Part shown: positions 1 through 64,000 of the stretch, piece by piece
Position numbering within the stretch: the stretch's first letter is position 1
How the letters are laid out: each line of letters opens with the position of its first letter
From: Paraflavitalea soli
Lineage (GTDB): Bacteria > Bacteroidota > Bacteroidia > Chitinophagales > Chitinophagaceae
Direction: 5' to 3'
Length of the DNA: 64,000 nucleotides
NCBI RefSeq assembly: GCF_003555545.1
Contig: NZ_CP032157.1
Coordinates: 2,298,546-2,362,545, forward strand
Made by a program: the position numbers and the translations under genes
Notes under the pieces: generated by a model
The model's input: only the letters and a program-made list of their open reading frames with translations
Database searches by the model: none
What the model was told of the DNA's origin: nothing

Positions 1-216
1 GCACACTTGCTGTTAAAAGCCGACAGCACAGCGTTAGATGAAGTGCTGCAAAAAGGCGATTCCCTGAATACTAAACCTACTACAATGCCCTTGTCCCAGG
101 GAGTACCGGTGTTCATAATATACAATACGGCCTGGACCGACCAGACAGGGATGGTGCGCTTTTATGACGACATTTACAGAAAATCGATCCCCCTGCCCGA
201 CCTGCGTCAAAAATGA
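1..216 (+). CDS. L,D-transpeptidase (YcbB-like), C-terminal fragment
   Basis: The reading frame is open from the first base of the window and stops at 214-216, so only the last 71 codons are present. The remaining text (VPVFIIYNTAWTDQTG, then FYDDIYRKS) resembles the conserved C-terminal end of YcbB/LdtD-type L,D-transpeptidases, which make 3-3 cross-links in peptidoglycan in the periplasm. The catalytic Cys/His motif would lie upstream, outside the window, so activity cannot be judged. The gene ends 60 bases before the sensor kinase. The family call rests on this short tail only. Confidence 0.6.
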   Translation, partial: AHLLLKADSTALDEVLQKGDSLNTKPTTMPLSQGVPVFIIYNTAWTDQTGMVRFYDDIYRKSIPLPDLRQK

Positions 217-276
217 TCCGCCACCTCACGGCATTTGTCAAACTTGTTTTAACTTCCGGAAAATTTAAAGGAGCGT

Positions 277-1839
277 ATGTTTACAGAGAAGCCTTTGAAT
301 GTATTGCTGTTCTGCTTCATTGTAATGGTCACCTCCGCGGTATTGCAATACCTGAGTCCGGGAGTGAGCTTTTATGACAGCGGCCTCATTATTGCCGTGC
401 TGCTGACCGTTTTTCTAAAGAACGATAGTTACACAAAATTATTTGGCCTGGCGGGTATATTGCTGGTAGGTATTTCCTTCTTTTACTTCCACCCGGGTAT
501 GACCACTCGCCAGGTGCTCATGCAGCACCTATTCTCTGCCATGATCCTTGTTATTGCCACCATGGCAGTGCTTTATGTAAAGAAATTATACCGTTCCATA
601 GAATCTGATGAAAGGCAGGTGAACGCCTTATTTGAGCACGCTACCGAAGGCATCATTTTAACCAATTCAGCGGGCAAGATCGTATTGATCAATCCCGCCG
701 CAACACGTTTGTTTGAGTATGAAAAAGATGATCTGCTGGGAAAAGAAATTGAATCCTTAATCCCTTCCCGGTTTCATGGAAAGCATGAACATTACCGGCA
801 AGGCTTTTATAAACATCCATCCAACAGAACAATGGGCCATGGACGCGATCTGTTTGCCAAAACAAAAAGCGGCCGTGAATTTCCCGTTGAAGTGAGTCTC
901 AGTCACTACCGGCAGAAAAATGAAAATTTTGTCATCGCTTTTTTGGTCGACATCACCGAGCGCAAAAAAGCAGAACAGGAATTATTGGACCAGAAAAGAC
1001 AACTGGAAGAGATCACGGCCGATATGCGCAAGCTAAATACGGAGTTGGAATCGAAAGTGGAAGATAGAACAATGATCTTAAGGGAGGCGTTGCAGGAACT
1101 GGAACGCTCACAGCAGGAGTTGAATGAAGCGCTGAATAAAGAAAAGGAACTCAATGAGATCAAATCACGTTTTGTTTCGATGGCCTCGCACGAGTTCAGA
1201 ACCCCTTTAAGTACGGTGCTATCTTCCGCGGCATTGATCGGCCGGTACACACAGGGGGATGAACAGGACAAACGCGACCGGCATATAAAACGTATAAAGG
1301 ATTCTGTGCGACACCTGAATGTATTACTGGAAGACTTCTTATCACTGGGCAAACTGGAAGAAGGCAGGATCAAAGCAACATGTGCCCCTTTTAATGTGCG
1401 GGCATTCCAGGCCGAGGTAGTGGATGAGATGAATGTGATCCTTAAGGAGGGGCAGTCCATTGAACAGGAATTTACCGGCGATGATCAGTTTGATACAGAC
1501 AGCCACCTGCTGAAAAACATTCTTATCAACCTGCTGAGTAATGCGGCCAAATTCTCCGGGGATAATGCTGTGATCCGGCTCAAGATCGATCACAACGGAA
1601 ACTCCCTGCAAGTGACTGTAACTGATGAAGGTGTTGGTATCTCCGAAGAGGACCAACAACACTTGTTCAGTACTTTCTTTAGGGGTAAAAATGTAGTGAA
1701 CATTGCAGGTACGGGCCTGGGATTGCACATAGTAAAAAGATATGTGGAACTATTGCATGGCACCCTCCAGTTGACCAGTAAATTGGACGAAGGCACCTGC
1801 GTAACCATCACCATCCCATTGCCGGAAAAAATGGCGTAA
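277..1839 (+). CDS. Membrane PAS sensor histidine kinase, FixL-like
   Basis: A 520-residue kinase. About four membrane segments fill residues 8-102. A PAS domain follows (about 112-230), then a coiled coil (230-295), a HisKA domain with phospho-acceptor His305 in SHEFRTP, and a HATPase with N box (NLLSNAAKF), G1 (DEGVGI) and G2 (GTGLGLHI). The PAS domain is strikingly FixL-like. LIPSRFHGKHEHY parallels the FixL segment carrying the proximal haem ligand, which places His170 at the ligand position. MGHGR places Arg190 where FixL has its oxygen-sensing distal Arg. This alignment is from memory. An oxygen- or redox-sensing role is inferred. The gene stands apart from any response regulator. The nearest regulator without its own kinase is the receiver-CRP fusion at 11.1 kb. 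No FNR-type box was found upstream. Confidence 0.85.
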   Translation: MFTEKPLNVLLFCFIVMVTSAVLQYLSPGVSFYDSGLIIAVLLTVFLKNDSYTKLFGLAGILLVGISFFYFHPGMTTRQVLMQHLFSAMILVIATMAVLYVKKLYRSIESDERQVNALFEHATEGIILTNSAGKIVLINPAATRLFEYEKDDLLGKEIESLIPSRFHGKHEHYRQGFYKHPSNRTMGHGRDLFAKTKSGREFPVEVSLSHYRQKNENFVIAFLVDITERKKAEQELLDQKRQLEEITADMRKLNTELESKVEDRTMILREALQELERSQQELNEALNKEKELNEIKSRFVSMASHEFRTPLSTVLSSAALIGRYTQGDEQDKRDRHIKRIKDSVRHLNVLLEDFLSLGKLEEGRIKATCAPFNVRAFQAEVVDEMNVILKEGQSIEQEFTGDDQFDTDSHLLKNILINLLSNAAKFSGDNAVIRLKIDHNGNSLQVTVTDEGVGISEEDQQHLFSTFFRGKNVVNIAGTGLGLHIVKRYVELLHGTLQLTSKLDEGTCVTITIPLPEKMA

Positions 1840-1863
1840 CTTGTAGAGGACAAACCTTCAGTT

Positions 1864-2100
1864 ATGAAACGCTCAACCATTGCAGCCGTTCTGGCTACCC
1901 TTTATTTACTCATCTATTGTTTTTGTCTTCAAATGGATGCGCTCCGGATAATCGGTGTGGGACTTTATTTTTTCTCACCGGTTGTAATGATCGGGCTTGC
2001 CATGATCGTAATAAAAGATGGCAAATACAATGGCCCTGAATTGGGTGAAGAAGAATTTGGATACCAGGACAGGGATAAAAAAACGCTGGGCCCGGTTTGA
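1864..2100 (+). CDS. Small two-helix membrane protein, unknown
   Basis: A 78-residue protein starting 24 bases after the kinase stop, so it is probably co-transcribed with it. Two hydrophobic segments are visible (about 5-24 and 29-50), followed by a polar tail rich in Glu, Asp and Lys. I do not recognise a family. Its stop codon directly abuts the stop codon of the convergent SafE-like gene with no base between them, so the two transcripts must overlap or end inside each other's genes. The reading frame is compact and has a plausible start. It is presumed to be a real gene, possibly an accessory of the kinase. Confidence 0.5.
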   Translation: MKRSTIAAVLATLYLLIYCFCLQMDALRIIGVGLYFFSPVVMIGLAMIVIKDGKYNGPELGEEEFGYQDRDKKTLGPV

Positions 2101-2805
2101 TCAGTGACAGGATATCCCGCTTACGGGGACCACAGGCAACCGGGGACTGATATAAGGGATACCAAGATCCAATCCACGCAATATAAGCAGTATACCCACC
2201 GCCACGGTAAATGCCGGTATCCACTTCCTTAAATACAACCTCACAGATTGATTGAACCAGGCACTGAAATAACCGAGGCCGGTCATAGCAGGCAGTGTGC
2301 CCAATCCAAAACATACCATAAAAAGGGTGCTCCAACCAGTGCTACCCGTACTGATGGCTGCTGCTACCGCCAGGTATACCATGCCGCAAGGCAACAGTCC
2401 ATTGGCCATCCCCAACAGAAAAAAACCGGCTTTGCCGGCCCGCTTCCATAAATAAAGATTGAGTTGCGTGATCTGCTGCTGTACTATTTGTGCCGGATAG
2501 AAGCTGCGCCGTATACCTATCCTTGCAGCAAACCACCCCAGCAAGATCACAACTCCCAGGCCAACAGACAGCCATTGTTGCCAGCCTGCCAGTTGCAACC
2601 TCCTGCCGGCCAAACCAAACAGCGCACCCAGGAGGCCATAGGTCGTCAATCGCCCGGTATTATAAGTAAAAAGGGGCAACAAGCGCCGGAGACCAGCCTC
2701 TTGGGGTAAGGGCAGGGCCATCACCAATGGCCCGCACATACCTATGCAATGCAGGCTGCTCACCATGCCCATGCCAACACCTGCTATTGCTACCTGCCAG
2801 CTCAT
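2101..2805 (-). CDS. SafE/UreH-like transmembrane protein of cco cluster
   Basis: A 234-residue polytopic membrane protein of the sulfite exporter TauE/SafE superfamily (the DsbD_2/UreH-like branch). It has the typical paired motifs SSLHCIGMCGPLV near the N-terminus (two Cys) and NGLLPCGMVYLA in the middle. Members of this branch commonly close cbb3 oxidase clusters in Bacteroidota. They are suspected to act in metal or haem/thiol handling during oxidase assembly, but the substrate is not established. The start codon overlaps the ccoH stop by one base (TAATG), so translation is coupled. It is the last gene of the ccoS-to-SafE operon. Confidence 0.8.
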   Translation of the reverse strand: MSWQVAIAGVGMGMVSSLHCIGMCGPLVMALPLPQEAGLRRLLPLFTYNTGRLTTYGLLGALFGLAGRRLQLAGWQQWLSVGLGVVILLGWFAARIGIRRSFYPAQIVQQQITQLNLYLWKRAGKAGFFLLGMANGLLPCGMVYLAVAAAISTGSTGWSTLFMVCFGLGTLPAMTGLGYFSAWFNQSVRLYLRKWIPAFTVAVGILLILRGLDLGIPYISPRLPVVPVSGISCH

Positions 2806-3242
2806 TAGCGAATGGTTAAGGGTTCCTCACTGTAATAATTGGTACTATCCGCCTTCCAGGATATTTTTACCACATACCTGCCCGGCGCCAGACTTTTTTT
2901 ACTCAAAGTCTGAGAAGCGGCGCTGTCGGTATGCAACACAAACTCCCTGTCGTACCGGGCATCGGCCGGGCAGTACAACAGGATATTGCCTGCTATCCTT
3001 TTCTGCTTCATTTCGGCCGGCAGGATAATCGCAATGGAAGAGTTGTTTTCCGACAGCTTTACCCTGCTGCTGAGTGCATTGGTCTTGTCCCGGCTGTCAA
3101 TTACCTGCTGGTATGCGATCTCATCACGGTAATACTCTTTGGATACCAGGTTCACAGGTTCCTTCATGCACCGGTACACCATAAAAGACATCATGGACCC
3201 GAAAGCAGCGAATACCAGTAATAATTTATTTCCCCAGTTCAT
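2805..3242 (-). CDS. ccoH: FixH/CcoH cbb3 oxidase assembly protein
   Basis: A 145-residue protein with one N-terminal membrane helix (about 5-25) and a short extracytoplasmic domain. The segment KEYYRDEIAYQQVIDSRD is typical of FixH, which carries the EYY...Y pattern just after the helix. CcoH is needed for stable assembly of the cbb3 oxidase. It sits 11 bases downstream of ccoG and overlaps the SafE-like gene by one base. Length, topology and position all fit the family. Confidence 0.85.
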   Translation of the reverse strand: MNWGNKLLLVFAAFGSMMSFMVYRCMKEPVNLVSKEYYRDEIAYQQVIDSRDKTNALSSRVKLSENNSSIAIILPAEMKQKRIAGNILLYCPADARYDREFVLHTDSAASQTLSKKSLAPGRYVVKISWKADSTNYYSEEPLTIR

Positions 3243-3253
3243 AGTTGACGTTT

Positions 3254-4687
3254 TTATGGTTCATCGGTTACAGGCCCCAGGAAATTAGTAGTGACCACAT
3301 CTATCTGTTTACCACCCTGGTAAAGCCCGATCCTGAGCATGGATTTTCTTTCCCGGATCCATTTTTTGGGCAACACCACAAAGAAGGTACCGGCACTTTC
3401 ATCTTCTTTTTTCACCGGCACAGTGGAGCTACCTATTACTTCGATCCTCCCATTGCTATCTTCCAGTTGCAGGTGTAAGGGAATATTTTCAATGGTCTTA
3501 TTGGCGATCTTAATATTGTACAGGTTAGAGACACTGTCCGTTCCCCTTTCCTGGTACAACATACCAGGAGTTCGCATGATGGTAGCATCGATGTCCTTGC
3601 GCGACATGAGCAGGATACCCAATAGAATGACCAGTATGGACAACAGGCCGGTATATAATTTCATCCGGGTACTGTAATGAAGCGTTTCTTTATTGGCAAT
3701 TCCATTTTCTGAAGCATAGCGGATAAGTCCCTGTGGTTTCCCGATCCTGTCCATAATGGCATTACAGGCATCGATACAGGCCGTGCAACCCACACACTCC
3801 ATTTGAGTGCCATTACGGATATCGATACCGGTTGGGCAAACCTTCACGCATTGCAGGCAGTCGATGCAATCGCCGGTATCCGGGGCCGCTTTCTTAGTAT
3901 ACTTACTCCTGGGTTCGCCACGTTTATAATCGTAGGCCACGATCATCGAGTTTTTATCCAGCAATACGCCCTGTAGCCTGCCGTAAGGACAAACCACCGT
4001 ACAGGCCTGTTCCCTGAAGAAGGCATACACCGCGAAGAATACAGCAGAAAATACTATGATCGAGGTAAATCCGCCTATATGTTGACCTACAGGTTCCGTA
4101 ATGATCTTGTACAATTCTTTTATCCCAATAATGTAGGACAGAAAGAAATTGGCAATGACAAAGGCCAGCAGATAGAAAACCAGGTATTTAATGGCCCGTC
4201 GCGTGATCTTACCGGCAGTCCACGGTCTTGTTTTATTGAGCTTCTGTTGCGCCGCGCTCCCCTCGATAACATATTCAATCTTACGGAACAACATTTCCAT
4301 AAATACCGTTTGAGGGCAAACCCAGCCGCAAAACAACCTGCCAAAGGCTGCGGTGAACAGGATGATGAAAATAACGAAGGTGATCATAGTTAGCCCGAAG
4401 ATGAAAAAATCCTGGGGCCAGAACACCTTTCCGAAAATAATGAAGCGGGCAGAGGGAATATTGAAAAGAAACAGCGGCCTTCCATCGATATGTATAAAGG
4501 GTAAGGTGACAAACAAGGCAAAGAAGCCCAGGCTCACCGCCGTGCGCAGGTTGTACAACCTGCCCACTGGCTTTTGGGCATACACCCAGTTGCGCTTTCC
4601 GCTCGCATCTACGGTAGCAATCCTGTCCCTGAACGATTCCTGTATTGTTTCCTTTACCATGGCTTTGGCGCCCCGGGGGGCATACAT
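3254..4687 (-). CDS. ccoG: CcoG/FixG cupric reductase, 4Fe-4S membrane protein
   Basis: A 477-residue polytopic membrane ferredoxin. It has about five N-terminal helices, GRLFCGWVCPQTVFME of the polyferredoxin type, then CTVVCPYGRLQ, and two classical clusters, CIDCLQCVKVCP and CVGCTACIDACN. A C-terminal IgG-like FixG_C domain follows (about 370-475). CcoG reduces Cu(II) to Cu(I) for delivery to the oxidase during biogenesis. The gene lies 23 bases after ccoP. The start used gives MYAPRGAK; a Met nine residues further in (MVKETIQ) is also possible. Co-transcription from the ccoS promoter is likely. Confidence 0.93.
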   Translation of the reverse strand: MYAPRGAKAMVKETIQESFRDRIATVDASGKRNWVYAQKPVGRLYNLRTAVSLGFFALFVTLPFIHIDGRPLFLFNIPSARFIIFGKVFWPQDFFIFGLTMITFVIFIILFTAAFGRLFCGWVCPQTVFMEMLFRKIEYVIEGSAAQQKLNKTRPWTAGKITRRAIKYLVFYLLAFVIANFFLSYIIGIKELYKIITEPVGQHIGGFTSIIVFSAVFFAVYAFFREQACTVVCPYGRLQGVLLDKNSMIVAYDYKRGEPRSKYTKKAAPDTGDCIDCLQCVKVCPTGIDIRNGTQMECVGCTACIDACNAIMDRIGKPQGLIRYASENGIANKETLHYSTRMKLYTGLLSILVILLGILLMSRKDIDATIMRTPGMLYQERGTDSVSNLYNIKIANKTIENIPLHLQLEDSNGRIEVIGSSTVPVKKEDESAGTFFVVLPKKWIRERKSMLRIGLYQGGKQIDVVTTNFLGPVTDEP

Positions 4688-4710
4688 ATTGGTGAGATCA
4701 AATTGTTTCC

Positions 4711-5874
4711 TTAATTACTTGCTGATAGGGTAGCAGAATCCGCAGCTTTAGCGCCTTCTTCCTGGAATAATGCCCCCTGCGGCGGTTTCGCATTGGGCGG
4801 ATTCGTGCCTTTGATCGATTTAATATAGCTGGCAAGCTGGGCGATCTGGGCGGGCGAATAATCGTCTTTCCAGCTCTTCATACCTTTTTCGGGCACGCCA
4901 TACCTGATCGTCTTAAAAATATCTTTCATGCTGCCGCCATGCAGCCAGTATTCATCGGTAAGGTTGGGCCCTACTCCACCCTCCCCTCCTTTACCATGAC
5001 AGGGAAAACAGGTGGTGACGAATATTTTCTGCCCGGCCTGCAGGTCGGTGCTTTCAGACAGGTATTTTACCGTATTCTCATCCACATTATTAGCCGCCTT
5101 TTTCAAGTACTCAGCGCGTTTTACTTCCGCCGCTTTTACCGCCAGCTGGTATTCCTCCCCGCTCAGCGGCGCCGTGTGCGATACATGGTAACGCCACAGG
5201 TAAATGCAGGCAAAAACGATGGAAAGGTAGAAGCCATACAGCCACCAGGGTGGCAACCGGTTATCCAGTTCACGGATGCCATCGTAATCATGGCCCAGGT
5301 CGATGTTCACTTCCTGCTCCACAGGCCTGAACTTATTGAGCTTATCCCACCAACTGATGGCAGGCTTCAGTTTCTCACCTGCTATAGCAGCCTTCTTCCT
5401 TTTAATTTCCAGCAGCACACGCAGGTTGTACAGCAAAGCGCCAATGACCATCAACTCCAGGAAGATGACGCCCGTCATGGTGTAAAAAGCCGTATCGCTA
5501 AGGTTATGAGCACTGACCACGGCAGTACTGTTACCCGTTTCTTCAGCCCGGGAACTCAAACTTGTTAGCAGCAGTGCAACTACAGTTACCGCAGTTGTGG
5601 CAGGCTGACTTTTTTTTTCTTTTACAGCAGTTTCTTCCTGCTTTGATCTTTGCAGGTAGATCTGGGCGCTGCCCAGCACTACCCAGGCCAGCAAGCCAAT
5701 AATGAGGGCCAGGATAGCCATGATCACGATCAGTACCACTACAAATGGATCATCCATGGCATCAGGCAGTGGCGCCTGCGCCCACAATAAAGTGCTGCAA
5801 CATACACCTGTGATCAGTAAACCTGCTTTCTTTAACCTGCCTGCCTGGGCTAATAGGGATTGTATCAAGGACAT
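4711..5874 (-). CDS. ccoP: cbb3 oxidase diheme-type subunit III, single-haem form
   Basis: A 387-residue protein. Hydrophobic segments lie at about 16-32, 43-70, 128-150 and 211-228. The CcoP_N signature (HDYDGIRELDN then LPPWWLYGFY) is at 195-217, and one cytochrome c domain has CFPCHG at 289-294 with a likely axial Met332. Canonical CcoP carries two CxxCH motifs; only one is present here. The first 160 residues, with an extra helix pair, look like an added N-terminal module. The second c haem of the electron path is supplied by the CcoO half of the fused subunit. The gene lies 17 bases after ccoQ in the oxidase operon. Confidence 0.92.
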   Translation of the reverse strand: MSLIQSLLAQAGRLKKAGLLITGVCCSTLLWAQAPLPDAMDDPFVVVLIVIMAILALIIGLLAWVVLGSAQIYLQRSKQEETAVKEKKSQPATTAVTVVALLLTSLSSRAEETGNSTAVVSAHNLSDTAFYTMTGVIFLELMVIGALLYNLRVLLEIKRKKAAIAGEKLKPAISWWDKLNKFRPVEQEVNIDLGHDYDGIRELDNRLPPWWLYGFYLSIVFACIYLWRYHVSHTAPLSGEEYQLAVKAAEVKRAEYLKKAANNVDENTVKYLSESTDLQAGQKIFVTTCFPCHGKGGEGGVGPNLTDEYWLHGGSMKDIFKTIRYGVPEKGMKSWKDDYSPAQIAQLASYIKSIKGTNPPNAKPPQGALFQEEGAKAADSATLSASN

Positions 5875-5891
5875 AAAAATTCTTTTTGCTG

Positions 5892-6059
5892 TTAAACAGT
5901 TTTATCGAGCGGTATTTTACTTACTTCTTCCATCAGCTTCTTGTCGGCCTTAAAGGCCCATACCACCATCAGCAGGAAGAACGAGCCAAAGATGAGCAAC
6001 GAACTAAGTCCGTAAATACTGATACCGCTGATCTTTTCGAGGTAGTGAATGAATTTCAT
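5892..6059 (-). CDS. ccoQ: CcoQ-like small cbb3 oxidase subunit
   Basis: A 55-residue protein, MKFIHYLEKISGIS at the start and ending in LDKTV. It has one hydrophobic segment (about 14-38) followed by a charged tail (FKADKKLMEEVSK). This is the size, topology and position of CcoQ, the small subunit between the catalytic subunits and CcoP. The identification rests on position and topology, since CcoQ sequences diverge strongly. It lies 13 bases after the CcoN/O stop and 17 bases before ccoP. Confidence 0.75.
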   Translation of the reverse strand: MKFIHYLEKISGISIYGLSSLLIFGSFFLLMVVWAFKADKKLMEEVSKIPLDKTV

Positions 6060-6072
6060 GATTATATTTTTA

Positions 6073-8202
6073 TTACTTCACGGTTTCTGCTATTGGAACA
6101 GACTTAATATCCTTACCCAATCTTTGCAGATAGGCTATCAGGGCTATGATCTCTTTAGTATGCTTCGTTTGTATCTTATCTGCCTTCAGGCTGGTGCTGA
6201 TACTGCTTGCCTGCTCCAGCAACGCTTTGTTGGCCTGGCTGTCATACCCCGCCGGATAAGGCACTCCCAGTGTTTGCATGGCGCGGATCTTAGCCCCTGT
6301 GCTGGTAGTATCGATGTTGTTTTCGAATAACCAGTCATAGGAAGGCATGATGGAGCCCGGCGACATGGACTGCGGATCGAGCATATGGTTGTAATGCCAG
6401 CTGTCAGGATATTTGCCTCCCTCACGCGCCAGGTCGGGCCCGGTTCTTTTGGAACCCCACTGAAAAGGATGGTCATACACAAATTCACCGGCCTTGGAGT
6501 ATTCCCCGTAGCGGGCCACTTCATCACGGAAGGGTCTGATCATCTGTGAGTGACAGGTATAACAACCTTCCCGCACATAGATATCACGACCATATAATTC
6601 CAGGGGCGTATAAGGTTTTACACTGCTGATGGTAGGCACATTCGACTTTACCAGAAAGGTGGGGATCATTTCCAGGATACCGCCAATGGCCACTGCTATC
6701 AGACTGAACACGAGCATCTGCATTGGCCTTTTTTCGATCCAGCGGTGCCAGTATTCTTTGCCATGCGTAAGGATCTGTTTGGGCAGCGCAGGCGCTTCGG
6801 CTGCTTCATTGGCCATGAAGCTACCCTGCTGAATGGTCTTGCGCAGGTTATAGATCATGATAAAGGCGCTGCCAATATAGAGTGTGCCGCCAATGCTGCG
6901 GGTAACATACATAGGTATGATATGTGTAACTGTTTCCAGGAACTGGAATTTCAGTTGTCCTTCTTCAGTAAAGGTTTTCCACATCATGCTTTGTGCAAAA
7001 CCTGCCCAGTATAAAGGCAGCGCATACAATATGATACCGATGGTGCCGATCCAGAAATGCGTACCGGCCAGTTTTTTTGAATACAGCGTAGTACCCCACA
7101 TTTTGGGAATGAGCCAGTACAATATACCGAAGGTGAGAAACCCATTCCAGCCCAGCGCGCCGATGTGCACGTGCGCAATGGTCCAGTCGGTAAAGTGCGA
7201 GATGGCATTTACATTTTTTAAACTCAGCATGGGTCCTTCAAAAGTGGCCATACCATAACAAGTGATTGCCACTACCAGGAATTTCAACACAGGATCTTCC
7301 CGTACTTTATCCCAGGCCCCTCTTAAAGTAAACAAGCCATTCAGCATACCTCCCCAGCTGGGAGCGATGAGCATGATGGAAAATACCACGCCCAATGACT
7401 GCGCCCAATCGGGTAAACTGGTATACAATAAATGGTGCGGACCAGCCCAGATATAGATAAAGATCAACGCCCAGAAGTGAATGATAGAAAGCCGGTAGCT
7501 GTACACCGGCCTGTTGGCCGCCTTGGGCAGGAAATAATACATCAACCCGAGGTAAGGCGTGGTGAGGAAGAAAGCCACCGCATTGTGCCCATACCACCAT
7601 TGAACCAACGCATCCTGCACACCTGCATACCAGCTATAGCTTTTAAAAAGGGAAACAGGCAGTTCAAATGAGTTCACAATATGCAGCATGGCCACGGTGA
7701 CCCAGGTTGCAATGTAAAACCAGATGGCCACATATAAATGCGATTCACGGCGCTTAAGAATAGTACCAAAGATGTTAATGCCAAATACTACCCATACGAT
7801 GGTAATGGCAATATCGATGGGCCATTCCAATTCTGCATATTCCTTCCCGGTTGTGGCGCCGGCCCACAACGAAATAGCGCCCACTACAATAATGGCCTGC
7901 CAGCCCCAGAAATGGATCTTGCTAAGCAGGTCGCTAAACATCCTTGCTTTACACAGGCGCTGCAGGGAATAGTACACTCCCATGAAAATACCATTGCCTA
8001 CGAAGGCAAAGATCACTGCATTGGTATGCACCGGGCGCATACGGCCGAAGGTAGTGGCAGGCAGCCCGAGATTGATCTTTGGATAAAACAAGGCAATAGA
8101 TGCCCATAACCCGGCCAGCATGCCTACGATGCACCAGAACAGGACCGCGTAGGCAAACCATTTCACCGTTTTGTTGTCATAATAAAACTTTTCTACCTGC
8201 AT
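6073..8202 (-). CDS. ccoN/ccoO: Fused cbb3 oxidase subunits I and II (CcoN-CcoO)
   Basis: A 709-residue fusion of the catalytic subunit (about 1-480) and the monohaem subunit (about 490-700), common in Bacteroidota. Visible ligands are His59 (low-spin haem), His206 in WWYGHNAVAFF (CuB), His256/257 in AGPHHLLY (CuB), and His344/His346 in IAHVHIG (haems). The CcoO half has a membrane anchor (495-515) and CYTCH at 547-551. Together with CcoP it forms a proton-pumping, high-affinity terminal oxidase for respiration at low oxygen. It sits 20 bases after ccoS, and the FNR-type box upstream of ccoS should control it. Confidence 0.96.
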   Translation of the reverse strand: MQVEKFYYDNKTVKWFAYAVLFWCIVGMLAGLWASIALFYPKINLGLPATTFGRMRPVHTNAVIFAFVGNGIFMGVYYSLQRLCKARMFSDLLSKIHFWGWQAIIVVGAISLWAGATTGKEYAELEWPIDIAITIVWVVFGINIFGTILKRRESHLYVAIWFYIATWVTVAMLHIVNSFELPVSLFKSYSWYAGVQDALVQWWYGHNAVAFFLTTPYLGLMYYFLPKAANRPVYSYRLSIIHFWALIFIYIWAGPHHLLYTSLPDWAQSLGVVFSIMLIAPSWGGMLNGLFTLRGAWDKVREDPVLKFLVVAITCYGMATFEGPMLSLKNVNAISHFTDWTIAHVHIGALGWNGFLTFGILYWLIPKMWGTTLYSKKLAGTHFWIGTIGIILYALPLYWAGFAQSMMWKTFTEEGQLKFQFLETVTHIIPMYVTRSIGGTLYIGSAFIMIYNLRKTIQQGSFMANEAAEAPALPKQILTHGKEYWHRWIEKRPMQMLVFSLIAVAIGGILEMIPTFLVKSNVPTISSVKPYTPLELYGRDIYVREGCYTCHSQMIRPFRDEVARYGEYSKAGEFVYDHPFQWGSKRTGPDLAREGGKYPDSWHYNHMLDPQSMSPGSIMPSYDWLFENNIDTTSTGAKIRAMQTLGVPYPAGYDSQANKALLEQASSISTSLKADKIQTKHTKEIIALIAYLQRLGKDIKSVPIAETVK

Positions 8203-8222
8203 ATTGTGATTGTTTACGGTTC

Positions 8223-8396
8223 TTATTGGGTATCTACAGTAGTAGTGTCATCACCTGGCTTATCATCAAACAATATTCTCACCGGAGGAGAAAACTCATC
8301 ATCATATTGCTTGTTCTTTACACTCCAGATAAACCCGGCCAGGAACAGGGCCGATACGGATATGCTGGCGCCCAGCAGAATGATAATTACTGTCAT
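8223..8396 (-). CDS. ccoS: CcoS cbb3 oxidase maturation protein
   Basis: A 57-residue protein with one N-terminal helix (about 3-24), then the characteristic FIWSVKNKQYDD segment and an acidic tail. CcoS is required for inserting the redox cofactors (haem b and CuB) into the oxidase. FxW.x..QYDD after the helix is the family signature. It is the first gene of the oxidase operon, not in the usual place beside ccoI, which is transcribed from its own promoter upstream. Confidence 0.88.
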   Translation of the reverse strand: MTVIIILLGASISVSALFLAGFIWSVKNKQYDDEFSPPVRILFDDKPGDDTTTVDTQ

Positions 8397-8415
8397 AAAA
8401 CATTTGTTAACGGGT

Positions 8416-8480
8416 CAAAACTATTTAAGTCTGTACACGACAATGCTGATGTGGCTTATTGCGCCACCTGATTTTGATCA
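8416..8480 (-). promoter_or_regulatory. CRP/FNR-type box plus -7 element of cco operon (class I)
   Basis: Read on the minus strand. The operator TGATtttgATCA is at 8469-8480 and is the core of a perfect 8-bp inverted repeat (CACCTGAT/ATCAGGTG, 8465-8484). The -7 element TAGTTTTG (8423-8416) matches TAnnTTTG at all six positions. Box centre to element end is 58.5 nt. A TTG -33 candidate lies at 8443-8441. The first codon (ccoS) starts 20 bases past the element. Confidence 0.8.
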
Positions 8481-8491
8481 GGTGTAAAAAT

Positions 8492-8531
8492 GACAAAGGG
8501 TGAACCGCCCTCAGCGGGCGCCCACCCTTTG
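8492..8531 (-). terminator. Long hairpin after ccoI, probable terminator
   Basis: Directly after the ccoI stop, ACAAAGGGTG at 8492-8501 pairs with the complementary arm ending at 8531, and an inner CCGCCC/GGGCG stem strengthens it. There is no long T run, so it may act as a bidirectional or attenuating structure. Its sequence resembles the tandem repeat units near 60.3 kb. Confidence 0.5.
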
Positions 8532-10925
8532 TTACAGATCCAGTTGATTGGCCACCAGTCTGCTGCTGCCAAAAGTGACCAGCAGGATACTGAGACTGCT
8601 GGCAGGCATCAGGATTGCAGCGATCAGGGGAGAAAGCGTTCCCTGTACGGCAAAGTACAGACCGATCACATTGTAAACAATCGACAGAAAGAAACTGGCC
8701 ATGATAATATAACGGTTGGCCTTGCACAAACGGATGAACTTAGGAAGCTTTGACAATTGCGCCGCTTCCAGGATGGCATCACTGGCCGGGGTAAAGTTGT
8801 TGGTATCTTCCGTCAGTGCAATGCCAGCATCGGCCTGGCGCAAAGCGCCTGCATCATTCAGGCCGTCGCCTATTACCATCACCCGCTTGCCCATCTTTTG
8901 TAATTGCTCCACGTGACGCAGTTTATCTTCGGGTCTTTGATTGAACAGCAAAGTGCTATTGTGAGCAAACAGCCTGCGCAGATTTTTCTCTTCCCGGTTG
9001 TTATCGCCGCTTACCAGGGAGAGCCGGTAGTGCTTCCTCAGTTTTTTGACCAGTTCAGGCACTTCATCACGGTAATGACTGGTAAATACAAAACATCCCT
9101 TGGATGCATAGTTCCAGTTGATGTACACACGGCTGCCTCCTGTATTGGACGGATGGACGTTCTTTGCATAGAAGGCGCTGCCCAATTGAATGAGCGTATC
9201 ATTCACTATGCCAGCAACACCTTCGCCCGGTATTTCCCGGAATGCTTCCACCTGAAGGGAAGGATCATGGGGAAGCCAGCTGCACAAAGCACGTGTAAGG
9301 GGATGATTGGTTTGCGCAGCAACTGCGGCGATCATTTTCAACTGATCGTTGGAAAGCCTTTCGCCTTCATAGCCCACATTCATATCCTGCACTGTAGTAA
9401 GTGTGCCCGTTTTATCAAATACAATATGATCAGCTTTGGCAATGTCTTCAATAACCTGGGCATCCCGCAGGTAAAATTGGTTGCGGCCAAGAATACGCAG
9501 GATATTACCCTGTGTAAAAGTGCCCGACAGGAGCAGCGCGCAGGGGCAGGCCACGATCAACATGGCAGTAACGGCGTTGGCAATTCTGGAGGGGTCGTTG
9601 ATCCACCAATAGAGGGCGGCAATAGCAGCCAGGCCAAACAATACATAAGTAAAATAACGGCTGATGAGGTGCACAAAAGACGACTGCTCTTTAGGTTGCT
9701 TCCGGCGCAAAGCGTCCTGGTTCCATAGCCTTGTTAAATAACTCTGCGCCACTTCCCTTGTCACCAGCACTTCGATGGTACCGCCTTTTTGCCGCCCGCC
9801 CGCATATACGATCTCTCCCATATCCTTGGGTATGGCCATCGACTCGCCGGTCACAAAACTGTAATCGATCAGTGCGTTGCCTCTTGTCAGAATACCATCT
9901 GCCGGAATGAGCTCTTCACTGTGAATACGCAGGGTATCGCCCGGCTTAACGACAGGCAGCGCTACCGCCATTTCACGGTCATCGGCTACTACCGTCACCG
10001 ATATGGGGAAATAGGAAGTATAATCCCGTTCGAATGAAAGTTGACGGTAGGTTTTGTCCTGTAATACTTTTCCTGCGAGCATAAAAAATACAATGCCCGT
10101 CATAGAATCGAAATACCCCCCGCCGGTGCCGGACAACACTTCATAAAGACTCCTGCCAAAAGTGATGAAGATAGCCAATACAATGGGGGCATCGATGTTG
10201 AGAAAACGGTGGCGCAGGCTCTTCCATGCCGATTCATAAAAAGGAATGGCGCTATACAGCACGACGGGCAAGGCCAGTACAAGGTTCAACATACGAAAAA
10301 TACCCTGTAGGTGTTGCTCGGAAGCAGCCAGGCCAAAATATTCCGGGAAGCTAAGCAACATGATATTGGCAAAGGAAAAGCCCGCCACCCCCAGTTGCTT
10401 AATATATTTTTTGTCCTGCGGCGGTCTCGCCCCGTTCAGGTCCGCCAGGCTGATATAGGGTTCATAGCCGATCTGCGTCAGCAATTCTGCGATCCTCCGC
10501 AAGCTTACTACCTGGTGGTTGATATCTATTTGGATCTCTTTACGGGTAAAATTGACGCGGGCCGCCAGCACACCCGGCTGTAATTTATGCAGGTGTTCCA
10601 GCAGGTACAAGCAGGAACTGCAATGGATATGCGGCAGGTAGAAAGTGACCCTGGTTTGCTCATTGTTCTGAAAACTAATAAGCTTCTGTATGATCCGGCT
10701 ATCGTCGAGGAAGGCGAACTTATCTTTCCGTACGGGAATTTGTTGGGAAGCGCCAGGCTGCCGGTTCAGGGCATAATAATCGCATAGGCCCTGCTGATTG
10801 ATCAGCTGGTAAACCGATCTGCAGCCTGCGCAGCAGAAATGGACGCCGGCAAGGCTGATGCCCTCATCCGGGCATTCTTCGCCGCAATGCGCGCACTGCA
10901 ACCCCGTATGGTTCGTTGGTAACAT
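8532..10925 (-). CDS. ccoI: CcoI/FixI copper P1B-type ATPase
   Basis: A 797-residue heavy-metal P-type ATPase. The N-terminus has a Cys-rich metal-binding domain (CAHC at 11-14, CCAGC at 31-35) and an HMA-like domain with PHIHCSSC (Cys102/Cys105). Further on are the CPC transport motif in ACPCALLLSG (near residue 458), the phosphorylated DKTGT (near 503) and GDGLNDAGAL. FixI-type pumps export copper for loading into the cbb3 oxidase. The gene is transcribed separately, 330 bases upstream of the oxidase operon, from its own class I box overlapping the intergenic region shared with the divergent regulator. Confidence 0.93.
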   Translation of the reverse strand: MLPTNHTGLQCAHCGEECPDEGISLAGVHFCCAGCRSVYQLINQQGLCDYYALNRQPGASQQIPVRKDKFAFLDDSRIIQKLISFQNNEQTRVTFYLPHIHCSSCLYLLEHLHKLQPGVLAARVNFTRKEIQIDINHQVVSLRRIAELLTQIGYEPYISLADLNGARPPQDKKYIKQLGVAGFSFANIMLLSFPEYFGLAASEQHLQGIFRMLNLVLALPVVLYSAIPFYESAWKSLRHRFLNIDAPIVLAIFITFGRSLYEVLSGTGGGYFDSMTGIVFFMLAGKVLQDKTYRQLSFERDYTSYFPISVTVVADDREMAVALPVVKPGDTLRIHSEELIPADGILTRGNALIDYSFVTGESMAIPKDMGEIVYAGGRQKGGTIEVLVTREVAQSYLTRLWNQDALRRKQPKEQSSFVHLISRYFTYVLFGLAAIAALYWWINDPSRIANAVTAMLIVACPCALLLSGTFTQGNILRILGRNQFYLRDAQVIEDIAKADHIVFDKTGTLTTVQDMNVGYEGERLSNDQLKMIAAVAAQTNHPLTRALCSWLPHDPSLQVEAFREIPGEGVAGIVNDTLIQLGSAFYAKNVHPSNTGGSRVYINWNYASKGCFVFTSHYRDEVPELVKKLRKHYRLSLVSGDNNREEKNLRRLFAHNSTLLFNQRPEDKLRHVEQLQKMGKRVMVIGDGLNDAGALRQADAGIALTEDTNNFTPASDAILEAAQLSKLPKFIRLCKANRYIIMASFFLSIVYNVIGLYFAVQGTLSPLIAAILMPASSLSILLVTFGSSRLVANQLDL

Positions 10926-10941
10926 AGTAGTAAATGATCGC

Positions 10942-11006
10942 CGAAATTAGATGCTCCCATCCACCGGTCTGCTGAGAGGCGTCAAAGCCGCACATGATTT
11001 TAATCA
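10942..11006 (-). promoter_or_regulatory. CRP/FNR-type box plus -7 element of ccoI (class I)
   Basis: The operator TGATtttaATCA is at 10995-11006. On the minus strand the -7 element TAATTTCG (10949-10942) matches TAnnTTTG at five of six positions at the standard 58.5-nt distance. The box also lies 72 bases before the start of the divergent receiver-CRP gene, so autoregulation is possible. No good -7 element at a matching distance was seen on the plus strand. Confidence 0.7.
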
Positions 11007-11077
11007 GTTCTGCGGGTTTTAGCAGGAAAATATTTACTATTGCAGTGGTAAATCATTCGGTAACCAAATCTTTCCAC

Positions 11078-12136
11078 ATGCAATCCCTGCTCATAATTGA
11101 CGACCACGATGATATCCGCGAAAACATTGCAGAGATCCTTTCGCTGGCTGGCTATAAAACATTTAGCGCGGAGAATGGGAAAAAAGGAGTGGAAAAAGCA
11201 CTACAGGAAAAGCCAGACCTCATTATTTGCGACATTATGATGCCTGAATTGGATGGATACGGTGTATTGCACCTGCTACGCAAAAATCCTGAAACGGAAT
11301 TCATTCCTTTTATTTTCCTCACCGCTAAAACGGAAAGGTCGGATTTTCGTAAAGGCATGGAAATGGGCGCCGATGATTATATTACCAAGCCTTTTGATGA
11401 TATTGAGTTACTCAACGCTGTGGAAATCCGCCTGAAAAAATCAACGATCCTGCAGAAGAAATATGCCACCGGAGAACAAGGCGCCACCGCCATGATCAAT
11501 GACCTGCGGCAGTCGGGCCTGTTGAAAATGCAACTGGATAATTATGAAGCCTACAACAGTGCTAAAAAAACAACCTTGTATGCAGAAGGAAAAAGGCCCA
11601 AATACCTGTTTTATCTTAAATCGGGGAAAGTAAAAGTATATAGGCAGCATGAAGACGGTAAAGAATATATCGTGAACTTATATACCGCCGGAGACTTTAT
11701 CGGTTACCTGCCTTTGCTGGAAAATAAGTCCTACGAGGATGCTGCCGAAATAATGGAAGAGGCCGAAATAATACAAATACCCCGGGAAGACTTTTTACAG
11801 ACAGTTTACAACGATATGAGTATCGCCGGCCGCTTTATTAAACTGATCGCCCAAAATGTACAAGATAAAGAAGAGCGCCTGCTGAACCTGGCCTATGGCT
11901 CCCTGCGCAAACGGGTGGCAAAAGCCCTGGTGGATATCCATCAGAAATTCAACAAAGAGGCAGCCGATAAAAGTCCGATCAATATTTCCCGTGATGACCT
12001 GGCTCATTATGTAGGGACAGCTACGGAATCACTGATCCGGACCCTGAGTGATTTTAAATCTGAAAAGCTTATTGAGATCAAAGAAGGTAAGATCTTTATC
12101 ACCAACCTGGAGAAACTAAAAAACCTGCTTTACTAA
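11078..12136 (+). CDS. Receiver-CRP/FNR fusion transcription factor
   Basis: A 352-residue regulator. Residues 3-122 are a response-regulator receiver with Asp8/Asp9, phospho-acceptor Asp52 (CDIMMP), Thr82 and Lys104. Residues about 150-260 are a cNMP-binding-type beta barrel. Residues 275-345 are a CRP winged helix-turn-helix whose recognition helix is YVGTATESLIRTLSDF. Glu317 and Arg321 match the CRP/FNR residues that read TGA. Thr316 and Ile320 replace the residues giving CRP and FNR their outer-base preference. The only Cys (51) lies in the receiver, so there is no FNR iron-sulfur cluster. I start at 11078 (MQSLLIIDDHDD): an upstream ATG at 10994 would put 28 unrelated residues before the receiver and lies inside the ccoI operator. 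It is the presumed activator of the boxes in this window, with phosphorylation as the switch. Confidence 0.9.
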   Translation: MQSLLIIDDHDDIRENIAEILSLAGYKTFSAENGKKGVEKALQEKPDLIICDIMMPELDGYGVLHLLRKNPETEFIPFIFLTAKTERSDFRKGMEMGADDYITKPFDDIELLNAVEIRLKKSTILQKKYATGEQGATAMINDLRQSGLLKMQLDNYEAYNSAKKTTLYAEGKRPKYLFYLKSGKVKVYRQHEDGKEYIVNLYTAGDFIGYLPLLENKSYEDAAEIMEEAEIIQIPREDFLQTVYNDMSIAGRFIKLIAQNVQDKEERLLNLAYGSLRKRVAKALVDIHQKFNKEAADKSPINISRDDLAHYVGTATESLIRTLSDFKSEKLIEIKEGKIFITNLEKLKNLLY

Positions 12137-12555
12137 GGCCTTGTTCTGTCTTCATTTTGATCGTCACCCTGGTTTATCCGTACACCCGGCGCGAGGGATA
12201 TTTCCATACCATGCTCATTCTGCTGTTTCAATGTCCAGCCATCCGTAATGGTGGTTTCCAGCCACAGCGTACCGCTTTTACGGAATACCTGCAGATGCAG
12301 GCCTAACCGGTCTTCAAAGAATTTTTCCAACTCCTGTACTGTCATATTTTCGGATATAATGATCTGTTCGGGCAAATTGGAGCCCAGATCATCCAGGTAT
12401 AGAAATGGCGGCAATTTTTCCTGCTTTGGTGAACCGCCCTGGTAACTGTGCTTATGCTTAAACAATTCAAGCCTTAAAAAAGGGAACAACAGGTTAAATT
12501 CCCGCTGCACATCAATTACCTGGCTCCTGCTGTTTATTGGGATAATCATATACAT
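12133..12555 (-). CDS. Conserved hypothetical protein in the FNR-box regulon
   Basis: A 140-residue soluble protein of unknown family. It has no signal peptide or membrane helix. An aromatic N-terminal part (NLLFPFLRLELFKHKHSY) is followed by a middle segment with strand/helix character. The C-terminal part has the pattern FFEDRLGLHLQVFRKSG, then TLWLETTITDGWTL, suggesting a small alpha/beta fold. Its end overlaps the end of the convergent regulator by four bases. It has its own class I box and a full-consensus -7 element, so it is likely part of the low-oxygen response. I propose no function. Confidence 0.7.
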   Translation of the reverse strand: MYMIIPINSRSQVIDVQREFNLLFPFLRLELFKHKHSYQGGSPKQEKLPPFLYLDDLGSNLPEQIIISENMTVQELEKFFEDRLGLHLQVFRKSGTLWLETTITDGWTLKQQNEHGMEISLAPGVRINQGDDQNEDRTRP

Positions 12556-12599
12556 TTTTTTACTTTTATACTACTGCCTTTCCAGACATGCTATAATAA

Positions 12600-12664
12600 C
12601 AAAGCTACCGGTTGGAAAAGGCGCCGCAAATGATGTAAGAACGGGTTCCACCTGATCTTAATCA
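12600..12664 (-). promoter_or_regulatory. CRP/FNR-type box plus -7 element (class I) for 12.1-kb gene
   Basis: The operator TGATcttaATCA is at 12653-12664. The minus-strand -7 element TAGCTTTG (12607-12600) matches all six consensus positions at 58.5 nt. It is one of a divergent pair: the neighbouring box at 12680 faces the other way, 15 bases away. Confidence 0.78.
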
Positions 12665-12679
12665 TACCGGCAGCCTGCT

Positions 12680-12744
12680 TGACAGGGATCATAACCCGCT
12701 GTGACTGTTGTCAATACATGGTAGCTTTGTAATGGATAACTTTA
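12680..12744 (+). promoter_or_regulatory. CRP/FNR-type box plus -7 element (class I) for acetyl-CoA hydrolase
   Basis: The operator TGACagggATCA is at 12680-12691 and the -7 element TAACTTTA at 12737-12744, 58.5 nt from box centre to element end, with the start codon at 12769. A better consensus copy, TAGCTTTG (12722-12729), is also present but off the common spacing. It could be a second promoter. Confidence 0.75.
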
Positions 12745-12768
12745 CGCTCTTTATCAACCTATTAGCAC

Positions 12769-14052
12769 ATGCACAACGGAAAACTTGTTACGCCGGCAGA
12801 AGCAGTTCAGTTGGTGAATTCCGGCAACCGGGTTTTTATTCATGGCGGGGCGGCCACACCTGTTTGCCTCGTAAAAGCGTTGCAGGAACGATATAGCCAG
12901 CTGCAGGAAGTAGAGTTGGTGAGCATTACGAATATGGGAGATATTGATTTCGACAAACCGGAATTCAGCAACCATTTTTTCTTCAATTCCCTTTTTGTTT
13001 CCGCCAATACCAGGGATGTTGTCAATAGCCACGATGGCGACTATGTACCCATCTTCCTGAGCCAGATACCGCAATTGTTCAGAAAAAACATTTTACCCAT
13101 CGATGTAGCACTGGTACAGGTATCACCTCCCGACACCCATGGCTATTGTTCACTGGGTACTTCCGTAGATGTAGCCCTGGCAGCAGTGGACACAGCCAAA
13201 ATAGTGATAGCACAGGTCAACCCACGCATGCCTCGTACCCATGGCGATGGGTTCATTCATGTTGACAAATTCCACGCCCTGGTGTGGCATGAAAGTGAGT
13301 TGCCCGAAGTGAACTATGCCGCCAAAACAAATACAGTAGTAAAGGAGATCGGTAAACAGGTAGCTGCGCTGATCGACAATGGCGCTACCCTGCAATTGGG
13401 GATCGGCGGTATTCCAGACCAGGTATTGCAAAACCTTACCGGCCATTCCAATCTTGGCTTACATACTGAAATGCTATCGGATGGAGTGATCCCCTTGATA
13501 GAGAAAGGCATTATCAACAATTCACAGAAGAAACTGAATACCGGTCGGTCAGTCACAGGCTTTTTATCTGGTACACGCAAGCTGTATGACTTTGTGCATG
13601 ACAATCCCGCCATCCGCGTAATGGATATCGCTTATGTCAATGATACCAGTATTATCAGGCAGAACCCGAAAGCAACGGCCATCAACAGCGCCATTGAAAT
13701 AGACCTTACCGGGCAGGTATGTGCCGACTCGATTGGTACTTTCCAGTTCTCCGGCATTGGCGGGCAAATGGATTTCATTCGCGGGGCTTCCCTTTCAGAA
13801 GAAGGAAAACCCATTATTGCCCTTCCCTCCACTACTACTAAAGGGGAATCGCGCATTGTGCCTTACCTCAAACAAGGAGCAGGTGTGGTGACCACGCGGG
13901 GCCATATCCATTGGGTGGTGACAGAATACGGAGCGGTGGACCTGTTTGGCAAAAACCTGAAACAAAGGGGAAAGGCCCTGATCAGCCTGGCGCATCCCCA
14001 CCATCGTGAAGAACTGGAGCGCAGTTTTTTTGAACGCTATAAATGTTGTTAA
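12769..14052 (+). CDS. Acetyl-CoA hydrolase/CoA-transferase (Cat family)
   Basis: A 427-residue member of the acetyl-CoA hydrolase/transferase family (Cat1/4-hydroxybutyrate CoA-transferase type). The visible family landmarks are VFIHGGAATP near the N-terminus, LQLGIGGIPDQVL, HTEMLSDGVI with the expected catalytic Glu (near residue 233), and GIGGQMDFIRGA. Such enzymes move CoA between acetyl-CoA and other acids or release acetate, so this one could support acetate-forming or acid-exchange metabolism when respiration is limited. The exact substrate cannot be told from sequence. It is predicted to be induced through the class I box upstream. It converges with the PfkB gene and ends 26 bases from it. 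Confidence 0.9.
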   Translation: MHNGKLVTPAEAVQLVNSGNRVFIHGGAATPVCLVKALQERYSQLQEVELVSITNMGDIDFDKPEFSNHFFFNSLFVSANTRDVVNSHDGDYVPIFLSQIPQLFRKNILPIDVALVQVSPPDTHGYCSLGTSVDVALAAVDTAKIVIAQVNPRMPRTHGDGFIHVDKFHALVWHESELPEVNYAAKTNTVVKEIGKQVAALIDNGATLQLGIGGIPDQVLQNLTGHSNLGLHTEMLSDGVIPLIEKGIINNSQKKLNTGRSVTGFLSGTRKLYDFVHDNPAIRVMDIAYVNDTSIIRQNPKATAINSAIEIDLTGQVCADSIGTFQFSGIGGQMDFIRGASLSEEGKPIIALPSTTTKGESRIVPYLKQGAGVVTTRGHIHWVVTEYGAVDLFGKNLKQRGKALISLAHPHHREELERSFFERYKCC

Positions 14053-14078
14053 ACGGCTTGCAGGAAAGGCTCGCCTGA

Positions 14079-15035
14079 TCAATCCGGGCAGGCAGCCGTT
14101 GCCAATGGGAAGATTTGTATTTCATTGTAGAGCATACCTGCATCCTCCGGTTTACATAAACTGGTGCCTGGGTTCATAATGGCCGCAGTACCACAGGCTA
14201 CGCCCATCCTTAAAGCTTCCTGCATGGTTTTTCCCTGACTAAGGCTGTAAACGATACCTCCCACCATACTATCGCCCGCACCTACGCTGCTTTGGGGTTT
14301 AATAATGGGGGGAATAGCCCGGTAACATTCATCAGCCGTTACCAGTATGGCGCCCCTGGCATCCATTGACACCACCACTATGCTGCAATGCCCACTGGTA
14401 ATCAAATGGTGCGCTTCTTCCCTCACCTGGTATTCATTCAATTCTTTCTTTCCACTCAGTTCTGCCAACTCCGACAAGTTCGGCTTAATCAACCAGGCCC
14501 CTACCCTTACCGCCATTTGCAAGGTCTCTCCGGCGGCATCAACTATCAACTTCGCCTGCTTTTCCCGGGCAATGGAAGCGATCTGCCGGAAAAGGTCGCG
14601 GGGCGCATTATCCTGGATGCTGCCGCTAACTATGATGAAGGCGGCGTCCTCTGTTCCGCTGATCACCCGCAGGCAGGCCTGCCACTCCTGCAGAGTGAGG
14701 GGTTCGCCCGGCATACCCAGCCGATATTGCTTATGCGTGCCCGTTTCTGTAAGCATGATGTTCTCCCGTATGGGATGCGTAGTGGGTATTGTCAATGTCG
14801 TTACTACTTCTTTCTTCAATAGTTCGTCCAGCAGCACGCCGGTAGAACCGCCCGACGGGTAAATTGCCGTGACAGGAAGCCCCAGCCTTTTGATCACCCG
14901 GGCCACATTGATACCCCCGCCGCCTGGTTGAAGCTGCTCAACAGTACAATGTAGTTTTTTATCGGGTATCAGTGCCGGTACGGATATGCTTTTGTCAATA
15001 CAGGGATTGAATGTGATAGTTATTATAGAAGACAT
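14079..15035 (-). CDS. 1-phosphofructokinase family hexose kinase (PfkB)
   Basis: A 318-residue ribokinase-type sugar kinase. The N-terminus has TITFNPCIDKS and QPGGGGINVARVIKRLG, typical of the 1-phosphofructokinase/tagatose-6-phosphate kinase branch. The C-terminal SSVGAGDSMVGG holds the catalytic Asp (near residue 252). It phosphorylates a phosphorylated hexose. Whether it acts as phosphofructokinase-2 or fructose-1-phosphate kinase is not decidable, though no PTS genes are nearby. A PfkB enzyme is also a hallmark of the mycobacterial DosR regulon. It is divergent from the Zn alcohol dehydrogenase and may share that gene's operator. Confidence 0.88.
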   Translation of the reverse strand: MSSIITITFNPCIDKSISVPALIPDKKLHCTVEQLQPGGGGINVARVIKRLGLPVTAIYPSGGSTGVLLDELLKKEVVTTLTIPTTHPIRENIMLTETGTHKQYRLGMPGEPLTLQEWQACLRVISGTEDAAFIIVSGSIQDNAPRDLFRQIASIAREKQAKLIVDAAGETLQMAVRVGAWLIKPNLSELAELSGKKELNEYQVREEAHHLITSGHCSIVVVSMDARGAILVTADECYRAIPPIIKPQSSVGAGDSMVGGIVYSLSQGKTMQEALRMGVACGTAAIMNPGTSLCKPEDAGMLYNEIQIFPLATAACPD

Positions 15036-15052
15036 AAAACTTATTGATACTT

Positions 15053-15095
15053 ACAAGGTAAATGCTGCTACCAAAAGATCTCCTGACAACAATCA
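15053..15095 (-). promoter_or_regulatory. Possible class II promoter of pfkB sharing the 15.08-kb box
   Basis: On the minus strand TACCTTGT (15060-15053) matches four of six TAnnTTTG positions and ends 36.5 nt from the centre of the box at 15084-15095. That is the same distance seen in the two clearer class II promoters at 45.2 and 47.5 kb. The start codon would follow at 15035. Confidence 0.45.
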
Positions 15096-15148
15096 GTTAC
15101 GGGCATGATCCTCGTATTATATAGGGCCTATACAAGCCAGTAGCTTTA
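15084..15148 (+). promoter_or_regulatory. CRP/FNR-type box plus -7 element (class I) for Zn-ADH
   Basis: The operator TGACaacaATCA is at 15084-15095 and the -7 element TAGCTTTA (15141-15148, five of six matches) ends exactly 58.5 nt from the box centre. The alcohol dehydrogenase start follows at 15177. Confidence 0.75.
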
Positions 15149-15176
15149 CACAATATTCAATACAATCTTACAGCAT

Positions 15177-16217
15177 ATGAAAGCATTAGTTTACCACGGC
15201 CCGGGCCAGAAAGCCTGGGAGGAAAAGCCCCGGCCAACAATTACAGAGCCTACCGATGCCATCATAAAAATGTATAAGACCACCATCTGCGGCACAGACC
15301 TGCATATCCTCAAAGGAGATGTGCCGGCAGTGACAGATGGACGTATACTCGGTCATGAAGGTGTGGGTATCGTTGAAGAAACAGGTAGCGCAGTCACCAG
15401 TTTTAAAAAAGGCGATCATGTGCTGATCTCCTGTATTTCCTCCTGCGGTAAATGCAGGTATTGCAAAAAAGGCATGTACTCACATTGCGAAAAAGGAGGC
15501 TGGATATTAGGGCATTTGATCGATGGCACCCAGGCAGAATATGTGCGTATCCCTTTTGCAGACAATAGCCTTTACCATATACCCGCTAATGCCGATGAAG
15601 AGGCCCTTGTAATGCTGAGCGATATACTGCCCACCGGTTTTGAATGTGGTGTGCTCAATGGAAAAATACAGCCCGGCAACACCGTGGCTATCGTAGGAGC
15701 CGGCCCCATTGGCCTGGCGGCTTTACTCACTGCACAGTTCTATTCACCTGCTAAGATCATTATGATCGACCCGGATGATAACCGCCTTGAAACAGCAAAG
15801 CGTTTCGGCGCCACAGCCATCATCAACAACAGCAAGCAAAATGCTATTGAGGCAGTAAAACAACTTACCAATAATATTGGCGTTGATACAGCTATTGAAG
15901 CAGTAGGCATACCCGCTACTTTTGAACTTTGCCAATCATTGGTAGGTCCCGGCGGTACCATTGCCAACATCGGTGTACATGGTAAAAGTGTAGAACTGCA
16001 CCTGGAAACCCTGTGGGCGCACAATATCACCATTACTACCCGCTTGGTGGACACTGTTACCACGCCTTTGCTGCTGGAAACAGTGCAATCTAAAAAACTC
16101 GATCCACAGCAATTGATCACCCACCGGTTCAAATTAAGTGACATTATCAATGCTTATGAGACCTTTCAACATGCCGCTAAAGAAAAAGCCTTGAAAGTGA
16201 TCCTTACCAATGAGTGA
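15177..16217 (+). CDS. Zn-dependent alcohol dehydrogenase
   Basis: A 346-residue medium-chain dehydrogenase/reductase. Catalytic zinc ligands Cys38 (CGTDLH) and His60/Glu61 (GHEGVG) are present, as are four structural-zinc cysteines in CGKCRYCKKGMYSHC (90, 93, 96, 104). The nucleotide-binding GAGPIGLAAL lies near residue 175. It resembles NADP-dependent secondary alcohol dehydrogenases and would re-oxidise NAD(P)H by reducing aldehydes or ketones, or the reverse. It stands alone between a class I box and a strong terminator, so it is a single-gene transcript. The cofactor preference is not clear. Confidence 0.92.
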   Translation: MKALVYHGPGQKAWEEKPRPTITEPTDAIIKMYKTTICGTDLHILKGDVPAVTDGRILGHEGVGIVEETGSAVTSFKKGDHVLISCISSCGKCRYCKKGMYSHCEKGGWILGHLIDGTQAEYVRIPFADNSLYHIPANADEEALVMLSDILPTGFECGVLNGKIQPGNTVAIVGAGPIGLAALLTAQFYSPAKIIMIDPDDNRLETAKRFGATAIINNSKQNAIEAVKQLTNNIGVDTAIEAVGIPATFELCQSLVGPGGTIANIGVHGKSVELHLETLWAHNITITTRLVDTVTTPLLLETVQSKKLDPQQLITHRFKLSDIINAYETFQHAAKEKALKVILTNE

Positions 16218-16278
16218 GGCCCGGATAAATATACAATAAACAGGGAATTGCCTGGCGGCAAAGCCTGCATCATAAAGA

Positions 16279-16321
16279 ATGGCGGAGTCTTACCCGTTGT
16301 AAGCCCCCGCCATCTTTTTTT
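16279..16321 (+). terminator. Rho-independent terminator after Zn-ADH
   Basis: ATGGCGG (16279-16285) pairs with CCGCCAT (16307-16313), with an inner CTTAC/GTAAG stem, followed by a run of seven T. It ends the alcohol dehydrogenase transcript. Confidence 0.85.
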
Positions 16322-16338
16322 CTGCTAAAGCCGTTCTT

Positions 16339-17529
16339 CTACTTAAACCTTATATTCAGCGATATGCTATTAGCATTCAGATCATTGCTTCTTGTATAAT
16401 GTCCATAGCGCAACTCCAGCATATTGAAGTGCTGCATGCCGAATACGCCTTTGGGAGGCGCCAGGCGGATGCCTGCTCCCAGGAAATTACTGTTGAACTT
16501 CGACAGGTCGTAATTACTGGTATAATAAGTATCAGAACCCGTGTGTTGTCCATAGGGCGCAAAATACTTAACAGCCGACTGATTATAGAACCGGTAAAAA
16601 GGGCTGACAGAAAGGAAGGGAGTGATCTTCACCGGTACTTCTATATTGGCTGTATGCGAGGTGATACCCCAGTCATCCTTATAAAAACGATAGTAGGTCC
16701 TGATGATGATGCGGTCACCTAAAAAGTAATTGGCCCTGAAGCCAAGAGGAATCTTAAAACGACTATCGGGCAATTTCTCCTGGTGCACCGTGCCATCATT
16801 GAAATACACCCGGTAAAAAGGCAGGCTCAGAAAGCCTTGTTGGTGCACCAGGTCAGCCAGCAACATTACCTGCAGGTTTTTGTTGATGACCTGCGACCAG
16901 GACAGTGATCCGGCAATGGTGGTGCGGTTATCACTCCCATAGCTATTCTCGTCACTGCCGCCGCCGGGCCTTAATTCTGTGGGCGTCACCAGTTTTACCT
17001 GGTCAAAGTATCCCTGCAGCCGGGCGGAAAACTCCCCGTTCCTGTCCCTGGTCTTTTTAGCAAACCCCACATTCACTCCGAAGGACTGGTAATCAAATTC
17101 GGAAGACGAAGAAGCCCCCAGGCTAAAAGTGGTGCCTTTTTTTTCATTCTCTACACTCCAGGTAAGTGAAGGATAGATACGGGTATCGGAATAAGAAGCC
17201 GATGAATTGGCTTTCAGATCCACTTTATCGGAGGAGGCCGATGAATAATGATCGATACCTACTTCCAGACCAAATGTGTGTTTACGCAGTTTACGATCGT
17301 ACTTAGACAACTTAATATCAAATACATTGGCGATATCTGTTAGCTTTTGTGTACCAATACCGCCGGTCACAGCGGCATGATCGCCTGTTTGTCCGTAGTA
17401 GCTGGACACCAGGTTTATTTCTTCTATCTTCAGTTTCCTGGCCTCAAACCCCGTAGTATCAGGCGCCTGCTGTGTGTATCCTTTCAGCAGGGCAAGTATT
17501 CCCAGGACCGTTAAAAACACCTGTTTCAT
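16339..17529 (-). CDS. DUF3570 outer-membrane beta-barrel protein
   Basis: A 396-residue protein whose N-terminus is a signal peptide (MKQVFLTVLGILALLKG). The rest alternates polar and hydrophobic residues in many aromatic-ended strands and finishes with SLNIRFK, an outer-membrane barrel end. It matches the DUF3570 family by pattern and by its partners. I start at 17529 and not at an upstream in-frame ATG (17598), because that extension has no signal character and overlaps the DUF4266 gene. DUF3570, DUF4266, ApbE and thioredoxin genes travel together in many bacteria, which suggests an envelope redox unit. Its role is unknown. Confidence 0.85.
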   Translation of the reverse strand: MKQVFLTVLGILALLKGYTQQAPDTTGFEARKLKIEEINLVSSYYGQTGDHAAVTGGIGTQKLTDIANVFDIKLSKYDRKLRKHTFGLEVGIDHYSSASSDKVDLKANSSASYSDTRIYPSLTWSVENEKKGTTFSLGASSSSEFDYQSFGVNVGFAKKTRDRNGEFSARLQGYFDQVKLVTPTELRPGGGSDENSYGSDNRTTIAGSLSWSQVINKNLQVMLLADLVHQQGFLSLPFYRVYFNDGTVHQEKLPDSRFKIPLGFRANYFLGDRIIIRTYYRFYKDDWGITSHTANIEVPVKITPFLSVSPFYRFYNQSAVKYFAPYGQHTGSDTYYTSNYDLSKFNSNFLGAGIRLAPPKGVFGMQHFNMLELRYGHYTRSNDLNANSISLNIRFK

Positions 17530-17560
17530 ATTATAACTTTGATCATTAAATAAGGTTAAC

Positions 17561-17779
17561 TCAATTACAGCCGCAGCCGCCGCCACTTTTACCGGCATTG
17601 GCGCCGGAAGCCCCCTCCCGGTAGGATTGGAAATTAAGTTCCGTTTTCTCCACTTTCCGGTTGCCCAGCGTCATCTCTGCATCATTGAGTTTATTTTTCT
17701 GGTACTCCTTTACAGTAGTACAGGAGGCCGCTACTATTACCAGTGCCGCCAGTGCGATTATACTTTTTGTGTTGCTCAT
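17561..17779 (-). CDS. DUF4266 small lipoprotein with C-terminal CxC
   Basis: A 72-residue lipoprotein with a lipobox ending at Cys20 (VIVAASC) and the terminal sequence SGGGCGCN, the DUF4266 hallmark. Residues 55-61 (EGASGAN) resemble the ApbE flavinylation motif, in which SGA is normally followed by Ser/Thr, but an Asn stands at that position. Its ATG overlaps the ApbE stop (four bases), so the two are translationally coupled. It is presumably an envelope partner of the barrel and of ApbE, and possibly a redox or metal carrier through the CxC. Confidence 0.85.
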   Translation of the reverse strand: MSNTKSIIALAALVIVAASCTTVKEYQKNKLNDAEMTLGNRKVEKTELNFQSYREGASGANAGKSGGGCGCN

Positions 17780-18723
17780 TCTAAATGGGTGTTTTTTGAA
17801 GAATAGATCTTATTGTGATCGTCCACGATAATACAACCCAGGTAATCGATCTGGTCAATGAGGTGAAGGCCCGCCTTCACACCCATTACCATTACCGGGG
17901 TCGCCATAGCATCCGCGATCTCTGCATAGGGACTGATGATGGTAACGCTTTTAATGCCCGATACCGGCATCCCGGTTTTGGGGTTGATGGTATGCGAATA
18001 TTTCCTGCCATCTATCAATACATACTTTTCATAATTGCCCGAAGTGGCAATGGCCAGGTTGGAAATATTGAGCCAGGAAAAAGCCGACCGCGCATCATCA
18101 GGATGGGCTATGCCGATGGTCCAGGGCTTATTATCGGCCTGTGTGCCCCAGGTGATCAGATCGCCTGACGCATTTACAATGCCGCTTTGTACCCCTTCTT
18201 TCACCAGTAATGCTTTGGCCATATCGGCTGCATACCCTTTACCAATGCCACCAAACCCTATGCGCATGCCTTTCTCTTTCAGTAACACAGTGCCCGCGGC
18301 TTCGTCGAGCAATACATTCCGGTAATTGATGAGCTTTACCGCCGCCCTGGCAATAAGAGGATCAGGCAACTGCTTCATATTCCTGTCAAAGTTCCACAGG
18401 CGCTTATCTACAGAACCGTAAGTAATATCAAAAGCGCCATCAGTAACCGCGGAGATCTTCAATGACCTTTTGATCAGGGCGAATACTTCCGGGTCCACTT
18501 TTACAGGACTTATACCCGCCTGTTGATTCACCTGGTTGGTTTGACTGTTCTCATCAAAGGTGGTCAGCAGCCTTTCGATGCGCCTGATCTCAGCAATAGC
18601 CATCGCTATTTTTTCACGCGCCCAGGCTTCCGCTGGAGCCACTACAGTGATTTCAAAGTGGTTGCCCATCAGCCGTTCCGATTGCTTATACTCTACCAGC
18701 GCTGTATCAGTGACTATGGCCAT
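17776..18723 (-). CDS. apbE: ApbE-type FAD:protein FMN transferase
   Basis: A 315-residue protein of the ApbE family, which attaches FMN from FAD to Ser/Thr of extracytoplasmic redox proteins. Landmarks are LMGNHFEITVVA, the segment DGAFDITYGSVDKRLW, the glycine-rich GFGGIGKGYAADMA, GIVNASGDLITWG, and YSHTINPKTGMPV with an Asp/Thr-rich end. No signal peptide is evident from this start, although most ApbE proteins are exported. A different start inside the overlap with the thioredoxin gene is possible. It overlaps thioredoxin upstream by 17 bases and DUF4266 downstream by four. Confidence 0.92.
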   Translation of the reverse strand: MAIVTDTALVEYKQSERLMGNHFEITVVAPAEAWAREKIAMAIAEIRRIERLLTTFDENSQTNQVNQQAGISPVKVDPEVFALIKRSLKISAVTDGAFDITYGSVDKRLWNFDRNMKQLPDPLIARAAVKLINYRNVLLDEAAGTVLLKEKGMRIGFGGIGKGYAADMAKALLVKEGVQSGIVNASGDLITWGTQADNKPWTIGIAHPDDARSAFSWLNISNLAIATSGNYEKYVLIDGRKYSHTINPKTGMPVSGIKSVTIISPYAEIADAMATPVMVMGVKAGLHLIDQIDYLGCIIVDDHNKIYSSKNTHLE

Positions 18724-19147
18724 CGCAAAGGGTTTTAACCTGTTCTACAAATTGGTTGCCATCTGTTGGAAGGCCGTCCCATGACCTAACCACCTTCCCT
18801 TCTGCCGTGAGCAGCAGGGTGAAAGGGAATTTGCCCTGCGGATTGTATTGATCCGCCAGTGCTTCATTGTGCTTTTGCTGCTCTTTGGGCAACTGGTTCT
18901 TTTTATTACGGGGAAAATCTGCGTTGACCAATACCAATACGCTGTCTGCCATTTGCGAAAAGGCATTCCCGTCAAATATTTCTTTTCGTAACCGGATACA
19001 GGGACCACACCAGTCGGAGCCGGAAAAATTCAACAGGATCAACCGGTCTTTTTCCTTAGCGATCTTCTTCGCCGATTCAAAATCCGTTTGCCACGCGGCA
19101 GGCGACAGGCCCATGCCGGTGAGCAACATAAGAAAAACAAGTTTCAT
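18707..19147 (-). CDS. Secreted thioredoxin-fold protein
   Basis: A 146-residue protein with an N-terminal signal-like segment (1-18), then a thioredoxin fold with the redox-active SDWCGPC (Cys47/Cys50) and a cis-Pro region (GKFPFTLLL). It would act in the periplasm as a disulfide reductase or isomerase, perhaps keeping the CxC of the DUF4266 lipoprotein reduced. It is first in the four-gene operon. The 233 bases upstream contain no TGA-N6-TCA box and no clear terminator, so this operon seems to lie outside the surrounding regulon. Confidence 0.88.
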   Translation of the reverse strand: MKLVFLMLLTGMGLSPAAWQTDFESAKKIAKEKDRLILLNFSGSDWCGPCIRLRKEIFDGNAFSQMADSVLVLVNADFPRNKKNQLPKEQQKHNEALADQYNPQGKFPFTLLLTAEGKVVRSWDGLPTDGNQFVEQVKTLCDGHSH

Positions 19148-19380
19148 GATGTATTAATTTAGATCAAATCAGGTCAGTTCACCCAATGGGCTACCCATCC
19201 TTTTACAATTGGCAGCTGATCGTTAAAAAAAATAAGCGTTGGTGGTAAAAGCAGGTAGTGATAGCGATAAGGGAAATGATAAAAGGTAAAAATACTCAAG
19301 TTGCAGACCTTGCAAAGCCATTCCCCTTTGTATTAACAACCCGTTTACCAACCTTATGATATTCTTTACAATTGTTGCAT

Positions 19381-21888
19381 TCAGTCAGCTTTTTGTGCCT
19401 GTTTTATTTTATACCGGGTGAACAATTTTACCCCTTCCAGCCAACCGGTAGATACGATAGCCACCCCTATACAGGTTGCCAGCATGGATAAGGAAATGGG
19501 GTGCAGCCTAAACAGGTCACGAACCACAGGGATGTATAAGAGGGCTGCTATGAACAACAGAGTTGCTCCAATGATGAGCGGCACCAGCACATTCCGGTAC
19601 AGAATGGTCTTAAACACCGGGTACACAAAAGACCTGTTGAGCTGCGTTAAAAAGATATTGCAGAACAACAAGGTGATAAAGATCACGGTGCGTACAGTAG
19701 GTTCTGTTTCCCCTGCCTGTAAATAATAATAGCCAAGGCCCAGGCATCCGGTCGTAATGGCCAATCCCTGCAGGATGCTCAACACCAATTGCCGGAAGGA
19801 AAGAAAGGTATAGCTGATCTTCCTGGGCGGCCTTGTCATAGTTCCCTCTTCCACGGGCTCGTTTTCATAAATGATCGAGCAGGTAGGTCCCATGATGAGC
19901 TCCAGGAAAATAACATGCAGCGGCGAAAAGATGTCGGTAAACTTCCACAGCAACAAAGGCAGCAACACTATGAGTATGATGGGAATATGGATGGAGATGA
20001 TGTACTGAATGGCTTTCTTGAGGTTGTCATAGATCTTCCGGCCAAGCGCAACGGCCTCAGTCATACTACTCAGGTCATCATCGGCCAATATTAAGGAGGC
20101 CGCATTCCGAGCCACTTCACTGCCACGCTTACCCATGGCCACACCAATATGGGCTGCTTTCAGGGCAGGGGCGTCATTCACACCATCGCCTGTCATAGCT
20201 ACAATTTCACCGGCAGCTTTGAGCGCATTCACCACCTTTAATTTGGCTTCGGGAAACATCCGTACAAACATGTTTGTGTCCTTAGCCCGCTGTTGAAGCA
20301 CCTCTTCCGGCATGTCCATTACCTCATGACCCGTAAGCAGTGCTCCTTTGGTATCCAGGCCTGCCTGTGCCGCTATGGCCAGGGCTGTTTCAGCATAGTC
20401 ACCGGTGATCATCTTTACGGCAATACCTGCTGCCAGGAAACTACGGATGGTTGCCGGTGTACTGGCCCTGACAGGGTCTTCAAAAGCAACCAGCCCGAGG
20501 AAGTCAAAAGTAAAATCTTCCTGCGATGCCGGCCATTCCTTATACCCGCCAGCTGCTTTTGCCACTGCCAGTACGCGGTATCCTTTACGTGCATACGCCG
20601 TACTTTGGGCCAGGTATGCTGCTTTCTTATTGGGAGGCAGGCTACTGTTGCGCAAAACAGCTTCTGGCGCGCCCTTGGCAGCGATCACCGTACGGCCGGC
20701 CGCATTCCTGAACACATGGGTCATCATGGGTGGTGCACCATCCAGGGGATATTCATGCACCTGCCGGAAAAGTGGTCGCAGGTCGGTGGTGGCAGTCCGT
20801 GCATATAATGCGTGGATCGCTTTTTCCATGGGGTCAAAGGGTGCTGTTTCGCTGGACCACATAGCATATTCCAACAATTCCAGCGGCAAAGAAGTATGAT
20901 CACGTAATGCAATGGAACAATCATCCGCGGCATTGAACAGGTACACGATCTCCATTTTATTCTGGGTCAATGTTCCTGTTTTATCTACACAGATCACCGT
21001 AGCCGCCCCCAGGGTTTCCACATACTGGGGCTGTTTTACAATGATATTTTTCTTCAATAGCCGGAAAGCGCCCAGGGCCTGGAAAGTGCTGAAAGCTACC
21101 GGTATTTCTTCGGGCAATATGCTCATGGCCAGGGTAAGCCCCTGTAAGAAAGCCTGGTTAAAACTACCGGACAGGTACAGGTTGAACCCCACCACAATAA
21201 CAAAGGCGATAATACCGACGATCACCATTTTCCGCACAAAATCATGTATCTGCTGCTGCAGGGGTGTTTTCTGAACACTTACCGCGCTCAATGATTGACC
21301 GATCTGTCCAAACCTGGTTTGCCGGCCCACTGCCGTCACTTTCATCCTGCCACCGCCCGATGTCACCAGCGTACCTTTGTACACTGCATTATCGGCTGCC
21401 GCTGATTTCGCAATAGCAAAGGGCTCGCCCGTAAGGGTAGACTCATTTACCGTGAGGTCATTCGATAAGAGGATGCTTCCATCTGCCTGTACGATGATCC
21501 CTTCCTCCAGGATCACGATATCACCCACCACTATGTCCTCAGCAGGTATCGATACCACTACCCCATCGCGCAGTACCTTTGCCCTTGGCGCCGCCAGTTT
21601 ATTGAGCGCCTGCACCGCGCTGGTGCTGCGGTAATCCTGGAATAGTGAAATGCCACTTACCAATAGCAAGGCTATCAGCATGATGAAACCATCCTGCAAC
21701 TGCCCCAATGTAAAATAAATAACACAGGTTACCAGCAATAGCAGGAACATCGGTTCTTTCACGATACCCCATAAAACCGCTCCAAAAACGGAACTATTCT
21801 CTCGTTCTGCGATATTGCTGCCATATTGCCGCCTGCTTTCCTGTACCTGCATGGCGGTAAGCCCCTGTTCAATGACTGTAAGCTCCAT
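19381..21888 (-). CDS. Ca2+-type cation-transporting P-type ATPase
   Basis: An 835-residue P2-type ATPase. It has the N-terminal cation ATPase domain, TGEP, the membrane motif ILPEEIPVAF (near residue 258, corresponding to PEGLP of calcium pumps), DKTGTLTQNKM (near 298), GDGVNDAPAL, and a C-terminal bundle of six helices. The family moves Ca2+ or Mn2+ out of the cytoplasm; the variant PEEIP leaves the ion uncertain. It is monocistronic as far as can be seen, with a 12-bp palindrome (ACATAGCTATGT, 21907-21918) just upstream, and no FNR-type box. Confidence 0.9.
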   Translation of the reverse strand: MELTVIEQGLTAMQVQESRRQYGSNIAERENSSVFGAVLWGIVKEPMFLLLLVTCVIYFTLGQLQDGFIMLIALLLVSGISLFQDYRSTSAVQALNKLAAPRAKVLRDGVVVSIPAEDIVVGDIVILEEGIIVQADGSILLSNDLTVNESTLTGEPFAIAKSAAADNAVYKGTLVTSGGGRMKVTAVGRQTRFGQIGQSLSAVSVQKTPLQQQIHDFVRKMVIVGIIAFVIVVGFNLYLSGSFNQAFLQGLTLAMSILPEEIPVAFSTFQALGAFRLLKKNIIVKQPQYVETLGAATVICVDKTGTLTQNKMEIVYLFNAADDCSIALRDHTSLPLELLEYAMWSSETAPFDPMEKAIHALYARTATTDLRPLFRQVHEYPLDGAPPMMTHVFRNAAGRTVIAAKGAPEAVLRNSSLPPNKKAAYLAQSTAYARKGYRVLAVAKAAGGYKEWPASQEDFTFDFLGLVAFEDPVRASTPATIRSFLAAGIAVKMITGDYAETALAIAAQAGLDTKGALLTGHEVMDMPEEVLQQRAKDTNMFVRMFPEAKLKVVNALKAAGEIVAMTGDGVNDAPALKAAHIGVAMGKRGSEVARNAASLILADDDLSSMTEAVALGRKIYDNLKKAIQYIISIHIPIILIVLLPLLLWKFTDIFSPLHVIFLELIMGPTCSIIYENEPVEEGTMTRPPRKISYTFLSFRQLVLSILQGLAITTGCLGLGYYYLQAGETEPTVRTVIFITLLFCNIFLTQLNRSFVYPVFKTILYRNVLVPLIIGATLLFIAALLYIPVVRDLFRLHPISLSMLATCIGVAIVSTGWLEGVKLFTRYKIKQAQKAD

Positions 21889-21938
21889 GTAAACAAGTTA
21901 AATAAAACATAGCTATGTCTAAAGATCAATTGGGATGA

Positions 21939-22319
21939 CTATACCCTTGGAGGCTGGAAGATAGCAGCGGTTGCTAAGGAAAGGGGGACAATCTCATTTA
22001 CAATCGGTTGTAACACAGGCCTGTAAGCCGGTGCGCTAAAATCTATTGTGGGAACAACGGGTACAACAGAAGGAGCGTTGAGACAAAAAGTATCGGGGGT
22101 AGTTTTAAAAGGCAGTTGCATATCCTGGGCATAATCTGCATCAAAGGGCTGTGCATCTATATAATGCATCTTAAAAAATGATCCCAGGGTAATATAAGGG
22201 CTCTCCTGCTTGTGTTTTATATAGTGGGTTACCAGTAGTGGCAGCTTCAGTACCTGACAGGCATTCGTAGCGCCAAACAGGTATACGGCCATCAACAATA
22301 TTGCTGCCTTCTCTTTCAC
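21939..22319 (-). CDS. Exported hypothetical protein
   Basis: A 126-residue protein with a signal-like N-terminus (1-20, ending at a Cys that could be lipidated) and a region rich in His, Lys and Asp: THYIKHKQESPYI, then a Met-His-Tyr segment, then DADYAQDMQLPFKT. Similar HY...H...DxD...LPFK patterns occur in small uncharacterised Bacteroidota proteins. The His and Asp content hints at metal binding. It follows the 79-residue gene by 13 bases and precedes the ATPase by 50, so the three may be one transcript. Confidence 0.6.
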   Translation of the reverse strand: MKEKAAILLMAVYLFGATNACQVLKLPLLVTHYIKHKQESPYITLGSFFKMHYIDAQPFDADYAQDMQLPFKTTPDTFCLNAPSVVPVVPTIDFSAPAYRPVLQPIVNEIVPLSLATAAIFQPPRV

Positions 22320-22332
22320 CTCGTAAAGTTAT

Positions 22333-22572
22333 TTAAAAATTGGTTAAGTAAAAGCTAATGCAAATTTGTAAATCAAGGAAAAGCGTTGCAGCGCGCATAT
22401 CATGAAAAACAATGTTAAGTATAATGAACAAACCCATTAATAAGGATATATAGGCCCATTGCCAATACGAACCGCCAAAACCTTTTTTTAATTTTCCGGC
22501 AGGTTTTTTACGATTGAAGTAACTCCCCAACAGAATGCCTGCCACGGCCAGCCCAAGGCTGAGTTTACTCAT
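22333..22572 (-). CDS. Small membrane protein, unknown
   Basis: A 79-residue protein starting MSKLSLGLAVAG. It has two hydrophobic segments (about 4-19 and 34-55) separated by a basic loop (NRKKPAGKLKKGFGG). The basic loop predicts that the loop faces the cytoplasm. No family is recognised. It is divergent from the persulfide dioxygenase gene, whose operator at 22.58 kb starts ten bases upstream of this start codon, so a bound regulator could also affect this gene. Confidence 0.5.
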   Translation of the reverse strand: MSKLSLGLAVAGILLGSYFNRKKPAGKLKKGFGGSYWQWAYISLLMGLFIILNIVFHDMRAATLFLDLQICISFYLTNF

Positions 22573-22581
22573 ACCGGAAAA

Positions 22582-22646
22582 TGAGGCCTCTCATACTTGT
22601 ATGTAACTTAAGGCACTTATAGACTGTAGGCTGTAGCTCATCTTTG
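22582..22646 (+). promoter_or_regulatory. CRP/FNR-type box plus -7 element (class I) for MBL-rhodanese
   Basis: The fully palindromic operator TGAGgcctCTCA (22582-22593) and the -7 element CATCTTTG (22639-22646, five of six matches) are exactly 58.5 nt apart. This box uses G at the fourth half-site position, showing that only TGA/TCA is constant. Confidence 0.65.
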
Positions 22647-22684
22647 TGCGAACAAACCCCACGCTTACTCAAAAAATAATGCAT

Positions 22685-24106
22685 ATGAAAGTTGAACAGA
22701 TCTATACGGGATGCCTTGCGGAAGCAGCTTATTATATCGAAAGCAATGGCGAAGCGGCCATTATCGATCCCTTGCGGGAAACACAGCCTTATATAGACCG
22801 GGCAGCACGCAATGGCGCTACCATTAAATACATTCTGGAAACCCATTTTCATGCCGACTTTGTAAGCGGCCATCAGGAACTGGCGGCGAAAACAGGCGCA
22901 ACCATTGTATTTGGTCCTACTGCCACACCAGGCTATGATGCACATGTGGCACAGGATGGTGAAGTATTAAAATTAGGTAATGTGACCATTAAGGTATTGC
23001 ACACGCCCGGCCATACGATGGAGTCTGCCACCTATTTATTGCAGGATGAAAACGGCAAGGATCACGCCATCTTTACAGGTGATACTTTGTTCATTGGAGA
23101 TGTTGGCCGGCCAGACCTCGTACAAAAATTGAAGGCGGAGATCACACCCGAACTGCTGGCCGGACTGTTGTATGATTCACTGCGCCAGAAGATCATGCCA
23201 TTGGCGGATGACATTATAATATATCCAGGCCATGGGGCCGGCAGTGCCTGCGGTAAGCATATGAGCAAGGAAACAACTGATACCCTGCGCAATCAGAAGA
23301 CATTCAACTATGCCTTACGCACAGACATGACACGCGATGAGTTCATCAAAGAAGTGACAACAGGTCTGGTAGCTCCACCTCAATATTTTCCATACAATGT
23401 GCTGATGAATGTACAAGGCGGCATGCCTGATATTGAAGAGGTGATCAAAAGAGGTACCATGCCTTTACCGCCTGCGGAGTTTCAACTGGTATGGGATCAC
23501 GAGGAGGCGCTGGTGATCGATACCAGACGTAAAGAGGCTTATGCAAACAGCTTTATACCAGGCTCCATTTTCATTGGGCTCGACGACAATTTCGCTCCCT
23601 GGGTAGGCACTCTGGTCTCCAACCTCAGGCAGCCGATCTTACTGGTGGCCGATGAGGACCGGGTGGAAGAAGCCGTAGTAAGACTTTCAAGAGTAGGATA
23701 TGACAACTCTATTGGTTACCTGAAAGGCGGTATCTGTGCCTGGAAAGAAGCCGGTTATAGAACGGATAGTGTAGAGGAAGTAAGCCCTGATGTATTTGCC
23801 AGCCTGTACAGGGTTGACAAGCAGATCAACCTGCTCGATGTAAGGCGCGAAAGCGAATACCGTACACAGCACCTGGAAGGGGCCGTCAGTTTTCCGCTGG
23901 ACTTTATTAACCAGCACATGAGTGAGTTGGACAAAAGCAAAGAATATTACCTGCACTGCGCAGGAGGTTACCGGTCTTTGATCACAGCGTCCATACTGCA
24001 ATCGAGGGGGTATAACCGGATCGTAAATATTAAGGACGGGTTTAAAGGACTTGTTGGAACTGGTTTGCCCCTGACCGCATTTGAAGAACAAAGATCAATG
24101 CTTTAG
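22685..24106 (+). CDS. Persulfide dioxygenase-like MBL fold with two rhodanese domains
   Basis: A 473-residue protein. The metallo-beta-lactamase domain (about 1-240) has the metal motif His54-x-His56-x-Asp58 and His63, then TPGHTMES and IYPGHGAGS, typical of ETHE1-like persulfide dioxygenases that oxidise glutathione or thiol persulfides to sulfite. Two rhodanese domains follow. The first has VADEDRVEEA where the active Cys loop should be, so it is inactive. The second has CAGGYRS with Cys425. I start at 22685 (MKVEQIYTG); two upstream in-frame ATGs exist, and 22679 is nearly equivalent. It is controlled by a class I box. With TauE/DUF1634 downstream it suggests sulfide detoxification and sulfite export. 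Confidence 0.9.
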   Translation: MKVEQIYTGCLAEAAYYIESNGEAAIIDPLRETQPYIDRAARNGATIKYILETHFHADFVSGHQELAAKTGATIVFGPTATPGYDAHVAQDGEVLKLGNVTIKVLHTPGHTMESATYLLQDENGKDHAIFTGDTLFIGDVGRPDLVQKLKAEITPELLAGLLYDSLRQKIMPLADDIIIYPGHGAGSACGKHMSKETTDTLRNQKTFNYALRTDMTRDEFIKEVTTGLVAPPQYFPYNVLMNVQGGMPDIEEVIKRGTMPLPPAEFQLVWDHEEALVIDTRRKEAYANSFIPGSIFIGLDDNFAPWVGTLVSNLRQPILLVADEDRVEEAVVRLSRVGYDNSIGYLKGGICAWKEAGYRTDSVEEVSPDVFASLYRVDKQINLLDVRRESEYRTQHLEGAVSFPLDFINQHMSELDKSKEYYLHCAGGYRSLITASILQSRGYNRIVNIKDGFKGLVGTGLPLTAFEEQRSML

Positions 24107-24529
24107 CAAACATCTACACCCTTTCTGTTACTTATTGGCTGATCAAGCGGAACCCCCGAAATACTTTGCGATGATGAAGAAGCTCAATAAGGTAAACCGG
24201 CCTTTGCCAACCCAATTGCCTCTCTATCAGCACAATAAGAACATACTGTTTTTTCAGGAGGTATGAACAAGTGGTTACAGGAAGGTAACATAGTGGTTTC
24301 CTGATCGTTTGAAATTTTAATTCAAACATATTCCCAAAGGGCGGTTCCGGAGAACTGCCCTTTTTGACTTTTTTTGTTTGGTATCTAATGACAAACACAG
24401 GAATGCCATCATTTTTCATAGCAGGGTATGATTACGGTCATTCGTTTTATCTTCCTTAACCTTCAACTTTGACTCTATATCAAAGACGAAACAACTGTAT
24501 ACGCCGCTATTTTAAGCCTGTGCTTACTT
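24107..24529. other. Gene-free stretch of about 420 bases
   Basis: It lies between convergent genes. It holds one terminator hairpin (24339-24360) and a 31-codon reading frame (24171-24266) that has no recognisable features. No FNR-type box, repeat or RNA gene was seen. Confidence 0.6.
24339..24372 (+). terminator. Rho-independent terminator
   Basis: GGGCGGTTC (24339-24347), loop cgga, and GAACTGCCC (24352-24360) form a nine-pair stem with one G-T pair. T runs follow at 24361-24365 and 24369-24375. It lies about 230 bases after the persulfide dioxygenase stop. Confidence 0.75.
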
Positions 24530-24904
24530 TTACAATAAACTGATGATGATTACTGCCAATACAAAAAGCGTGATAAAGGTGTAGAGCAGGTCCTTTTCAA
24601 GCACAAAACCTACCACGGAAAATAATACTCTGGCGATAGGCGTTGCGATCAATACCAGGATGCCCAGTTGGATAAGGGCCCTGCCCCGGCCCTCCATGGC
24701 ATTCTTCCATATTGCTGCTATTTGGGTCAATCTTTTGGGTTCGCCTTCAAAAACATGATAAGCAGGTCTTCCCGCACCGTGCTGCCAAAGATAAATGGAT
24801 GCGCCTGCCGCTACTATAAGCGCAGCAATCAATACGCCATACCGCAGCAGGCTGCCCATGATAGACTCTATATTTTTATCGGATATATGCTTACTGTTAT
24901 TCAT
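24530..24904 (-). CDS. DUF1634 membrane protein
   Basis: A 124-residue protein with three predicted helices (about 16-38, 61-82, 98-121) and a DUF1634-like sequence (ESIMGSLLRYGVLIAA). DUF1634 genes almost always follow a TauE/SafE exporter gene, as here with only three bases between. It is presumably a subunit or partner of that transporter. The substrate is not shown by sequence. Confidence 0.85.
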   Translation of the reverse strand: MNNSKHISDKNIESIMGSLLRYGVLIAALIVAAGASIYLWQHGAGRPAYHVFEGEPKRLTQIAAIWKNAMEGRGRALIQLGILVLIATPIARVLFSVVGFVLEKDLLYTFITLFVLAVIIISLL

Positions 24905-24907
24905 AGT

Positions 24908-25744
24908 TTACAGTTCGTGCGTGATGCCGTTGTAGATCATTTCCAGGGCAAGAAAGAGCACCACAATGGCAAATAATATTTTCAGGGCTTTGGTATTGGC
25001 CTTGAACAATATTTTTGATCCCACATAAGCGCCCAGCAGTACCCCCAACATGACGGGCATGGAAAGCCCCGGATCGATATACCCTCGCTTAAGATAAATA
25101 CCGGCGCTGGCTGCAGCAGTAACACCGATCATAAAATTGCTGGTAGTGGTGGATACTTTGAAGGGTATTTGCATAATCCTGTCCATAGCTATTACTTTCA
25201 ATGCACCGGAACCAATTCCCAATATCCCCGAAATAATGCCTGCAATATTCATCATTACAAAACCTCCGGCCACATGCTTTACGGAATAATGCTGTATGCC
25301 TGCTTCCGTGGGAAAGCTGCCGTTTAGTTTTAGCCGGCGGGACAACCTGCTACCTTGTACCGTACTTATGTTCTCTGTGTGGTGTGTAAAAGCGGTGAGT
25401 GCAGACAGTATGAGAATGATGCCAAATACGATGGCAATCCATGAAGTAGCAATGTACGTTGCAAGGAAAGCACCTGCTAAAGCGCCAATCGTAGTAGCCA
25501 CTTCCAGGAACATGCCCAACCGGATATTGGTAATACCTTCTTTAACGTAAGCGGCGGCAGCCCCTGATGAGGTGGCTATAACACTTACCAGCGAAGTGCC
25601 GATAGCATAATGGATATCCACTTTGAATACGAGGGTGAGCAGCGGTATCAATACCACCCCTCCGCCCAGGCCGGTAAGTGATCCCAGCAAACCGGCGAGG
25701 GCTGCCCCTGAAAAAAGCAGGATAGTAAAAACCAGTACAGACAT
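24908..25744 (-). CDS. TauE/SafE family sulfite/anion exporter
   Basis: A 278-residue membrane protein with about eight helices and the two TauE repeats: GSLTGLGGGVVLIP at the N-terminus and GILGIGSGALKVIA in the second half. The family exports sulfite, sulfoacetate or related anions. Being next to a persulfide dioxygenase, whose product is sulfite, it probably exports sulfite. The 77 bases before its start hold no TGA-N6-TCA box, so it seems to be expressed independently of the neighbouring regulon. Confidence 0.88.
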   Translation of the reverse strand: MSVLVFTILLFSGAALAGLLGSLTGLGGGVVLIPLLTLVFKVDIHYAIGTSLVSVIATSSGAAAAYVKEGITNIRLGMFLEVATTIGALAGAFLATYIATSWIAIVFGIILILSALTAFTHHTENISTVQGSRLSRRLKLNGSFPTEAGIQHYSVKHVAGGFVMMNIAGIISGILGIGSGALKVIAMDRIMQIPFKVSTTTSNFMIGVTAAASAGIYLKRGYIDPGLSMPVMLGVLLGAYVGSKILFKANTKALKILFAIVVLFLALEMIYNGITHEL

Positions 25745-25821
25745 CTTACCCTAAAAATAAGAAACACATCTATACAAAGTCCTGCTGTACCGCATTATAG
25801 TTATTGATCCGGGCTGAAATA

Positions 25822-28197
25822 TCAGTAACTTTCACTGATGATCTTCTCTGCCTGGTTAATATTCTCGATCCCTTTCAGCAATGCGTCGGGATTAAAAGAA
25901 ATGCTATCGATGCTTTGTTCGGCCAGAAATTGAGTAAAAGCAGGAAAGTCACTGGGCGCCTGTCCGCAAAGACCAACATGCACCCCGCTCTTTTTAGCTT
26001 CACGGATCACCATGGAGAACATCTTCTTCGCCGCCTTATCCTGCTCATCGAACAGGTCGGAAACGATGGCAGAATCACGGTCTACACCCAGCGTAAGTTG
26101 GGTAAGATCGTTGGAACCGATGGAAAAGCCATCGAAGATGCGGGCAAACTCACTTGCCAGCAATACATTCGAAGGTATCTCGGCCATCACCAACACTTTC
26201 AATCCTTGCCGTCCTCTTGCCAGTCCGCATTCATCCATCACTTGCAACACTTTCTCACCTTCGGCTACCGTTCTGCAAAAAGGTATCATCACATTTACAT
26301 TGGTGAGCCCCATTTCCTCGCGTACAATGCGAATGGCTTTACATTCGAGTTCGAAGCCTTCCCGGTAGCGCTCATTGTAATACCGTGAAGCGCCGCGGAA
26401 ACCCAGCATCGGATTTTCTTCTTCCGGCTCAAATTCTTTTCCTCCAAGAAGATTGGCATATTCATTGGTCTTGAAATCGCTCATGCGCACGATCACTTCC
26501 CTGGGATAGAAGGCCGCGGCAATGGTGGCAATACCCTGTGACAATTTATCGGTGAAATAATCCCGCTTGTCAGCATATTGGAAGGTAAGCGCTTCTATGG
26601 CTTGTTTTACTGCTCCATCTTTGAGGGTATTAAATTTTACCAGCGCCATAGGATGTACCTTAATGGCATGGGTAATGATAAACTCCATACGCATCAGTCC
26701 AACCCCTTTGCTTGGGTAGAAAGAAAGCTGGAAAGCTTTTTCCGGGTCACCCAGTATCATCATCACATCTATAAATACCGGCATTTCTATCCGGGAAAAA
26801 TCAAGAGCGTTCTCTTCATATTTGAGCATCCCTTTATATACAAATCCCGTTTTACCTTCTGCACAGGATACAGTCACAAGATCACCATCCTGTATTTTTT
26901 GGGTGGCATCAGAACAGCCCACAATGGCTGGTACGCCCAATTCCCGGGCAACGATGGAAGCATGGCTGGTGCGGCCTCCCTTATCAGTAATGATGCCCCC
27001 CGCATTTTTGAGTACCGGGTCCCAGTCGGGACTGGTAATTTCAGTTACTACGATCTCCCCCGGTTTTAACCGGTCAGCATCTTTAGGCGAATGCAGTATC
27101 CGGGCAATACCGGTAGCTATCTTACTGCCAATAGCCTCACCTGTAGTAAGGCGCTCACCTGTTTCCAATAATTTATATTCAGTGACCTGGTAAGCATTTT
27201 TACTGCTGTGCACCGTTTCAGGGCGGGCCTGCACAATGAACAAACCACCGGTATGACCATCTTTGGCCCATTCTATATCCATTGGTTTGCCATAATGATC
27301 TTCTATCAGCAAAGCCCAATTGGCCAATGTCGTTATTTCAGCATCACTCAATACATACTGGTTACGTTTATCCAAAGGCGTATCTACATTTACTGTACCC
27401 GTTTCTCCATATACCATGGTCCTGGCTTTTTCTCCCAGCGTCTTTTGGATGATGGCCTTTTTACCCTTCCTGAGCGTTTCCTTAAAAATGATAAACTCAT
27501 CGGGGGTAACGGTTCCCTGTACTACGTTCTCACCCAAACCCCAGGCACCCGACAGGTGAACAACCCCCTTGAAGCCAGACTCGGGTTCCACAGTAAATGC
27601 CACACCGGCACAACCCAGGTCGGCCCGTACCATTCTTTGTATGCCGGCCGACAAAGCTACTTCGTTGTGCCGGAAACCATTGTCTTCCCGGTATTTGATG
27701 GCACGATCGGTATACAATGAAACAAAACATTGATGAACAGCCTCCAACAAGGCTTTTTCACCGGTTACATTGAGAAAGGATTCATGCTGCCCCGCAAAAC
27801 TGGCTTCGGGCAGGTCTTCTGCTGTTGCGCTGCTGCGCACAGCCACTGTAAGGTCTTTACTGCCGGAAAATGCATGGTAAGTACGGATGATCTCTTCGCG
27901 GAGATCTGGCTGCAATTCGGCTTGCTGCAGCAGCGCCCGTGCTTTAGCCCCCGTCTCTTTGAGATTGGTAAACTGTTGGCGGTCCAGTTGCCGCATCAAT
28001 GCATCCAATGGTTGATCCAGATTATTGTGCTGAAGGAATAAACGGAATGCAATGGCAGTTGTGGCAAAGCCATCAGGCACATTGATGCCTTTCCTGGCAA
28101 GCTGCGAAAGCATTTCACCAAGAGAAGCATTCTTTCCACCTACAACAGCGACATCCTGCATCGATACTTCCTTTAATTGTTTTATATAAGTGCTCAT
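25822..28197 (-). CDS. ppsA: Phosphoenolpyruvate synthase
   Basis: A 791-residue PEP synthase (pyruvate, water dikinase). The N-terminal ATP-grasp begins VGGKNASLGEML, the swivelling domain has the phospho-His loop GGRTSHASIVARE (near residue 407), and the C-terminal TIM barrel ends with the catalytic GLCGQAPSD. It converts pyruvate and ATP to PEP, AMP and phosphate, opening gluconeogenesis. Its start overlaps the small coiled-coil gene by four bases. It ends the YtxH-holin-coil-ppsA operon, whose promoter carries a class I box, so PEP formation is predicted to rise with the low-oxygen response. Confidence 0.95.
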   Translation of the reverse strand: MSTYIKQLKEVSMQDVAVVGGKNASLGEMLSQLARKGINVPDGFATTAIAFRLFLQHNNLDQPLDALMRQLDRQQFTNLKETGAKARALLQQAELQPDLREEIIRTYHAFSGSKDLTVAVRSSATAEDLPEASFAGQHESFLNVTGEKALLEAVHQCFVSLYTDRAIKYREDNGFRHNEVALSAGIQRMVRADLGCAGVAFTVEPESGFKGVVHLSGAWGLGENVVQGTVTPDEFIIFKETLRKGKKAIIQKTLGEKARTMVYGETGTVNVDTPLDKRNQYVLSDAEITTLANWALLIEDHYGKPMDIEWAKDGHTGGLFIVQARPETVHSSKNAYQVTEYKLLETGERLTTGEAIGSKIATGIARILHSPKDADRLKPGEIVVTEITSPDWDPVLKNAGGIITDKGGRTSHASIVARELGVPAIVGCSDATQKIQDGDLVTVSCAEGKTGFVYKGMLKYEENALDFSRIEMPVFIDVMMILGDPEKAFQLSFYPSKGVGLMRMEFIITHAIKVHPMALVKFNTLKDGAVKQAIEALTFQYADKRDYFTDKLSQGIATIAAAFYPREVIVRMSDFKTNEYANLLGGKEFEPEEENPMLGFRGASRYYNERYREGFELECKAIRIVREEMGLTNVNVMIPFCRTVAEGEKVLQVMDECGLARGRQGLKVLVMAEIPSNVLLASEFARIFDGFSIGSNDLTQLTLGVDRDSAIVSDLFDEQDKAAKKMFSMVIREAKKSGVHVGLCGQAPSDFPAFTQFLAEQSIDSISFNPDALLKGIENINQAEKIISESY

Positions 28198-28418
28198 GGT
28201 AACTTTTTTTTTAAAAGATCAAACCATTTTTTCCCTGCTTTTGCCAGCCAACGTCCCGAGAGCAGGGAGAAGCCCCAGGATACTGTACTCATCAATACCT
28301 GGCTGCTGTTCTTCAACCCCTGCCATTGATGCGTCATTTTCTCTTCCAGCCTGATCTGCTTTTGCAGCAACTTTTGCTGTTCTGCCTGGAGTTGGTGTAT
28401 ATTTTTAATCTTCTTCAT
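28194..28418 (-). CDS. Small coiled-coil protein, unknown
   Basis: A 74-residue basic protein: a Gln/Glu/Lys-rich coiled coil (about 5-32) and an amphipathic C-terminal half ending KKWFDLLKKKLP. No signal peptide is seen. It overlaps the holin-like gene by 14 bases and ppsA by four, so it is translationally coupled to both. Such short genes beside YtxH and phage-holin-like genes are common in Bacteroidota stress operons. The function is unknown. Confidence 0.6.
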   Translation of the reverse strand: MKKIKNIHQLQAEQQKLLQKQIRLEEKMTHQWQGLKNSSQVLMSTVSWGFSLLSGRWLAKAGKKWFDLLKKKLP

Positions 28419-28770
28419 CGGCCACCTCGTTTTTAAACAGTTGATGAATGATCTTATTCATGACCGGAATACGGATCATCCGTTCTTTAGCGCCCCAGGT
28501 AATGATACCTGCAAGCAGGTAAATGACAGCCACTACCAGGAAGCCGCTCCAGGGTTTACCAATCCACGCCGACAAGGCTAAGGCGCCGGCAATACTGCCA
28601 AATACCAGTACGAATAAGAACACTACTGCCACGATAGCGCCAGCCACCAGATCGGAAATGATAAGAGAAGTTTTTTCTGCGGCCTTTAATTTCATCGAAT
28701 CCACCCGCGTATTCACATATTCTTTTGCTGCGGCTGCCAGTTCGTGAATGCCAGTCATTGGTCCTTCCAT
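28405..28770 (-). CDS. Phage holin-like (DUF1469 type) membrane protein
   Basis: A 121-residue protein. An amphipathic N-terminal helix (8-35) is followed by two closely spaced membrane helices (about 38-68 and 74-94) and a charged C-terminus (KNEVADEED). This is the layout of the putative actinobacteriophage holin III / DUF1469 family, which in free-living bacteria occurs next to YtxH and DUF883-like stress proteins and is not a phage lysis gene. No other phage gene is nearby. Its role is presumably in the envelope stress response. Confidence 0.72.
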   Translation of the reverse strand: MEGPMTGIHELAAAAKEYVNTRVDSMKLKAAEKTSLIISDLVAGAIVAVVFLFVLVFGSIAGALALSAWIGKPWSGFLVVAVIYLLAGIITWGAKERMIRIPVMNKIIHQLFKNEVADEED

Positions 28771-28792
28771 ATACCTTGTTTAAAATTTAACA

Positions 28793-29008
28793 TTAGGCGA
28801 AACCGTTACCGGCTTCCTCCATTTCCTTTTTGAGGTTATCAGTGGCCTTGCAGCATTGATTCTTCAGGCCTTCCGCCATTTTCTTTCCTTCTTCGCTGAG
28901 TTTACGGCGTGTTTCGGTTCCTTTATCGGGGGCGAATAAAATGCCTGCAATAGCGCCTGCTACGGCGCCGATGGCCAATGCAACGAGTATTTTAGAGCTG
29001 TTTTTCAT
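28793..29008 (-). CDS. YtxH domain-containing stress protein
   Basis: A 71-residue protein with the YtxH glycine-rich membrane segment (VALAIGAVAGAIAGILFAPD) followed by KGTETRRKLSEEGKK and an amphipathic helix. Bacillus YtxH is a general-stress protein. The molecular role is unknown. It is first gene of the operon leading to ppsA, 30 bases downstream of a class I -7 element. Confidence 0.82.
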   Translation of the reverse strand: MKNSSKILVALAIGAVAGAIAGILFAPDKGTETRRKLSEEGKKMAEGLKNQCCKATDNLKKEMEEAGNGFA

Positions 29009-29038
29009 TGTAAATGCTTTTAAGATGAAATGATAGTG

Positions 29039-29103
29039 CTAAGTTATTCAGCGCCTACCCGGTAATCTATGACAGGGATCAACGGAAACGCTGATCATGC
29101 TCA
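29039..29103 (-). promoter_or_regulatory. CRP/FNR-type box plus -7 element (class I) of YtxH-ppsA operon
   Basis: The operator TGATcatgCTCA (29092-29103) and the minus-strand -7 element TAACTTAG (29046-29039, five of six matches) are 58.5 nt apart. It interlocks with the divergent AI-2E promoter: each promoter spans the other's box. Confidence 0.68.
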
Positions 29104-29134
29104 ATCAAAAAAAATGTACGGTCCTGTATTTTTA
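29070..29134 (+). promoter_or_regulatory. CRP/FNR-type box plus -7 element (class I) of AI-2E gene
   Basis: The operator TGACagggATCA is at 29070-29081, with the same spacer as the 12.68-kb box. The -7 element TATTTTTA (29127-29134, five of six matches) ends 58.5 nt from the box centre and only five bases before the ATG, so the mRNA would be almost leaderless. Confidence 0.65.
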
Positions 29135-29139
29135 CCTAT

Positions 29140-30195
29140 ATGGATACTCAACACCTGACAAGCCGTTCTTACAGCAGGTTACTACAGCTTACCGTATTCC
29201 TGCTGGTGATCCTATACTTTGGGAGGACCTTATTTATTCCTATGTGTTATGGATTGTTGATCGCCATTGTATTATACCCCGTATGCCGGTGGCTGGAGCA
29301 ACACGGCTGGCCGCGTAGCCTGGCAATCACAGCCGGATTACTGATCGTGGCTCTGTTATTTGCCACCCTGGTGGCCTTATTGCTCATACAACTCCATGTA
29401 TTCTGGAAAGACTTTCCGGCATTACTGACCAAACTGAAGCCCGCCTTACTACAATTTCAGGCCTGGATCGCTTCTTTTGGTATTTCCACTCCTTCCCAAG
29501 ACCAATGGTGGCAGCAAACGCTTCAACAGATGGGCAGTAATATGGGCAGATTTATCAAAGTGACCTTATCGGCTGGCATGAGCGGGTTTGTGACCTTGTT
29601 CCTCGTACCGGTATATGCCGCCTTATTCCTGTATAACAGGGCCGTATTTGTACGATTCCTGGCCCGGCTTGTGGGCACTGAATACAGTGAGCAATTGCAG
29701 GTAGTATTGCAGGAAGTGATCCATACCTATTTCAACTTTATCAAAGGCATGATCATCGTATACCTTATCGTGGGTACACTCAATAGCATTGGCTTACTGG
29801 CGCTCGGTATCCCCCATGCCATATTATTTGGCATGCTTACGGCGGTCATGACAATTATTCCTTATGTAGGCATTTTCATCAGTGCCCTGCTGCCCATATC
29901 TGTTGCCTGGATCACTAAAGATTCCATCTGGTATCCCTTGGGTGTGGTGGCCGTTTTCGCCTTTGTTCAATACCTCGAAGGGAACCTGATTTTCCCCCGG
30001 GTGGTGGCATCCCAGTTAAAAGTAAGCACCTGGGCCACCCTGGTAGCCATTTTTGCCGGTGGTATCCTGTGGGGTGTATCCGGCATGATCCTCTTTATTC
30101 CTTTTACCGGCATTCTTAAGATCATCAGCGACCATTTACCAGGCACCTTCCTGGGACATTTGAATGTATTACTCGACAGAGATCCTAAAAAATAA
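29140..30195 (+). CDS. AI-2E/PerM family transporter
   Basis: A 351-residue protein with the family's layout: paired N-terminal helices (about 10-50), a third helix (60-85), a central hydrophilic segment, and a C-terminal bundle with the conserved IVYLIVGTLNSIGLL and the proline/glycine-rich MTIIPYVGIFISALLP. Members have been linked to autoinducer-2 export, Na+/H+ antiport and other roles, so the substrate is open. The phosphorylase homologue follows after five bases, making an operon. Confidence 0.85.
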   Translation: MDTQHLTSRSYSRLLQLTVFLLVILYFGRTLFIPMCYGLLIAIVLYPVCRWLEQHGWPRSLAITAGLLIVALLFATLVALLLIQLHVFWKDFPALLTKLKPALLQFQAWIASFGISTPSQDQWWQQTLQQMGSNMGRFIKVTLSAGMSGFVTLFLVPVYAALFLYNRAVFVRFLARLVGTEYSEQLQVVLQEVIHTYFNFIKGMIIVYLIVGTLNSIGLLALGIPHAILFGMLTAVMTIIPYVGIFISALLPISVAWITKDSIWYPLGVVAVFAFVQYLEGNLIFPRVVASQLKVSTWATLVAIFAGGILWGVSGMILFIPFTGILKIISDHLPGTFLGHLNVLLDRDPKK

Positions 30196-30200
30196 CAACC

Positions 30201-31862
30201 ATGGCTTTCACCTTTCACCATCCGTATGAAGCAGTACCGCCCTATCAAAAACGGGTGGCTTATTGCTGCATGGAATTTGCCATCGCACAGCCGTTGAAGA
30301 CCTATGCAGGCGGGCTGGGCTTCCTGGCCGGCTCGCATATGCGCAGCGCCTATAATCTTAAACAGCCGGTGGTGGGGATCGGCATCCTGTGGAAATATGG
30401 TTACTACACCCAGGTACGCCAGCAGGATCAAACCATGGGTGTGCTGTTTGAAGAGAAGATCTATGGCTTTTTAGAACCAACCGATATCCGGTTCACCATT
30501 CGCGTGTCACAACACGATGTATGGGTAACCGCTTATTACCTGCCCCCGGAAGTCTTCGGCTCAGCGCCCGTTTTCCTGCTCAGCACCGACCTGCCGGAAA
30601 ATGATTACGTATCCAGAACCATCTCCCATAAACTCTACGATGCCAATCCCGAAACCTCCATTGCCGGCTCCATTTTACTGGGTATTGGCAGCGTCAAACT
30701 CCTGGAAATACTGGGATGGGAGCCCGATATATATCACCTCAACGAATCACATGGCCTTCCCCTGGCTTTTTACCTGTATAATAAGTATAAGAATACCCGG
30801 TTGTTAAAGGAAAAACTGGTCTATACCAACCATACCCCGGAAGAAAGCGGCAACCGGAAAACGGCCATCCAGTTATTGGAGAAAATGGGATTCTTCTGCG
30901 ATATACCGCTCACAGAAGTAAAAGGCATCACACAAACATCCGGCGATGAATTGAACCATACCCTGGTGGCTCTCCGGCTGGCCGGTTTAGCCAACGGTGT
31001 TTCAACAATGCACAGCCAATACTTACAAAGGCAGTACCAGGCTCAACCCGGCGTTTGTCCTATTAAGTCAATTACCAACGCACAGCATTTTGGGTATTGG
31101 CACGCTCCCGAAATGTATGCAGCATTGGCTGCGGCAGACGATACGGCATTGCTGGCTGCGAAGGCGAAAGCAAAAACAGCTTTGTTTGACGAAGTAGCTG
31201 ACCAATGCGGAGAGATCTACAATACCAAGGTGCTTACCCTGGTGTTTGCAAAACGGTTTGCGGGGTATAAAAGAGCAGGTTTGTTATTGCAGGACAGGGA
31301 GCGCTTTCACCGGTTGGTGACCAACCCCGGGCGGCCCGTGCAAATTATCTGGGCGGGGAAACCCTATCCCATGGATTACAGTGCCATCGCCCTGTTTGAC
31401 CAGATCGTACATGTTTGCAAACAATACCCCAATTGTGCCATTCTTACGGGATATGAATTAAAGTTGTCAAAGATATTAAAACGGGGCGCCGATGTATGGC
31501 TCAACACACCACGTGTAGGCCATGAGGCATCCGGCACCAGTGGCATGAGCGCCGCCATGAACGGCGCCATGAATGTATCATTGCCTGATGGCTGGTTCCC
31601 CGAGTTTGCGGTAGACAAGGTGAATTCATTTGTTATCCCCCCCTGCGATACCAGCATGCCGGAACACCTGCAGGATGAGACCGATGCCCATAGCTTGTAT
31701 GAAATACTCGAAAAAGAAGTGATCCCTATGTATTACGATTATCCCGCAAGTTGGCTATCCATTATTAAACAAGCCATGGCTACTATAGCGCCTGCTTTTG
31801 ACAGCAACCGGCTGGCAAAGGAGTACTATGAGCAATTGTACGGGGCGCCACCTATTGAATAA
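30201..31862 (+). CDS. Alpha-glucan phosphorylase homologue lacking the PLP lysine
   Basis: A 553-residue protein of the short GT35 type (MalP/GlgP-like). It has the N-terminal AGGLGFLAGSHMRSAYNL, the substrate segment HLNESHG, and the basic active-site segment AKRFAGYKRAG. The C-terminal part reads ASGTSGMSAAMNG. In glycogen phosphorylases the equivalent motif has Lys at the position of Ser450 here, and that Lys binds pyridoxal phosphate. The codon is AGC (31548-31550), so it is not a one-base change from a Lys codon. Either another residue serves, or the enzyme is no longer a phosphorylase. Co-expressed with the AI-2E gene from a class I box, it would be expected to touch glycogen or maltodextrin use. 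Its end overlaps the convergent GyrI-like gene by 11 bases. Confidence 0.82.
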   Translation: MAFTFHHPYEAVPPYQKRVAYCCMEFAIAQPLKTYAGGLGFLAGSHMRSAYNLKQPVVGIGILWKYGYYTQVRQQDQTMGVLFEEKIYGFLEPTDIRFTIRVSQHDVWVTAYYLPPEVFGSAPVFLLSTDLPENDYVSRTISHKLYDANPETSIAGSILLGIGSVKLLEILGWEPDIYHLNESHGLPLAFYLYNKYKNTRLLKEKLVYTNHTPEESGNRKTAIQLLEKMGFFCDIPLTEVKGITQTSGDELNHTLVALRLAGLANGVSTMHSQYLQRQYQAQPGVCPIKSITNAQHFGYWHAPEMYAALAAADDTALLAAKAKAKTALFDEVADQCGEIYNTKVLTLVFAKRFAGYKRAGLLLQDRERFHRLVTNPGRPVQIIWAGKPYPMDYSAIALFDQIVHVCKQYPNCAILTGYELKLSKILKRGADVWLNTPRVGHEASGTSGMSAAMNGAMNVSLPDGWFPEFAVDKVNSFVIPPCDTSMPEHLQDETDAHSLYEILEKEVIPMYYDYPASWLSIIKQAMATIAPAFDSNRLAKEYYEQLYGAPPIE

Positions 31863-32442
31863 ACTGGTAAATATCCGTAAGCAGTTTATTCTTGTCCTTA
31901 ATTGTAATGGGATCATTAAGATAAACTTCAAACGGCATTCCCCTTGGTTCTTTATGATTATCTATTAGCCACTTATTCATGGCATGATAAGCGAGAGCAG
32001 CATTTTCGTAGGGGCCTTTGTAATGGACCACCAGGGCTTCTCCCCCTTCCAACACCCGGGTATGGACCGTGCTGTCCAATACAGGAGGAATACTGTCCAC
32101 TTCTATGGCGGCTTCTGCCACAAAAGGACTAATATAAGTATAATAAAATGCCATCGTTCTATTCGATGGCAGGCGGTGCTTATTGATAAAGGCGCAAAGA
32201 TCGATATACGCAGCATTCAGGAACATGCCGATATCTTCTACCCTTTCGACCTCAAAAGTGATGCTCACTATTTTCATCGGTGGCAATACAGTCCTTTCGA
32301 TCCTGGCAGAAGGATGCCGGGCAGTATCTTTGCTGCCCCTCATGACATCCAACCCCAGGCCATGAGTAGTATTCCTGCTACAACCTGCGACGGCCGCCAA
32401 CAGCGATAAAACGGTAACAGACAAATGCCACCTGTATTTCAT
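31852..32442 (-). CDS. GyrI-like/SOUL-type lipoprotein
   Basis: A 196-residue lipoprotein with a lipobox at LAAVAGC (Cys20) and, from about residue 50, a GyrI-like small-molecule-binding fold: repeated strands around FEVERVEDIGMFL, then EGGEALVVHYKGPYENAA and a final DPITIKDKN. I start at 32442 (MKYRWHLSV), three bases before the upstream universal stress gene ends. A longer in-frame start (32520) lies inside that gene and lacks signal character. It is co-transcribed with the stress protein. Ligand and function are unknown. Confidence 0.75.
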   Translation of the reverse strand: MKYRWHLSVTVLSLLAAVAGCSRNTTHGLGLDVMRGSKDTARHPSARIERTVLPPMKIVSITFEVERVEDIGMFLNAAYIDLCAFINKHRLPSNRTMAFYYTYISPFVAEAAIEVDSIPPVLDSTVHTRVLEGGEALVVHYKGPYENAALAYHAMNKWLIDNHKEPRGMPFEVYLNDPITIKDKNKLLTDIYQFIQ

Positions 32443-32444
32443 GT

Positions 32445-33284
32445 TTATTTGTTGTGTGCGATGAACAAAGGCATTTTTACTTCTTTCATGAGCAGATCGG
32501 CCATGCTGGGCCTGAACCACCTTGAGACCATGCCGCGACGGTAAGCGCCTAATACCAGTAAATTGTTGCCGCCGTAAGTACGCAGGTGCCGCAGTATTTC
32601 TGTTTCAGGATCGCCTTTCAACACAGTATACCTAGCATCCGGCAAATGACGTTTCATAAATTCTTTCATCAACCTGTTGTCGGGCACATGAGAGGAATGA
32701 CCAGGCTTGCTGACTGTTACCACCTCCGTTTCTTCTATGAGGAGGTCGCCCAATACATAACAATACATCCTGGTAGCGAAAACAGAAGAAGGTTCCCCAT
32801 CATACAGAATACTTACCTTTTGGACCGGCTTGTACTGCTCAGGCACCACGAGTACAGGACATTGTACCCCTTCCAGCAGTTCACGTACAAACCGGGTAGG
32901 AAGTTCTTCTTCATAATGAGTGAGTGTTTCGTGGACTTGAATGATCAGCAGGTCGGCATAAATACTTTCGTGCAATAATTCCTGCAGCGCAATATTACGA
33001 TCGTGGTGAACCGAGTAATTGATCGAAGCATTGTCGCAGGCTGCTTTAAATTGTTCTACTGCTGATGCTCTTTTTTCGATATCACCCTCCTCCAGTATCG
33101 ATCTTTTCTCTTCCGCCACGCCTTCAGGCCCTGTCAATTCATAGATCTTATAACTATGATAGGTGAGATCATCGAGGAATACACCAACGAGGTGGGCGTG
33201 TTGCCGGGCGGCAATAGCTACTGCATATTGAACGGCAGACTTTGCCGGTTTTAAGCCATCAAGGGCTACTATTATTTTTTTCAT
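32445..33284 (-). CDS. Tandem universal stress protein (first copy)
   Basis: A 279-residue protein with two Usp domains. The N-terminal one begins KKIIVALDGLKPAKSAVQYA. The C-terminal one ends with the nucleotide-binding pattern LLVLGAYRRGMVSRWF followed by MPLFIAHNK. Only the second domain keeps the G-x2-G-x9-type ATP-binding loop. Double Usp proteins are markers of hypoxia and dormancy responses. It has its own class I box and precedes the GyrI-like lipoprotein in the operon. Confidence 0.88.
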   Translation of the reverse strand: MKKIIVALDGLKPAKSAVQYAVAIAARQHAHLVGVFLDDLTYHSYKIYELTGPEGVAEEKRSILEEGDIEKRASAVEQFKAACDNASINYSVHHDRNIALQELLHESIYADLLIIQVHETLTHYEEELPTRFVRELLEGVQCPVLVVPEQYKPVQKVSILYDGEPSSVFATRMYCYVLGDLLIEETEVVTVSKPGHSSHVPDNRLMKEFMKRHLPDARYTVLKGDPETEILRHLRTYGGNNLLVLGAYRRGMVSRWFRPSMADLLMKEVKMPLFIAHNK

Positions 33285-33302
33285 GTCCTCTATTTTATAA
33301 AG

Positions 33303-33367
33303 GGAAGGTACACCGGGCAGAGAGTGTCAGCTATGACAGCTGTTAAGAAGCCGGCTGATTGTGATCA
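33303..33367 (-). promoter_or_regulatory. CRP/FNR-type box plus -7 element (class I) of first Usp gene
   Basis: The operator TGATtgtgATCA (33356-33367) overlaps the stop codon of the upstream P-type ATPase gene. The -7 candidate TACCTTCC (33310-33303) matches only four of six positions but sits at exactly 58.5 nt. An extra inverted repeat, TGTCAgctaTGACA (33325-33338), lies between them. Confidence 0.62.
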
Positions 33368-35902
33368 GGCGGATGATGGACGATGTAAGAAGGGAACTTT
33401 TTTCCGGTAAAACAAATGCTTTACCATTTCGGCCGATAGAATATAGGCCACTATCACCAGCAATAGCCAGCCATAGACCGGCGCCGATAAACGGGTAAAC
33501 CCCAGCAAACCGGCAAAAGGCAGGAAAGGAATAAACGGCACCAGCAATACGAGGAGGCCTGTGGCCAGCGACAAGGCTTTGCCCGGCAGATTTTTAAGAA
33601 AGGAGCGCCGCGTACGTACAACCAGTACTATGAGCGCTGCAGATATAACGGATTCCACAAACCACCCTGTTTGGAATTGCGCTTCGTTCATGTCCAGGAG
33701 GTACAGTAATACGAAAAAGGTAAGGTAATCGAATACCGAACTGAGCAATCCAAATACGATCATAAACCGTTTAATAAACCCCAGGTCCCAGTGCAGGGGT
33801 TTCCTGAGGGCCGCTGCATCTACTCTATCATAAGCAATGGCCATTTCAGGAAAATCCGTCAACAGATTGGTAATTAATAATTGTTTGGGTAAAAGCGGCA
33901 GAAATCCCAGGAACAGCGACGCCCCTGCCATGCTGAACATGTTGCCAAAATTAGCACTGGTAGCCATGAAGATGTACTTCATAGTATTGGCAAAGGTCTT
34001 TCGTCCTTCAATAACGCCTGTCAAAAGGGTATTGAGGTCGTGGTCCAGTAATACAATGTCTGCTGCCTGCCTTGCCACATCCACCGCAGTGTCCACCGAT
34101 ATACCTACATCTGCGGCATGTAGCGCAGGGGCATCGTTGATGCCATCTCCTAAAAAACCTACCACATGTCCGGCTCTCTTCAGGAAAACGATAATGCGCT
34201 CCTTTTGATTGGGTTCAAGCGCTGCAAAAATATCCGTATGACTCACCTGCTGGAGCAAAGCCCTGTCGCTCAGGCTCCGGAGTTGTGCGCCCGTAAGTAC
34301 TACCGGTGCCGCTATACCAATCTGCCGGGCGAGACTTTCGGCCACCAGCGCATTGTCGCCCGTAATCAATTTCAGTTGCACCCCGGCGTCCCGCAACTGA
34401 CCAATTGTTTCCACGATCCCATCTTTGGGAGGATCATATAAGGTAATAAAACCTATAAAGATCATATCCGTTTCCTCTTGCCTGGATACCAATGTGCCAG
34501 GCTTCATAGGCTTGTAGGCTACCCCCAGCACCCGCAGTCCTTCCTTACTCAATGCTTCATATTTTTCCAATACAACATCCAACTGATCTGCCAGGGCTAC
34601 AATTTGCCCATCAGCTGTTTCGACCCTGTTACAAATATCAATTACACACTGCAGCGCGCCTTTGGTAATGGCATAATGATCTTCTTTATCTGCCACCTGT
34701 ATAGTAAGTCTTTTGCGTATAAAATCATAGGGTATTTCTGCTTCCACACATATCCCTGCCAGCGATCCCTGCCAGTTGTTGCAGATAGCCTGATCGAGCG
34801 GATTCTGAAAACCCTGCTGAAAACTGGCATTGAGCCAGCCGAGCCGGAGAGTTTTCGGGGAATGATTACCAGCGAGGTCCAAGGCATCCTTTACTACTAC
34901 CTTTCCTTGTGTGATCGTGCCCGTTTTGTCGGAGCAAAGGATATTCATACTGCCAAAGTTTTCGATGGCAGACAAGCGTTTAACAATCACCCGTTTTCGG
35001 GCCATGGCCCTGGCGCCTACCGCCAGGTTCACACTCACTATAGCCGGCAGCAGTTGCGGCGTAAGACCTACTGCAAGCGCCAGCGAGAATAAGAATGAAT
35101 CGAGCGCTGGTTTGTGTAACAGGATATTGATGGCAAATATGCAAAACACAAGCACCAGGGTGATCTCCATGAGCAGGTAACCAAAATGCCGAATCCCCTT
35201 TTCAAAGTCCGTTTCGGGCTTTTTCAAACGCAGGCTGCCCGATATTTTACCGAGTTCCGTTTGCCTGCCCGTTTTGACTATCAGTGCAGTGGCCTTTCCA
35301 CTTATTACGTAGGAACCCATGAACAGTGCATTGGTTCTTCCTGCCAATGGAGTATTTGCCGGCAAAATGCAGGGCATCTTTTCAACTGGGTAGGTTTCCC
35401 CTGTGAAAGTGGCTTCATCTATAAAGAGGCTATTACTTTCCAATAGGAGGCAATCACCGGGGATGATATCACCTGCCGACAAGATGACAATATCGCCAGG
35501 GACCAATCTTTCCACCGGTTGCTCAGTGGCTGTTCCATTACGCAGCAAAAGGCATTTTAGCTGTACCATTTTCAGCAGCTCATTAATGGCATTGGCCGCA
35601 CCCCGTTCCTGCCAGTAACCAAGGCCACTGCTGATGAAAATGATGAACAGGATAATGGCTGCATCTGAAAGATCGCCCAGGATGATCGACAAACAGGAGG
35701 CAGCCACCAGCAATATGGTGACCGGACTTTTGAACTGTGCCAGGAACAGGACAATGCCTGGCATTTTGGTACGGGAGCCCATCGAATTCGGACCGTATTC
35801 CTTCAGTCGAATGTCTGCCTCTTCCAGTGACAAGCCGGAGGTGGATGTCGAAAGTTGCTGAATAGCTTCTTCCCCTGAACGATCCCAAAATATTTCCACC
35901 AC
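33365..35902 (-). CDS. Mg2+-type P-type ATPase (MgtA-like)
   Basis: An 845-residue P3B-type ATPase. Visible are IFISSGLGYWQERGAANAI, TGETYPVEK, SDKTGTITQGK (phospho-Asp near residue 323), GDGINDAPALHAAD, and a C-terminal helix bundle with MFSMAGASLFL and LPLLPKQLLITNLLTDFPE, the MgtA/MgtB signature. The family imports Mg2+. It is last in an unusual operon, Usp-mlaE-mlaF-mlaD-ATPase, ten bases after mlaD. It would therefore be induced from the class I promoter at 39.3 kb and not by a Mg2+-sensing leader, none of which was seen. Confidence 0.9.
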   Translation of the reverse strand: MVEIFWDRSGEEAIQQLSTSTSGLSLEEADIRLKEYGPNSMGSRTKMPGIVLFLAQFKSPVTILLVAASCLSIILGDLSDAAIILFIIFISSGLGYWQERGAANAINELLKMVQLKCLLLRNGTATEQPVERLVPGDIVILSAGDIIPGDCLLLESNSLFIDEATFTGETYPVEKMPCILPANTPLAGRTNALFMGSYVISGKATALIVKTGRQTELGKISGSLRLKKPETDFEKGIRHFGYLLMEITLVLVFCIFAINILLHKPALDSFLFSLALAVGLTPQLLPAIVSVNLAVGARAMARKRVIVKRLSAIENFGSMNILCSDKTGTITQGKVVVKDALDLAGNHSPKTLRLGWLNASFQQGFQNPLDQAICNNWQGSLAGICVEAEIPYDFIRKRLTIQVADKEDHYAITKGALQCVIDICNRVETADGQIVALADQLDVVLEKYEALSKEGLRVLGVAYKPMKPGTLVSRQEETDMIFIGFITLYDPPKDGIVETIGQLRDAGVQLKLITGDNALVAESLARQIGIAAPVVLTGAQLRSLSDRALLQQVSHTDIFAALEPNQKERIIVFLKRAGHVVGFLGDGINDAPALHAADVGISVDTAVDVARQAADIVLLDHDLNTLLTGVIEGRKTFANTMKYIFMATSANFGNMFSMAGASLFLGFLPLLPKQLLITNLLTDFPEMAIAYDRVDAAALRKPLHWDLGFIKRFMIVFGLLSSVFDYLTFFVLLYLLDMNEAQFQTGWFVESVISAALIVLVVRTRRSFLKNLPGKALSLATGLLVLLVPFIPFLPFAGLLGFTRLSAPVYGWLLLVIVAYILSAEMVKHLFYRKKVPFLHRPSSA

Positions 35903-35912
35903 TTGGAGTTTA

Positions 35913-36917
35913 TTATTTTTGCTTCACTATAGCTTTTCCGGCTTTTTGCCGTTGTTTTTCCAGCTTGCGGAAATAGCCACGGAAGAGGAAATTGTGTTTG
36001 AGCGCTTCCATGTTTTGATTGAACCCATCCGTGCCTTTTTCAATATTGTCCAGGCTATTGTTGAGTTTGATTACCATGGCCGAATCTTTGAGCAAGGCAT
36101 TGGCGGGGCCTTTGCCGTGGTCCATGTCCTGCCGCAGGCCCGATACCGTTTCGTTCAGCATACCGGCCAACCGGCTGGCATCCGCCCCCAGCCCATTGAT
36201 CCGGTCGATGGTTGCTTCCAGTTTAACTGCCAATACTGTATCATTTACGATCCGGCCAAGCGAGCCCCTGCCCGCTTTGATGTCGGACACCATCTTATTG
36301 AGATCAGTCATCATGTCTGCAGCCCGCAGGGTAGCCAGTTTCACGTGAGCGGCTGCAGCACGTATATCGTCCGGCACCTCCTTATCATTGAGTAATTGCC
36401 AAATGGCTGTACTGTTGTTGATCCGGACTACAGTGGTCTTGAGATTTTCCGCTACTACCGCAATATCCTTGCTGGTCTTGTTGAGCGTCCTTAATATGTC
36501 ATCAGTAGCAAAGGTTTCCTGGCTGGCCAATACATCGCCCGCAGTTACCGTGCCTGCTGCTTCCCGCGATGCCACAATATTGATCACTTTATTGCCCATC
36601 AGTCCGTCCGTGCCGATAGAGGTTACCGCGTTTTTTCGGATAAAGGGTCTCATTTTGTTTTGTACGATCATTACTACTTCCACCAGCGTATCGTTGAGTA
36701 CCGCTATCCTGCGCACAGTGCCTGCTTCAATACCGGCATATCGCACATTATTGCCAGGCACCAGTCCCTGCACATTCCCATAACGTGTTTTAAGTACAAA
36801 AGTGGAACTAAAAAGGTCCTGGTTTTTCCCGATCAGGTACAGCATAATGATGAGGAATAATATCCCTGCCAATACAAATAGCCCAAGCTTAATATGATTT
36901 ACAGATTGCTTTGCCAT
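35913..36917 (-). CDS. MlaD-type MCE lipid-transfer protein
   Basis: A 334-residue protein with one N-terminal helix (about 9-30), the MCE domain (VLKTRYGNVQGLVPGNNVRYAG to about residue 120, the usual start and glycine-rich loop), and a long helical C-terminus of about 200 residues. MCE proteins form hexameric rings or tubes that carry phospholipids between inner and outer membranes. The long helical tail suggests a bridge or needle and not the short MlaD ring. It lies six bases after mlaF and ten before the Mg ATPase. Confidence 0.88.
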   Translation of the reverse strand: MAKQSVNHIKLGLFVLAGILFLIIMLYLIGKNQDLFSSTFVLKTRYGNVQGLVPGNNVRYAGIEAGTVRRIAVLNDTLVEVVMIVQNKMRPFIRKNAVTSIGTDGLMGNKVINIVASREAAGTVTAGDVLASQETFATDDILRTLNKTSKDIAVVAENLKTTVVRINNSTAIWQLLNDKEVPDDIRAAAAHVKLATLRAADMMTDLNKMVSDIKAGRGSLGRIVNDTVLAVKLEATIDRINGLGADASRLAGMLNETVSGLRQDMDHGKGPANALLKDSAMVIKLNNSLDNIEKGTDGFNQNMEALKHNFLFRGYFRKLEKQRQKAGKAIVKQK

Positions 36918-36923
36918 GGTTGC

Positions 36924-37697
36924 TCATTGAAAAAATTGTTTAACCTGTGGGTCCGTCGCCCCTGCCAGTGTTTGGAAGGTTCCTTCAGCGTATGGCCTGC
37001 CATCGAACAGCACTATTACCCGGTCCGAGGTAAGACGTACGCAATTCATATCATGCGAAATGATCAGCGCCGAAGCGCCATATTTTTCGCGGATGTGCAT
37101 GATGAGGTCAATGATCTCCCTGCCCGTAATCGGATCCAGACCGGCCGTAGGTTCATCATACAAAATGATCTCCGGTTTCAGGATCAGCGTACGGGCGAGC
37201 GCAATCCGTTTTTGCATACCCCCCGACAATTCTGCCGGCATCATATCCATAGTATGGGCAAGCCCTACATCTTCCAGGGCTTCCTGCACCATGCCATTTA
37301 CTTCCTCTTGTGTGACCTGGATCCAGTGCCTGCGCAACGGAAATTCCAGGTTCTCCCGTACTGTCATGGAATCATACAAAGCATTGCTTTGAAAAAGAAA
37401 ACCAATTTTGGCCCTGAGTTTGTCCAGCGCTTCGTGGTCCAGCATGGTAATGTCTTCGCCAAGTACTTCTATAGATCCACTGTCGGGTTCCAGTAATCCA
37501 ATAATACATTTGATCAATACCGATTTGCCTGATCCGGATTTGCCCAGCACCACCAGGTTTTCACCTTTATCCAGCGTAAGGCTGAGGTCTTTCAACACCT
37601 GGTTATTGCCAAAGGATTTATTAAGGCCATGGATGGTCATCACCACATTCTTTGTTGGCTGTGTTTTTCCGGCTATGCTTGTTTGCTGTTGCCACAT
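36924..37697 (-). CDS. MlaF-type ABC transporter ATPase
   Basis: A 257-residue ATPase: Walker A GKSGSGKSVLI, Q-loop FLFQSNALYD, signature LSGGMQKRIALAR, Walker B ILYDEPTAGLDP, and the H-loop ALIISHDMNCV. It matches the MlaF subfamily that drives lipid transport with MlaE and MCE proteins. The first 18 residues before MTIHGLNKSF are extra, and Met20 is an alternative start. It is encoded between mlaE and mlaD with gaps of five and six bases. Confidence 0.9.
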   Translation of the reverse strand: MWQQQTSIAGKTQPTKNVVMTIHGLNKSFGNNQVLKDLSLTLDKGENLVVLGKSGSGKSVLIKCIIGLLEPDSGSIEVLGEDITMLDHEALDKLRAKIGFLFQSNALYDSMTVRENLEFPLRRHWIQVTQEEVNGMVQEALEDVGLAHTMDMMPAELSGGMQKRIALARTLILKPEIILYDEPTAGLDPITGREIIDLIMHIREKYGASALIISHDMNCVRLTSDRVIVLFDGRPYAEGTFQTLAGATDPQVKQFFQ

Positions 37698-37702
37698 GAC
37701 GG

Positions 37703-38473
37703 TTAGTTTAGACCGAGTGCATCGGTAACCTGTACAGCCAGCAGGTCTATGAGGAAAATAATAACCGAGGCTACTACTACGGCCGAATTGGCTGAACGCC
37801 CTACTCCTTCCGTTCCTTTATTGGAATGATAGCCTTTATAGCAACCAATGATACCCACGGCCAACCCAAAGAAAAAAGATTTTGTGAAGGCCGGCAGCAC
37901 ATCACTGAATTCCAGGTTATCGAATACCTGGGTGAAGAACAAAGAAAAGCTGGTGGCGCCCTTGATGTTGACACCCAGCCAGGAACCGTATAAAGACACT
38001 GCATCACCGAGCATCACCAGTACCGGCAACATCAGCATAGCGGCCAGCACCCTGGTCACTACCAGGTATTTGAAAGGATTGGTCCCGGATACTTCCATGG
38101 CGTCGATCTGTTCCGTCACTTTCATAGATCCCAGTTCGGCGCCAATGCTGCTGCCAATTTTGCCGGCAAAGATGAGCGCTGTGATCACCGGGCCAATCTC
38201 CCGAACGATCGCAATGCCTACCATAGCAGGCAGCTGCGAGGCCACGCCGTATTCGATCATAGATGGGCGTAATTGCATGGTTAGCACCAGGCCCATGATA
38301 AAAGCAGTGAGGGCTATTAAAGGAAGCGACCTGTAGCCTATAATGAAGCATTGCCGGAAGAATTCACCCATCTCAAAACGAGGCTTGAATACCGTGGTAA
38401 AAAAACGACCGGCAAAAGCCGACATGCTGCCGGCTTCTTCCAGGAACTGCCTGGTTTTAACTGGTAGAGCCAT
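37703..38473 (-). CDS. MlaE-type ABC transporter permease
   Basis: A 256-residue membrane protein with the MlaE signature: FLGIGYRSLPLIALTA-type N-terminal region, GASQLPAMVGIAIVREIGPV, LIFAGKIGSSIGAELGSMKVTEQIDAMEVSG and a C-terminal GCYKGYHS segment (the first pattern is approximate). It forms the channel-like permease dimer of a lipid ABC transporter. It follows the second Usp gene by 16 bases, so a stress protein leads a lipid-trafficking operon. Confidence 0.9.
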   Translation of the reverse strand: MALPVKTRQFLEEAGSMSAFAGRFFTTVFKPRFEMGEFFRQCFIIGYRSLPLIALTAFIMGLVLTMQLRPSMIEYGVASQLPAMVGIAIVREIGPVITALIFAGKIGSSIGAELGSMKVTEQIDAMEVSGTNPFKYLVVTRVLAAMLMLPVLVMLGDAVSLYGSWLGVNIKGATSFSLFFTQVFDNLEFSDVLPAFTKSFFFGLAVGIIGCYKGYHSNKGTEGVGRSANSAVVVASVIIFLIDLLAVQVTDALGLN

Positions 38474-38489
38474 AGCATAGAGTTAAGTG

Positions 38490-39329
38490 TCAGCGGTGCG
38501 TGATAAAAAGGGGTTGCGTTACCGTTTTGATCACTTTCTCTGCATGGCTATGGCGGAAGAAACGGGATACAGCATTCCTACCGTAAGCACCAAATACGAT
38601 GAACACTTTTCTCTTTTTTAGCAGGTAGCCGAATAAAGCCGTGTCCACTTCACCGGGGAGTTCTTCCCATTGGATCACACTATAATGATGTTCCAGCCAC
38701 TCCTGCATTTTAAGTTTATCCGAAACGATCCTTTCTTCACTATCCTTCACATATACGATAATAGCTTTTTTGTCACCCAATTGTGGGAACAGATAGGTGA
38801 ACTGTTTAATGGCGAATGCCGCCGACTCACTGCCGTCCCAGGCGAAAACGATTTCCTCTATACCTTCAAAGCTACAGGGTGCTATCACTACCGGACATTC
38901 GGCATTGGCCAGCATTTCTTCTACAAATGCAGTGGGCAAATTATCCAATTCCTTCCTGCAGGAGGTTTCTGGGTCCACTACCAGCAGGTCGGCATACCTT
39001 GTTTCGCCCATTAATTCTTTCACGGGCATTCCTTTGTCACGATGCACTGCAGTGCCAATACCATGGTTGGCATAAAAGGACCTGAATTGATCTATACCCT
39101 TTTCTATCTTTTGCATTTTTGCCTGCCAGGCAGTTGATCTTTCATCCACTTCCAATCCCACATAGGTGCCCTCGTACATATTCTTCACTACCGGCCGTTG
39201 ATCTTCTGGCTGATTTTCGAGAAATACACCTGTGAGCTTTGAATGGGTAAGACGGGATAGATAGATCCCAAAAGATAAGATATCCCTCCCGGGGTCTCCG
39301 CTATCGAAAGCCATGAGTATCTTTTCCAT
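38490..39329 (-). CDS. Tandem universal stress protein (second copy)
   Basis: A 279-residue double-Usp protein of the same length as the first copy. The N-terminal domain begins EKILMAFDSGDPGRDIL. The C-terminal domain ends FIVFGAYGRNAVSRFFRHSHAEKV, then TQPLFITHR, with a degenerate ATP-binding loop. The family responds to stress and energy limitation. It is first in the Usp-mlaE-mlaF-mlaD-ATPase operon and lies 14 bases from a full-consensus -7 element with a class I box. Confidence 0.86.
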   Translation of the reverse strand: MEKILMAFDSGDPGRDILSFGIYLSRLTHSKLTGVFLENQPEDQRPVVKNMYEGTYVGLEVDERSTAWQAKMQKIEKGIDQFRSFYANHGIGTAVHRDKGMPVKELMGETRYADLLVVDPETSCRKELDNLPTAFVEEMLANAECPVVIAPCSFEGIEEIVFAWDGSESAAFAIKQFTYLFPQLGDKKAIIVYVKDSEERIVSDKLKMQEWLEHHYSVIQWEELPGEVDTALFGYLLKKRKVFIVFGAYGRNAVSRFFRHSHAEKVIKTVTQPLFITHR

Positions 39330-39342
39330 AAAATTGTTTTTT

Positions 39343-39407
39343 CAAAATTACCTTTGTGGCCAGGGTTGGCCTATGATATGCATTAGGCGTAGTGCTGACA
39401 ATGCTCA
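39343..39407 (-). promoter_or_regulatory. CRP/FNR-type box plus -7 element (class I) of Usp-Mla operon
   Basis: The operator reads TGACaatgCTCA on the plus strand (39396-39407). The minus-strand -7 element TAATTTTG (39350-39343) matches all six consensus positions and ends exactly 58.5 nt from the box centre. The box lies just beyond the end of the upstream alcohol dehydrogenase gene. Confidence 0.75.
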
Positions 39408-39439
39408 AAAGCGTGAGTATATTCCTTAACCGCCAGATC

Positions 39440-40531
39440 CTAAAAACCGACTGTACAAAAACTTGTTATCAGCCCGGAAGAAAGGTCGAGTACGGCCGCC
39501 CCTTGCAACAGTCCGCTCCGGATGGCCTGCATCGCTTCATTGGCCTGTCGAAGCGGGAAACGCCTGACGGCGGCAATGACCGGCACTTGCGGCGCCATCG
39601 AAAAATAATCATCGCCATCCTTACGGGTGAGATTGGCCACCGAGCAGATACTTCGTTCCTCCCACAATAGCCTGTAGGGGAATGCAGGTATATCACTCAT
39701 GTGGATCCCGCCGCAGATCACCTGCCCGCCCTTGTCTACATCGGCCAGGGCTTTGGGAATAAGCGTCCCGACCGGTGCAAACAGGATGGCCGCATCAAGC
39801 CGCTCCGGTGGTGATTGCGTGGAATCACCCGCCCACGCCGCTCCTAATTCCCGTGCAAACGCTTGAATGGTAACATCTCCCGTATTGGTGAAAGCAAATA
39901 CCTGTTTATGCTGATGGACCGCTACCTGCGTAAGCAAATGTGCAGCCGCACCAAAGCCATACAACCCGATCCTGGTGGCCTGCGGAGCGATCATACGGTA
40001 ACACCGGTGTCCGATCAGACCGGCGCATAATAAGGGTGCCCCGGCAGCATTGGCATAAAGCGCCGGCAATGGGAAGCAATACGAATCCCACGCAAGGGTA
40101 TATTCCGCAAAGCCGCCATCGATGGTGTAGCCGGTGAACAAGGCGCGGTCACAGAGATTTTCCTTTCCGGCAAGGCAATACTTACAGGCACCACAGGTGT
40201 AGGCCAGCCAGGGAATGCCTACATGATCGCCCACCTTTAACCGCCTAACATCTTCACCCGTTTGCTCAACCACACCGACGATCTCATGTCCCTGCACCAG
40301 TGGTAGTTTAGGCTCCTTAAGTTCGCCATCCGCAATATGCAGATCGGTACGGCAAATGCCACAGGCAATCACCTTCACCAACACTTGCTGCCGGCCCGGA
40401 ACAGGCACCGGCAGCCTGCGTAATTCCAGCGGTTGCCCTTGCTTTTGCAATACCATGGCCTTCATATTTTTCGGTATCGACATACTGCTAAGAATTTTTA
40501 TCCCAAACTCAACAGGGATCATATTGGTCAA
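39440..40531 (-). CDS. Zn-dependent alcohol dehydrogenase (second)
   Basis: A 363-residue medium-chain dehydrogenase. Catalytic Cys/His/Glu motifs are visible (CGICRTDLHIADGEL and GHEIVG), with the structural zinc set CGACKYCLAGKENLC and a nucleotide-binding GLYGFGAAAH. It belongs to the AdhP/AdhA-like branch that interconverts primary alcohols and aldehydes. Its first codon overlaps the stop of the coiled-coil gene (ATGA), so I keep the long start at 40531, although MKAMVLQKQG 22 residues further in is the usual family N-terminus. It should be expressed from the class I box at 41.0 kb. Confidence 0.9.
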   Translation of the reverse strand: MTNMIPVEFGIKILSSMSIPKNMKAMVLQKQGQPLELRRLPVPVPGRQQVLVKVIACGICRTDLHIADGELKEPKLPLVQGHEIVGVVEQTGEDVRRLKVGDHVGIPWLAYTCGACKYCLAGKENLCDRALFTGYTIDGGFAEYTLAWDSYCFPLPALYANAAGAPLLCAGLIGHRCYRMIAPQATRIGLYGFGAAAHLLTQVAVHQHKQVFAFTNTGDVTIQAFARELGAAWAGDSTQSPPERLDAAILFAPVGTLIPKALADVDKGGQVICGGIHMSDIPAFPYRLLWEERSICSVANLTRKDGDDYFSMAPQVPVIAAVRRFPLRQANEAMQAIRSGLLQGAAVLDLSSGLITSFCTVGF

Positions 40532-40917
40532 TACACGTTGGCCAGGAAGCGGTAAAACTGCTTTCTTGTTTCCGTATGGTTTTGCTCTGTAGCTTTTAGC
40601 TCATCTTCCAATCCTCCTTCAGGAACCCGCAACGCTCCTATAGCAGGATCCTTTCCCAGCTTTTCCAACTCATTTCTTCTCAGGTTGACTTTGTGCTCCA
40701 GCACATCCAGTTGCTCGCCTTGCAATATGAATTGATTCTGAAAATGCTCCACCTGGGCCAGGATATCCTTACCCGTATTTTTGGAAACTACTTCTTCCAG
40801 TCTTCGCTGATAGATCTTTAATTCATCGCGGCAAAAACTTATAACACTATTTAGCTCATTTAACCGCTTGTGGATAGTAAGTACTGGTTCAAGGGCTGCT
40901 GTTGAATGGTTAGACAT
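40528..40917 (-). CDS. Coiled-coil protein coupled to alcohol dehydrogenase
   Basis: A 129-residue soluble, almost wholly helical protein. Heptad-like stretches run at 12-45 and 50-90 and a third helix at 105-127, suggesting a three-helix bundle. There is no signal peptide. It overlaps the following dehydrogenase by four bases. No family is recognised. Small helical proteins of this kind beside stress genes sometimes act as scaffolds or inhibitors. It has its own class I operator, so it belongs to the same regulon. Confidence 0.65.
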   Translation of the reverse strand: MSNHSTAALEPVLTIHKRLNELNSVISFCRDELKIYQRRLEEVVSKNTGKDILAQVEHFQNQFILQGEQLDVLEHKVNLRRNELEKLGKDPAIGALRVPEGGLEDELKATEQNHTETRKQFYRFLANVY

Positions 40918-40940
40918 GTTTTTTTTATTTTATAGTACCT

Positions 40941-41005
40941 GCAAGCTACCCTGCTTCGGGGCAAGCACCTAAGACCTGTGTCAGCAAGCATACTGACAAT
41001 GATCA
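40941..41005 (-). promoter_or_regulatory. CRP/FNR-type box plus -7 element (class I) of coiled-coil/ADH operon
   Basis: The operator TGACaatgATCA (40994-41005) has the same core spacer as the 39.4-kb box. The -7 candidate TAGCTTGC (40948-40941) matches four of six positions at exactly 58.5 nt. A TGTCA half-site at 40979-40983 forms a second inverted repeat with the TGACA of the box. Confidence 0.6.
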
Positions 41006-41093
41006 ACTCCTGTTAGGATCCGGGAGGCCCCCAACAACTTGTTGCTTATCCCTGTTTTTTGGATGGAATAGGGATTTCACCAGGCTCAGGCCG

Positions 41094-41942
41094 TCAAGCT
41101 TTGATACCATGATGCGCTGTTTCTCCCTGAAAATGCAACGCCATCAGGGGAATATGGCTTTTCAATACGAATTGCTTGGTATGGCTTTTATAAATGAGGG
41201 TATCCCAAAAACTATGCTGCCGCGGCAATACTATCAGAAGGTCCATATTGTTCGATTGAGCAAAATGGAGGATCGCGGCTTCAGTATCTCCCTTAATGAA
41301 ATGAAATTTGTGCTGTACATCTTTTAGCTTCGCACCAAGCCAGCCGGATGCAGATACCAACTGTGGATCGTAAGACTGTTCGTTATGGGTATTGATCACA
41401 TGCAGTGTTGCCTTAAAATCAGTAACCAGCCGGATGATACTATCAAGGGGAACAGTCATTTCCGGTTCTGCCAGATCACAGGCCAGTCCTATCTTCCTGA
41501 TAACATTGAACTTTGCTTCCAACGGCACTGTGATCACAGGCCATACCAGGTGCTTCATAGCCTGAATGGCATGCGTGCCTAAAAAAACACGCTCGACTGC
41601 AGTAGATCCTTTACAGCCCATGATCACGGCATAAGGTTGCAGGCGATCACATACAGTTGTCAGCTCAAGCACAAAGTCCCCCATCCTTACCTCCGTACTT
41701 ACCGATACCTGGCCACCGTTATCCTGTTCCAATTGCTTTTTTAGCCCGTCCATCAGGTCTTCTGTTCCCTGCTCCCAATCGGGCATGCTTATCGGAATAT
41801 CGAGCATGCCATAATTAGCCGGTAACTGGTACACGTGCAGCAGGTGCACGCTGGCCTCAATAGCCCGGGCCATTTCCATGGCATATTGTGTAGCATTTCG
41901 CGCTATCGCCGAAAAATCGGTAGCTACTATCAGTGTTTTCAT
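41094..41942 (-). CDS. Tandem universal stress protein (third copy)
   Basis: A 282-residue double-Usp protein. The first domain begins KTLIVATDFSAIARNATQYAM and ends with VIMGCKGSTAVERVFLGT, a full G-x2-G-x9-G(S/T)-like nucleotide loop. The second domain is more divergent (LLIVLPRQHSFWDTL). Here the ATP-binding loop is in the first domain, the reverse of the other two copies. I start at 41942; a 39-residue upstream extension of the open frame runs through the predicted promoter and operator and is rejected. Confidence 0.88.
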   Translation of the reverse strand: MKTLIVATDFSAIARNATQYAMEMARAIEASVHLLHVYQLPANYGMLDIPISMPDWEQGTEDLMDGLKKQLEQDNGGQVSVSTEVRMGDFVLELTTVCDRLQPYAVIMGCKGSTAVERVFLGTHAIQAMKHLVWPVITVPLEAKFNVIRKIGLACDLAEPEMTVPLDSIIRLVTDFKATLHVINTHNEQSYDPQLVSASGWLGAKLKDVQHKFHFIKGDTEAAILHFAQSNNMDLLIVLPRQHSFWDTLIYKSHTKQFVLKSHIPLMALHFQGETAHHGIKA

Positions 41943-41978
41943 ACAATTATTTTTTTCGTTTATGATTGCTTTACCCAA

Positions 41979-42043
41979 CAAAACTAACCAGATGCCCTTT
42001 GTAACCCGATGACCACAGACCTGCCTGCGCGTGACATAACTCA
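41979..42043 (-). promoter_or_regulatory. CRP/FNR-type box plus -7 element (class I) of third Usp gene
   Basis: The operator TGACataaCTCA (42032-42043) and the minus-strand -7 element TAGTTTTG (41986-41979, all six matches) are 58.5 nt apart. The start codon at 41942 leaves a leader of about 35 bases. Confidence 0.75.
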
Positions 42044-42124
42044 TGTCCCTGTATGACACTCGTTCTTACTTAGCGTTAACCGCCCGAATATCTTTTCCAT
42101 TTACCTTGGTACCCAGGTGATTTA

Positions 42125-42808
42125 TTATTGATCCTGCACGATCCTCCCATCCTCCATGGCTATGATCCGGTGAGTCCTCTGAGCAAATCCGGGATCGTGG
42201 GTTACGATCAGCAAGGTCTGGTGATGCTCTTCCGCCAACTGCTTAAAGATATCAAACACTATCTCACTGTTCCGCTTGTCTAGATTGCCGGTAGGCTCAT
42301 CTCCCATGATAATATGTGGATCATTGATCAGCGCCCGGGCAATGGCTACCCGCTGTTTTTCACCGCCCGATAACTGGTTGGCCTTCTTAAGCGCCAGCTT
42401 ATCTATATCCAGCATCTTGAGCCTTTCCATTGCCCGGTGTTCTACTTCCCCCGCCTTATACCGGTTAAGTTTCAGACCGGGCAACATCACATTTTTCAAT
42501 ACGGAAAATTCATGCAACAGGTAGTGGAACTGGAATACAAATCCGATCTTTTCGTTCCTGATATGCGCCAGTGCGGCTTCTGTTTGCCCCTTCATTGATT
42601 GCCTGTCAATATAAAGCTCCCCTTCATAATCAGTATCCATAGTAGAGAGAATATATAATAGGGTGGATTTGCCACAGCCCGACTTGCCCGTTACAGCCAC
42701 GAACTCGCCTTTGGATACTTCAAAACTGATATCCGTCAATACCTGTATGCTCATCGCATTGATGAAGGATTTATTGATATGTCTTGCTTCCAGGATCGTT
42801 TCCATCAT
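42125..42808 (-). CDS. LolD/MacB-type ABC transporter ATPase
   Basis: A 227-residue ATPase: Walker [12 protein letters not shown], signature [15 protein letters not shown], Walker [13 protein letters not shown], and H-loop [10 protein letters not shown]. It belongs to the LolD/MacB/DevA group that pairs with FtsX-like permeases and moves lipoproteins or exports substrates without alternating access through the membrane. It is the last gene of an adaptor-permease-ATPase operon, 12 bases after the permease. Confidence 0.9.
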
Positions 42809-42820
42809 TGTTTCTCTCCA

Positions 42821-44080
42821 TTATTTCCCCCTGATAATAATTACCGGATCGATCTTGCTGGCCTTCCGCGCTGGCAACCATCCGGCCAGGAAAGTAGTGA
42901 GTAGTGAAAAAGCACCGGCAATCAGGTATAATATTACATCATAGCTCACGGGGTATGTAGTAATGGTAGGCAGCGAGGTGGTATTGAAAGGCACCTGGTC
43001 AATAGCCAGCGACAAGAGAAAACCCAGCAACAGGCCTACCAGGCCGCCCGACACTCCGATACTGACCGCTATGAACAGAAATATCCTTTGTACATCGCGG
43101 CCGCCAAAGCCCGTAGCTTTGAGGATGGCAATCGTATCCATCTTTTCATAGATCATCATGTTGAGGATATTGTAAATACCAAAACCCGCTACGATCAATA
43201 ATGTTACACCTACCGCATAGGAGATCAGTGTACGGATGAAGCTGCCCGTATCGAACTCTGCATTGGCTGTCTGAATGTCGATGGCATCCGTATTAAAGGT
43301 CTGTTCAAATTCTTTGGCCATGGCTGGCGCCTCGCGGATATCTTTAACAGTGACCTGCAATTCGGTAATGTAATCCGCCGTTTTGCCAATGAGCTTTTGC
43401 ACCGTCGACAAGGCCGCATAACTTTGTGCTTTGTCAAACTCCTGCAACCCCGACTGGAACAATCCCACTACCTTCAGCGGAAACTGCTCACCACTCACAG
43501 TGGTTACCTGCACCACATCACCCGGCACCACCAACAATATTTCAGCAAGCGCTTTGCCCAGGATAATGCTGTTGGACACCAGCTCCAGGTCATCTGCATT
43601 ACCCGCCACGATGTAATCATTGAAATGGAACAAACGGCTTTCCTGTTGTACTTCAATGCCCTGAATAGCAGCCGTAATATCCACATTCCCTTCATTAAAA
43701 AAAGCCCGCGTAGTGATCTTGGGCGCTATACCGGCAACGCGGTGGTCGGCAAGCAGGGCGGCTTTGATGGCGGCGCTGTTGTACAATTGTTCCCGGCTGC
43801 CGGTAGCCTTTACCGAGTGGATGATATTCCAGGAATGCTGGTATGCAGGCAACAGATCTACCGCCTGGCGGGGATTGGGTTTTATTTCATTGTACAGGCG
43901 CACATGCGGCGTTCTGTTCATCACCAACCCATCCAGCATTTCATTGAGACCACTCATAAAACCCAGGAGCCCAATAAACATGGTGATGCTGAAAGTAACG
44001 CCAATGGCCGCCACAAGCGTTTGCCGCCAACGCGCTATCAATAAAGAAACTGCTATACTGATGAGCAATTTATAATTCAT
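42821..44080 (-). CDS. FtsX-like ABC permease (DevC/LolE type)
   Basis: A 419-residue permease with an N-terminal helix (about 20-42), a large periplasmic MacB-type domain (45-280), and three C-terminal helices (about 290-415) with ILNMMIYEKMDTIAILKATG, the FtsX signature, and a final GWLPARKASKIDPVIIIRGK. It is the membrane part of a tripartite exporter with the neighbouring adaptor and ATPase. It overlaps the adaptor gene by four bases. Confidence 0.88.
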   Translation of the reverse strand: MNYKLLISIAVSLLIARWRQTLVAAIGVTFSITMFIGLLGFMSGLNEMLDGLVMNRTPHVRLYNEIKPNPRQAVDLLPAYQHSWNIIHSVKATGSREQLYNSAAIKAALLADHRVAGIAPKITTRAFFNEGNVDITAAIQGIEVQQESRLFHFNDYIVAGNADDLELVSNSIILGKALAEILLVVPGDVVQVTTVSGEQFPLKVVGLFQSGLQEFDKAQSYAALSTVQKLIGKTADYITELQVTVKDIREAPAMAKEFEQTFNTDAIDIQTANAEFDTGSFIRTLISYAVGVTLLIVAGFGIYNILNMMIYEKMDTIAILKATGFGGRDVQRIFLFIAVSIGVSGGLVGLLLGFLLSLAIDQVPFNTTSLPTITTYPVSYDVILYLIAGAFSLLTTFLAGWLPARKASKIDPVIIIRGK

Positions 44081-45165
44081 TGGGCAGGTTTTATGAGCAC
44101 ATCACGGGCCGTTATCCCATCCAGTATCTCTATCTTCCGGTAATCCTTCATTCCGGTACTTACTTTGCGCTTCTCTTTATTTAATAGCATCACATACCCC
44201 CCCTGCAACAGGAAAGAGGCCGGTATGGTAAGGCTGTTTTGTTTTTCCCGGATGATGATATTGGCTTCACAGGTGAGGTTGGGATACAACACCGGAGGCG
44301 CATTCACAAAAGCCGCTTCCACTTTGAATGTTTTGGTGCGTTGGTCCATAAAGGGATAGATAGTCAAAACCCGCCCTTCAAATACCTGGCCTTTGTAACT
44401 ATCCATGGTGATCAGCACTTTCAATCCCTGCTTCACCCGGGCAATATCAAATTCATCTACCTGCAGTTCCAGCAGGAACAATGCCGCATCGCCTATTACG
44501 GCCACCGGCGTTTGCGGGGTTACCATCTCCCCTTTTTCCCTGAGGAGCGTATAGACTTTTCCATTTACTTCACTTTTGACAGTATAGTCACTGGTGCCTG
44601 CTCTGGCTATCTGCCAGTTATTGGCAGACTGCTGTTCCTGGAACCTGATCTGCCGCTGCAAAGTCGTATAGCGTAATTGGGCCACCCTGTAATTATTGCG
44701 GGAGTTGCTATAGGCCACCTCCCGTTGTTCCAGGTTATTGCGGCTGCCGATCTGCTGCGCCCAAAGGTTTCTTTGCCTTTCCAGCAACAGGGAATCGTTT
44801 TGGCATTGAACGCCAGCTTGCTCAATGGCTACCTGCAATTCCTGCAACCTTTCGGTGTTGGCCGTGCTGGCGCCATACCGGGCTGCTACCCGTGCATTCG
44901 CGGCCTGGAGGCGCGCTGTCGTGTCTTCCAATTGAAGGATACTTGTTCCTTTTGTTATATGATCTCCCTCTTTTACCAGCAGGGCTGTTATAATGCCGCT
45001 TACCTTGGCAAATACCTGGTATTGCTGATCACTTTTTACAATACCCGAAGCATAAACGGATTCAGTGATATTTTCACGGACAGGCTGTATACTTTCCTGC
45101 TTCTGTTTACAGGAAACTATGACCAACACACAGGCAATGCTGAACAGGATAACCGGTCTCATCAT
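44077..45165 (-). CDS. Membrane-fusion adaptor lipoprotein (HlyD/RND type)
   Basis: A 362-residue lipoprotein (lipobox VLVIVSC) with biotinyl-lipoyl strands (VYASGIVKSDQQYQVFAKVSG), a helical hairpin (about 80-170) and a beta-barrel domain (TPVAVIGDAALFLLELQVDE). It links the inner-membrane permease to an outer-membrane channel, which is not encoded here. The operon adaptor-permease-ATPase resembles DevBCA-type exporters. It is preceded by a box at the class II distance, so it is probably part of the regulon. The substrate is unknown. Confidence 0.87.
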   Translation of the reverse strand: MMRPVILFSIACVLVIVSCKQKQESIQPVRENITESVYASGIVKSDQQYQVFAKVSGIITALLVKEGDHITKGTSILQLEDTTARLQAANARVAARYGASTANTERLQELQVAIEQAGVQCQNDSLLLERQRNLWAQQIGSRNNLEQREVAYSNSRNNYRVAQLRYTTLQRQIRFQEQQSANNWQIARAGTSDYTVKSEVNGKVYTLLREKGEMVTPQTPVAVIGDAALFLLELQVDEFDIARVKQGLKVLITMDSYKGQVFEGRVLTIYPFMDQRTKTFKVEAAFVNAPPVLYPNLTCEANIIIREKQNSLTIPASFLLQGGYVMLLNKEKRKVSTGMKDYRKIEILDGITARDVLIKPAQ

Positions 45166-45184
45166 CTGAAAGGGAATTGAACCA

Positions 45185-45227
45185 TAAAACTACAGCAGGA
45201 GAATAAAAAGGAAGGTGACATAGATCA
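45185..45227 (-). promoter_or_regulatory. CRP/FNR-type box plus -7 element (class II) of exporter operon
   Basis: The operator TGACatagATCA (45216-45227) lies 36.5 nt from the end of the minus-strand -7 element TAGTTTTA (45192-45185, five of six matches). This is 22 nt, about two helical turns, closer than in the class I promoters. The start codon at 45165 follows with a short leader. Confidence 0.62.
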
Positions 45228-45278
45228 GGTTTCCGCCTGATCCTTCGTTCACTACGCCAGGTTAAACCGTCACCACCG

Positions 45279-45298
45279 ACAGATCATCATTGATCTGT
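45279..45298. repeat. Perfect 8-bp inverted repeat
   Basis: ACAGATCA, spacer tcat, TGATCTGT. The half-sites face outward relative to the regulon boxes (ATCA-N4-TGAT). It sits just after the 45.3-kb lipoprotein gene and upstream of the exporter promoter. There is no T run on either side, so it is more likely a weak terminator stem or a protein site than a strong terminator. Confidence 0.4.
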
Positions 45299-45313
45299 AT
45301 CCCGGGACATCAC

Positions 45314-45940
45314 TTACTGGTTGATCAACACCTGCTTTTTAACGATGTCCTTTACGATCAGCCTACCATATTCATGCGCCAGGCCTTCCATTGATGCAGG
45401 GTCAAAGGATTCCGTCTGCACAGAATACAATAATTCCTTACTCGTTAGGTCATACAGATTACTTTCCCAGAAATACCGGGTGCTGGTAGTATAATAGCCC
45501 GGTGAATAAATACGTCCATACATGGTATTGTAATAGCCCCAGAAACTTCGCTGGTAAATGAAGTAAGGAGAATAATATATTTCGCCGGGAACATAGCGTC
45601 TTTCTTTTTCCTTATCCAGTAATACAATGGTGATCACAGCATCGACACCACTATTTTTTAGTTTGGCCAGAACCGTTGCTTCATCCCTGGTAGCAAGGGC
45701 CTGGGGGCCATATTCCTCTAAGGATGAAACTGCCTGATAACCAAGCGCTTTAAGGTCGCCTACAAGATGCGCTTCCATCTTTGCACGCATGACTGTGTTA
45801 TCATCGCCATTAAGGCCCACCACCAGTATCTTATTGTATTTACCCGTGGCAACGGCATCCGACTTCCAGCTATTTACGATCTTTGAGCTGGAACATCCCG
45901 CTAACAGCAATATTAACAATATAGCCTTTATGACTTTCAT
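45314..45940 (-). CDS. DUF4136-like lipoprotein
   Basis: A 208-residue lipoprotein (lipobox LLLAGC, Cys16). It starts SSSKIVNSWKSDAVATGKYNKILVVGL, a layout seen in small Bacteroidota lipoproteins related to DUF4136. The middle is Tyr-rich (IYYSPYFIYQ, WGYYNTMYG) and the C-terminus resembles an ABC-type auxiliary domain (YDLTSKELLYSVQTES). The function is unknown. No FNR-type box was found within about 80 bases upstream. Confidence 0.65.
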   Translation of the reverse strand: MKVIKAILLILLLAGCSSSKIVNSWKSDAVATGKYNKILVVGLNGDDNTVMRAKMEAHLVGDLKALGYQAVSSLEEYGPQALATRDEATVLAKLKNSGVDAVITIVLLDKEKERRYVPGEIYYSPYFIYQRSFWGYYNTMYGRIYSPGYYTTSTRYFWESNLYDLTSKELLYSVQTESFDPASMEGLAHEYGRLIVKDIVKKQVLINQ

Positions 45941-46015
45941 ATACTCGACTTTATAAGTGTTAATGTACTTAGGTGCAGTAGCCTGCCTTATGTCCGGGAA
46001 TCTATTTTACCTGTA

Positions 46016-47065
46016 TTATTGATACTGGATATACACTGGTTGCGGATACAACTTTAAAATAGCAGCCGGCGTCATCATTATTGGCCAACGCTTGTCCAAT
46101 ACATCTTGTTTATAGAATAATTTAAACCCCGTAAACTGGACCGGCTGGCCGGCGATCCAGTGATCATACGTGTCAATCTTTTTAGCGGGATATCCAAATC
46201 CATCCATATTCAGTACTATTTGTACCTCCGGACACGTTTGTATTTTCCTGTAATTCGTGACCATTGCCTCGGTGAATCGATGCACTACCAGTATCTTTGG
46301 GGGGAGGTTATGTTCTTTCACGAGACGTGCCAGATAATCAGAGGCATAATTGATATCTGTAGCATCCATTGTGCCGATCGTAGTGCAGGGTACTTCCCCA
46401 TTTTTCATAGCATACTCCGGGTCAATTCCCAGGTGCACCTGCGGCAGTAGCAGATATTTTTCCAGTGCCGGGATCTCTTCCTGCAAAGTGCTGTGTCCTG
46501 GCTGTATGTCAAGAAATACAAGCGCATCCAATTCCTTTGCCATTCCGAGTATTTTGTCGATCTGGTGAAAAGGCATTCTAAGCCGGTATTTTTGGGAAGT
46601 TCCCGGACTTCGCTGCGCCGTAACAGCTATATAATGTAATGCAGGACGCACAGGGGTTTCCGGATCGGCTTCCTGCCAGTTTTTTACTTCTTCCTGTAAT
46701 TTTTTGAGCACCTGTTCAGATGACAGGGCGCCCAATATGCCCATTCCTTTTGAATACAGATTGCCATAGTAGGCAACGATCCGGGTAAAAGGAAAAATAG
46801 CTCCTTTCAGTGGATAGGCAGTTTTAACAGGCCAGTTATATGAGGGCCTGTTATGGACAAGGTGTAACAATTTTTGTTCGTATAATATGGTATCTAAGCT
46901 AACTGTGTCTACCCAATGCTCCTTTGGTTCCGTGACAATTGGGCGGGCCGGACTATTTACTAAAATTGACTTTACGGCTCCCGGCTGGTCACAACCTATA
47001 AAAAGGAAGCAGACAAATAATGCTCCCCAGTAAAATTTCAGAAATATGCCGCCACGGGTACACAT
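46016..47065 (-). CDS. Lipoprotein with TIM-barrel-like domain, unknown
   Basis: A 349-residue exported protein with a hydrophobic N-terminus and a lipobox (FLFIGC, Cys25). The rest alternates strands and helices with the patterns FTRIVAYYGN, DALVFLDIQPG, VHLGIDPEYAM, KILVVHRFTEAM and QIVLNMDGFG. These read like successive strands of a TIM barrel with acidic residues at strand ends, as in glycosidases or deacetylase-like enzymes. No family is recognised. It follows the zinc-ribbon gene by 37 bases and may be co-transcribed from the class II promoter at 47.5 kb. Confidence 0.6.
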   Translation of the reverse strand: MCTRGGIFLKFYWGALFVCFLFIGCDQPGAVKSILVNSPARPIVTEPKEHWVDTVSLDTILYEQKLLHLVHNRPSYNWPVKTAYPLKGAIFPFTRIVAYYGNLYSKGMGILGALSSEQVLKKLQEEVKNWQEADPETPVRPALHYIAVTAQRSPGTSQKYRLRMPFHQIDKILGMAKELDALVFLDIQPGHSTLQEEIPALEKYLLLPQVHLGIDPEYAMKNGEVPCTTIGTMDATDINYASDYLARLVKEHNLPPKILVVHRFTEAMVTNYRKIQTCPEVQIVLNMDGFGYPAKKIDTYDHWIAGQPVQFTGFKLFYKQDVLDKRWPIMMTPAAILKLYPQPVYIQYQ

Positions 47066-47102
47066 GAGATGTCTTTTTATAAATTCTTCTAACTTACAGG
47101 AC

Positions 47103-47375
47103 TCAGCGTTTCAGTGAAGCCTGGTTCCATCTTTTTAGATGTGGCAAACTGCTTACTGCAACCTCTATAATATCTTCCGGTATTTTGTTCTCTTCCATTT
47201 TCCTAATTACGATCGATCGCATTTCATCAAGCGTCAAAGCCGGATCAACAAACGCTCCATCCTGGTAGCAATATTTACAATACTCACTGCTTTTTGAACC
47301 GTCTTTCTGAGTGCCTCGCAGTACGGGATCTTCAATAGGCATACTGCAGCTCTGGCACAATTGTCTGTTCTTCAT
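47103..47375 (-). CDS. Putative zinc-ribbon protein
   Basis: A 90-residue protein, MKNRQLCQSCSMPIED at the start, with a second pair in SSEYCKYCYQDGAF, and then a helical C-terminus (LTLDEMRSIVIRKMEE). This is the small zinc-ribbon family whose members read CQSCGMP...YCxYCYQDG. The four Cys bind one zinc. Its role is unknown, possibly regulatory or nucleic-acid binding. I start at 47375; a longer start at 47402 adds nine residues before the conserved Met. A box-controlled class II promoter lies about 85 bases upstream. Confidence 0.82.
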   Translation of the reverse strand: MKNRQLCQSCSMPIEDPVLRGTQKDGSKSSEYCKYCYQDGAFVDPALTLDEMRSIVIRKMEENKIPEDIIEVAVSSLPHLKRWNQASLKR

Positions 47376-47460
47376 AATTTTACTATTTAGGATGATTGCC
47401 ATAGAACGATCCGTACATCTGGCAGGTCAATGTTTCTTCCGGCATCCTGCTTATCAGCAC

Positions 47461-47503
47461 TAAAGGTATCAGCAATGGTGCCCTCTAAAAATGACTGGCG
47501 TCA
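47461..47503 (-). promoter_or_regulatory. CRP/FNR-type box plus -7 element (class II) of zinc-ribbon gene
   Basis: The operator TGACtggcGTCA (47492-47503, arms ATGAC/GTCAT) lies 36.5 nt from the end of the minus-strand -7 element TACCTTTA (47468-47461, five of six matches). The rest of the 47.4-47.6 kb intergenic stretch shows nothing else. It is the right-hand edge of the regulon in this window. Confidence 0.6.
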
Positions 47504-47636
47504 TAGTCCTGTATGATCTTGCGCTGATTTGCGTGGGGCTTTGTTGTTTGATGGTACAAGGTGCATCGCCAGGCCCAACTTCCACTATTGTTCTACCGCA
47601 GCAGTTTGAACAGATCCCAACTCTGTATGCAGAAAC

Positions 47637-48395
47637 TCAATACTTAAACACCCGCCTCACCTCATCCAGGAAAGCTTCTTTCTTCCTGCGGCTGATCTCT
47701 ATCTCCGCCTTATTGCTCATGATGACAGTCCCGCCCTCTCCCCGCTGGTACTCGCGTACGTGCTGCAGGTTGATGAGGAAAGATTTGTGGACCCGCAAAA
47801 AGCTGGTACCCCGCAAGAGTTCCTCGTATTCGATCAACGCTTTGGACACGAGCACTGTTTTGCCTCCTTCTATGTGGAACACCGTATAGCTCCGGTCCGC
47901 TTCGCCATAAATGATCTCCGACAACTTAACGATCATGAATCCTTTTAAAGTGGGCAGGCAGAGCCGCATATCGGCCGGCGTCCCTGCCTTTTCCAGGTTG
48001 TGCAGCAGGGTGTCCGACTGCGCACCTTTCTTTTCTTCCTGTAGGCGTTTTTCAGCCCGCTGCACGGCCTCTATCAACCGGTCCTCGTCTACCGGCTTCA
48101 GCAGGTAATCAACGGCGCTGAACTGCAGGGCCTGCAGCACATAATCATTGAACGCGGTAACGAAGATCACTTCAAAGGAGTGGCTGTTCAGGTCCGACAG
48201 CAGATCGAGCCCCGATTTGCCGGGCATCTGTATATCTAAGAAAACGAGGTCGGGTTGTACCCCATTGATGCGCTCTTTGGCCATGGCTGCGCTGGTAGCC
48301 GTGCCCGCTACCTGCACCTGCGGGCAATGCTTTTCCAATAGGCGCTGTAAAGTGCGCAGCCCATCCATTTCATCGTCTACGAGAATAGCTTTCAT
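47637..48395 (-). CDS. LytTR-family response regulator
   Basis: A 252-residue regulator. The receiver domain has MKAILVDDEMDG, phospho-acceptor Asp in VFLDIQMPGKSG, and a Lys in LLKPVDEDR. A LytTR DNA-binding domain follows (about 145-250) with FLRVHKSFLINLQHV and VIMSNKAEIEISRRKK. It is the partner of the large LytS-type sensor, which ends nine bases upstream. It would bind direct-repeat promoter sites, and its targets may include the small envelope-protein genes on the opposite side. Confidence 0.93.
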   Translation of the reverse strand: MKAILVDDEMDGLRTLQRLLEKHCPQVQVAGTATSAAMAKERINGVQPDLVFLDIQMPGKSGLDLLSDLNSHSFEVIFVTAFNDYVLQALQFSAVDYLLKPVDEDRLIEAVQRAEKRLQEEKKGAQSDTLLHNLEKAGTPADMRLCLPTLKGFMIVKLSEIIYGEADRSYTVFHIEGGKTVLVSKALIEYEELLRGTSFLRVHKSFLINLQHVREYQRGEGGTVIMSNKAEIEISRRKKEAFLDEVRRVFKY

Positions 48396-48404
48396 ACAAG
48401 GAGT

Positions 48405-51400
48405 TTAAGCCGTTATGATATTCAATTCCAGGACGGCCCTGGTACCAGTCTGTGGTCCGCCCGCTTCACGCAGGTCTGTGATCGACAAGGTACAGGCCGT
48501 ATGGTATTTTTCATTGAGGATATGGATCCTTTTGCGTAGGTTTTCCAGGCCAACCGACCGGTGTACAGCCCGGCTCTCCCGGCGCATTTGTTCCGCCTGG
48601 CGGATGCCGATGCCATTGTCCTGGATAATGCACCGCAGCCGTTGATCCGATACCTGGAAACATACGAGTATCCTTTTTTCCCCCTCCGCAGGCAGTAGGC
48701 CATGCCAGATAGCGTTTTCCACCAACGGCTGTATCATCATAGAAGGGAACAATAGATCCGCCGCATCGACAGACTCCTTCACATCAATGCCATAACTGAA
48801 GGTATGGTCAAAGCGAAGCCGCTCCATGTCCAGATAGGCTTTGAGGTATTGGATATTATCGTGCAGCGTAACGAAGGTTTCTTTGGAATGTTCCAACGTC
48901 ATGCGGATCATCAGCGCAAACTTGCTGAGGTATCGTGAAGCGGTATCATTGTCGGCATCAAGGATCATCCGCTTGATGCTGTTCAGCGCATTGAACACAA
49001 AATGCGGGTTCATCTGCGCCTGCAGGGCAGACAGGCGGGCTTCTGCAAGTTGTTCATTAATACCCGCCAGCTCCTGTTGCTTGGCCTGCAGGGATCGGTC
49101 AGCTTCCAGCTGTTTAAGGGTGTTGCCCAACAGGGTGGCAATCGTTGTCATCATTTTCACATGCCGGTCATTGAAATAGTGGGCCTCACTATGCTCACTA
49201 TCGATCACACCCAGCAGTTCGCCGTTGTGGATGATGGGAACCGTTAGTTCGCTCAACCGGAAACAATCATCCACCCGGTAGCGCGCGTCTTTCCGGGTGT
49301 CATGCACAACAAGGGGCTTGCCGGTAGTGACCACATGGCCCACAATGCCCTGGCCCGGGCTCACAGTAAAGCCGGTAGTCTTCACCACCCCATTCACACT
49401 TTTTGGTCCATACGCTGCGCGCTGTACCAGCCTGGTCTTATCCCGGTTCCACAAATAGATGATGCAATCCTCATAATGCAGGCCACCGATCAGTCTTTCC
49501 GCCACATCCGACAATATTTCGTCTTCCGTTCTTTTGCCGGCCAGGGAGGTGGAAAAATAATGGGTGATCTGTTCCAGTTCAAACTGCGCCTTGTAATCCT
49601 CTGCCCGCAGTTTCTCCATCTGCGTGTTGACCATTTCCTTTTTACGCGCCACCGAGGTACGCCAGAGTACCAGCGCATAGATGAGCCACCCCAGCACCAG
49701 CCCACTGACGATCATAAACCAGGTGCTGAGCCAGAACGGTCCTGCCACGTTGATGTCGAGCGTGGCCACCTGGGCCGGCCAGCGATGGCTGTCCGGGCTT
49801 ACGCGCACCTCCAGCCGGTGCCGCCCCGGCGACAGACCCGATATCGTAAAGGAAGAGGTTGTGCCAAGGTCTATCCAGGCGCCCTCTTCCCCATCAGCCA
49901 GCCGGTAAGCATACCGCTGCGTGGCCCCATCAAAAAAATTGATGGTGCCGATAGCAATGTTCAGCTGCCGCCTGTTCCAGGAAGTGAAGACGGCATTACC
50001 GGGCAGATAGGTGGAAGGACCGCCACCGGTCATTACCTGTTCAATAAAGATCCTGGGCGCCACGGCAGTCCCCGCAATCACCGAAGGATCGAAGCGCGCA
50101 ATCACATCGGCAAATCCGATGTAGAGCAGGTGATCCACGCTGTCATAATAAAACCGCGAACCTATGTTGACCGGAGCCGCCGGAAATCCATCCTCCGGTC
50201 CGTAATTACGTATCTCGTAGTTGTTGATATCTATGGAAGAGATACCCGAATATCCGGCCATCCACAGTTTGCCATTCAGGTAATACAATGCAGAGAGCTG
50301 ATCATGGGGAAGACCATTCCTTTTGGTAAAATGCCGGAAGGCACCTGTTTGCGGCGAGTAGGCAACGAGGCCGTTGTTCTGCACACTGATCCAAATAGTA
50401 TGATGACTGTCGATCGTGAAAGCAGCTACCTGTTTGTCTGGTATCTTGATAAAGGGGAAGCTATCGATGTAGCGGTCATATTGCTGCAGGCGCCTGTTGT
50501 ACCGCGCCAGGCCATGACGGGCCATCCAGATATTTCCCTCCCCATCTTCTTCAATGGCCACCGGTGCATCCAGCAGCCTGGGCAGGCCCGGCAGGCTATC
50601 AAAGGAACGGGTGGACCTCCGGTACCGGTAAATACGGTGTGCGCTGATCCACACATCATCCTGCTTGCCCCCGTTAATATTTTGTACCCAATACTGCGGT
50701 GTCCAGTCCGGTGGCATAAGGGCGGAATAGCCACCCGTTTGCGGATAGAAGAGGAACGGTATGGTAGCCGTTCCGACCACCATCGTTTTATCCTGGAGCG
50801 GTAATAAGGCGGTAATATTGTCAAGCCCCGGACTATTGGCCGTCGCAAAATGAAGGAGCTTTTCAAACTGCAGGCTGGTTTTATTGTACACGGCGAGGCC
50901 CGATCCCCGGGTGGCTGCATATACTTTATCGCCCAGCGTAACCACATCATCAAAAGCGGCTTCCGCCAATTGATTGTATCCGGGCATCCTGCCCGTTTGC
51001 ACCGTGGAGGCAGACAGCCGCTGACGCAGCAATCCTTTGTTGGTGGCAACCAGCAGGCGCCGCTCATGGTCCAGCAACAGATCGTTGCATACATAGGCGG
51101 TAAGTGCAGGCACCGGTGATATAACCAGCGGGTCAATATGGTTCCTGTCAAAACGGATCTGTGCCAGCCCGGCCTGTTGCAGCGTCACCAGGAACGTATG
51201 ATCATCCTGCGCGATCAGCCGGGACCGCCAACCGGCATCATCCAGCCCTTTGGGCCAGGGCGCGCTTACCAGGGCATTATTGTTACGGCACATATCCAGG
51301 TAGTGCAGCAGCCGGTTCACGGGGTCGTACACAAATAGTTGGCCCGGTGCTATTGGTATAAAACCGAAGGGTATGCGCGGGTAAGCAAGAAAACGCGCCA

Positions 51401-52067
51401 GCGCAGGGATCTCTTTGTCACGCAGCTTATGAAGATCTTTGATGGATTTATCATACAGGTAAAGCCCGTCAATACTGGTGATCAACAGCCGGTGATCGTC
51501 CAGTTCCAGCATCTTCCCGCCGAATACAAGGTGATTGACCGCTACAAGCGAATCAGGATAATAATCGAACCGGTATACGAGGCTGTCCTGTGCAAATTGG
51601 TAAAACCCCGACCTGGATAATACGAAAACGTTGCCTGCTGCATCACCGATCGCCTGCAAGGTCATATTGAATTTGAACGACAACCCGCGATCCTTATAGG
51701 GAATAAAGAGGTTCCGGCGCTGGCCTGTTTTCGTATTGACGATGTGTACGCCCGATCCTACCACGGCAAGCTGGTGATCGTCGAGTCTGCATACCCCCAT
51801 CAGTTCTTCCGATGGCAGCGAGCTGGCATCGTCCGTGCTATGGTATTGTAAAAAACGGTGGCCATTAAAACGATTCAATCCCGACCGCGTAGCGATCCAT
51901 AAAAAACCCGTGGAGTCCTCTGCTATCCCCATCACCCCATTGTGCGACAATCCCTGCTCCGTAGTATACTGGGCAAAATCACTGCTCTGCAATGATTGCG
52001 ACAGGCCGGTACCGGCCCGCAACAATAAGATGGCTGATAAGAGTAATAATACTTTATTCATGGACAC
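48405..52067 (-). CDS. Two-component propeller sensor with GAF and LytS-type kinase
   Basis: A 1220-residue hybrid-type membrane sensor. There is a signal peptide (1-23), then two seven-bladed propellers' worth of regulator-propeller repeats (FAQYTTEQGLSHNGVMGIAEDS, cut short here: FAQYTTEQGLSHNG, then ITALLPLQDKTMVVG and similar). A Y_Y_Y domain follows (about 690-775), a membrane helix (about 778-800), a GAF domain (about 850-990) and a His_kinase domain with QMNPHFVFNALNSI (His near residue 1018), then a HATPase. In Bacteroidota such proteins sense extracytoplasmic ligands, often sugars. Unlike most, it has a GAF domain between membrane and kinase. Confidence 0.92.
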   Translation of the reverse strand: MSMNKVLLLLSAILLLRAGTGLSQSLQSSDFAQYTTEQGLSHNGVMGIAEDSTGFLWIATRSGLNRFNGHRFLQYHSTDDASSLPSEELMGVCRLDDHQLAVVGSGVHIVNTKTGQRRNLFIPYKDRGLSFKFNMTLQAIGDAAGNVFVLSRSGFYQFAQDSLVYRFDYYPDSLVAVNHLVFGGKMLELDDHRLLITSIDGLYLYDKSIKDLHKLRDKEIPALARFLAYPRIPFGFIPIAPGQLFVYDPVNRLLHYLDMCRNNNALVSAPWPKGLDDAGWRSRLIAQDDHTFLVTLQQAGLAQIRFDRNHIDPLVISPVPALTAYVCNDLLLDHERRLLVATNKGLLRQRLSASTVQTGRMPGYNQLAEAAFDDVVTLGDKVYAATRGSGLAVYNKTSLQFEKLLHFATANSPGLDNITALLPLQDKTMVVGTATIPFLFYPQTGGYSALMPPDWTPQYWVQNINGGKQDDVWISAHRIYRYRRSTRSFDSLPGLPRLLDAPVAIEEDGEGNIWMARHGLARYNRRLQQYDRYIDSFPFIKIPDKQVAAFTIDSHHTIWISVQNNGLVAYSPQTGAFRHFTKRNGLPHDQLSALYYLNGKLWMAGYSGISSIDINNYEIRNYGPEDGFPAAPVNIGSRFYYDSVDHLLYIGFADVIARFDPSVIAGTAVAPRIFIEQVMTGGGPSTYLPGNAVFTSWNRRQLNIAIGTINFFDGATQRYAYRLADGEEGAWIDLGTTSSFTISGLSPGRHRLEVRVSPDSHRWPAQVATLDINVAGPFWLSTWFMIVSGLVLGWLIYALVLWRTSVARKKEMVNTQMEKLRAEDYKAQFELEQITHYFSTSLAGKRTEDEILSDVAERLIGGLHYEDCIIYLWNRDKTRLVQRAAYGPKSVNGVVKTTGFTVSPGQGIVGHVVTTGKPLVVHDTRKDARYRVDDCFRLSELTVPIIHNGELLGVIDSEHSEAHYFNDRHVKMMTTIATLLGNTLKQLEADRSLQAKQQELAGINEQLAEARLSALQAQMNPHFVFNALNSIKRMILDADNDTASRYLSKFALMIRMTLEHSKETFVTLHDNIQYLKAYLDMERLRFDHTFSYGIDVKESVDAADLLFPSMMIQPLVENAIWHGLLPAEGEKRILVCFQVSDQRLRCIIQDNGIGIRQAEQMRRESRAVHRSVGLENLRKRIHILNEKYHTACTLSITDLREAGGPQTGTRAVLELNIITA

Positions 52068-52289
52068 CTGGGGTGACCACTAAGTTACTAATTACCGCGC
52101 AGCAGATCGTCTTACCACCCGCCATCCCCAACCAGGCCCGTCACCAGGAGCACCAGGCCCGCCGTTCATGATCCGGGGCCTGCCGTTGGTTGTTTCCCAC
52201 CACCCAAATATTCATGGCGGCCCTACTCCTTTCGGAAGAAATATGCCGCCGCTGGGAAAAGCGGCCCCCTTAACGCCTGCAAACCATAG

Positions 52290-52297
52290 TAGGTTTG
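52290..52297 (+). promoter_or_regulatory. Bacteroidota -7 promoter element
   Basis: TAGGTTTG matches the TAnnTTTG consensus fully and lies 22 bases before the ATG of the DUF4242 gene, a fitting leader length. No clear -33 TTG is present and there is no FNR-type box. Confidence 0.5.
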
Positions 52298-52319
52298 CGA
52301 TACGAAAAACGAACAACAC

Positions 52320-52631
52320 ATGCCGAAATATATTATCGAAAGAGTGGTGCCGGGTTCAGGAGCGCTTACTACCCGGTCCCTGCAAAAGATAGCCCGCTCC
52401 TCCTTTGAGGTCATTACGCAAATGAGTCATCGTATCCAATGGGTAGAGTCCTGGGTGACTGCCGATAAGTGGTTTTGCCTGTACATCGCGGCCGACGAGC
52501 AGGCCATCCGCGAACATGCTACGCTGGTAGGAATACCGGCCGACGCCATCTATGAAGTGATGGCGCGGGCAGACCCCGTCACTGCGGAAGGCCATATACC
52601 CTGGCCTTCCTTCGGCCTCGATGATTGCTGA
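52320..52631 (+). CDS. DUF4242 domain protein, single domain
   Basis: A 103-residue protein matching the DUF4242/SCO4226-type fold: MPKYIIERVVPGSGALT at the start, IQWVESWVTADKWFCLYIA in the middle, IREHATLVGIPADAIYEV at the end. One member is a nickel-binding protein. The Tyr/Trp and His pattern differs here, so metal binding is not certain. It starts a short plus-strand cluster in which a second DUF4242 gene follows two kilobases later. Confidence 0.8.
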   Translation: MPKYIIERVVPGSGALTTRSLQKIARSSFEVITQMSHRIQWVESWVTADKWFCLYIAADEQAIREHATLVGIPADAIYEVMARADPVTAEGHIPWPSFGLDDC

Positions 52632-52669
52632 CAATAGTCCATTCATTTTTTAAACCATAAAGTATAACC

Positions 52670-53221
52670 ATGAAAGTTTCATCAAACAGGATGAAGAAGC
52701 TATTGATTGCCTCATCCGTCGCCAGCCTGCTGCTCATGATGACAGCCTGCAAAAAAGATCATACCGGTAATCCCACCTCCGGCGATGATGTTATTGAAAA
52801 GTATGTACCCAACCTGCCGGCTACGGCCGTACAGCAACTGAAGGAAGCCAGAGACGCCACCATGCGTTACCGCTCCCTCAAGGCTGCCATTGCCGATGGG
52901 TATGCAGACATCAACGTGGTGACCCAAAACATGGGCTTCCATTACATGAAAGCCGCGCTGGCCGATACCGTGTTCGATCCTAAAAAACCGGAGATACTGG
53001 TGTACAACAAACAGCACAACGGCGACACAGCCCTGGTGGCCATCGAGTATGCCGTGCCCATTCCACTGATGCCCAACAAGGCGCCGGAAGGCTTCGACGG
53101 TGGCGCCGACACCTGGACCTACAGCACCACCTTCAACCTATGGCTGCTGCACGCCTGGGTATTTGAGTACAACCCGCTGGGCGTTTTTACCCCCACCAAC
53201 CCCAATGTGCACCTCCATTAA
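52670..53221 (+). CDS. Exported lipoprotein, unknown
   Basis: A 183-residue lipoprotein. The lipobox is LLMMTAC with Cys26. The mature part has KKDHTGNPTSGDDVIEK, then AVQQLKEARDATMRYRSL, and a C-terminal region rich in Trp and His (NLWLLHAWVFEYNPLGVF). The family is not recognised. Two in-frame ATGs, at 52670 and 52691, are possible; the second gives a shorter signal peptide. It lies between two DUF4242 genes and is probably co-transcribed with the following one, 25 bases downstream. Confidence 0.7.
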   Translation: MKVSSNRMKKLLIASSVASLLLMMTACKKDHTGNPTSGDDVIEKYVPNLPATAVQQLKEARDATMRYRSLKAAIADGYADINVVTQNMGFHYMKAALADTVFDPKKPEILVYNKQHNGDTALVAIEYAVPIPLMPNKAPEGFDGGADTWTYSTTFNLWLLHAWVFEYNPLGVFTPTNPNVHLH

Positions 53222-53245
53222 TGTTTAACTTTTAAAATCACCAAC

Positions 53246-53851
53246 ATGAAACAATTGATTATTGCAGCTTTATTAGCTGGTAGCTGTTCACAGCATATAC
53301 AGGCGCAGTCCAACACAGCAGCCAGCGATCTTTACCTCGACATTCACCGTCTCCCCGCCGGCCAGGTAAAAGCCGCTGATGTGGCCGCCGCCCATCAGAA
53401 AGACCTGGCGGTGCAGAACAAGTACCAGGTACGCTTTATCAAATACTGGGTAGATGAAAAACAAGGCCTCGTATATTGTTTATCCAGCGCACCCGACACG
53501 GCAGCTATCCGGCAAACGCACCAGGAAGCTCATGGCTTGCTGCCTGCAGAGATCATGCCCGTGAAAGACGGTAAAGCCGGAAAGGAAAAAGCAGGTAAGA
53601 CTTACTTCCTCGATATTCATGAACTGGGGGCTGGTAATGTGAAAGCGTCCGATGTGGCCGCCGCCCATGAAAAAGATTTGCAGGTACAGCAGCAGTTTGG
53701 CGTCAACTTCATCAATTATTGGGTAGACGAGCAACGCGGTATGGTGCTATGTCTTTCACAGGCTACCGAAGCCGGCGATGTGGTAAAGACACACAAAAAA
53801 GCACATGGATTGATACCCGTGTCCGTTACTCCGGTAAAACAGGGACAATAG
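53246..53851 (+). CDS. Tandem DUF4242 exported protein
   Basis: A 201-residue protein with a signal peptide (1-20) and two similar DUF4242 domains. The first starts DLYLDIHRLPAGQVKAADVAAAH and the second starts YFLDIHELGAGNVKASDVAAAH (both shown in part: DIHRLPAGQVKAADV and DIHELGAGNVKASDV). Each domain keeps YWVDE...GxVxCLS and THKKAHGL, the His pattern of nickel-binding SCO4226-like proteins. With the single-domain gene upstream, there are three copies of the fold in two kilobases. Confidence 0.82.
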   Translation: MKQLIIAALLAGSCSQHIQAQSNTAASDLYLDIHRLPAGQVKAADVAAAHQKDLAVQNKYQVRFIKYWVDEKQGLVYCLSSAPDTAAIRQTHQEAHGLLPAEIMPVKDGKAGKEKAGKTYFLDIHELGAGNVKASDVAAAHEKDLQVQQQFGVNFINYWVDEQRGMVLCLSQATEAGDVVKTHKKAHGLIPVSVTPVKQGQ

Positions 53852-53893
53852 ACCGGGCAGCCTACCCTTACTTTCCTGTCCCGGGCACTTTCA

Positions 53894-53924
53894 AACGCTG
53901 TAGTCACTGATTACAGCGTTTTTT
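53894..53924 (+). terminator. Rho-independent terminator
   Basis: AACGCTGTA (53894-53902) pairs with TACAGCGTT (53912-53920) in a nine-pair stem, followed by a run of T. It ends the DUF4242 transcript 43 bases after the stop codon. Confidence 0.85.
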
Positions 53925-53979
53925 ACATTCGTTTACAAAGTTTTTACCACCCTTTTACCACTCCTGCGCACGGGCTTCA

Positions 53980-53987
53980 TAGGTTTG
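53980..53987 (+). promoter_or_regulatory. Bacteroidota -7 promoter element
   Basis: TAGGTTTG (full TAnnTTTG match) lies 57 bases before the YceI start codon, with no other gene between. It is the same octamer as upstream of the 52.3-kb gene. Confidence 0.5.
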
Positions 53988-54044
53988 CATCCACAACCCC
54001 GGGCTTCTTTGTTTCTCTATCATCATCAAATAAATCAACCTCTT

Positions 54045-54737
54045 ATGCGGTCAATTGTATTTTTCGCCTGCGTCCTCTTGTGCCTCACCGGCGCCATCGC
54101 CTGGCGCGATCGTTCGGTAGCGGCCATTGCTGCACCTGCCCCAACACTGGCTGTTACAGCGCTGGCGCCTGCTCCCCCCGCAGGAACTGTGATGACCTAT
54201 TCCCTGGTTATACCACAAAGCTTTGTCAATTGGAAAGGCATGCATGTCGTGGGCGGAAACGGACACCAGGGTTACATCAAGCCCCTGTCGGGCACCCTGG
54301 GTTTCGATGCCAACGGCACTATTACAGGAGGCTATTTTGAACTGGATATGAATACGATTACCCTTACCGACAAGAACGACACAAGCAGCGATAACGGAGT
54401 GGTATCACACCTGAAAGACCCCGACTTCTTTGATGTGAAGAAATATCCCAGGGGTACGTTTAAATTAACCAAAGCAATTAGAGCCCCCGGCGATTCTACT
54501 TCTTTTTATATTACCGGGCTACTGACCTTGCGGGCCATTACCCAGGAGATCCAATTTCCGGCTACCCTTGTCAGGCAGGGGGAGGATATTGTTGCCACAG
54601 CCTCCCTCACAATAGACCGTACAAAATGGGGGATCACATACCAGTCAGGCAGTGTAATTGGACTGGTGAAAAACGAGTTGCTGGAAGACAGGGTGCCGGT
54701 ATCACTGGCTTTAAAGTTTCATCAACAACAGCAGTAG
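54045..54737 (+). CDS. YceI-like lipid-binding periplasmic protein
   Basis: A 230-residue protein with a signal peptide (MRSIVFFACVLLCLTGAIA), then a YceI domain: VNWKGMHVVGGNGHQGYIKP, followed by strands with GYFELDMNTITL and KDPDFFDVKKYPRGTFKLT. The FxV(S)WxG...H...G pattern and long lipocalin-like barrel fit the family, which binds polyisoprenoids or amphiphiles. I start at 54045, since upstream in-frame ATG (53985) adds a non-signal stretch. It has its own promoter and is followed by a small lipoprotein gene after 34 bases. Confidence 0.88.
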   Translation: MRSIVFFACVLLCLTGAIAWRDRSVAAIAAPAPTLAVTALAPAPPAGTVMTYSLVIPQSFVNWKGMHVVGGNGHQGYIKPLSGTLGFDANGTITGGYFELDMNTITLTDKNDTSSDNGVVSHLKDPDFFDVKKYPRGTFKLTKAIRAPGDSTSFYITGLLTLRAITQEIQFPATLVRQGEDIVATASLTIDRTKWGITYQSGSVIGLVKNELLEDRVPVSLALKFHQQQQ

Positions 54738-54771
54738 GAAACGATGTTGCCAACGTTAACAAAACATTTAT

Positions 54772-55026
54772 ATGAAATATTCAGCTGTATTGAGCTTTCT
54801 TATGCTGTTAGCCTGCGGATGCAATCGCAATGGAGCAATGACAAACCTCTTGAACGAACGAAAATTGTTATTGGATAGTGCTAATCATTTGCACGATAGC
54901 ATCGGCAGTTACCTGCAAAAAAGCGAATACGACAGTGCAGCGGCTACAAAGAAGCAACTCGGAGCCGTTCATGCCCGGCTAACAGCTATTCAATCTTCAA
55001 TGGATAGTCTGGAGAAAGCGCACTAA
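54772..55026 (+). CDS. Small coiled-coil lipoprotein, unknown
   Basis: An 84-residue lipoprotein (lipobox LLACGC, Cys15 or Cys17) whose mature part is one helical stretch with repeating Leu/Asp/Ser spacing (LLDSANHLHDSIGSYL). No family is recognised. It may be co-transcribed with YceI. Its last bases overlap a remnant of an acyltransferase gene on the other strand. Confidence 0.6.
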   Translation: MKYSAVLSFLMLLACGCNRNGAMTNLLNERKLLLDSANHLHDSIGSYLQKSEYDSAAATKKQLGAVHARLTAIQSSMDSLEKAH

Positions 55027-55137
55027 CCGCAGCTTCCTCCGAAGCCACGCCCGCACGGGTTCATCAAACCATTTCAGGCTCACATAAGCCAATAGGATGG
55101 ACCCCGCCAGGGTAACCAATGCATATCTTTTATTGGG
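55024..55137 (-). pseudogene. Remnant of an acyltransferase-3 C-terminus
   Basis: On the minus strand, codons 55137-55024 read through a hydrophobic segment, VTLAGSILLAYVSL, followed by KWFDEPVRAWLRRKLR, which resembles the C-terminal end of OafA/acyltransferase-3 membrane proteins. A stop codon (55138-55140) precedes it and no start codon or upstream part is present. It overlaps the end of the small lipoprotein gene. It is probably a decayed gene end left by a deletion. Confidence 0.45.
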
Positions 55138-55148
55138 TTAGCACGGTG

Positions 55149-57107
55149 CTATTTAATGTACTCTTTCTTGATCCCCAGTTTCTTCATTTTCGACTTCAGC
55201 GTGGAAGGATTAATATTCAGTATCTCGGCAGCAGCGCCTGGCCCCCATATCCTGCCATGACATTTGCGCAATACAGAAAGGATATAGTCCCTTTCGTTTT
55301 CTACGATCGTTTTCAACGCAGCTTCTTCAACAATAGCCCTGCCCTCCTTTTTTTCAACGGCCGGCAATAGTATCTCTTCAATGGTCCCCCCTTTGGTCAG
55401 CAGCACACTGCGCTCGATCAAATGTTCCAGTTCACGAATATTGCCCGGCCAGTGGTAAGCCATCATCTTCAACAACACCTGCTCCGATATGCCACTGATC
55501 TTTTTACCGGCCTTTTGACTATACTGCTTCATAAAATGATAGGCCAGCGCAGGAATATCTTCCTGGCGCTCACGCAAGGCAGGCAAGGTGATCGGGAAAA
55601 CATTCAACCGGTAGTACAGGTCCAATCTGAAACGCCCCTCTGCCACTTCTTTCTCCAGGTTCTTGTTCGTAGCAGCCAGGAAGCGCACATCCACGTTGAT
55701 CGTATCCCTTCCCCCAACCCTTTCTATTTCCCGCTCCTGCAATACCCTTAGCAATTTCACCTGCAATTCCATCGGCATCTCTCCGATCTCATCCAGAAAG
55801 ATCGTTCCCTTATCAGCCCTTTCAAACTTCCCGATCCTTCTTTCATGCGCCCCCGTAAAAGCCCCTTTCTCATGGCCAAACAATTCAGATTCGATCAGCG
55901 TGGCAGGCAGGGCCGCACAGTTCAGCTTAACAAACGGTTTGCCTTTACGCGCCGACAGGTTATGAATACAGTTGGCGATCATTTCTTTGCCCGTGCCGCT
56001 TTCTCCCAGGATAAGCACCGAAGTATCGGAAGGAGCCGCCTGTTTGATATGGTCAAATACATGCAACAGGAGATGGCTTTTACCCACGATGCCTTCAAAT
56101 CCCGCTTCAGTATGCGTGTTCTCAATGGTTGCAGCCCCGGCCGGCTGAGTGGAAGCCTGCTCTGTAATCTCCCCCTCCAGCAATTGCTCGATCGTTTGGA
56201 TCAGCGAGAACTGGATCCTTTCAAACAACTCCAACTGCTCCACCGTATAGGCATCCGGCCTGCGACTGTACAAACAAAAACTGAATGATTTCCGGTCCAG
56301 GATGCGCATCGGCATTTCCAGGTTCGACCGCAACTGGAAAGTATCAGCAAACAATTGCCGCAGCGAAGGCTGCCGGCAAATATGTTGAAAAGCCGCATCG
56401 TCAAAATAGACCGCCTCTTGCACCGACGAACTGCCTCCCTGCAACGCCACCAGTTCCGCTATCGACTTACCCGTGATCGTACACAACTCCTGCGCACCGA
56501 TCACCTGGTATTCATCAAACCCGATCCGTAAAAAACACAACCCCTTAAAATGCGGTTGTTGAAGGTTATCAAAACCGGCCACCAGGAAATCAAAAGGAAT
56601 ATATGATTGCAACGCCGAGGTAACCGCCAACAGCTTCTGCGCCCAGGTGCCGCTGCCGCCGATGATCGCCTTCAATAGTTTGCGCAACTCCGTCTCCTTA
56701 TAATATTTTGCTTCCACGCTGTGCGCACGGCGGTACCGCGCTATTTCCAGCGTCACCAGCAGGTCCTTTTCCCGGTAAGGTTTTACAATAAAACCATAGG
56801 GATGCGTTTGCTTGGCAGCATTCAGCACCTCTTCATTTGAATTGGCCGACAGGTATACAAAGGGGATGTTGTCAATAGCCAGCAATTGGGCGAGATCGAT
56901 CCCCGTTTGTTTTCCCTTTAGAAAAATATCCAGCAATACAAAGTCTGGCCTTTTGTTCCGGATCATCTCCTGCGCCTGCAGCACAGAACGTGCAATGCCC
57001 GTCACACCATATCCCGCCTGCTCCAGCAACAGCCGCAGGTCTTCCGCTTCCACAAACTGGTCCTCTACAATAAGAATCTGTTCTTTCATGTTCAGTTGGT
57101 TTATCAC
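55149..57107 (-). CDS. Sigma-54-dependent response regulator with GAF-like domain
   Basis: A 652-residue NtrC-type regulator. The receiver has ILIVEDQFVE and Asp60 in FVLLDIFLKG. A GAF-like domain fills about 145-320. The AAA+ domain has Walker A GESGTGKEMI (near residue 366), GAFTGA (near 414) for sigma-54 contact, and GTIFLDEIGEM. A Fis-type HTH is at the end (RIWGPGAAAEILNINPSTL). It should activate sigma-54 promoters when phosphorylated by the adjacent kinase. It overlaps the kinase by four bases. Targets may include the hydrolase genes that follow on the plus strand. Confidence 0.94.
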   Translation of the reverse strand: MINQLNMKEQILIVEDQFVEAEDLRLLLEQAGYGVTGIARSVLQAQEMIRNKRPDFVLLDIFLKGKQTGIDLAQLLAIDNIPFVYLSANSNEEVLNAAKQTHPYGFIVKPYREKDLLVTLEIARYRRAHSVEAKYYKETELRKLLKAIIGGSGTWAQKLLAVTSALQSYIPFDFLVAGFDNLQQPHFKGLCFLRIGFDEYQVIGAQELCTITGKSIAELVALQGGSSSVQEAVYFDDAAFQHICRQPSLRQLFADTFQLRSNLEMPMRILDRKSFSFCLYSRRPDAYTVEQLELFERIQFSLIQTIEQLLEGEITEQASTQPAGAATIENTHTEAGFEGIVGKSHLLLHVFDHIKQAAPSDTSVLILGESGTGKEMIANCIHNLSARKGKPFVKLNCAALPATLIESELFGHEKGAFTGAHERRIGKFERADKGTIFLDEIGEMPMELQVKLLRVLQEREIERVGGRDTINVDVRFLAATNKNLEKEVAEGRFRLDLYYRLNVFPITLPALRERQEDIPALAYHFMKQYSQKAGKKISGISEQVLLKMMAYHWPGNIRELEHLIERSVLLTKGGTIEEILLPAVEKKEGRAIVEEAALKTIVENERDYILSVLRKCHGRIWGPGAAAEILNINPSTLKSKMKKLGIKKEYIK

Positions 57108-59329
57108 GCTTCACTAACAAAGTCAAGCCGTATTTCAGTACCGTTGTTATTGTTTACCTGCAACCTGCCATCAAGATCGCCACTCAGCCCCCGCATCATT
57201 TTCATGCCCATAGAACTCTGGTTGGCACTGTCAAATGATGCCGGCAGGCCTACCCCGTTATCTTTAATGATAAGCGTAAAATGATCCTGGGCGCCTCTTT
57301 TCAGGGATACATCAATGGTCCCTTCCTGCTTATCCGGAAAAGCATACTTAATAGCATTCGTGATCGCTTCATTCAAAATAAGTCCCAGCGGAATGCAATG
57401 CGCAATATCCAGTTTTACCGCGTCGATCTGCAGGTTAAATTGTATGCTATTGCCCGTACTAAAACTATCCTTCAGGCAATCGATCAGTTCATGGATATAG
57501 TCTGCCATATGTATGGCAGATAAGTTATCCGATTGATATAGTTTCTGGTGCACCAGCGACATTGCCTGGATGCGCTGCCGGCTTTCTGCTACCGCCTGTA
57601 TCGCTTCCTCTCCCTGCAGGTAAGCCGATTGCGTACGCAGCAGGGCCATCACGATCTGGAAATTATTCTTTACCCGGTGGTGGATCTCCCGCACCAGCCA
57701 TTCTTTTTCTTCTACCAGGTGCTCCAGCGTATCATTCTTCTTTTCAATCTGTAGCTGCTGCACCTGCAGTTTGCTATTGGTCCGCTGCTTCAACCGGGCA
57801 TAATTCACCAACAGCGCTACAATGATGATCAGCAGCAGCGCCACCCCCAGTATCCAGCGCCGGGTGCTTTTCTCTTTGGCCAACTCCGTATGTTGAAGCC
57901 GGGTTTCTTTTTCCAGCAACCGGATGTTTTGTTCCTTTTTGTCTGTTTCGTATTGGATCGTCAGCTCTTCGATCTGCCTGCTTTTTCTTTCATTGTAGAT
58001 CGAATCGTTGAGCAGCTGGTATTGTTGCAGGTCTTTGATGGCAGCGGTATAATTGCCGAGCGCCGAGTCGGCAGCAAACAGCATATGATGCAATTCCCTT
58101 TGGTCTACCAAACGTGCCCCTCCATAGGCCAAAGCTGAATCCAGGTACGTATGTGCTTTGGCAAACTGCCCACGTTGCAAATAGAACCTGCCAATATCCA
58201 GGTTGCCCACAAAAACCACTTCAGCATTGAGGGGAGCTTTCCGATAGTAGGTCGCCATGGAATTGTAATATTGCTCTGCCTGCGGGTAAAGTTTTAATCC
58301 CTCATAACAATTAGCATAGTTTTGCATCACAAGGGCCTTTTCAAACAGGGCTTTCGGTGGATTCATCGCCACCATGCTATCGGTCAAAGCCAGGGCCTCC
58401 CTGCCTTTATTTAATTTTACCAATTGCCTGATCAGTAAACCTGCTGTTTTATATAAATTGTACCGGTCGAAATTTCGTGCTATCCTTATGGTGAGTGCTT
58501 TTCGGTACCATTGACTGCTTTCTTCACAACGGTTAAGTTCATCCAGCACCAGCGCCAACTCACCATAATACGCATCAACAATTGCGGTATCATGGTATCG
58601 AACGGCATTGTCAACAGATTTCCTTGCGTATAATAGTGATTTTTCGTAGGCCCCGCGGTACCTGTTGATCTGGGAAAGTGATAGATATATGAGAGAAACT
58701 TTGGTACTACCTGTTTGATGATGCAGGTCAATAGCCTGCAGCAATTCCTTTTCTGCCTCATTAAATTTGTTTGCACTAAAAAGATAATCTGCCATGGAGA
58801 CCCTGGCGGCGGCTTCGCCTTTACTATAGCGCACCTGTTGGAATAATTGAATGGCCTTATCATAATATACCTGGATGGTAACGAAGTATGGCTGCTCCCA
58901 GCTCATCTGCTGTGCAAGCCGCAGCCAGGCTTGTCCCTCTCTTAACGTATCGCCTTCTGCGTGGTAAATAGCAGCTATTTCAGAAAAAATGCTGATCCCC
59001 GCCGCTGTTTCCATTTTAGCAAGGTGAGCGTCGCCTTCCAATAACCTGCACTCTTTCCAAAATCGCTTCAATTGAAGGGAATCACTTAGCCGGCTACCCT
59101 GTTTAAAAATATCGATGGCCGTATCTATCATCGATGACCTTACATCATTGTATTCCTCCTGGAGGTAAGTACTGCCCAGCCTTTGCAGCAGTAAGATCCG
59201 GTTGCTATCGGGTTTACTTTTCTGTAACCGGTGGCGCAATTCATTCTGCGACAAACCAGCTGGCAACTGAGCCTTAGTTGGCGCAGCCATTACGATCATC
59301 CATAAAACACCTAGAAACGTTTTTAACAT
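57104..59329 (-). CDS. TPR sensor histidine kinase (HisKA_2 type)
   Basis: A 741-residue sensor with a signal peptide (MLKTFLGVLWMIVM), extracytoplasmic tetratricopeptide-like repeats (about 25-440), a membrane helix (near 485-505), a coiled coil, and a HisKA_2 domain with EIHHRVKNNFQIV (His near 549), followed by a HATPase with LILNEAITNAIKYAF and IKDNGVGLP. I start at 59329, not 59380, because the signal peptide begins there. It is the cognate kinase of the overlapping sigma-54 regulator. The TPR ectodomain may sense a protein or peptide signal. Confidence 0.9.
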   Translation of the reverse strand: MLKTFLGVLWMIVMAAPTKAQLPAGLSQNELRHRLQKSKPDSNRILLLQRLGSTYLQEEYNDVRSSMIDTAIDIFKQGSRLSDSLQLKRFWKECRLLEGDAHLAKMETAAGISIFSEIAAIYHAEGDTLREGQAWLRLAQQMSWEQPYFVTIQVYYDKAIQLFQQVRYSKGEAAARVSMADYLFSANKFNEAEKELLQAIDLHHQTGSTKVSLIYLSLSQINRYRGAYEKSLLYARKSVDNAVRYHDTAIVDAYYGELALVLDELNRCEESSQWYRKALTIRIARNFDRYNLYKTAGLLIRQLVKLNKGREALALTDSMVAMNPPKALFEKALVMQNYANCYEGLKLYPQAEQYYNSMATYYRKAPLNAEVVFVGNLDIGRFYLQRGQFAKAHTYLDSALAYGGARLVDQRELHHMLFAADSALGNYTAAIKDLQQYQLLNDSIYNERKSRQIEELTIQYETDKKEQNIRLLEKETRLQHTELAKEKSTRRWILGVALLLIIIVALLVNYARLKQRTNSKLQVQQLQIEKKNDTLEHLVEEKEWLVREIHHRVKNNFQIVMALLRTQSAYLQGEEAIQAVAESRQRIQAMSLVHQKLYQSDNLSAIHMADYIHELIDCLKDSFSTGNSIQFNLQIDAVKLDIAHCIPLGLILNEAITNAIKYAFPDKQEGTIDVSLKRGAQDHFTLIIKDNGVGLPASFDSANQSSMGMKMMRGLSGDLDGRLQVNNNNGTEIRLDFVSEA

Positions 59330-59507
59330 CCGGAACCCCTCTTGACTTAAAATTATACATAATACACCGTGAAATGTCACGGCCCTTTTTCATCAAACCG
59401 GGAAATGTCACGGTCCGCACCAAACAGGTATTTCAACAAATTATTGAATTGCACTCACTTACAAAATAGGTAGGGTAATTGGTATAGGTTCATCCTACTC
59501 AACGCTT

Positions 59508-60293
59508 ATGGAAAAAACACCTTCACCAACAGTCGTCTTTATTACCGGCGCTTTTGTGCACCACAGTTGCTGGGATGATTGGAAGACCTATTTTGAAAGC
59601 AAAGGTTACCCAACCATCGCACCACCCTGGCCACATAAAGCCGCTTCAGCAGAAACCCTGCGGATGAGTCACCCCAACAAAGATATAGCAGCCAACCGGC
59701 TTCCGGCAATAACCGATCACTATGATTCAATCGTACGCCAACTCCCCGGTAAGCCCATCCTCATCGGTCATTCTATTGGCGGGTTGATCGTGCAGCTATT
59801 ATTGCAAAGAGGATTGGGCAGCGCAGGCGTTGCGATCCATTCCGCACCGCCGCAGGGAATATTCACGTTCCGGTTCTCCTTTCTGAAAGCCGGCTGGGGT
59901 CCCCTGGGATTCTTTACTTCCACCCGGCAATCCTTCCTCATGTCTTTCACCCAATGGAAATATGCTTTCACCAACCGCATGGATTGTGAGGCACAGAAAG
60001 AAGCCTATTACCGCTTTGCCATTCCCGAATCCAAGCTCATCGTAAGAGACACCATCACAAAAGCAGCCAGGGTCCACTTCGAAAATCCCCATGCCCCCTT
60101 GTTACTCATATCCGGCAGTGACGACCATACCATACCCGCCTCACTCAATTACGCCAATTACCGGAAATACAAGAAGAGCAATTCCATCACCGATTATGCC
60201 ACCTTCCCGGGCAGGAACCACTTTGTATTAGGCCAGCCCACCTGGAAGGAAGATGCCGGTTATATCCTGGACTGGCTCAACAAACTACCCTGA
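59508..60293 (+). CDS. Alpha/beta hydrolase
   Basis: A 261-residue cytoplasmic alpha/beta hydrolase with VVFITGAFVHHSCWDDW (oxyanion region), the nucleophile elbow GHSIGG, Asp in SGSDDHTIPA and His in GRNHFVLGQ, giving a complete Ser-Asp-His triad. The substrate is unknown; its features resemble esterases and lactone hydrolases. It is the first of three hydrolase genes in this part. A block of short tandem repeats separates it from the next. Confidence 0.88.
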   Translation: MEKTPSPTVVFITGAFVHHSCWDDWKTYFESKGYPTIAPPWPHKAASAETLRMSHPNKDIAANRLPAITDHYDSIVRQLPGKPILIGHSIGGLIVQLLLQRGLGSAGVAIHSAPPQGIFTFRFSFLKAGWGPLGFFTSTRQSFLMSFTQWKYAFTNRMDCEAQKEAYYRFAIPESKLIVRDTITKAARVHFENPHAPLLLISGSDDHTIPASLNYANYRKYKKSNSITDYATFPGRNHFVLGQPTWKEDAGYILDWLNKLP

Positions 60294-60313
60294 TGTCAGC
60301 TGAGCTTGTCTCA

Positions 60314-60425
60314 GGGTGGGTCGCCCTTAAGGGTGGGTCGCTCTTAAGGGTGGGTCGCCTTCAAGGGTGGGTCGCCCTTCAAGGGCGGCTCACCCTGCCC
60401 GCCGCATAGCTGGGCGGCTCACCCT
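60314..60425. repeat. Tandem 17-bp repeat array
   Basis: Four units of GGGTGGGTCGCCCTTAA-type sequence lie at 60314-60330, 60331-60347, 60348-60364 and 60365-60382 (the last has 18 bases). Two related GGGCGGCTCACCC copies follow at 60383 and 60412. Their complement can pair within the array. A single related copy is in the ccoI terminator at 8.5 kb. It lies between the first and second hydrolase genes. Confidence 0.8.
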
Positions 60426-60503
60426 GATCTAAAGAAGCTTCTCCAATCCAATTCAACACCCTTAACAACAAACCTTCACATATCATCTAAAACAATGCAG
60501 ATC

Positions 60504-61478
60504 ATGAAACAACTAATCTCAGTATTTATTATCGCAAGCCTCCTGGCTGCCTGCAACAGTACACCCAAAGAGACAACAGCACCGGCTGTTATAACTGCCG
60601 ACACCAACAGCAATGTTTCCACTATGCAGCCAGCCGCGCCCCCTGCCAACTTCAAACATGCGGTGGCAAAAGTAAACGGCCTCGACATTCACTATGTGAT
60701 CGGCGGCACCGGCGAACCACTCGTGTTATTACATGGCTTCGGACAGAACTGGTTTATGTGGAACCGCCTGCTGCCCGGGTTCTCCAAACACTTTACCGTC
60801 ATAGCACCCGACCTGCCGGGCCTGGGTGAATCCGGCAAGCCCGATAGCGGTTACGATAAGAAAACCATGGCTGCTGCTATTCACGGACTGGTAAAACAAT
60901 TGGGATATGAACACATCAACCTGGCCGGCCACGACATTGGACTCATGGTAGCCTACGCCTATGCAGCTCAATTCTCCGGTGAGGTAAGCAAACTGGCCCT
61001 GATGGATGCCTTGCTGCCTGGTGTAGAACCCGTTTGGAGCCAGGTGAAAGCCGGCGCCTGGTGGTTTGGCTTCTTTGGCTTCCCCGCTTCCGGCGAACTC
61101 GTGGCCGGGCAAGAACGCCTCTTCCTCACAAATTTCTGGCCCGTGGTAGGTCACGTAAAAGATGCATTCACACCCCAGGAGGTCAATGAGTTTGTACGGG
61201 CTTATGCCGTTAAAGGCGGTACAACCGGCGCCTTCCACTGGTTTGGCGCATTTGACCAGGATGCCCTGGACAATAAAGTGTTCATGAAAACCAAACTCAA
61301 AATGCCCTTGCTCGCCATGGGTGGCGAATACTTTGGCGCCGCCTTCCTGGTCGATCACTGCAAACTGGTGGCAGAAAATGTAAAAGGCTCCAATATCAAA
61401 GGGGCCGGGCATTGGATCGTACAGGAGAATACCGCCCAGGTGCAAAAAGATCTGTTGGATTTCTTCCTGGCTAAATAA
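60504..61478 (+). CDS. Alpha/beta hydrolase lipoprotein (epoxide hydrolase type)
   Basis: A 324-residue lipoprotein (lipobox SLLAAC) with an alpha/beta hydrolase fold: HGFGQNWFMW, DLPGLGESGKPDSGY, and the nucleophile elbow AGHDIGLMVAY, which has Asp and not Ser. Asp nucleophiles are typical of epoxide hydrolases and haloalkane dehalogenases. The C-terminal His is in KGAGHWIVQE. It is anchored at the periplasmic or outer membrane face. I start at 60504, since the first ATG, three codons earlier, adds nothing. The gene for the porin follows after seven bases. Confidence 0.88.
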   Translation: MKQLISVFIIASLLAACNSTPKETTAPAVITADTNSNVSTMQPAAPPANFKHAVAKVNGLDIHYVIGGTGEPLVLLHGFGQNWFMWNRLLPGFSKHFTVIAPDLPGLGESGKPDSGYDKKTMAAAIHGLVKQLGYEHINLAGHDIGLMVAYAYAAQFSGEVSKLALMDALLPGVEPVWSQVKAGAWWFGFFGFPASGELVAGQERLFLTNFWPVVGHVKDAFTPQEVNEFVRAYAVKGGTTGAFHWFGAFDQDALDNKVFMKTKLKMPLLAMGGEYFGAAFLVDHCKLVAENVKGSNIKGAGHWIVQENTAQVQKDLLDFFLAK

Positions 61479-61485
61479 TACCCCG

Positions 61486-62865
61486 GTGATAAAACAAATA
61501 AACGCCCTGCTACTATGCCTATTAGGGCTCTTTAGCAGCAACGCCCAAAACATACCTGCTTTTAAACAACTGAGGTACGAGGAGGATTATACCCTCCTGC
61601 CCCAAGACAGCAGCAGGAACTGGTATACCACCACCAAGTTCAGGGCCCTGTCAAAGGACCGCGGCATCTACCTCAGTATGGGAGGCGATATCAGGTACCA
61701 ATACCAGCGGTTCACCAATGAGAACTGGGGCGAATCCCCCAAAGACAATGATGGATTCATCCTTACCCGCTACCTGGCCCATGCCGACTTTCATGCCGGT
61801 AAACACTTCCGGACCTTTGTTCAATTGCAAAGCAGTTTTGCCAACGGAAAACTAACGCCGCCCTCCCCCGTCGATGAAAACCAACTGGACCTGCACCAGG
61901 CTTTCGCAGATATAGCTTTCACCGGGCGCCAGGCACAGGCATTGACCATCAGGATCGGTCGCCAGGAATTACTGTACGGATCACAACGATTGGTGGCCGT
62001 TCGCGATGGGCCCAATAACAGGCAGGCCTTCGATGCCGCCCGGTTGATCTATGCCCGCCCTAACTGGAATGCCCAGCTGTTCTATTCCCGTTTTGTCCAG
62101 TCAAAGCAGCAGATCTTTGATGATGGCTTTGCCAACCATACCCGGTTCTGGGGTGCATACCTCGTCAAAAACAAGGTGCCACTGCTCCGCAATGCCGATC
62201 TCTATTACTTCGGCTTGTGGAAAAAGAATGCAAAATTCGATGATGGCATGGGAAAGGAATTAAGGCATTCCATTGGCGGCAGGTTCTGGGATACCCAACG
62301 GTTCTGGAAATACGATATCGAAGGTCTGTATCAATGGGGCGACTTCGCGGGCAAACAGATCACTGCCTGGACCTTTTCAGTCAACACCAGTTATAAGTTT
62401 GCCAATACACCACTTAAGCCCGAGCCAGGTATAAAAACAGAGCTGATCAGCGGAGATGCACAATACGGCGACAACAAATTGCAAACCTTCAATCCCTTGT
62501 TTCCCCGGGGAGGTTACTTTGGCCTGGTGTCCATCATAGGTCCTGCCAATTTAGTCGACCTGCATCCTTCCCTTACCCTCGATCTGTCCCGTGGGTTATA
62601 TTTCAACATGGACTATGACATCTTTTGGCGCTACAGCCGCAACGATGGCATCTATGGACCCAATGTGGCCCTGATCTATTCAGGCAAAAAAAGCAGCCAG
62701 CGATCCATCGGGCGCCAGTATTCAACACACCTCGAATACATACCCAACAGGTTCCTGTATTTCCGTTGCGAATTTACCTGGTTCAAAGCCAGTGATTTTT
62801 TACACGACACGGGCATCGGCAAAAACATACTGTTTGCAGCCGGCACCGCCCAGCTTAAGTTTTAA
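61486..62865 (+). CDS. Alginate-export-family outer-membrane porin
   Basis: A 459-residue protein with a signal peptide (LLLCLLGLFSSNAQ, after a GTG start at 61486) and a barrel pattern matching the alginate export family: GGDIRYQYQRFTNENWG, then DADFHAGKHFRTFVQ-like strands and a final FAAGTAQLKF. It forms an outer-membrane channel for an anionic or polymeric substrate. The name of the family does not fix the substrate. The GTG start follows the hydrolase stop by seven bases, suggesting coupled expression with the lipoprotein hydrolase. Confidence 0.85.
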   Translation: MIKQINALLLCLLGLFSSNAQNIPAFKQLRYEEDYTLLPQDSSRNWYTTTKFRALSKDRGIYLSMGGDIRYQYQRFTNENWGESPKDNDGFILTRYLAHADFHAGKHFRTFVQLQSSFANGKLTPPSPVDENQLDLHQAFADIAFTGRQAQALTIRIGRQELLYGSQRLVAVRDGPNNRQAFDAARLIYARPNWNAQLFYSRFVQSKQQIFDDGFANHTRFWGAYLVKNKVPLLRNADLYYFGLWKKNAKFDDGMGKELRHSIGGRFWDTQRFWKYDIEGLYQWGDFAGKQITAWTFSVNTSYKFANTPLKPEPGIKTELISGDAQYGDNKLQTFNPLFPRGGYFGLVSIIGPANLVDLHPSLTLDLSRGLYFNMDYDIFWRYSRNDGIYGPNVALIYSGKKSSQRSIGRQYSTHLEYIPNRFLYFRCEFTWFKASDFLHDTGIGKNILFAAGTAQLKF

Positions 62866-62894
62866 ACCTTATTTCACTATTTAATAATAACAAC

Positions 62895-63662
62895 ATGAAA
62901 AAGATCTTCAATGCAGGTTTATTATTCTTTTCACTTTTAACCAGTACAGTTATGTCAAACGCACAAACACCAACAGCCATTAAAAATATTGTGATCGTTC
63001 ATGGCGCTTTTGCCGATGGTTCCGGATGGCAGGCCGTATATGAAGCCCTTACAAAGCATGGGTACAACGTGACCATTGTTCAAAATCCATTAAGCTCCCT
63101 GGCCGATGATGTGGCCGCTACCAACCGTATATTGGACAAGCAGGATGGCCCTGTAGTATTGGTAGGTCACTCCTGGGGTGGCTCCGTGATCACCCAGGCC
63201 GGTGTTCATCCCAAAGTGGCAGCCCTGGTATATGTAGCCGCCTTTGTACCCGATGTAAAGGAGACCACCCTCGACCTCATCAAAACCGCTCCCCCTGCAC
63301 CCGAGAACGGCATCCTTCCTCCCGATGAAAAAGGATATGTGTATTATGACAAACAGAAATTCCAGGCAGGTTTTGCAGCTGATCTGCCCAAAGCAACCAC
63401 CGATTTCATGTATGCTTCCCAGGGACCCATCGCCGCCCAGTCCTTTGTCACCCCCTTGACCGAGGCCGCCTGGAAAACGAAACCCTCCTTCGCCATCCTG
63501 GCCACCGAAGACAAAAGCATCAACCCCGATATTCAACGCACCATGTACAAAAGAGCAGGGGCAAAAGTGACCGCATTAGCCGGCAGCCATGTTATTTTTA
63601 TGTCAAAAGCCAAAGAGACAGCCGATGTCATTGAATTGGCAGCCAGGAGCAAAACACCATAA
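62895..63662 (+). CDS. Exported alpha/beta hydrolase
   Basis: A 255-residue protein with a signal peptide (MKKIFNAGLLFFSLLTSTVMSNA) and an alpha/beta hydrolase fold. IVIVHGAFADGSGW contains the oxyanion region and GHSWGGS the Ser nucleophile. An acidic residue in LATEDKSINP and the His in AGSHVIFMSKA complete the triad. The pattern resembles small esterase and RsbQ-like hydrolases. The last gene of the hydrolase-porin run, it ends at a strong terminator. Confidence 0.88.
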   Translation: MKKIFNAGLLFFSLLTSTVMSNAQTPTAIKNIVIVHGAFADGSGWQAVYEALTKHGYNVTIVQNPLSSLADDVAATNRILDKQDGPVVLVGHSWGGSVITQAGVHPKVAALVYVAAFVPDVKETTLDLIKTAPPAPENGILPPDEKGYVYYDKQKFQAGFAADLPKATTDFMYASQGPIAAQSFVTPLTEAAWKTKPSFAILATEDKSINPDIQRTMYKRAGAKVTALAGSHVIFMSKAKETADVIELAARSKTP

Positions 63663-63703
63663 GCTGGCCGCCCCATCTGGCACATACTCCTTACAGTACT
63701 GAA

Positions 63704-63737
63704 CAAAACGACCCGGTCTCACCGGGTTGTTTTGTTT
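63704..63737 (+). terminator. Rho-independent terminator
   Basis: ACCCGGT (63711-63717), loop ctc, ACCGGGT (63721-63727), with flanking AAAAC/GTTTT extending the stem, and then T-rich sequence. It ends the hydrolase-porin transcript. Confidence 0.88.
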
Positions 63738-63861
63738 CACCTGTTTAACTGTAGGCATTACAATAAAAATAATGCGTATCAGGAAGGCCCGGCCCTTTTT
63801 TTATCTGCGGCGGCTTTGTATTTTACAGCGCCGAACGACAACGGTACCCGAACCACCACCT

Positions 63862-64000
63862 ATGTATCGCTATGTGCTGCCCATTTTATTGCTTTTTGCA
63901 ATACCCGTCCTGTCCTATGCCCAAAAGGAGCCCGCTATCCTGTGCGGCCAAAAGCCCGTTACGGAAAAGCTGCTCCGCGATAATCCCCTGCTGAAACAAT
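63862..64000 (+). CDS. Start of an exported protein, truncated by window end
   Basis: The first 46 codons of an open frame: MYRYVLPILLLFAIPVLSYA is a signal peptide, followed by QKEPAILCGQKPVTEKLLRDN. A Cys-Gly followed by a helical stretch after a signal peptide occurs at the N-terminus of some secreted M43-type metallopeptidases of Bacteroidota, but the fragment is too short to be sure. An overlapping longer frame from about 63732 has no coding character. Confidence 0.55.
   Translation, partial: MYRYVLPILLLFAIPVLSYAQKEPAILCGQKPVTEKLLRDNPLLKQ

Follow-up and report, generated by a model that had tools for sequence, protein, structure and literature searches.

In many Bacteroidota, genes for low oxygen and stress seem to be turned on through paired DNA boxes set at constant distances from the promoter, and these pairs are probably read by a fusion of a receiver to a CRP/FNR-type DNA-binding body, for which oxygen would be the signal. 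In the window analysed here, a 64-kb stretch of the Paraflavitalea soli genome, we consider it likely on sequence grounds that the boxes are sites of a CRP/FNR-family activator in a low-oxygen regulon that resembles FixL–FixJ–FixK, with the receiver and FixK-like parts fused.

Geometry and distribution of the operator

Boxes were scored as TGABN4VTCA and octamers as TAnnTTTG-like words matching in at least 5 of 6 positions, with offsets measured from box centre to octamer end. A first-pass annotation had described one operator of fixed geometry on both strands, serving at least 14 promoters, and at the level of sequence this description holds, with about 14 promoters in the window. All 14 boxes that it named are present, and the octamer scores that it gave at 58.5 nt from the first twelve are correct (6/6 in four, 5/6 in six and 4/6 in two); for the boxes at 45216 and 47492, the octamers score 5/6 and lie at 36.5 nt. 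The window holds 28 boxes (56 sides) in all, 14 of them named previously, and together these have 11 octamers of at least 5/6 at 58.5 nt and 7 at 36.5 nt, compared with 3 at the next best offset and a mean of 0.34 over 145 offsets. Within bases 1-52067, 18 of 27 boxes are intergenic, while intergenic DNA makes up 8.6% of the stretch according to our own gene list.

The two distances are parts of one operator that consists of two boxes 22 bp apart, a link that the first-pass annotation missed. Both boxes have at least 5/6 core bases in 8 of the 15 window promoters examined, and in 6 of the remaining 7 an exact half-site is kept at the weaker position. A single box with two alternative positions was rejected as the main form of the operator; pairing at 22 bp is standard. 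The CRP/FNR-type reader proposed earlier is supported by sequence, and the operator itself is a tandem pair.

Short degenerate words scanned over many offsets might pair by chance or through base composition, but the probability of such an artefact is negligible here. In agreement with the earlier claim that the fixed offset is not due to chance, 100 dinucleotide-preserving shuffles of the window gave at most 2 octamers at 58.5 nt versus the 11 real ones, no more than 3 at any offset, and no 22-bp box pairs versus 4 real. The same picture emerges from 80 loci around relatives of the window regulator and from 244 genomes of the family, whose shared kinship means that their counts are not independent: the 80 loci have 164 matches at 58.5 nt and 134 at 36.5 nt (mean 10.6), as well as 85 box pairs 22 bp apart (about 1 per spacing), and 199 of the 244 genomes contain the whole 65-bp arrangement. 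A control box, ACTBN4VAGT, gave 5 and 3 matches at the two offsets in the 80 loci, and the reversed control of the full arrangement gave 2 among the matches listed. Unless all these controls share a flaw, chance and composition are rejected by the shuffles, the reversed controls and the far background described below, and the relatives also speak against them. The Fulvivirga, Flectobacillus and Flaviaesturariibacter loci had no match at either offset, and outside the class the operator was near the control rate (3/89 versus 1/118).

The consensus of 154 two-box promoters is TGAN6TCA-N10-TGAN6TCA-N23-TAnnTTTG, with each box centre at a fixed distance from the polymerase element. In this consensus the -33 TTTG is not conserved and no base before TGA reaches 42%, so the outer T of the FNR box TTGATN4ATCAA is not seen. 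Promoters with the proximal box alone are T-rich at the would-be -33 element.

When the P. soli genome was scanned for box plus octamer, as the first-pass annotation had suggested, the excess was present in islands and absent from a far background sample. In this sample (1.22 Mb, 382 box sides) there were 2 matches each at 58.5 and 36.5 nt (mean 2.28), indicating that the pairing is not general in the genome. Within the sequence examined, the excess is confined to islands at 2.293-2.346 Mb (the window and its left flank), 2.557-2.577 Mb and 7.739-7.741 Mb, besides which a lone two-box site lies at 0.445 Mb. A further 376 kb of near or targeted sequence had 9 matches at each offset (versus 0.97), but does not constitute an independent test because it was partly picked from earlier pattern matches. 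In a genome-wide list of perfect octamers (40 matches, 31 gaps), 58.5 nt ranks top with six, while 36.5 nt has four, not above the adjacent 37.5 nt; two of these four, at 0.487 and 3.441 Mb, are not in any of the islands. A genome-wide regulon was not seen, the sampled far background having no excess and about 80% of the genome being covered by pattern search only.

Predicted promoters and target genes

The predicted promoters of the window are listed with its genes in Table 1.

Table 1. Genes and predicted promoters of the window
Feature	Position	Strand	Details
Histidine kinase, candidate partner of fusion	277..1839	+	Pfam PAS, HisKA, HATPase_c
DsbD_2-family gene after cbb3 genes	2101-2805		Pfam DsbD_2 (2805-3242 outside scan)
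cbb3 oxidase genes: CcoNO fusion, CcoP, CcoG	3254..8202	-	COX1 1.8e-121, FixO 3.4e-102, FixP_N, FixG_C
ccoNO promoter	8416..8480	-	box I TGATCAAAATCA, box II TAAGCCACATCA (5/6 core), octamer TAGTTTTG ending 8416
CcoI-like heavy-metal P-type ATPase	8532..10925	-	ATPase-cat_bd, E1-E2_ATPase; TIGR01525 below cut-off
CcoI-like ATPase promoter	10942..11006	-	boxes 10973 and 10995, octamer TAATTTCG
Receiver-CRP fusion regulator, 352 aa	11078..12136	+	REC, cNMP-type domain, Crp HTH with recognition helix GTATESLIRTLSDF
140-aa protein	12133..12555	-	homologs in 23/80 loci; no Pfam or NCBIfam match at 0.001
Promoter of 140-aa conserved gene	12600..12664	-	box 12653, octamer TAGCTTTG
Acetyl-CoA hydrolase/transferase promoter	12680..12744	+	boxes 12680 and 12702, octamer TAACTTTA
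Zinc alcohol dehydrogenase promoter	15084..15148	+	box 15084, octamer TAGCTTTA
Possible MBL-rhodanese gene promoter	22582..22646	+	boxes 22582 and 22560, octamer CATCTTTG; possible GTG start overlapped
Divergent promoters, one tandem operator	29039..29134	.	boxes 29070 and 29092; octamers TATTTTTA toward AI-2E transporter, TAACTTAG toward 28405-28770
Universal stress protein	32445..33284	-	Usp 7.1e-14
Promoter of universal stress protein gene 32445-33284	33303..33367	-	octamer 4/6 only
Universal stress protein	38490..39329	-	Usp 2.4e-07
Promoter of universal stress protein gene 38490-39329	39343..39407	-	box 39396, box II TAATGCATATCA, octamer TAATTTTG
Promoter of 40528-40917 and alcohol dehydrogenase 39440-40531	40941..41005	-	octamer 4/6 only
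Two-Usp-domain gene promoter	41979..42043	-	box 42032, octamer TAGTTTTG
HlyD/MacB efflux genes promoter	45185..45227	-	box II 45216, half box I, octamer TAGTTTTA
Zinc-ribbon gene 47103-47402 promoter	47461..47503	-	box II 47492, half box I, octamer TACCTTTA

Judging from gene spacing, the promoter at 39343..39407 probably also drives the Mla-type and ATPase genes behind 38490-39329. The octamer at 29039 is 269 nt from its gene, and the two-Usp-domain gene is the ORF 41094-42059, in which Usp starts at residue 40. Two of the 11 octamers at 58.5 nt are doubtful as promoters, namely 22646, which overlaps a possible GTG start, and 42096 (+), which has no gene nearby. From the zinc alcohol dehydrogenase promoter region a weak divergent octamer (15053, 4/6) points to PfkB. 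There is no support for the fusion gene regulating itself through boxes 10973/10995, the octamer at the required place scoring 2/6; among the 80 relatives, the fusion gene itself stands behind such a promoter in one.

In the relatives' loci, CcoI is the family most often found directly behind a promoter (16 promoters; 26 CcoI homolog ORFs), followed by the PAS kinase (14), one Usp family (9), PNPOx (7) and CcoNO (3). Another 61 target ORFs include HSP20 (7), YceI (5), HemA (4), hemerythrin (4), ScdA (3) and PFOR (1), and Rrf2 genes are also among the targets.

The candidate regulator and its sensor

The first-pass annotation had pointed to the gene at 11.1 kb as the regulator. It is still the best candidate, but it encodes a receiver-CRP fusion rather than a plain CRP/FNR protein (Response_reg 2.5e-29, cNMP_binding 9.6e-19, HTH_Crp_2 1.5e-15). 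PF00027 followed by PF13545, both over cut-off, gives it the architecture of the CRP/FNR superfamily, and CRP (1i6x) aligned at 1.8e-17. Its receiver has the acidic pair, phospho-acceptor Asp, Thr/Ser and Lys of response regulators: across 80 relatives, D9, D52 and K104 are invariant, position 8 is Asp or Glu in all, and T82 is Thr in 71 and Ser in 9. Recognition-helix residues E317 and R321, aligned with GCSRETVGR of CRP, occur in 80/80 relatives; in CRP/FNR proteins, a Glu and an Arg of the recognition helix read the TGA core. The cAMP pocket of CRP includes an Arg-Ser pair, with which Glu-Asp at 220-221 of the window fusion is aligned. Since the pocket Arg is not conserved (column 221 is Glu in 39 or Asp in 38 of the 80, and column 220 is mixed, with Lys in 22 at most), cAMP is unlikely as the signal. 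The N-terminal Cys cluster of FNR is also absent from the fusion, where a receiver stands instead and the whole protein has a single Cys.

Across the 244 genomes, fusion and operator occur together in 166, the fusion alone in 8, the operator alone in 33 and neither in 37 (odds ratio 23). Of the 33 operator-only genomes, 24 have an FNR-like protein (E<=1e-55), and a CxxC lies within the N-terminal residues inspected in 15 of the 19 stand-alone relatives that have this type of helix. From these sequences, the operator of many fusion-less relatives is probably read by an FNR-like protein whose N terminus is Cys-rich and whose recognition helix is almost identical. With either regulator present, 190 of 207 genomes have the operator, compared with 9 of 37 with neither, and 6 of those 9 are under 90% complete. 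The exact operator is missing in 17 of the 207, and in 9 of 33 with the FNR-like protein only.

Could the operator belong instead to a different CRP/FNR protein, with the fusion as a neighbour or modulator? The genome has 17 HTH_Crp_2 matches, and three of the ten examined, the window fusion included, share the recognition helix. Among these is a REC-less paralog at 461 kb, with a two-box operator 16 kb away, and the company that FNR-like proteins keep with the operator elsewhere points in the same direction, as does the fact that the helix comparison covers ten of the 17. On the other hand, two of the three genes with the shared helix are inside islands, the fusion gene being found in two islands and a remnant in the third, and of the 146 genomes with the fusion that lack an FNR-like protein at E<=1e-55, 138 have the operator. 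We thus regard ownership by another protein as quite unlikely; by sequence, the regulator in this genome is most likely the 11.1-kb fusion together with its second-island paralog.

As a partner for the fusion, the PAS kinase is the candidate. Among 75 kinase ORFs of the relatives, 65 immediately precede the fusion gene, unlike in the window, where about 9.2 kb separates kinase and regulator. Its FixL/DosP-type PAS domain spans about residues 105-232. A profile of this domain matched 14 PDB sequences at 1e-10 (FixL 7, DosP/EcDos 6 and one kinase titled heme-binding PAS), and heme-PAS structures occupied ranks 1-28 in a fold search with the model, in which non-heme PAS and LOV domains also match from rank 29, so that fold alone is no proof of haem. 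The PAS fold is accompanied by the haem-ligand His of FixL-type kinases: a His aligned with that of heme-PAS proteins is present in 46/46 aligned PAS domains chosen by length, and in 65 of all 75 kinase ORFs (7 gaps). The distal Arg (R220 of BjFixL) is present in the window kinase; at this position Arg occurs in 28 of the 75, and the 46 length-chosen domains have Arg (21), Met (13) or Leu (7). Sequence and model therefore make this a putative haem-binding PAS domain. A two-component pair at 47.6–52 kb was set aside as the partner because it consists of a LytTR regulator and the kinase that belongs to it next door.

Haem PAS domains can also bind NO and CO (PDB titles include NO- and CO-bound FixL), which, with the variable distal residue and the hemerythrin, ScdA and Rrf2 targets of relatives, leaves some room for nitric oxide or general respiratory stress as the signal. 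We hold this to be rather unlikely, as CcoI, the top family, together with CcoNO, HemA and PFOR, is usual for low-oxygen regulons, and the N-terminal CxxC is frequent in the FNR-like stand-in.

Proposed mechanism and relation to known systems

The activator would work as two adjacent dimers on two boxes, one centred 58.5 and the other 36.5 nt upstream of the -7 octamer's end, a separation of 22 bp or two helical turns. Setting the centre of the -7 element at -7 would put the boxes near -40 and -62. E. coli CRP has its class II and class I sites near -41 and -62, and one dimer would by this likeness contact sigma and the alpha N-terminal domain. The other may contact the alpha C-terminal domain, with dimer contacts standing in for the -33 contact. 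When oxygen falls, the PAS kinase would phosphorylate the receiver of the fusion, which in turn would switch on the cbb3 oxidase and its copper supply, universal stress proteins, alcohol dehydrogenases and acetyl-CoA hydrolase and, by operon position, the Mla-type transporter and cation ATPase. With a FixJ receiver fused to a FixK-like body, the pathway would have one transcription step fewer than the rhizobial cascade. We infer binding, phosphotransfer and oxygen sensing, as well as activation and the oxygen signal at the two-box operator. Repression, by a dimer over the promoter region that blocks polymerase, might be suspected because box II adjoins the would-be -33 element (consensus; PMC7366714, available part), but is very unlikely: both boxes are base-exact relative to the -7 element and the two-box group has no conserved -33 TTTG, which fits activation better.

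The proposed activator shares features with several known systems. With the class I and II promoters of E. coli CRP it would share boxes near -41/-62, and with CRP itself it shares Glu and Arg of the recognition helix; unlike there, both positions are usually in the same promoter, 22 bp apart, and the fusion has an N-terminal receiver and no conserved cAMP-pocket Arg. Fe-S FNR likewise has a TGA core, a Glu...Arg helix and low-oxygen type targets, and a CxxC recurs in many stand-alone relatives, in contrast to the fusion with its receiver and one Cys only. Mycobacterial DosS-DosR has a haem kinase and a regulon that includes a cation ATPase and numerous universal stress proteins, all of which would have counterparts in the system proposed here; it differs in its GAF-type haem sensor, NarL-type regulator and operator. 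To our knowledge, activator action at the unusual TAnnTTTG promoters of Bacteroidota is poorly known.

In the available part of PMC7888657, the rhizobial FixL-FixJ-FixK and hFixL-FxkR-FixK systems with FnrN have, as proposed here, a PAS oxygen kinase, a CRP/FNR-type activator, cbb3 (fixNOQP) and fixGHIS targets, and a Cys-cluster FNR on the same boxes. There, the phosphorylated regulator turns on the fixK gene, whereas receiver and CRP/FNR body are one protein here. The rhizobial anaerobox described in that part, TTGATN4ATCAA, is one activating box at -32 to -34 in its own count, unlike the two TGAYN4RTCA-like boxes at about -40/-62 before a Bacteroidota -7 element, which have no conserved outer T. 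Myxococcus NmpRSTU (PMC11841059, available part) resembles the proposed system in having a haem-dependent kinase heading a two-component route, an oxygen-use regulon and paired sites, but with a protoglobin sensor, an NtrC-like sigma-54 regulator and another operator. No description of the two-box system was found by title or abstract among the matches listed, from a library that holds a minority of subscription papers.

The analysis yields a regulator, a probable sensor, an operator of exact geometry and a target list together, and for many genomes it places predicted start sites of transcription with a tolerance of a few bases. It also offers a natural experiment, as one operator seems to be read both by an FNR-like protein and by a phosphorylatable receiver protein. 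We lean towards the view that much of Chitinophagaceae and neighbouring Bacteroidota share one low-oxygen operator, bound by two abutting CRP/FNR dimers at about -40/-62, on which sensors have been exchanged: Fe-S FNR in some genomes, and a receiver-CRP fusion fed by a haem-PAS kinase in most. If true, the FixL-FixJ-FixK pathway would here be collapsed into one regulator, and Bacteroidota promoters would have a standard activation geometry.

A paired-box operator at fixed distances from the promoter

The 14 CRP/FNR-type boxes (TGABN4VTCA) picked by the first-pass annotation all lie at the coordinates it gave, and rescoring reproduced its tally of TAnnTTTG-like octamers (promoter -7 elements, scored over six fixed positions) ending 58.5 nt from the centres of the first twelve: four score 6/6, six 5/6 and two 4/6. 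For each of the last two boxes, a 5/6 octamer lies at 36.5 nt. Overall the window holds 28 such boxes, and across their 56 sides octamers matching at 5/6 or better number 11 at 58.5 nt and 7 at 36.5 nt, compared with 3 at the next best offset and a mean of 0.34 over 145 offsets. One hundred dinucleotide shuffles of the window averaged 15 box sides against the 56 real ones, with at most 2 matches at 58.5 nt and 3 at any offset; box pairs 22 bp apart, of which the window has 4, never occurred. Within bases 1–52067, 18 of 27 boxes are intergenic, against 8.6% of the sequence (gene starts being our choice). The isolated pairing at 36.5 nt with no listed same-strand gene close behind it (see table) could be chance, or could belong to a short gene or RNA.

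The two offsets mark the distal and proximal boxes of one operator, hence the 22 bp between them. Eight of 15 window promoters examined have at least 5/6 core bases in each box, and in 6 of the remaining 7 the weaker box still has an exact half-site. When the window was pooled with 80 loci surrounding homologs of its receiver-CRP fusion regulator in relatives, 70 of these 81 sequences yielded 228 candidate promoters (154 two-box, 38 distal-only, 36 proximal-only). The two-box consensus reads TGAtaAaaATCA, then TGAt....gTCAT, then TAnnTTTG; a -33 TTTG is not conserved across these 154 promoters, and the proximal-only promoters are T-rich where it would lie. Where an ORF of at least 60 aa follows, fewer than 60 nt separate the octamer from its start in 149 of 158 cases. 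PMC7366714 centres the promoter elements of Bacteroides thetaiotaomicron at -7 and -33; on that numbering the boxes would have their centres near -40 and -62. Since the boxes are palindromic, a single operator is able to serve a divergent promoter pair; in the window's tandem example each box would be proximal toward one gene and distal toward the other, and operators placed to serve divergent promoters are present in some other genomes too.

Features in the window and elsewhere in the genome (contig G000:C1)
Feature	Location	Description
PAS histidine kinase	window 277..1839 (+)	PAS, HisKA and HATPase domains
Receiver-CRP fusion	window 11078..12136 (+)	352 aa from likely start 11078; helix GTATESLIRTLSDF
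140-aa protein	window 12133-12555	convergent overlap with 3' end of fusion gene
Box and octamer CAACTTTG	window 24429-24471	36.5 nt; no listed same-strand gene behind it within 4.6 kb
Tandem operator	window 29039-29134	between divergent genes, correctly spaced octamer on either side
Sigma-54 activator with receiver, adjoining TPR kinase (HisKA_2 type)	window 55149-59380	no box-octamer pair listed in window scan
Two-box operator, 5/6 octamer (L019)	G000:C1:444868	precedes 251-aa frame of unknown kind; 16 kb from L085
REC-less CRP paralog (L085)	G000:C1:461043	helix GTATESLIRTLSDF
Second fusion		second island; helix GTATESLIRTLSDF
Third, broken receiver-CRP copy (L017)	G000:C1 about 7740196-7740423	third island; receiver start runs into HTH-like sequence, internal stop

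Distribution in the genome and among relatives

The genome (8.44 Mb, single contig) was searched throughout by pattern, and 1.66 Mb, window included, was scanned for offsets. A similar rate of pairing elsewhere, which the first-pass annotation had named as evidence against its reading, was found neither in shuffles nor within the part scanned: 1.22 Mb of far background has no excess at either offset (2 and 2 matches against a mean of 2.28 per offset). The near or targeted 376 kb, a region partly selected from earlier-found matches, has 9 and 9 against a mean of 0.97. The whole-genome list of perfect octamers holds 40 matches across 31 gaps (reversed control, 12), and 58.5 nt is the top gap with six (2.307, 2.311, 2.338, 2.341, 2.561 and 7.741 Mb). 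At 36.5 nt there are four, equal to the adjacent 37.5 nt, two of them away from the islands; taken alone, the list thus backs only 58.5 nt. Strict box pairs exactly 22 bp apart occur at ten sites genome-wide and nowhere in the reversed control. The excess is clustered in the window island (2.293–2.346 Mb), a second (2.557–2.577 Mb) and a small third (7.739–7.741 Mb), apparently a decayed copy of an island, with one lone operator site outside them at 0.445 Mb.

The 80 loci of relatives cover 1.37 Mb and hold 1044 box sides. Matches there number 164 and 134 at the two offsets against a mean of 10.6 (control box, 5 and 3), and 85 box pairs lie at 22 bp against about one per spacing. Matches occur in loci of Rufibacter, Adhaeribacter, Flavihumibacter, Niastella, Chitinophaga and others, and in none of those from Fulvivirga, Flectobacillus or Flaviaesturariibacter. 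Allowing one mismatch, the full 65-bp arrangement is present in 199 of 244 genomes of a family that, from the named loci, is probably Chitinophagaceae (reversed control, 2 matches). In a phylum sample it was found in 5/6 genomes of the family, 2/2 of the same order, 8/21 of the same class and 3/89 others (control, 1 match in 118).

Candidate regulators and partner kinase

The fusion protein joins a receiver, whose catalytic residues are conserved in its relatives, to a cNMP-type domain and a Crp HTH. Aligned with that of CRP, its recognition helix retains the Glu and Arg; the Arg of the CRP cAMP pocket is not conserved in the fusion or its relatives. The genome contains 17 HTH_Crp_2 matches; of the 10 proteins read among them, the window's included, 3 carry helix GTATESLIRTLSDF.

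The fusion (E<=1e-70) is present in 174 of the 244 family genomes and co-occurs with the operator: 166 have both, 8 the fusion only, 33 the operator only and 37 neither. When a stand-alone FNR-like protein (E<=1e-55) is also considered, the operator is present in 138/146 genomes with the fusion alone, 28/28 with both regulators, 24/33 with the FNR-like protein alone and 9/37 with neither. Among 20 CRP-family gene stretches from fusion-less genomes, 19 encode the helix GTATE or GTSTE, the other (L180) being another paralog; 15 of these 19 stand-alone proteins have CxxC in their N-terminal residues, and the remaining 4 have an uncertain start or, for L171, lie at a contig end. Given these counts and the like helix of the FNR-like proteins, two sensor kinds appear to share one operator.

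Homologs of the window's PAS kinase occur in 69 of the 80 loci (75 ORFs), and 65 of these ORFs immediately precede the fusion gene on its strand (stop-to-stop frames within 300 nt of each other); in the window, cbb3 genes stand between the two. PAS domains from the window and from 45 of the 65 relatives after length filtering were combined in a 46-domain profile, which matched 14 PDB sequences at 1e-10 or better: 7 of FixL, 6 of DosP/EcDos and one other kinase, from a structure titled heme-binding PAS. Two alignments place a conserved PAS His on a His of FixL and DosP that serves as their haem ligand. The PAS model is confident (mean pLDDT 91), and in its fold ranking heme-PAS structures occupy places 1–28, other PAS and LOV domains following from 29. 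This candidate haem His is present in 46/46 PAS domains and in 65 of all 75 kinase ORFs (7 gaps). The FixL distal-Arg position holds Arg, Met, Leu or Ile among relatives, with Arg in 21/46 domains and 28/75 ORFs; this variation may reflect different gas ligands or affinities.

Target genes and a proposed oxygen response

Window targets encode the cbb3 oxidase, a CcoI-like ATPase, acetyl-CoA hydrolase, alcohol dehydrogenases, universal stress proteins, an AI-2E transporter, HlyD/MacB efflux, unknowns and possibly an MBL-rhodanese protein. Genes directly behind promoters in relatives include those for CcoI-like proteins (16), the PAS kinase (14), one Usp family (9), PNPOx (7), CcoNO (3), others and the 140-aa protein (4); the latter, without a Pfam or NCBIfam match, has homologs in 23 of the 80 loci. 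The fusion gene itself follows such a promoter in 1 of 80. The 83 promoters without a window-gene homolog behind them gave 61 ORFs (at least 90 aa, duplicates removed), and the best 25 of 66 families matched there include HSP20 (7), YceI (5), HemA, hemerythrin and DoxX (4 each), ScdA (3), Usp, Rrf2 and cytochrome c (2 each) and PFOR (1).

In rhizobia, as described in PMC7888657, FixL via FixJ, or hFixL via FxkR, switches on fixK, and FixK and FnrN have a common anaerobox. The working would be similar here, with receiver and FixK-like body in one protein. However, the box here has no conserved outer T and the fusion lacks a Cys cluster, so we do not class the system as a FixL-FixJ-FixK member. 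Our literature search found no description of the fusion or operator, and response-regulator census papers may list the architecture.

The first-pass annotation interpreted this system well; the finding is real and conserved, and the operator and regulator are more interesting than it stated. From their anatomy we infer haem binding, phosphotransfer, DNA binding and activation: most likely, the kinase would sense oxygen via haem and then phosphorylate the fusion protein, two dimers of which would sit side by side on the operator and recruit polymerase. The target set resembles a regulon for low oxygen and respiratory stress.
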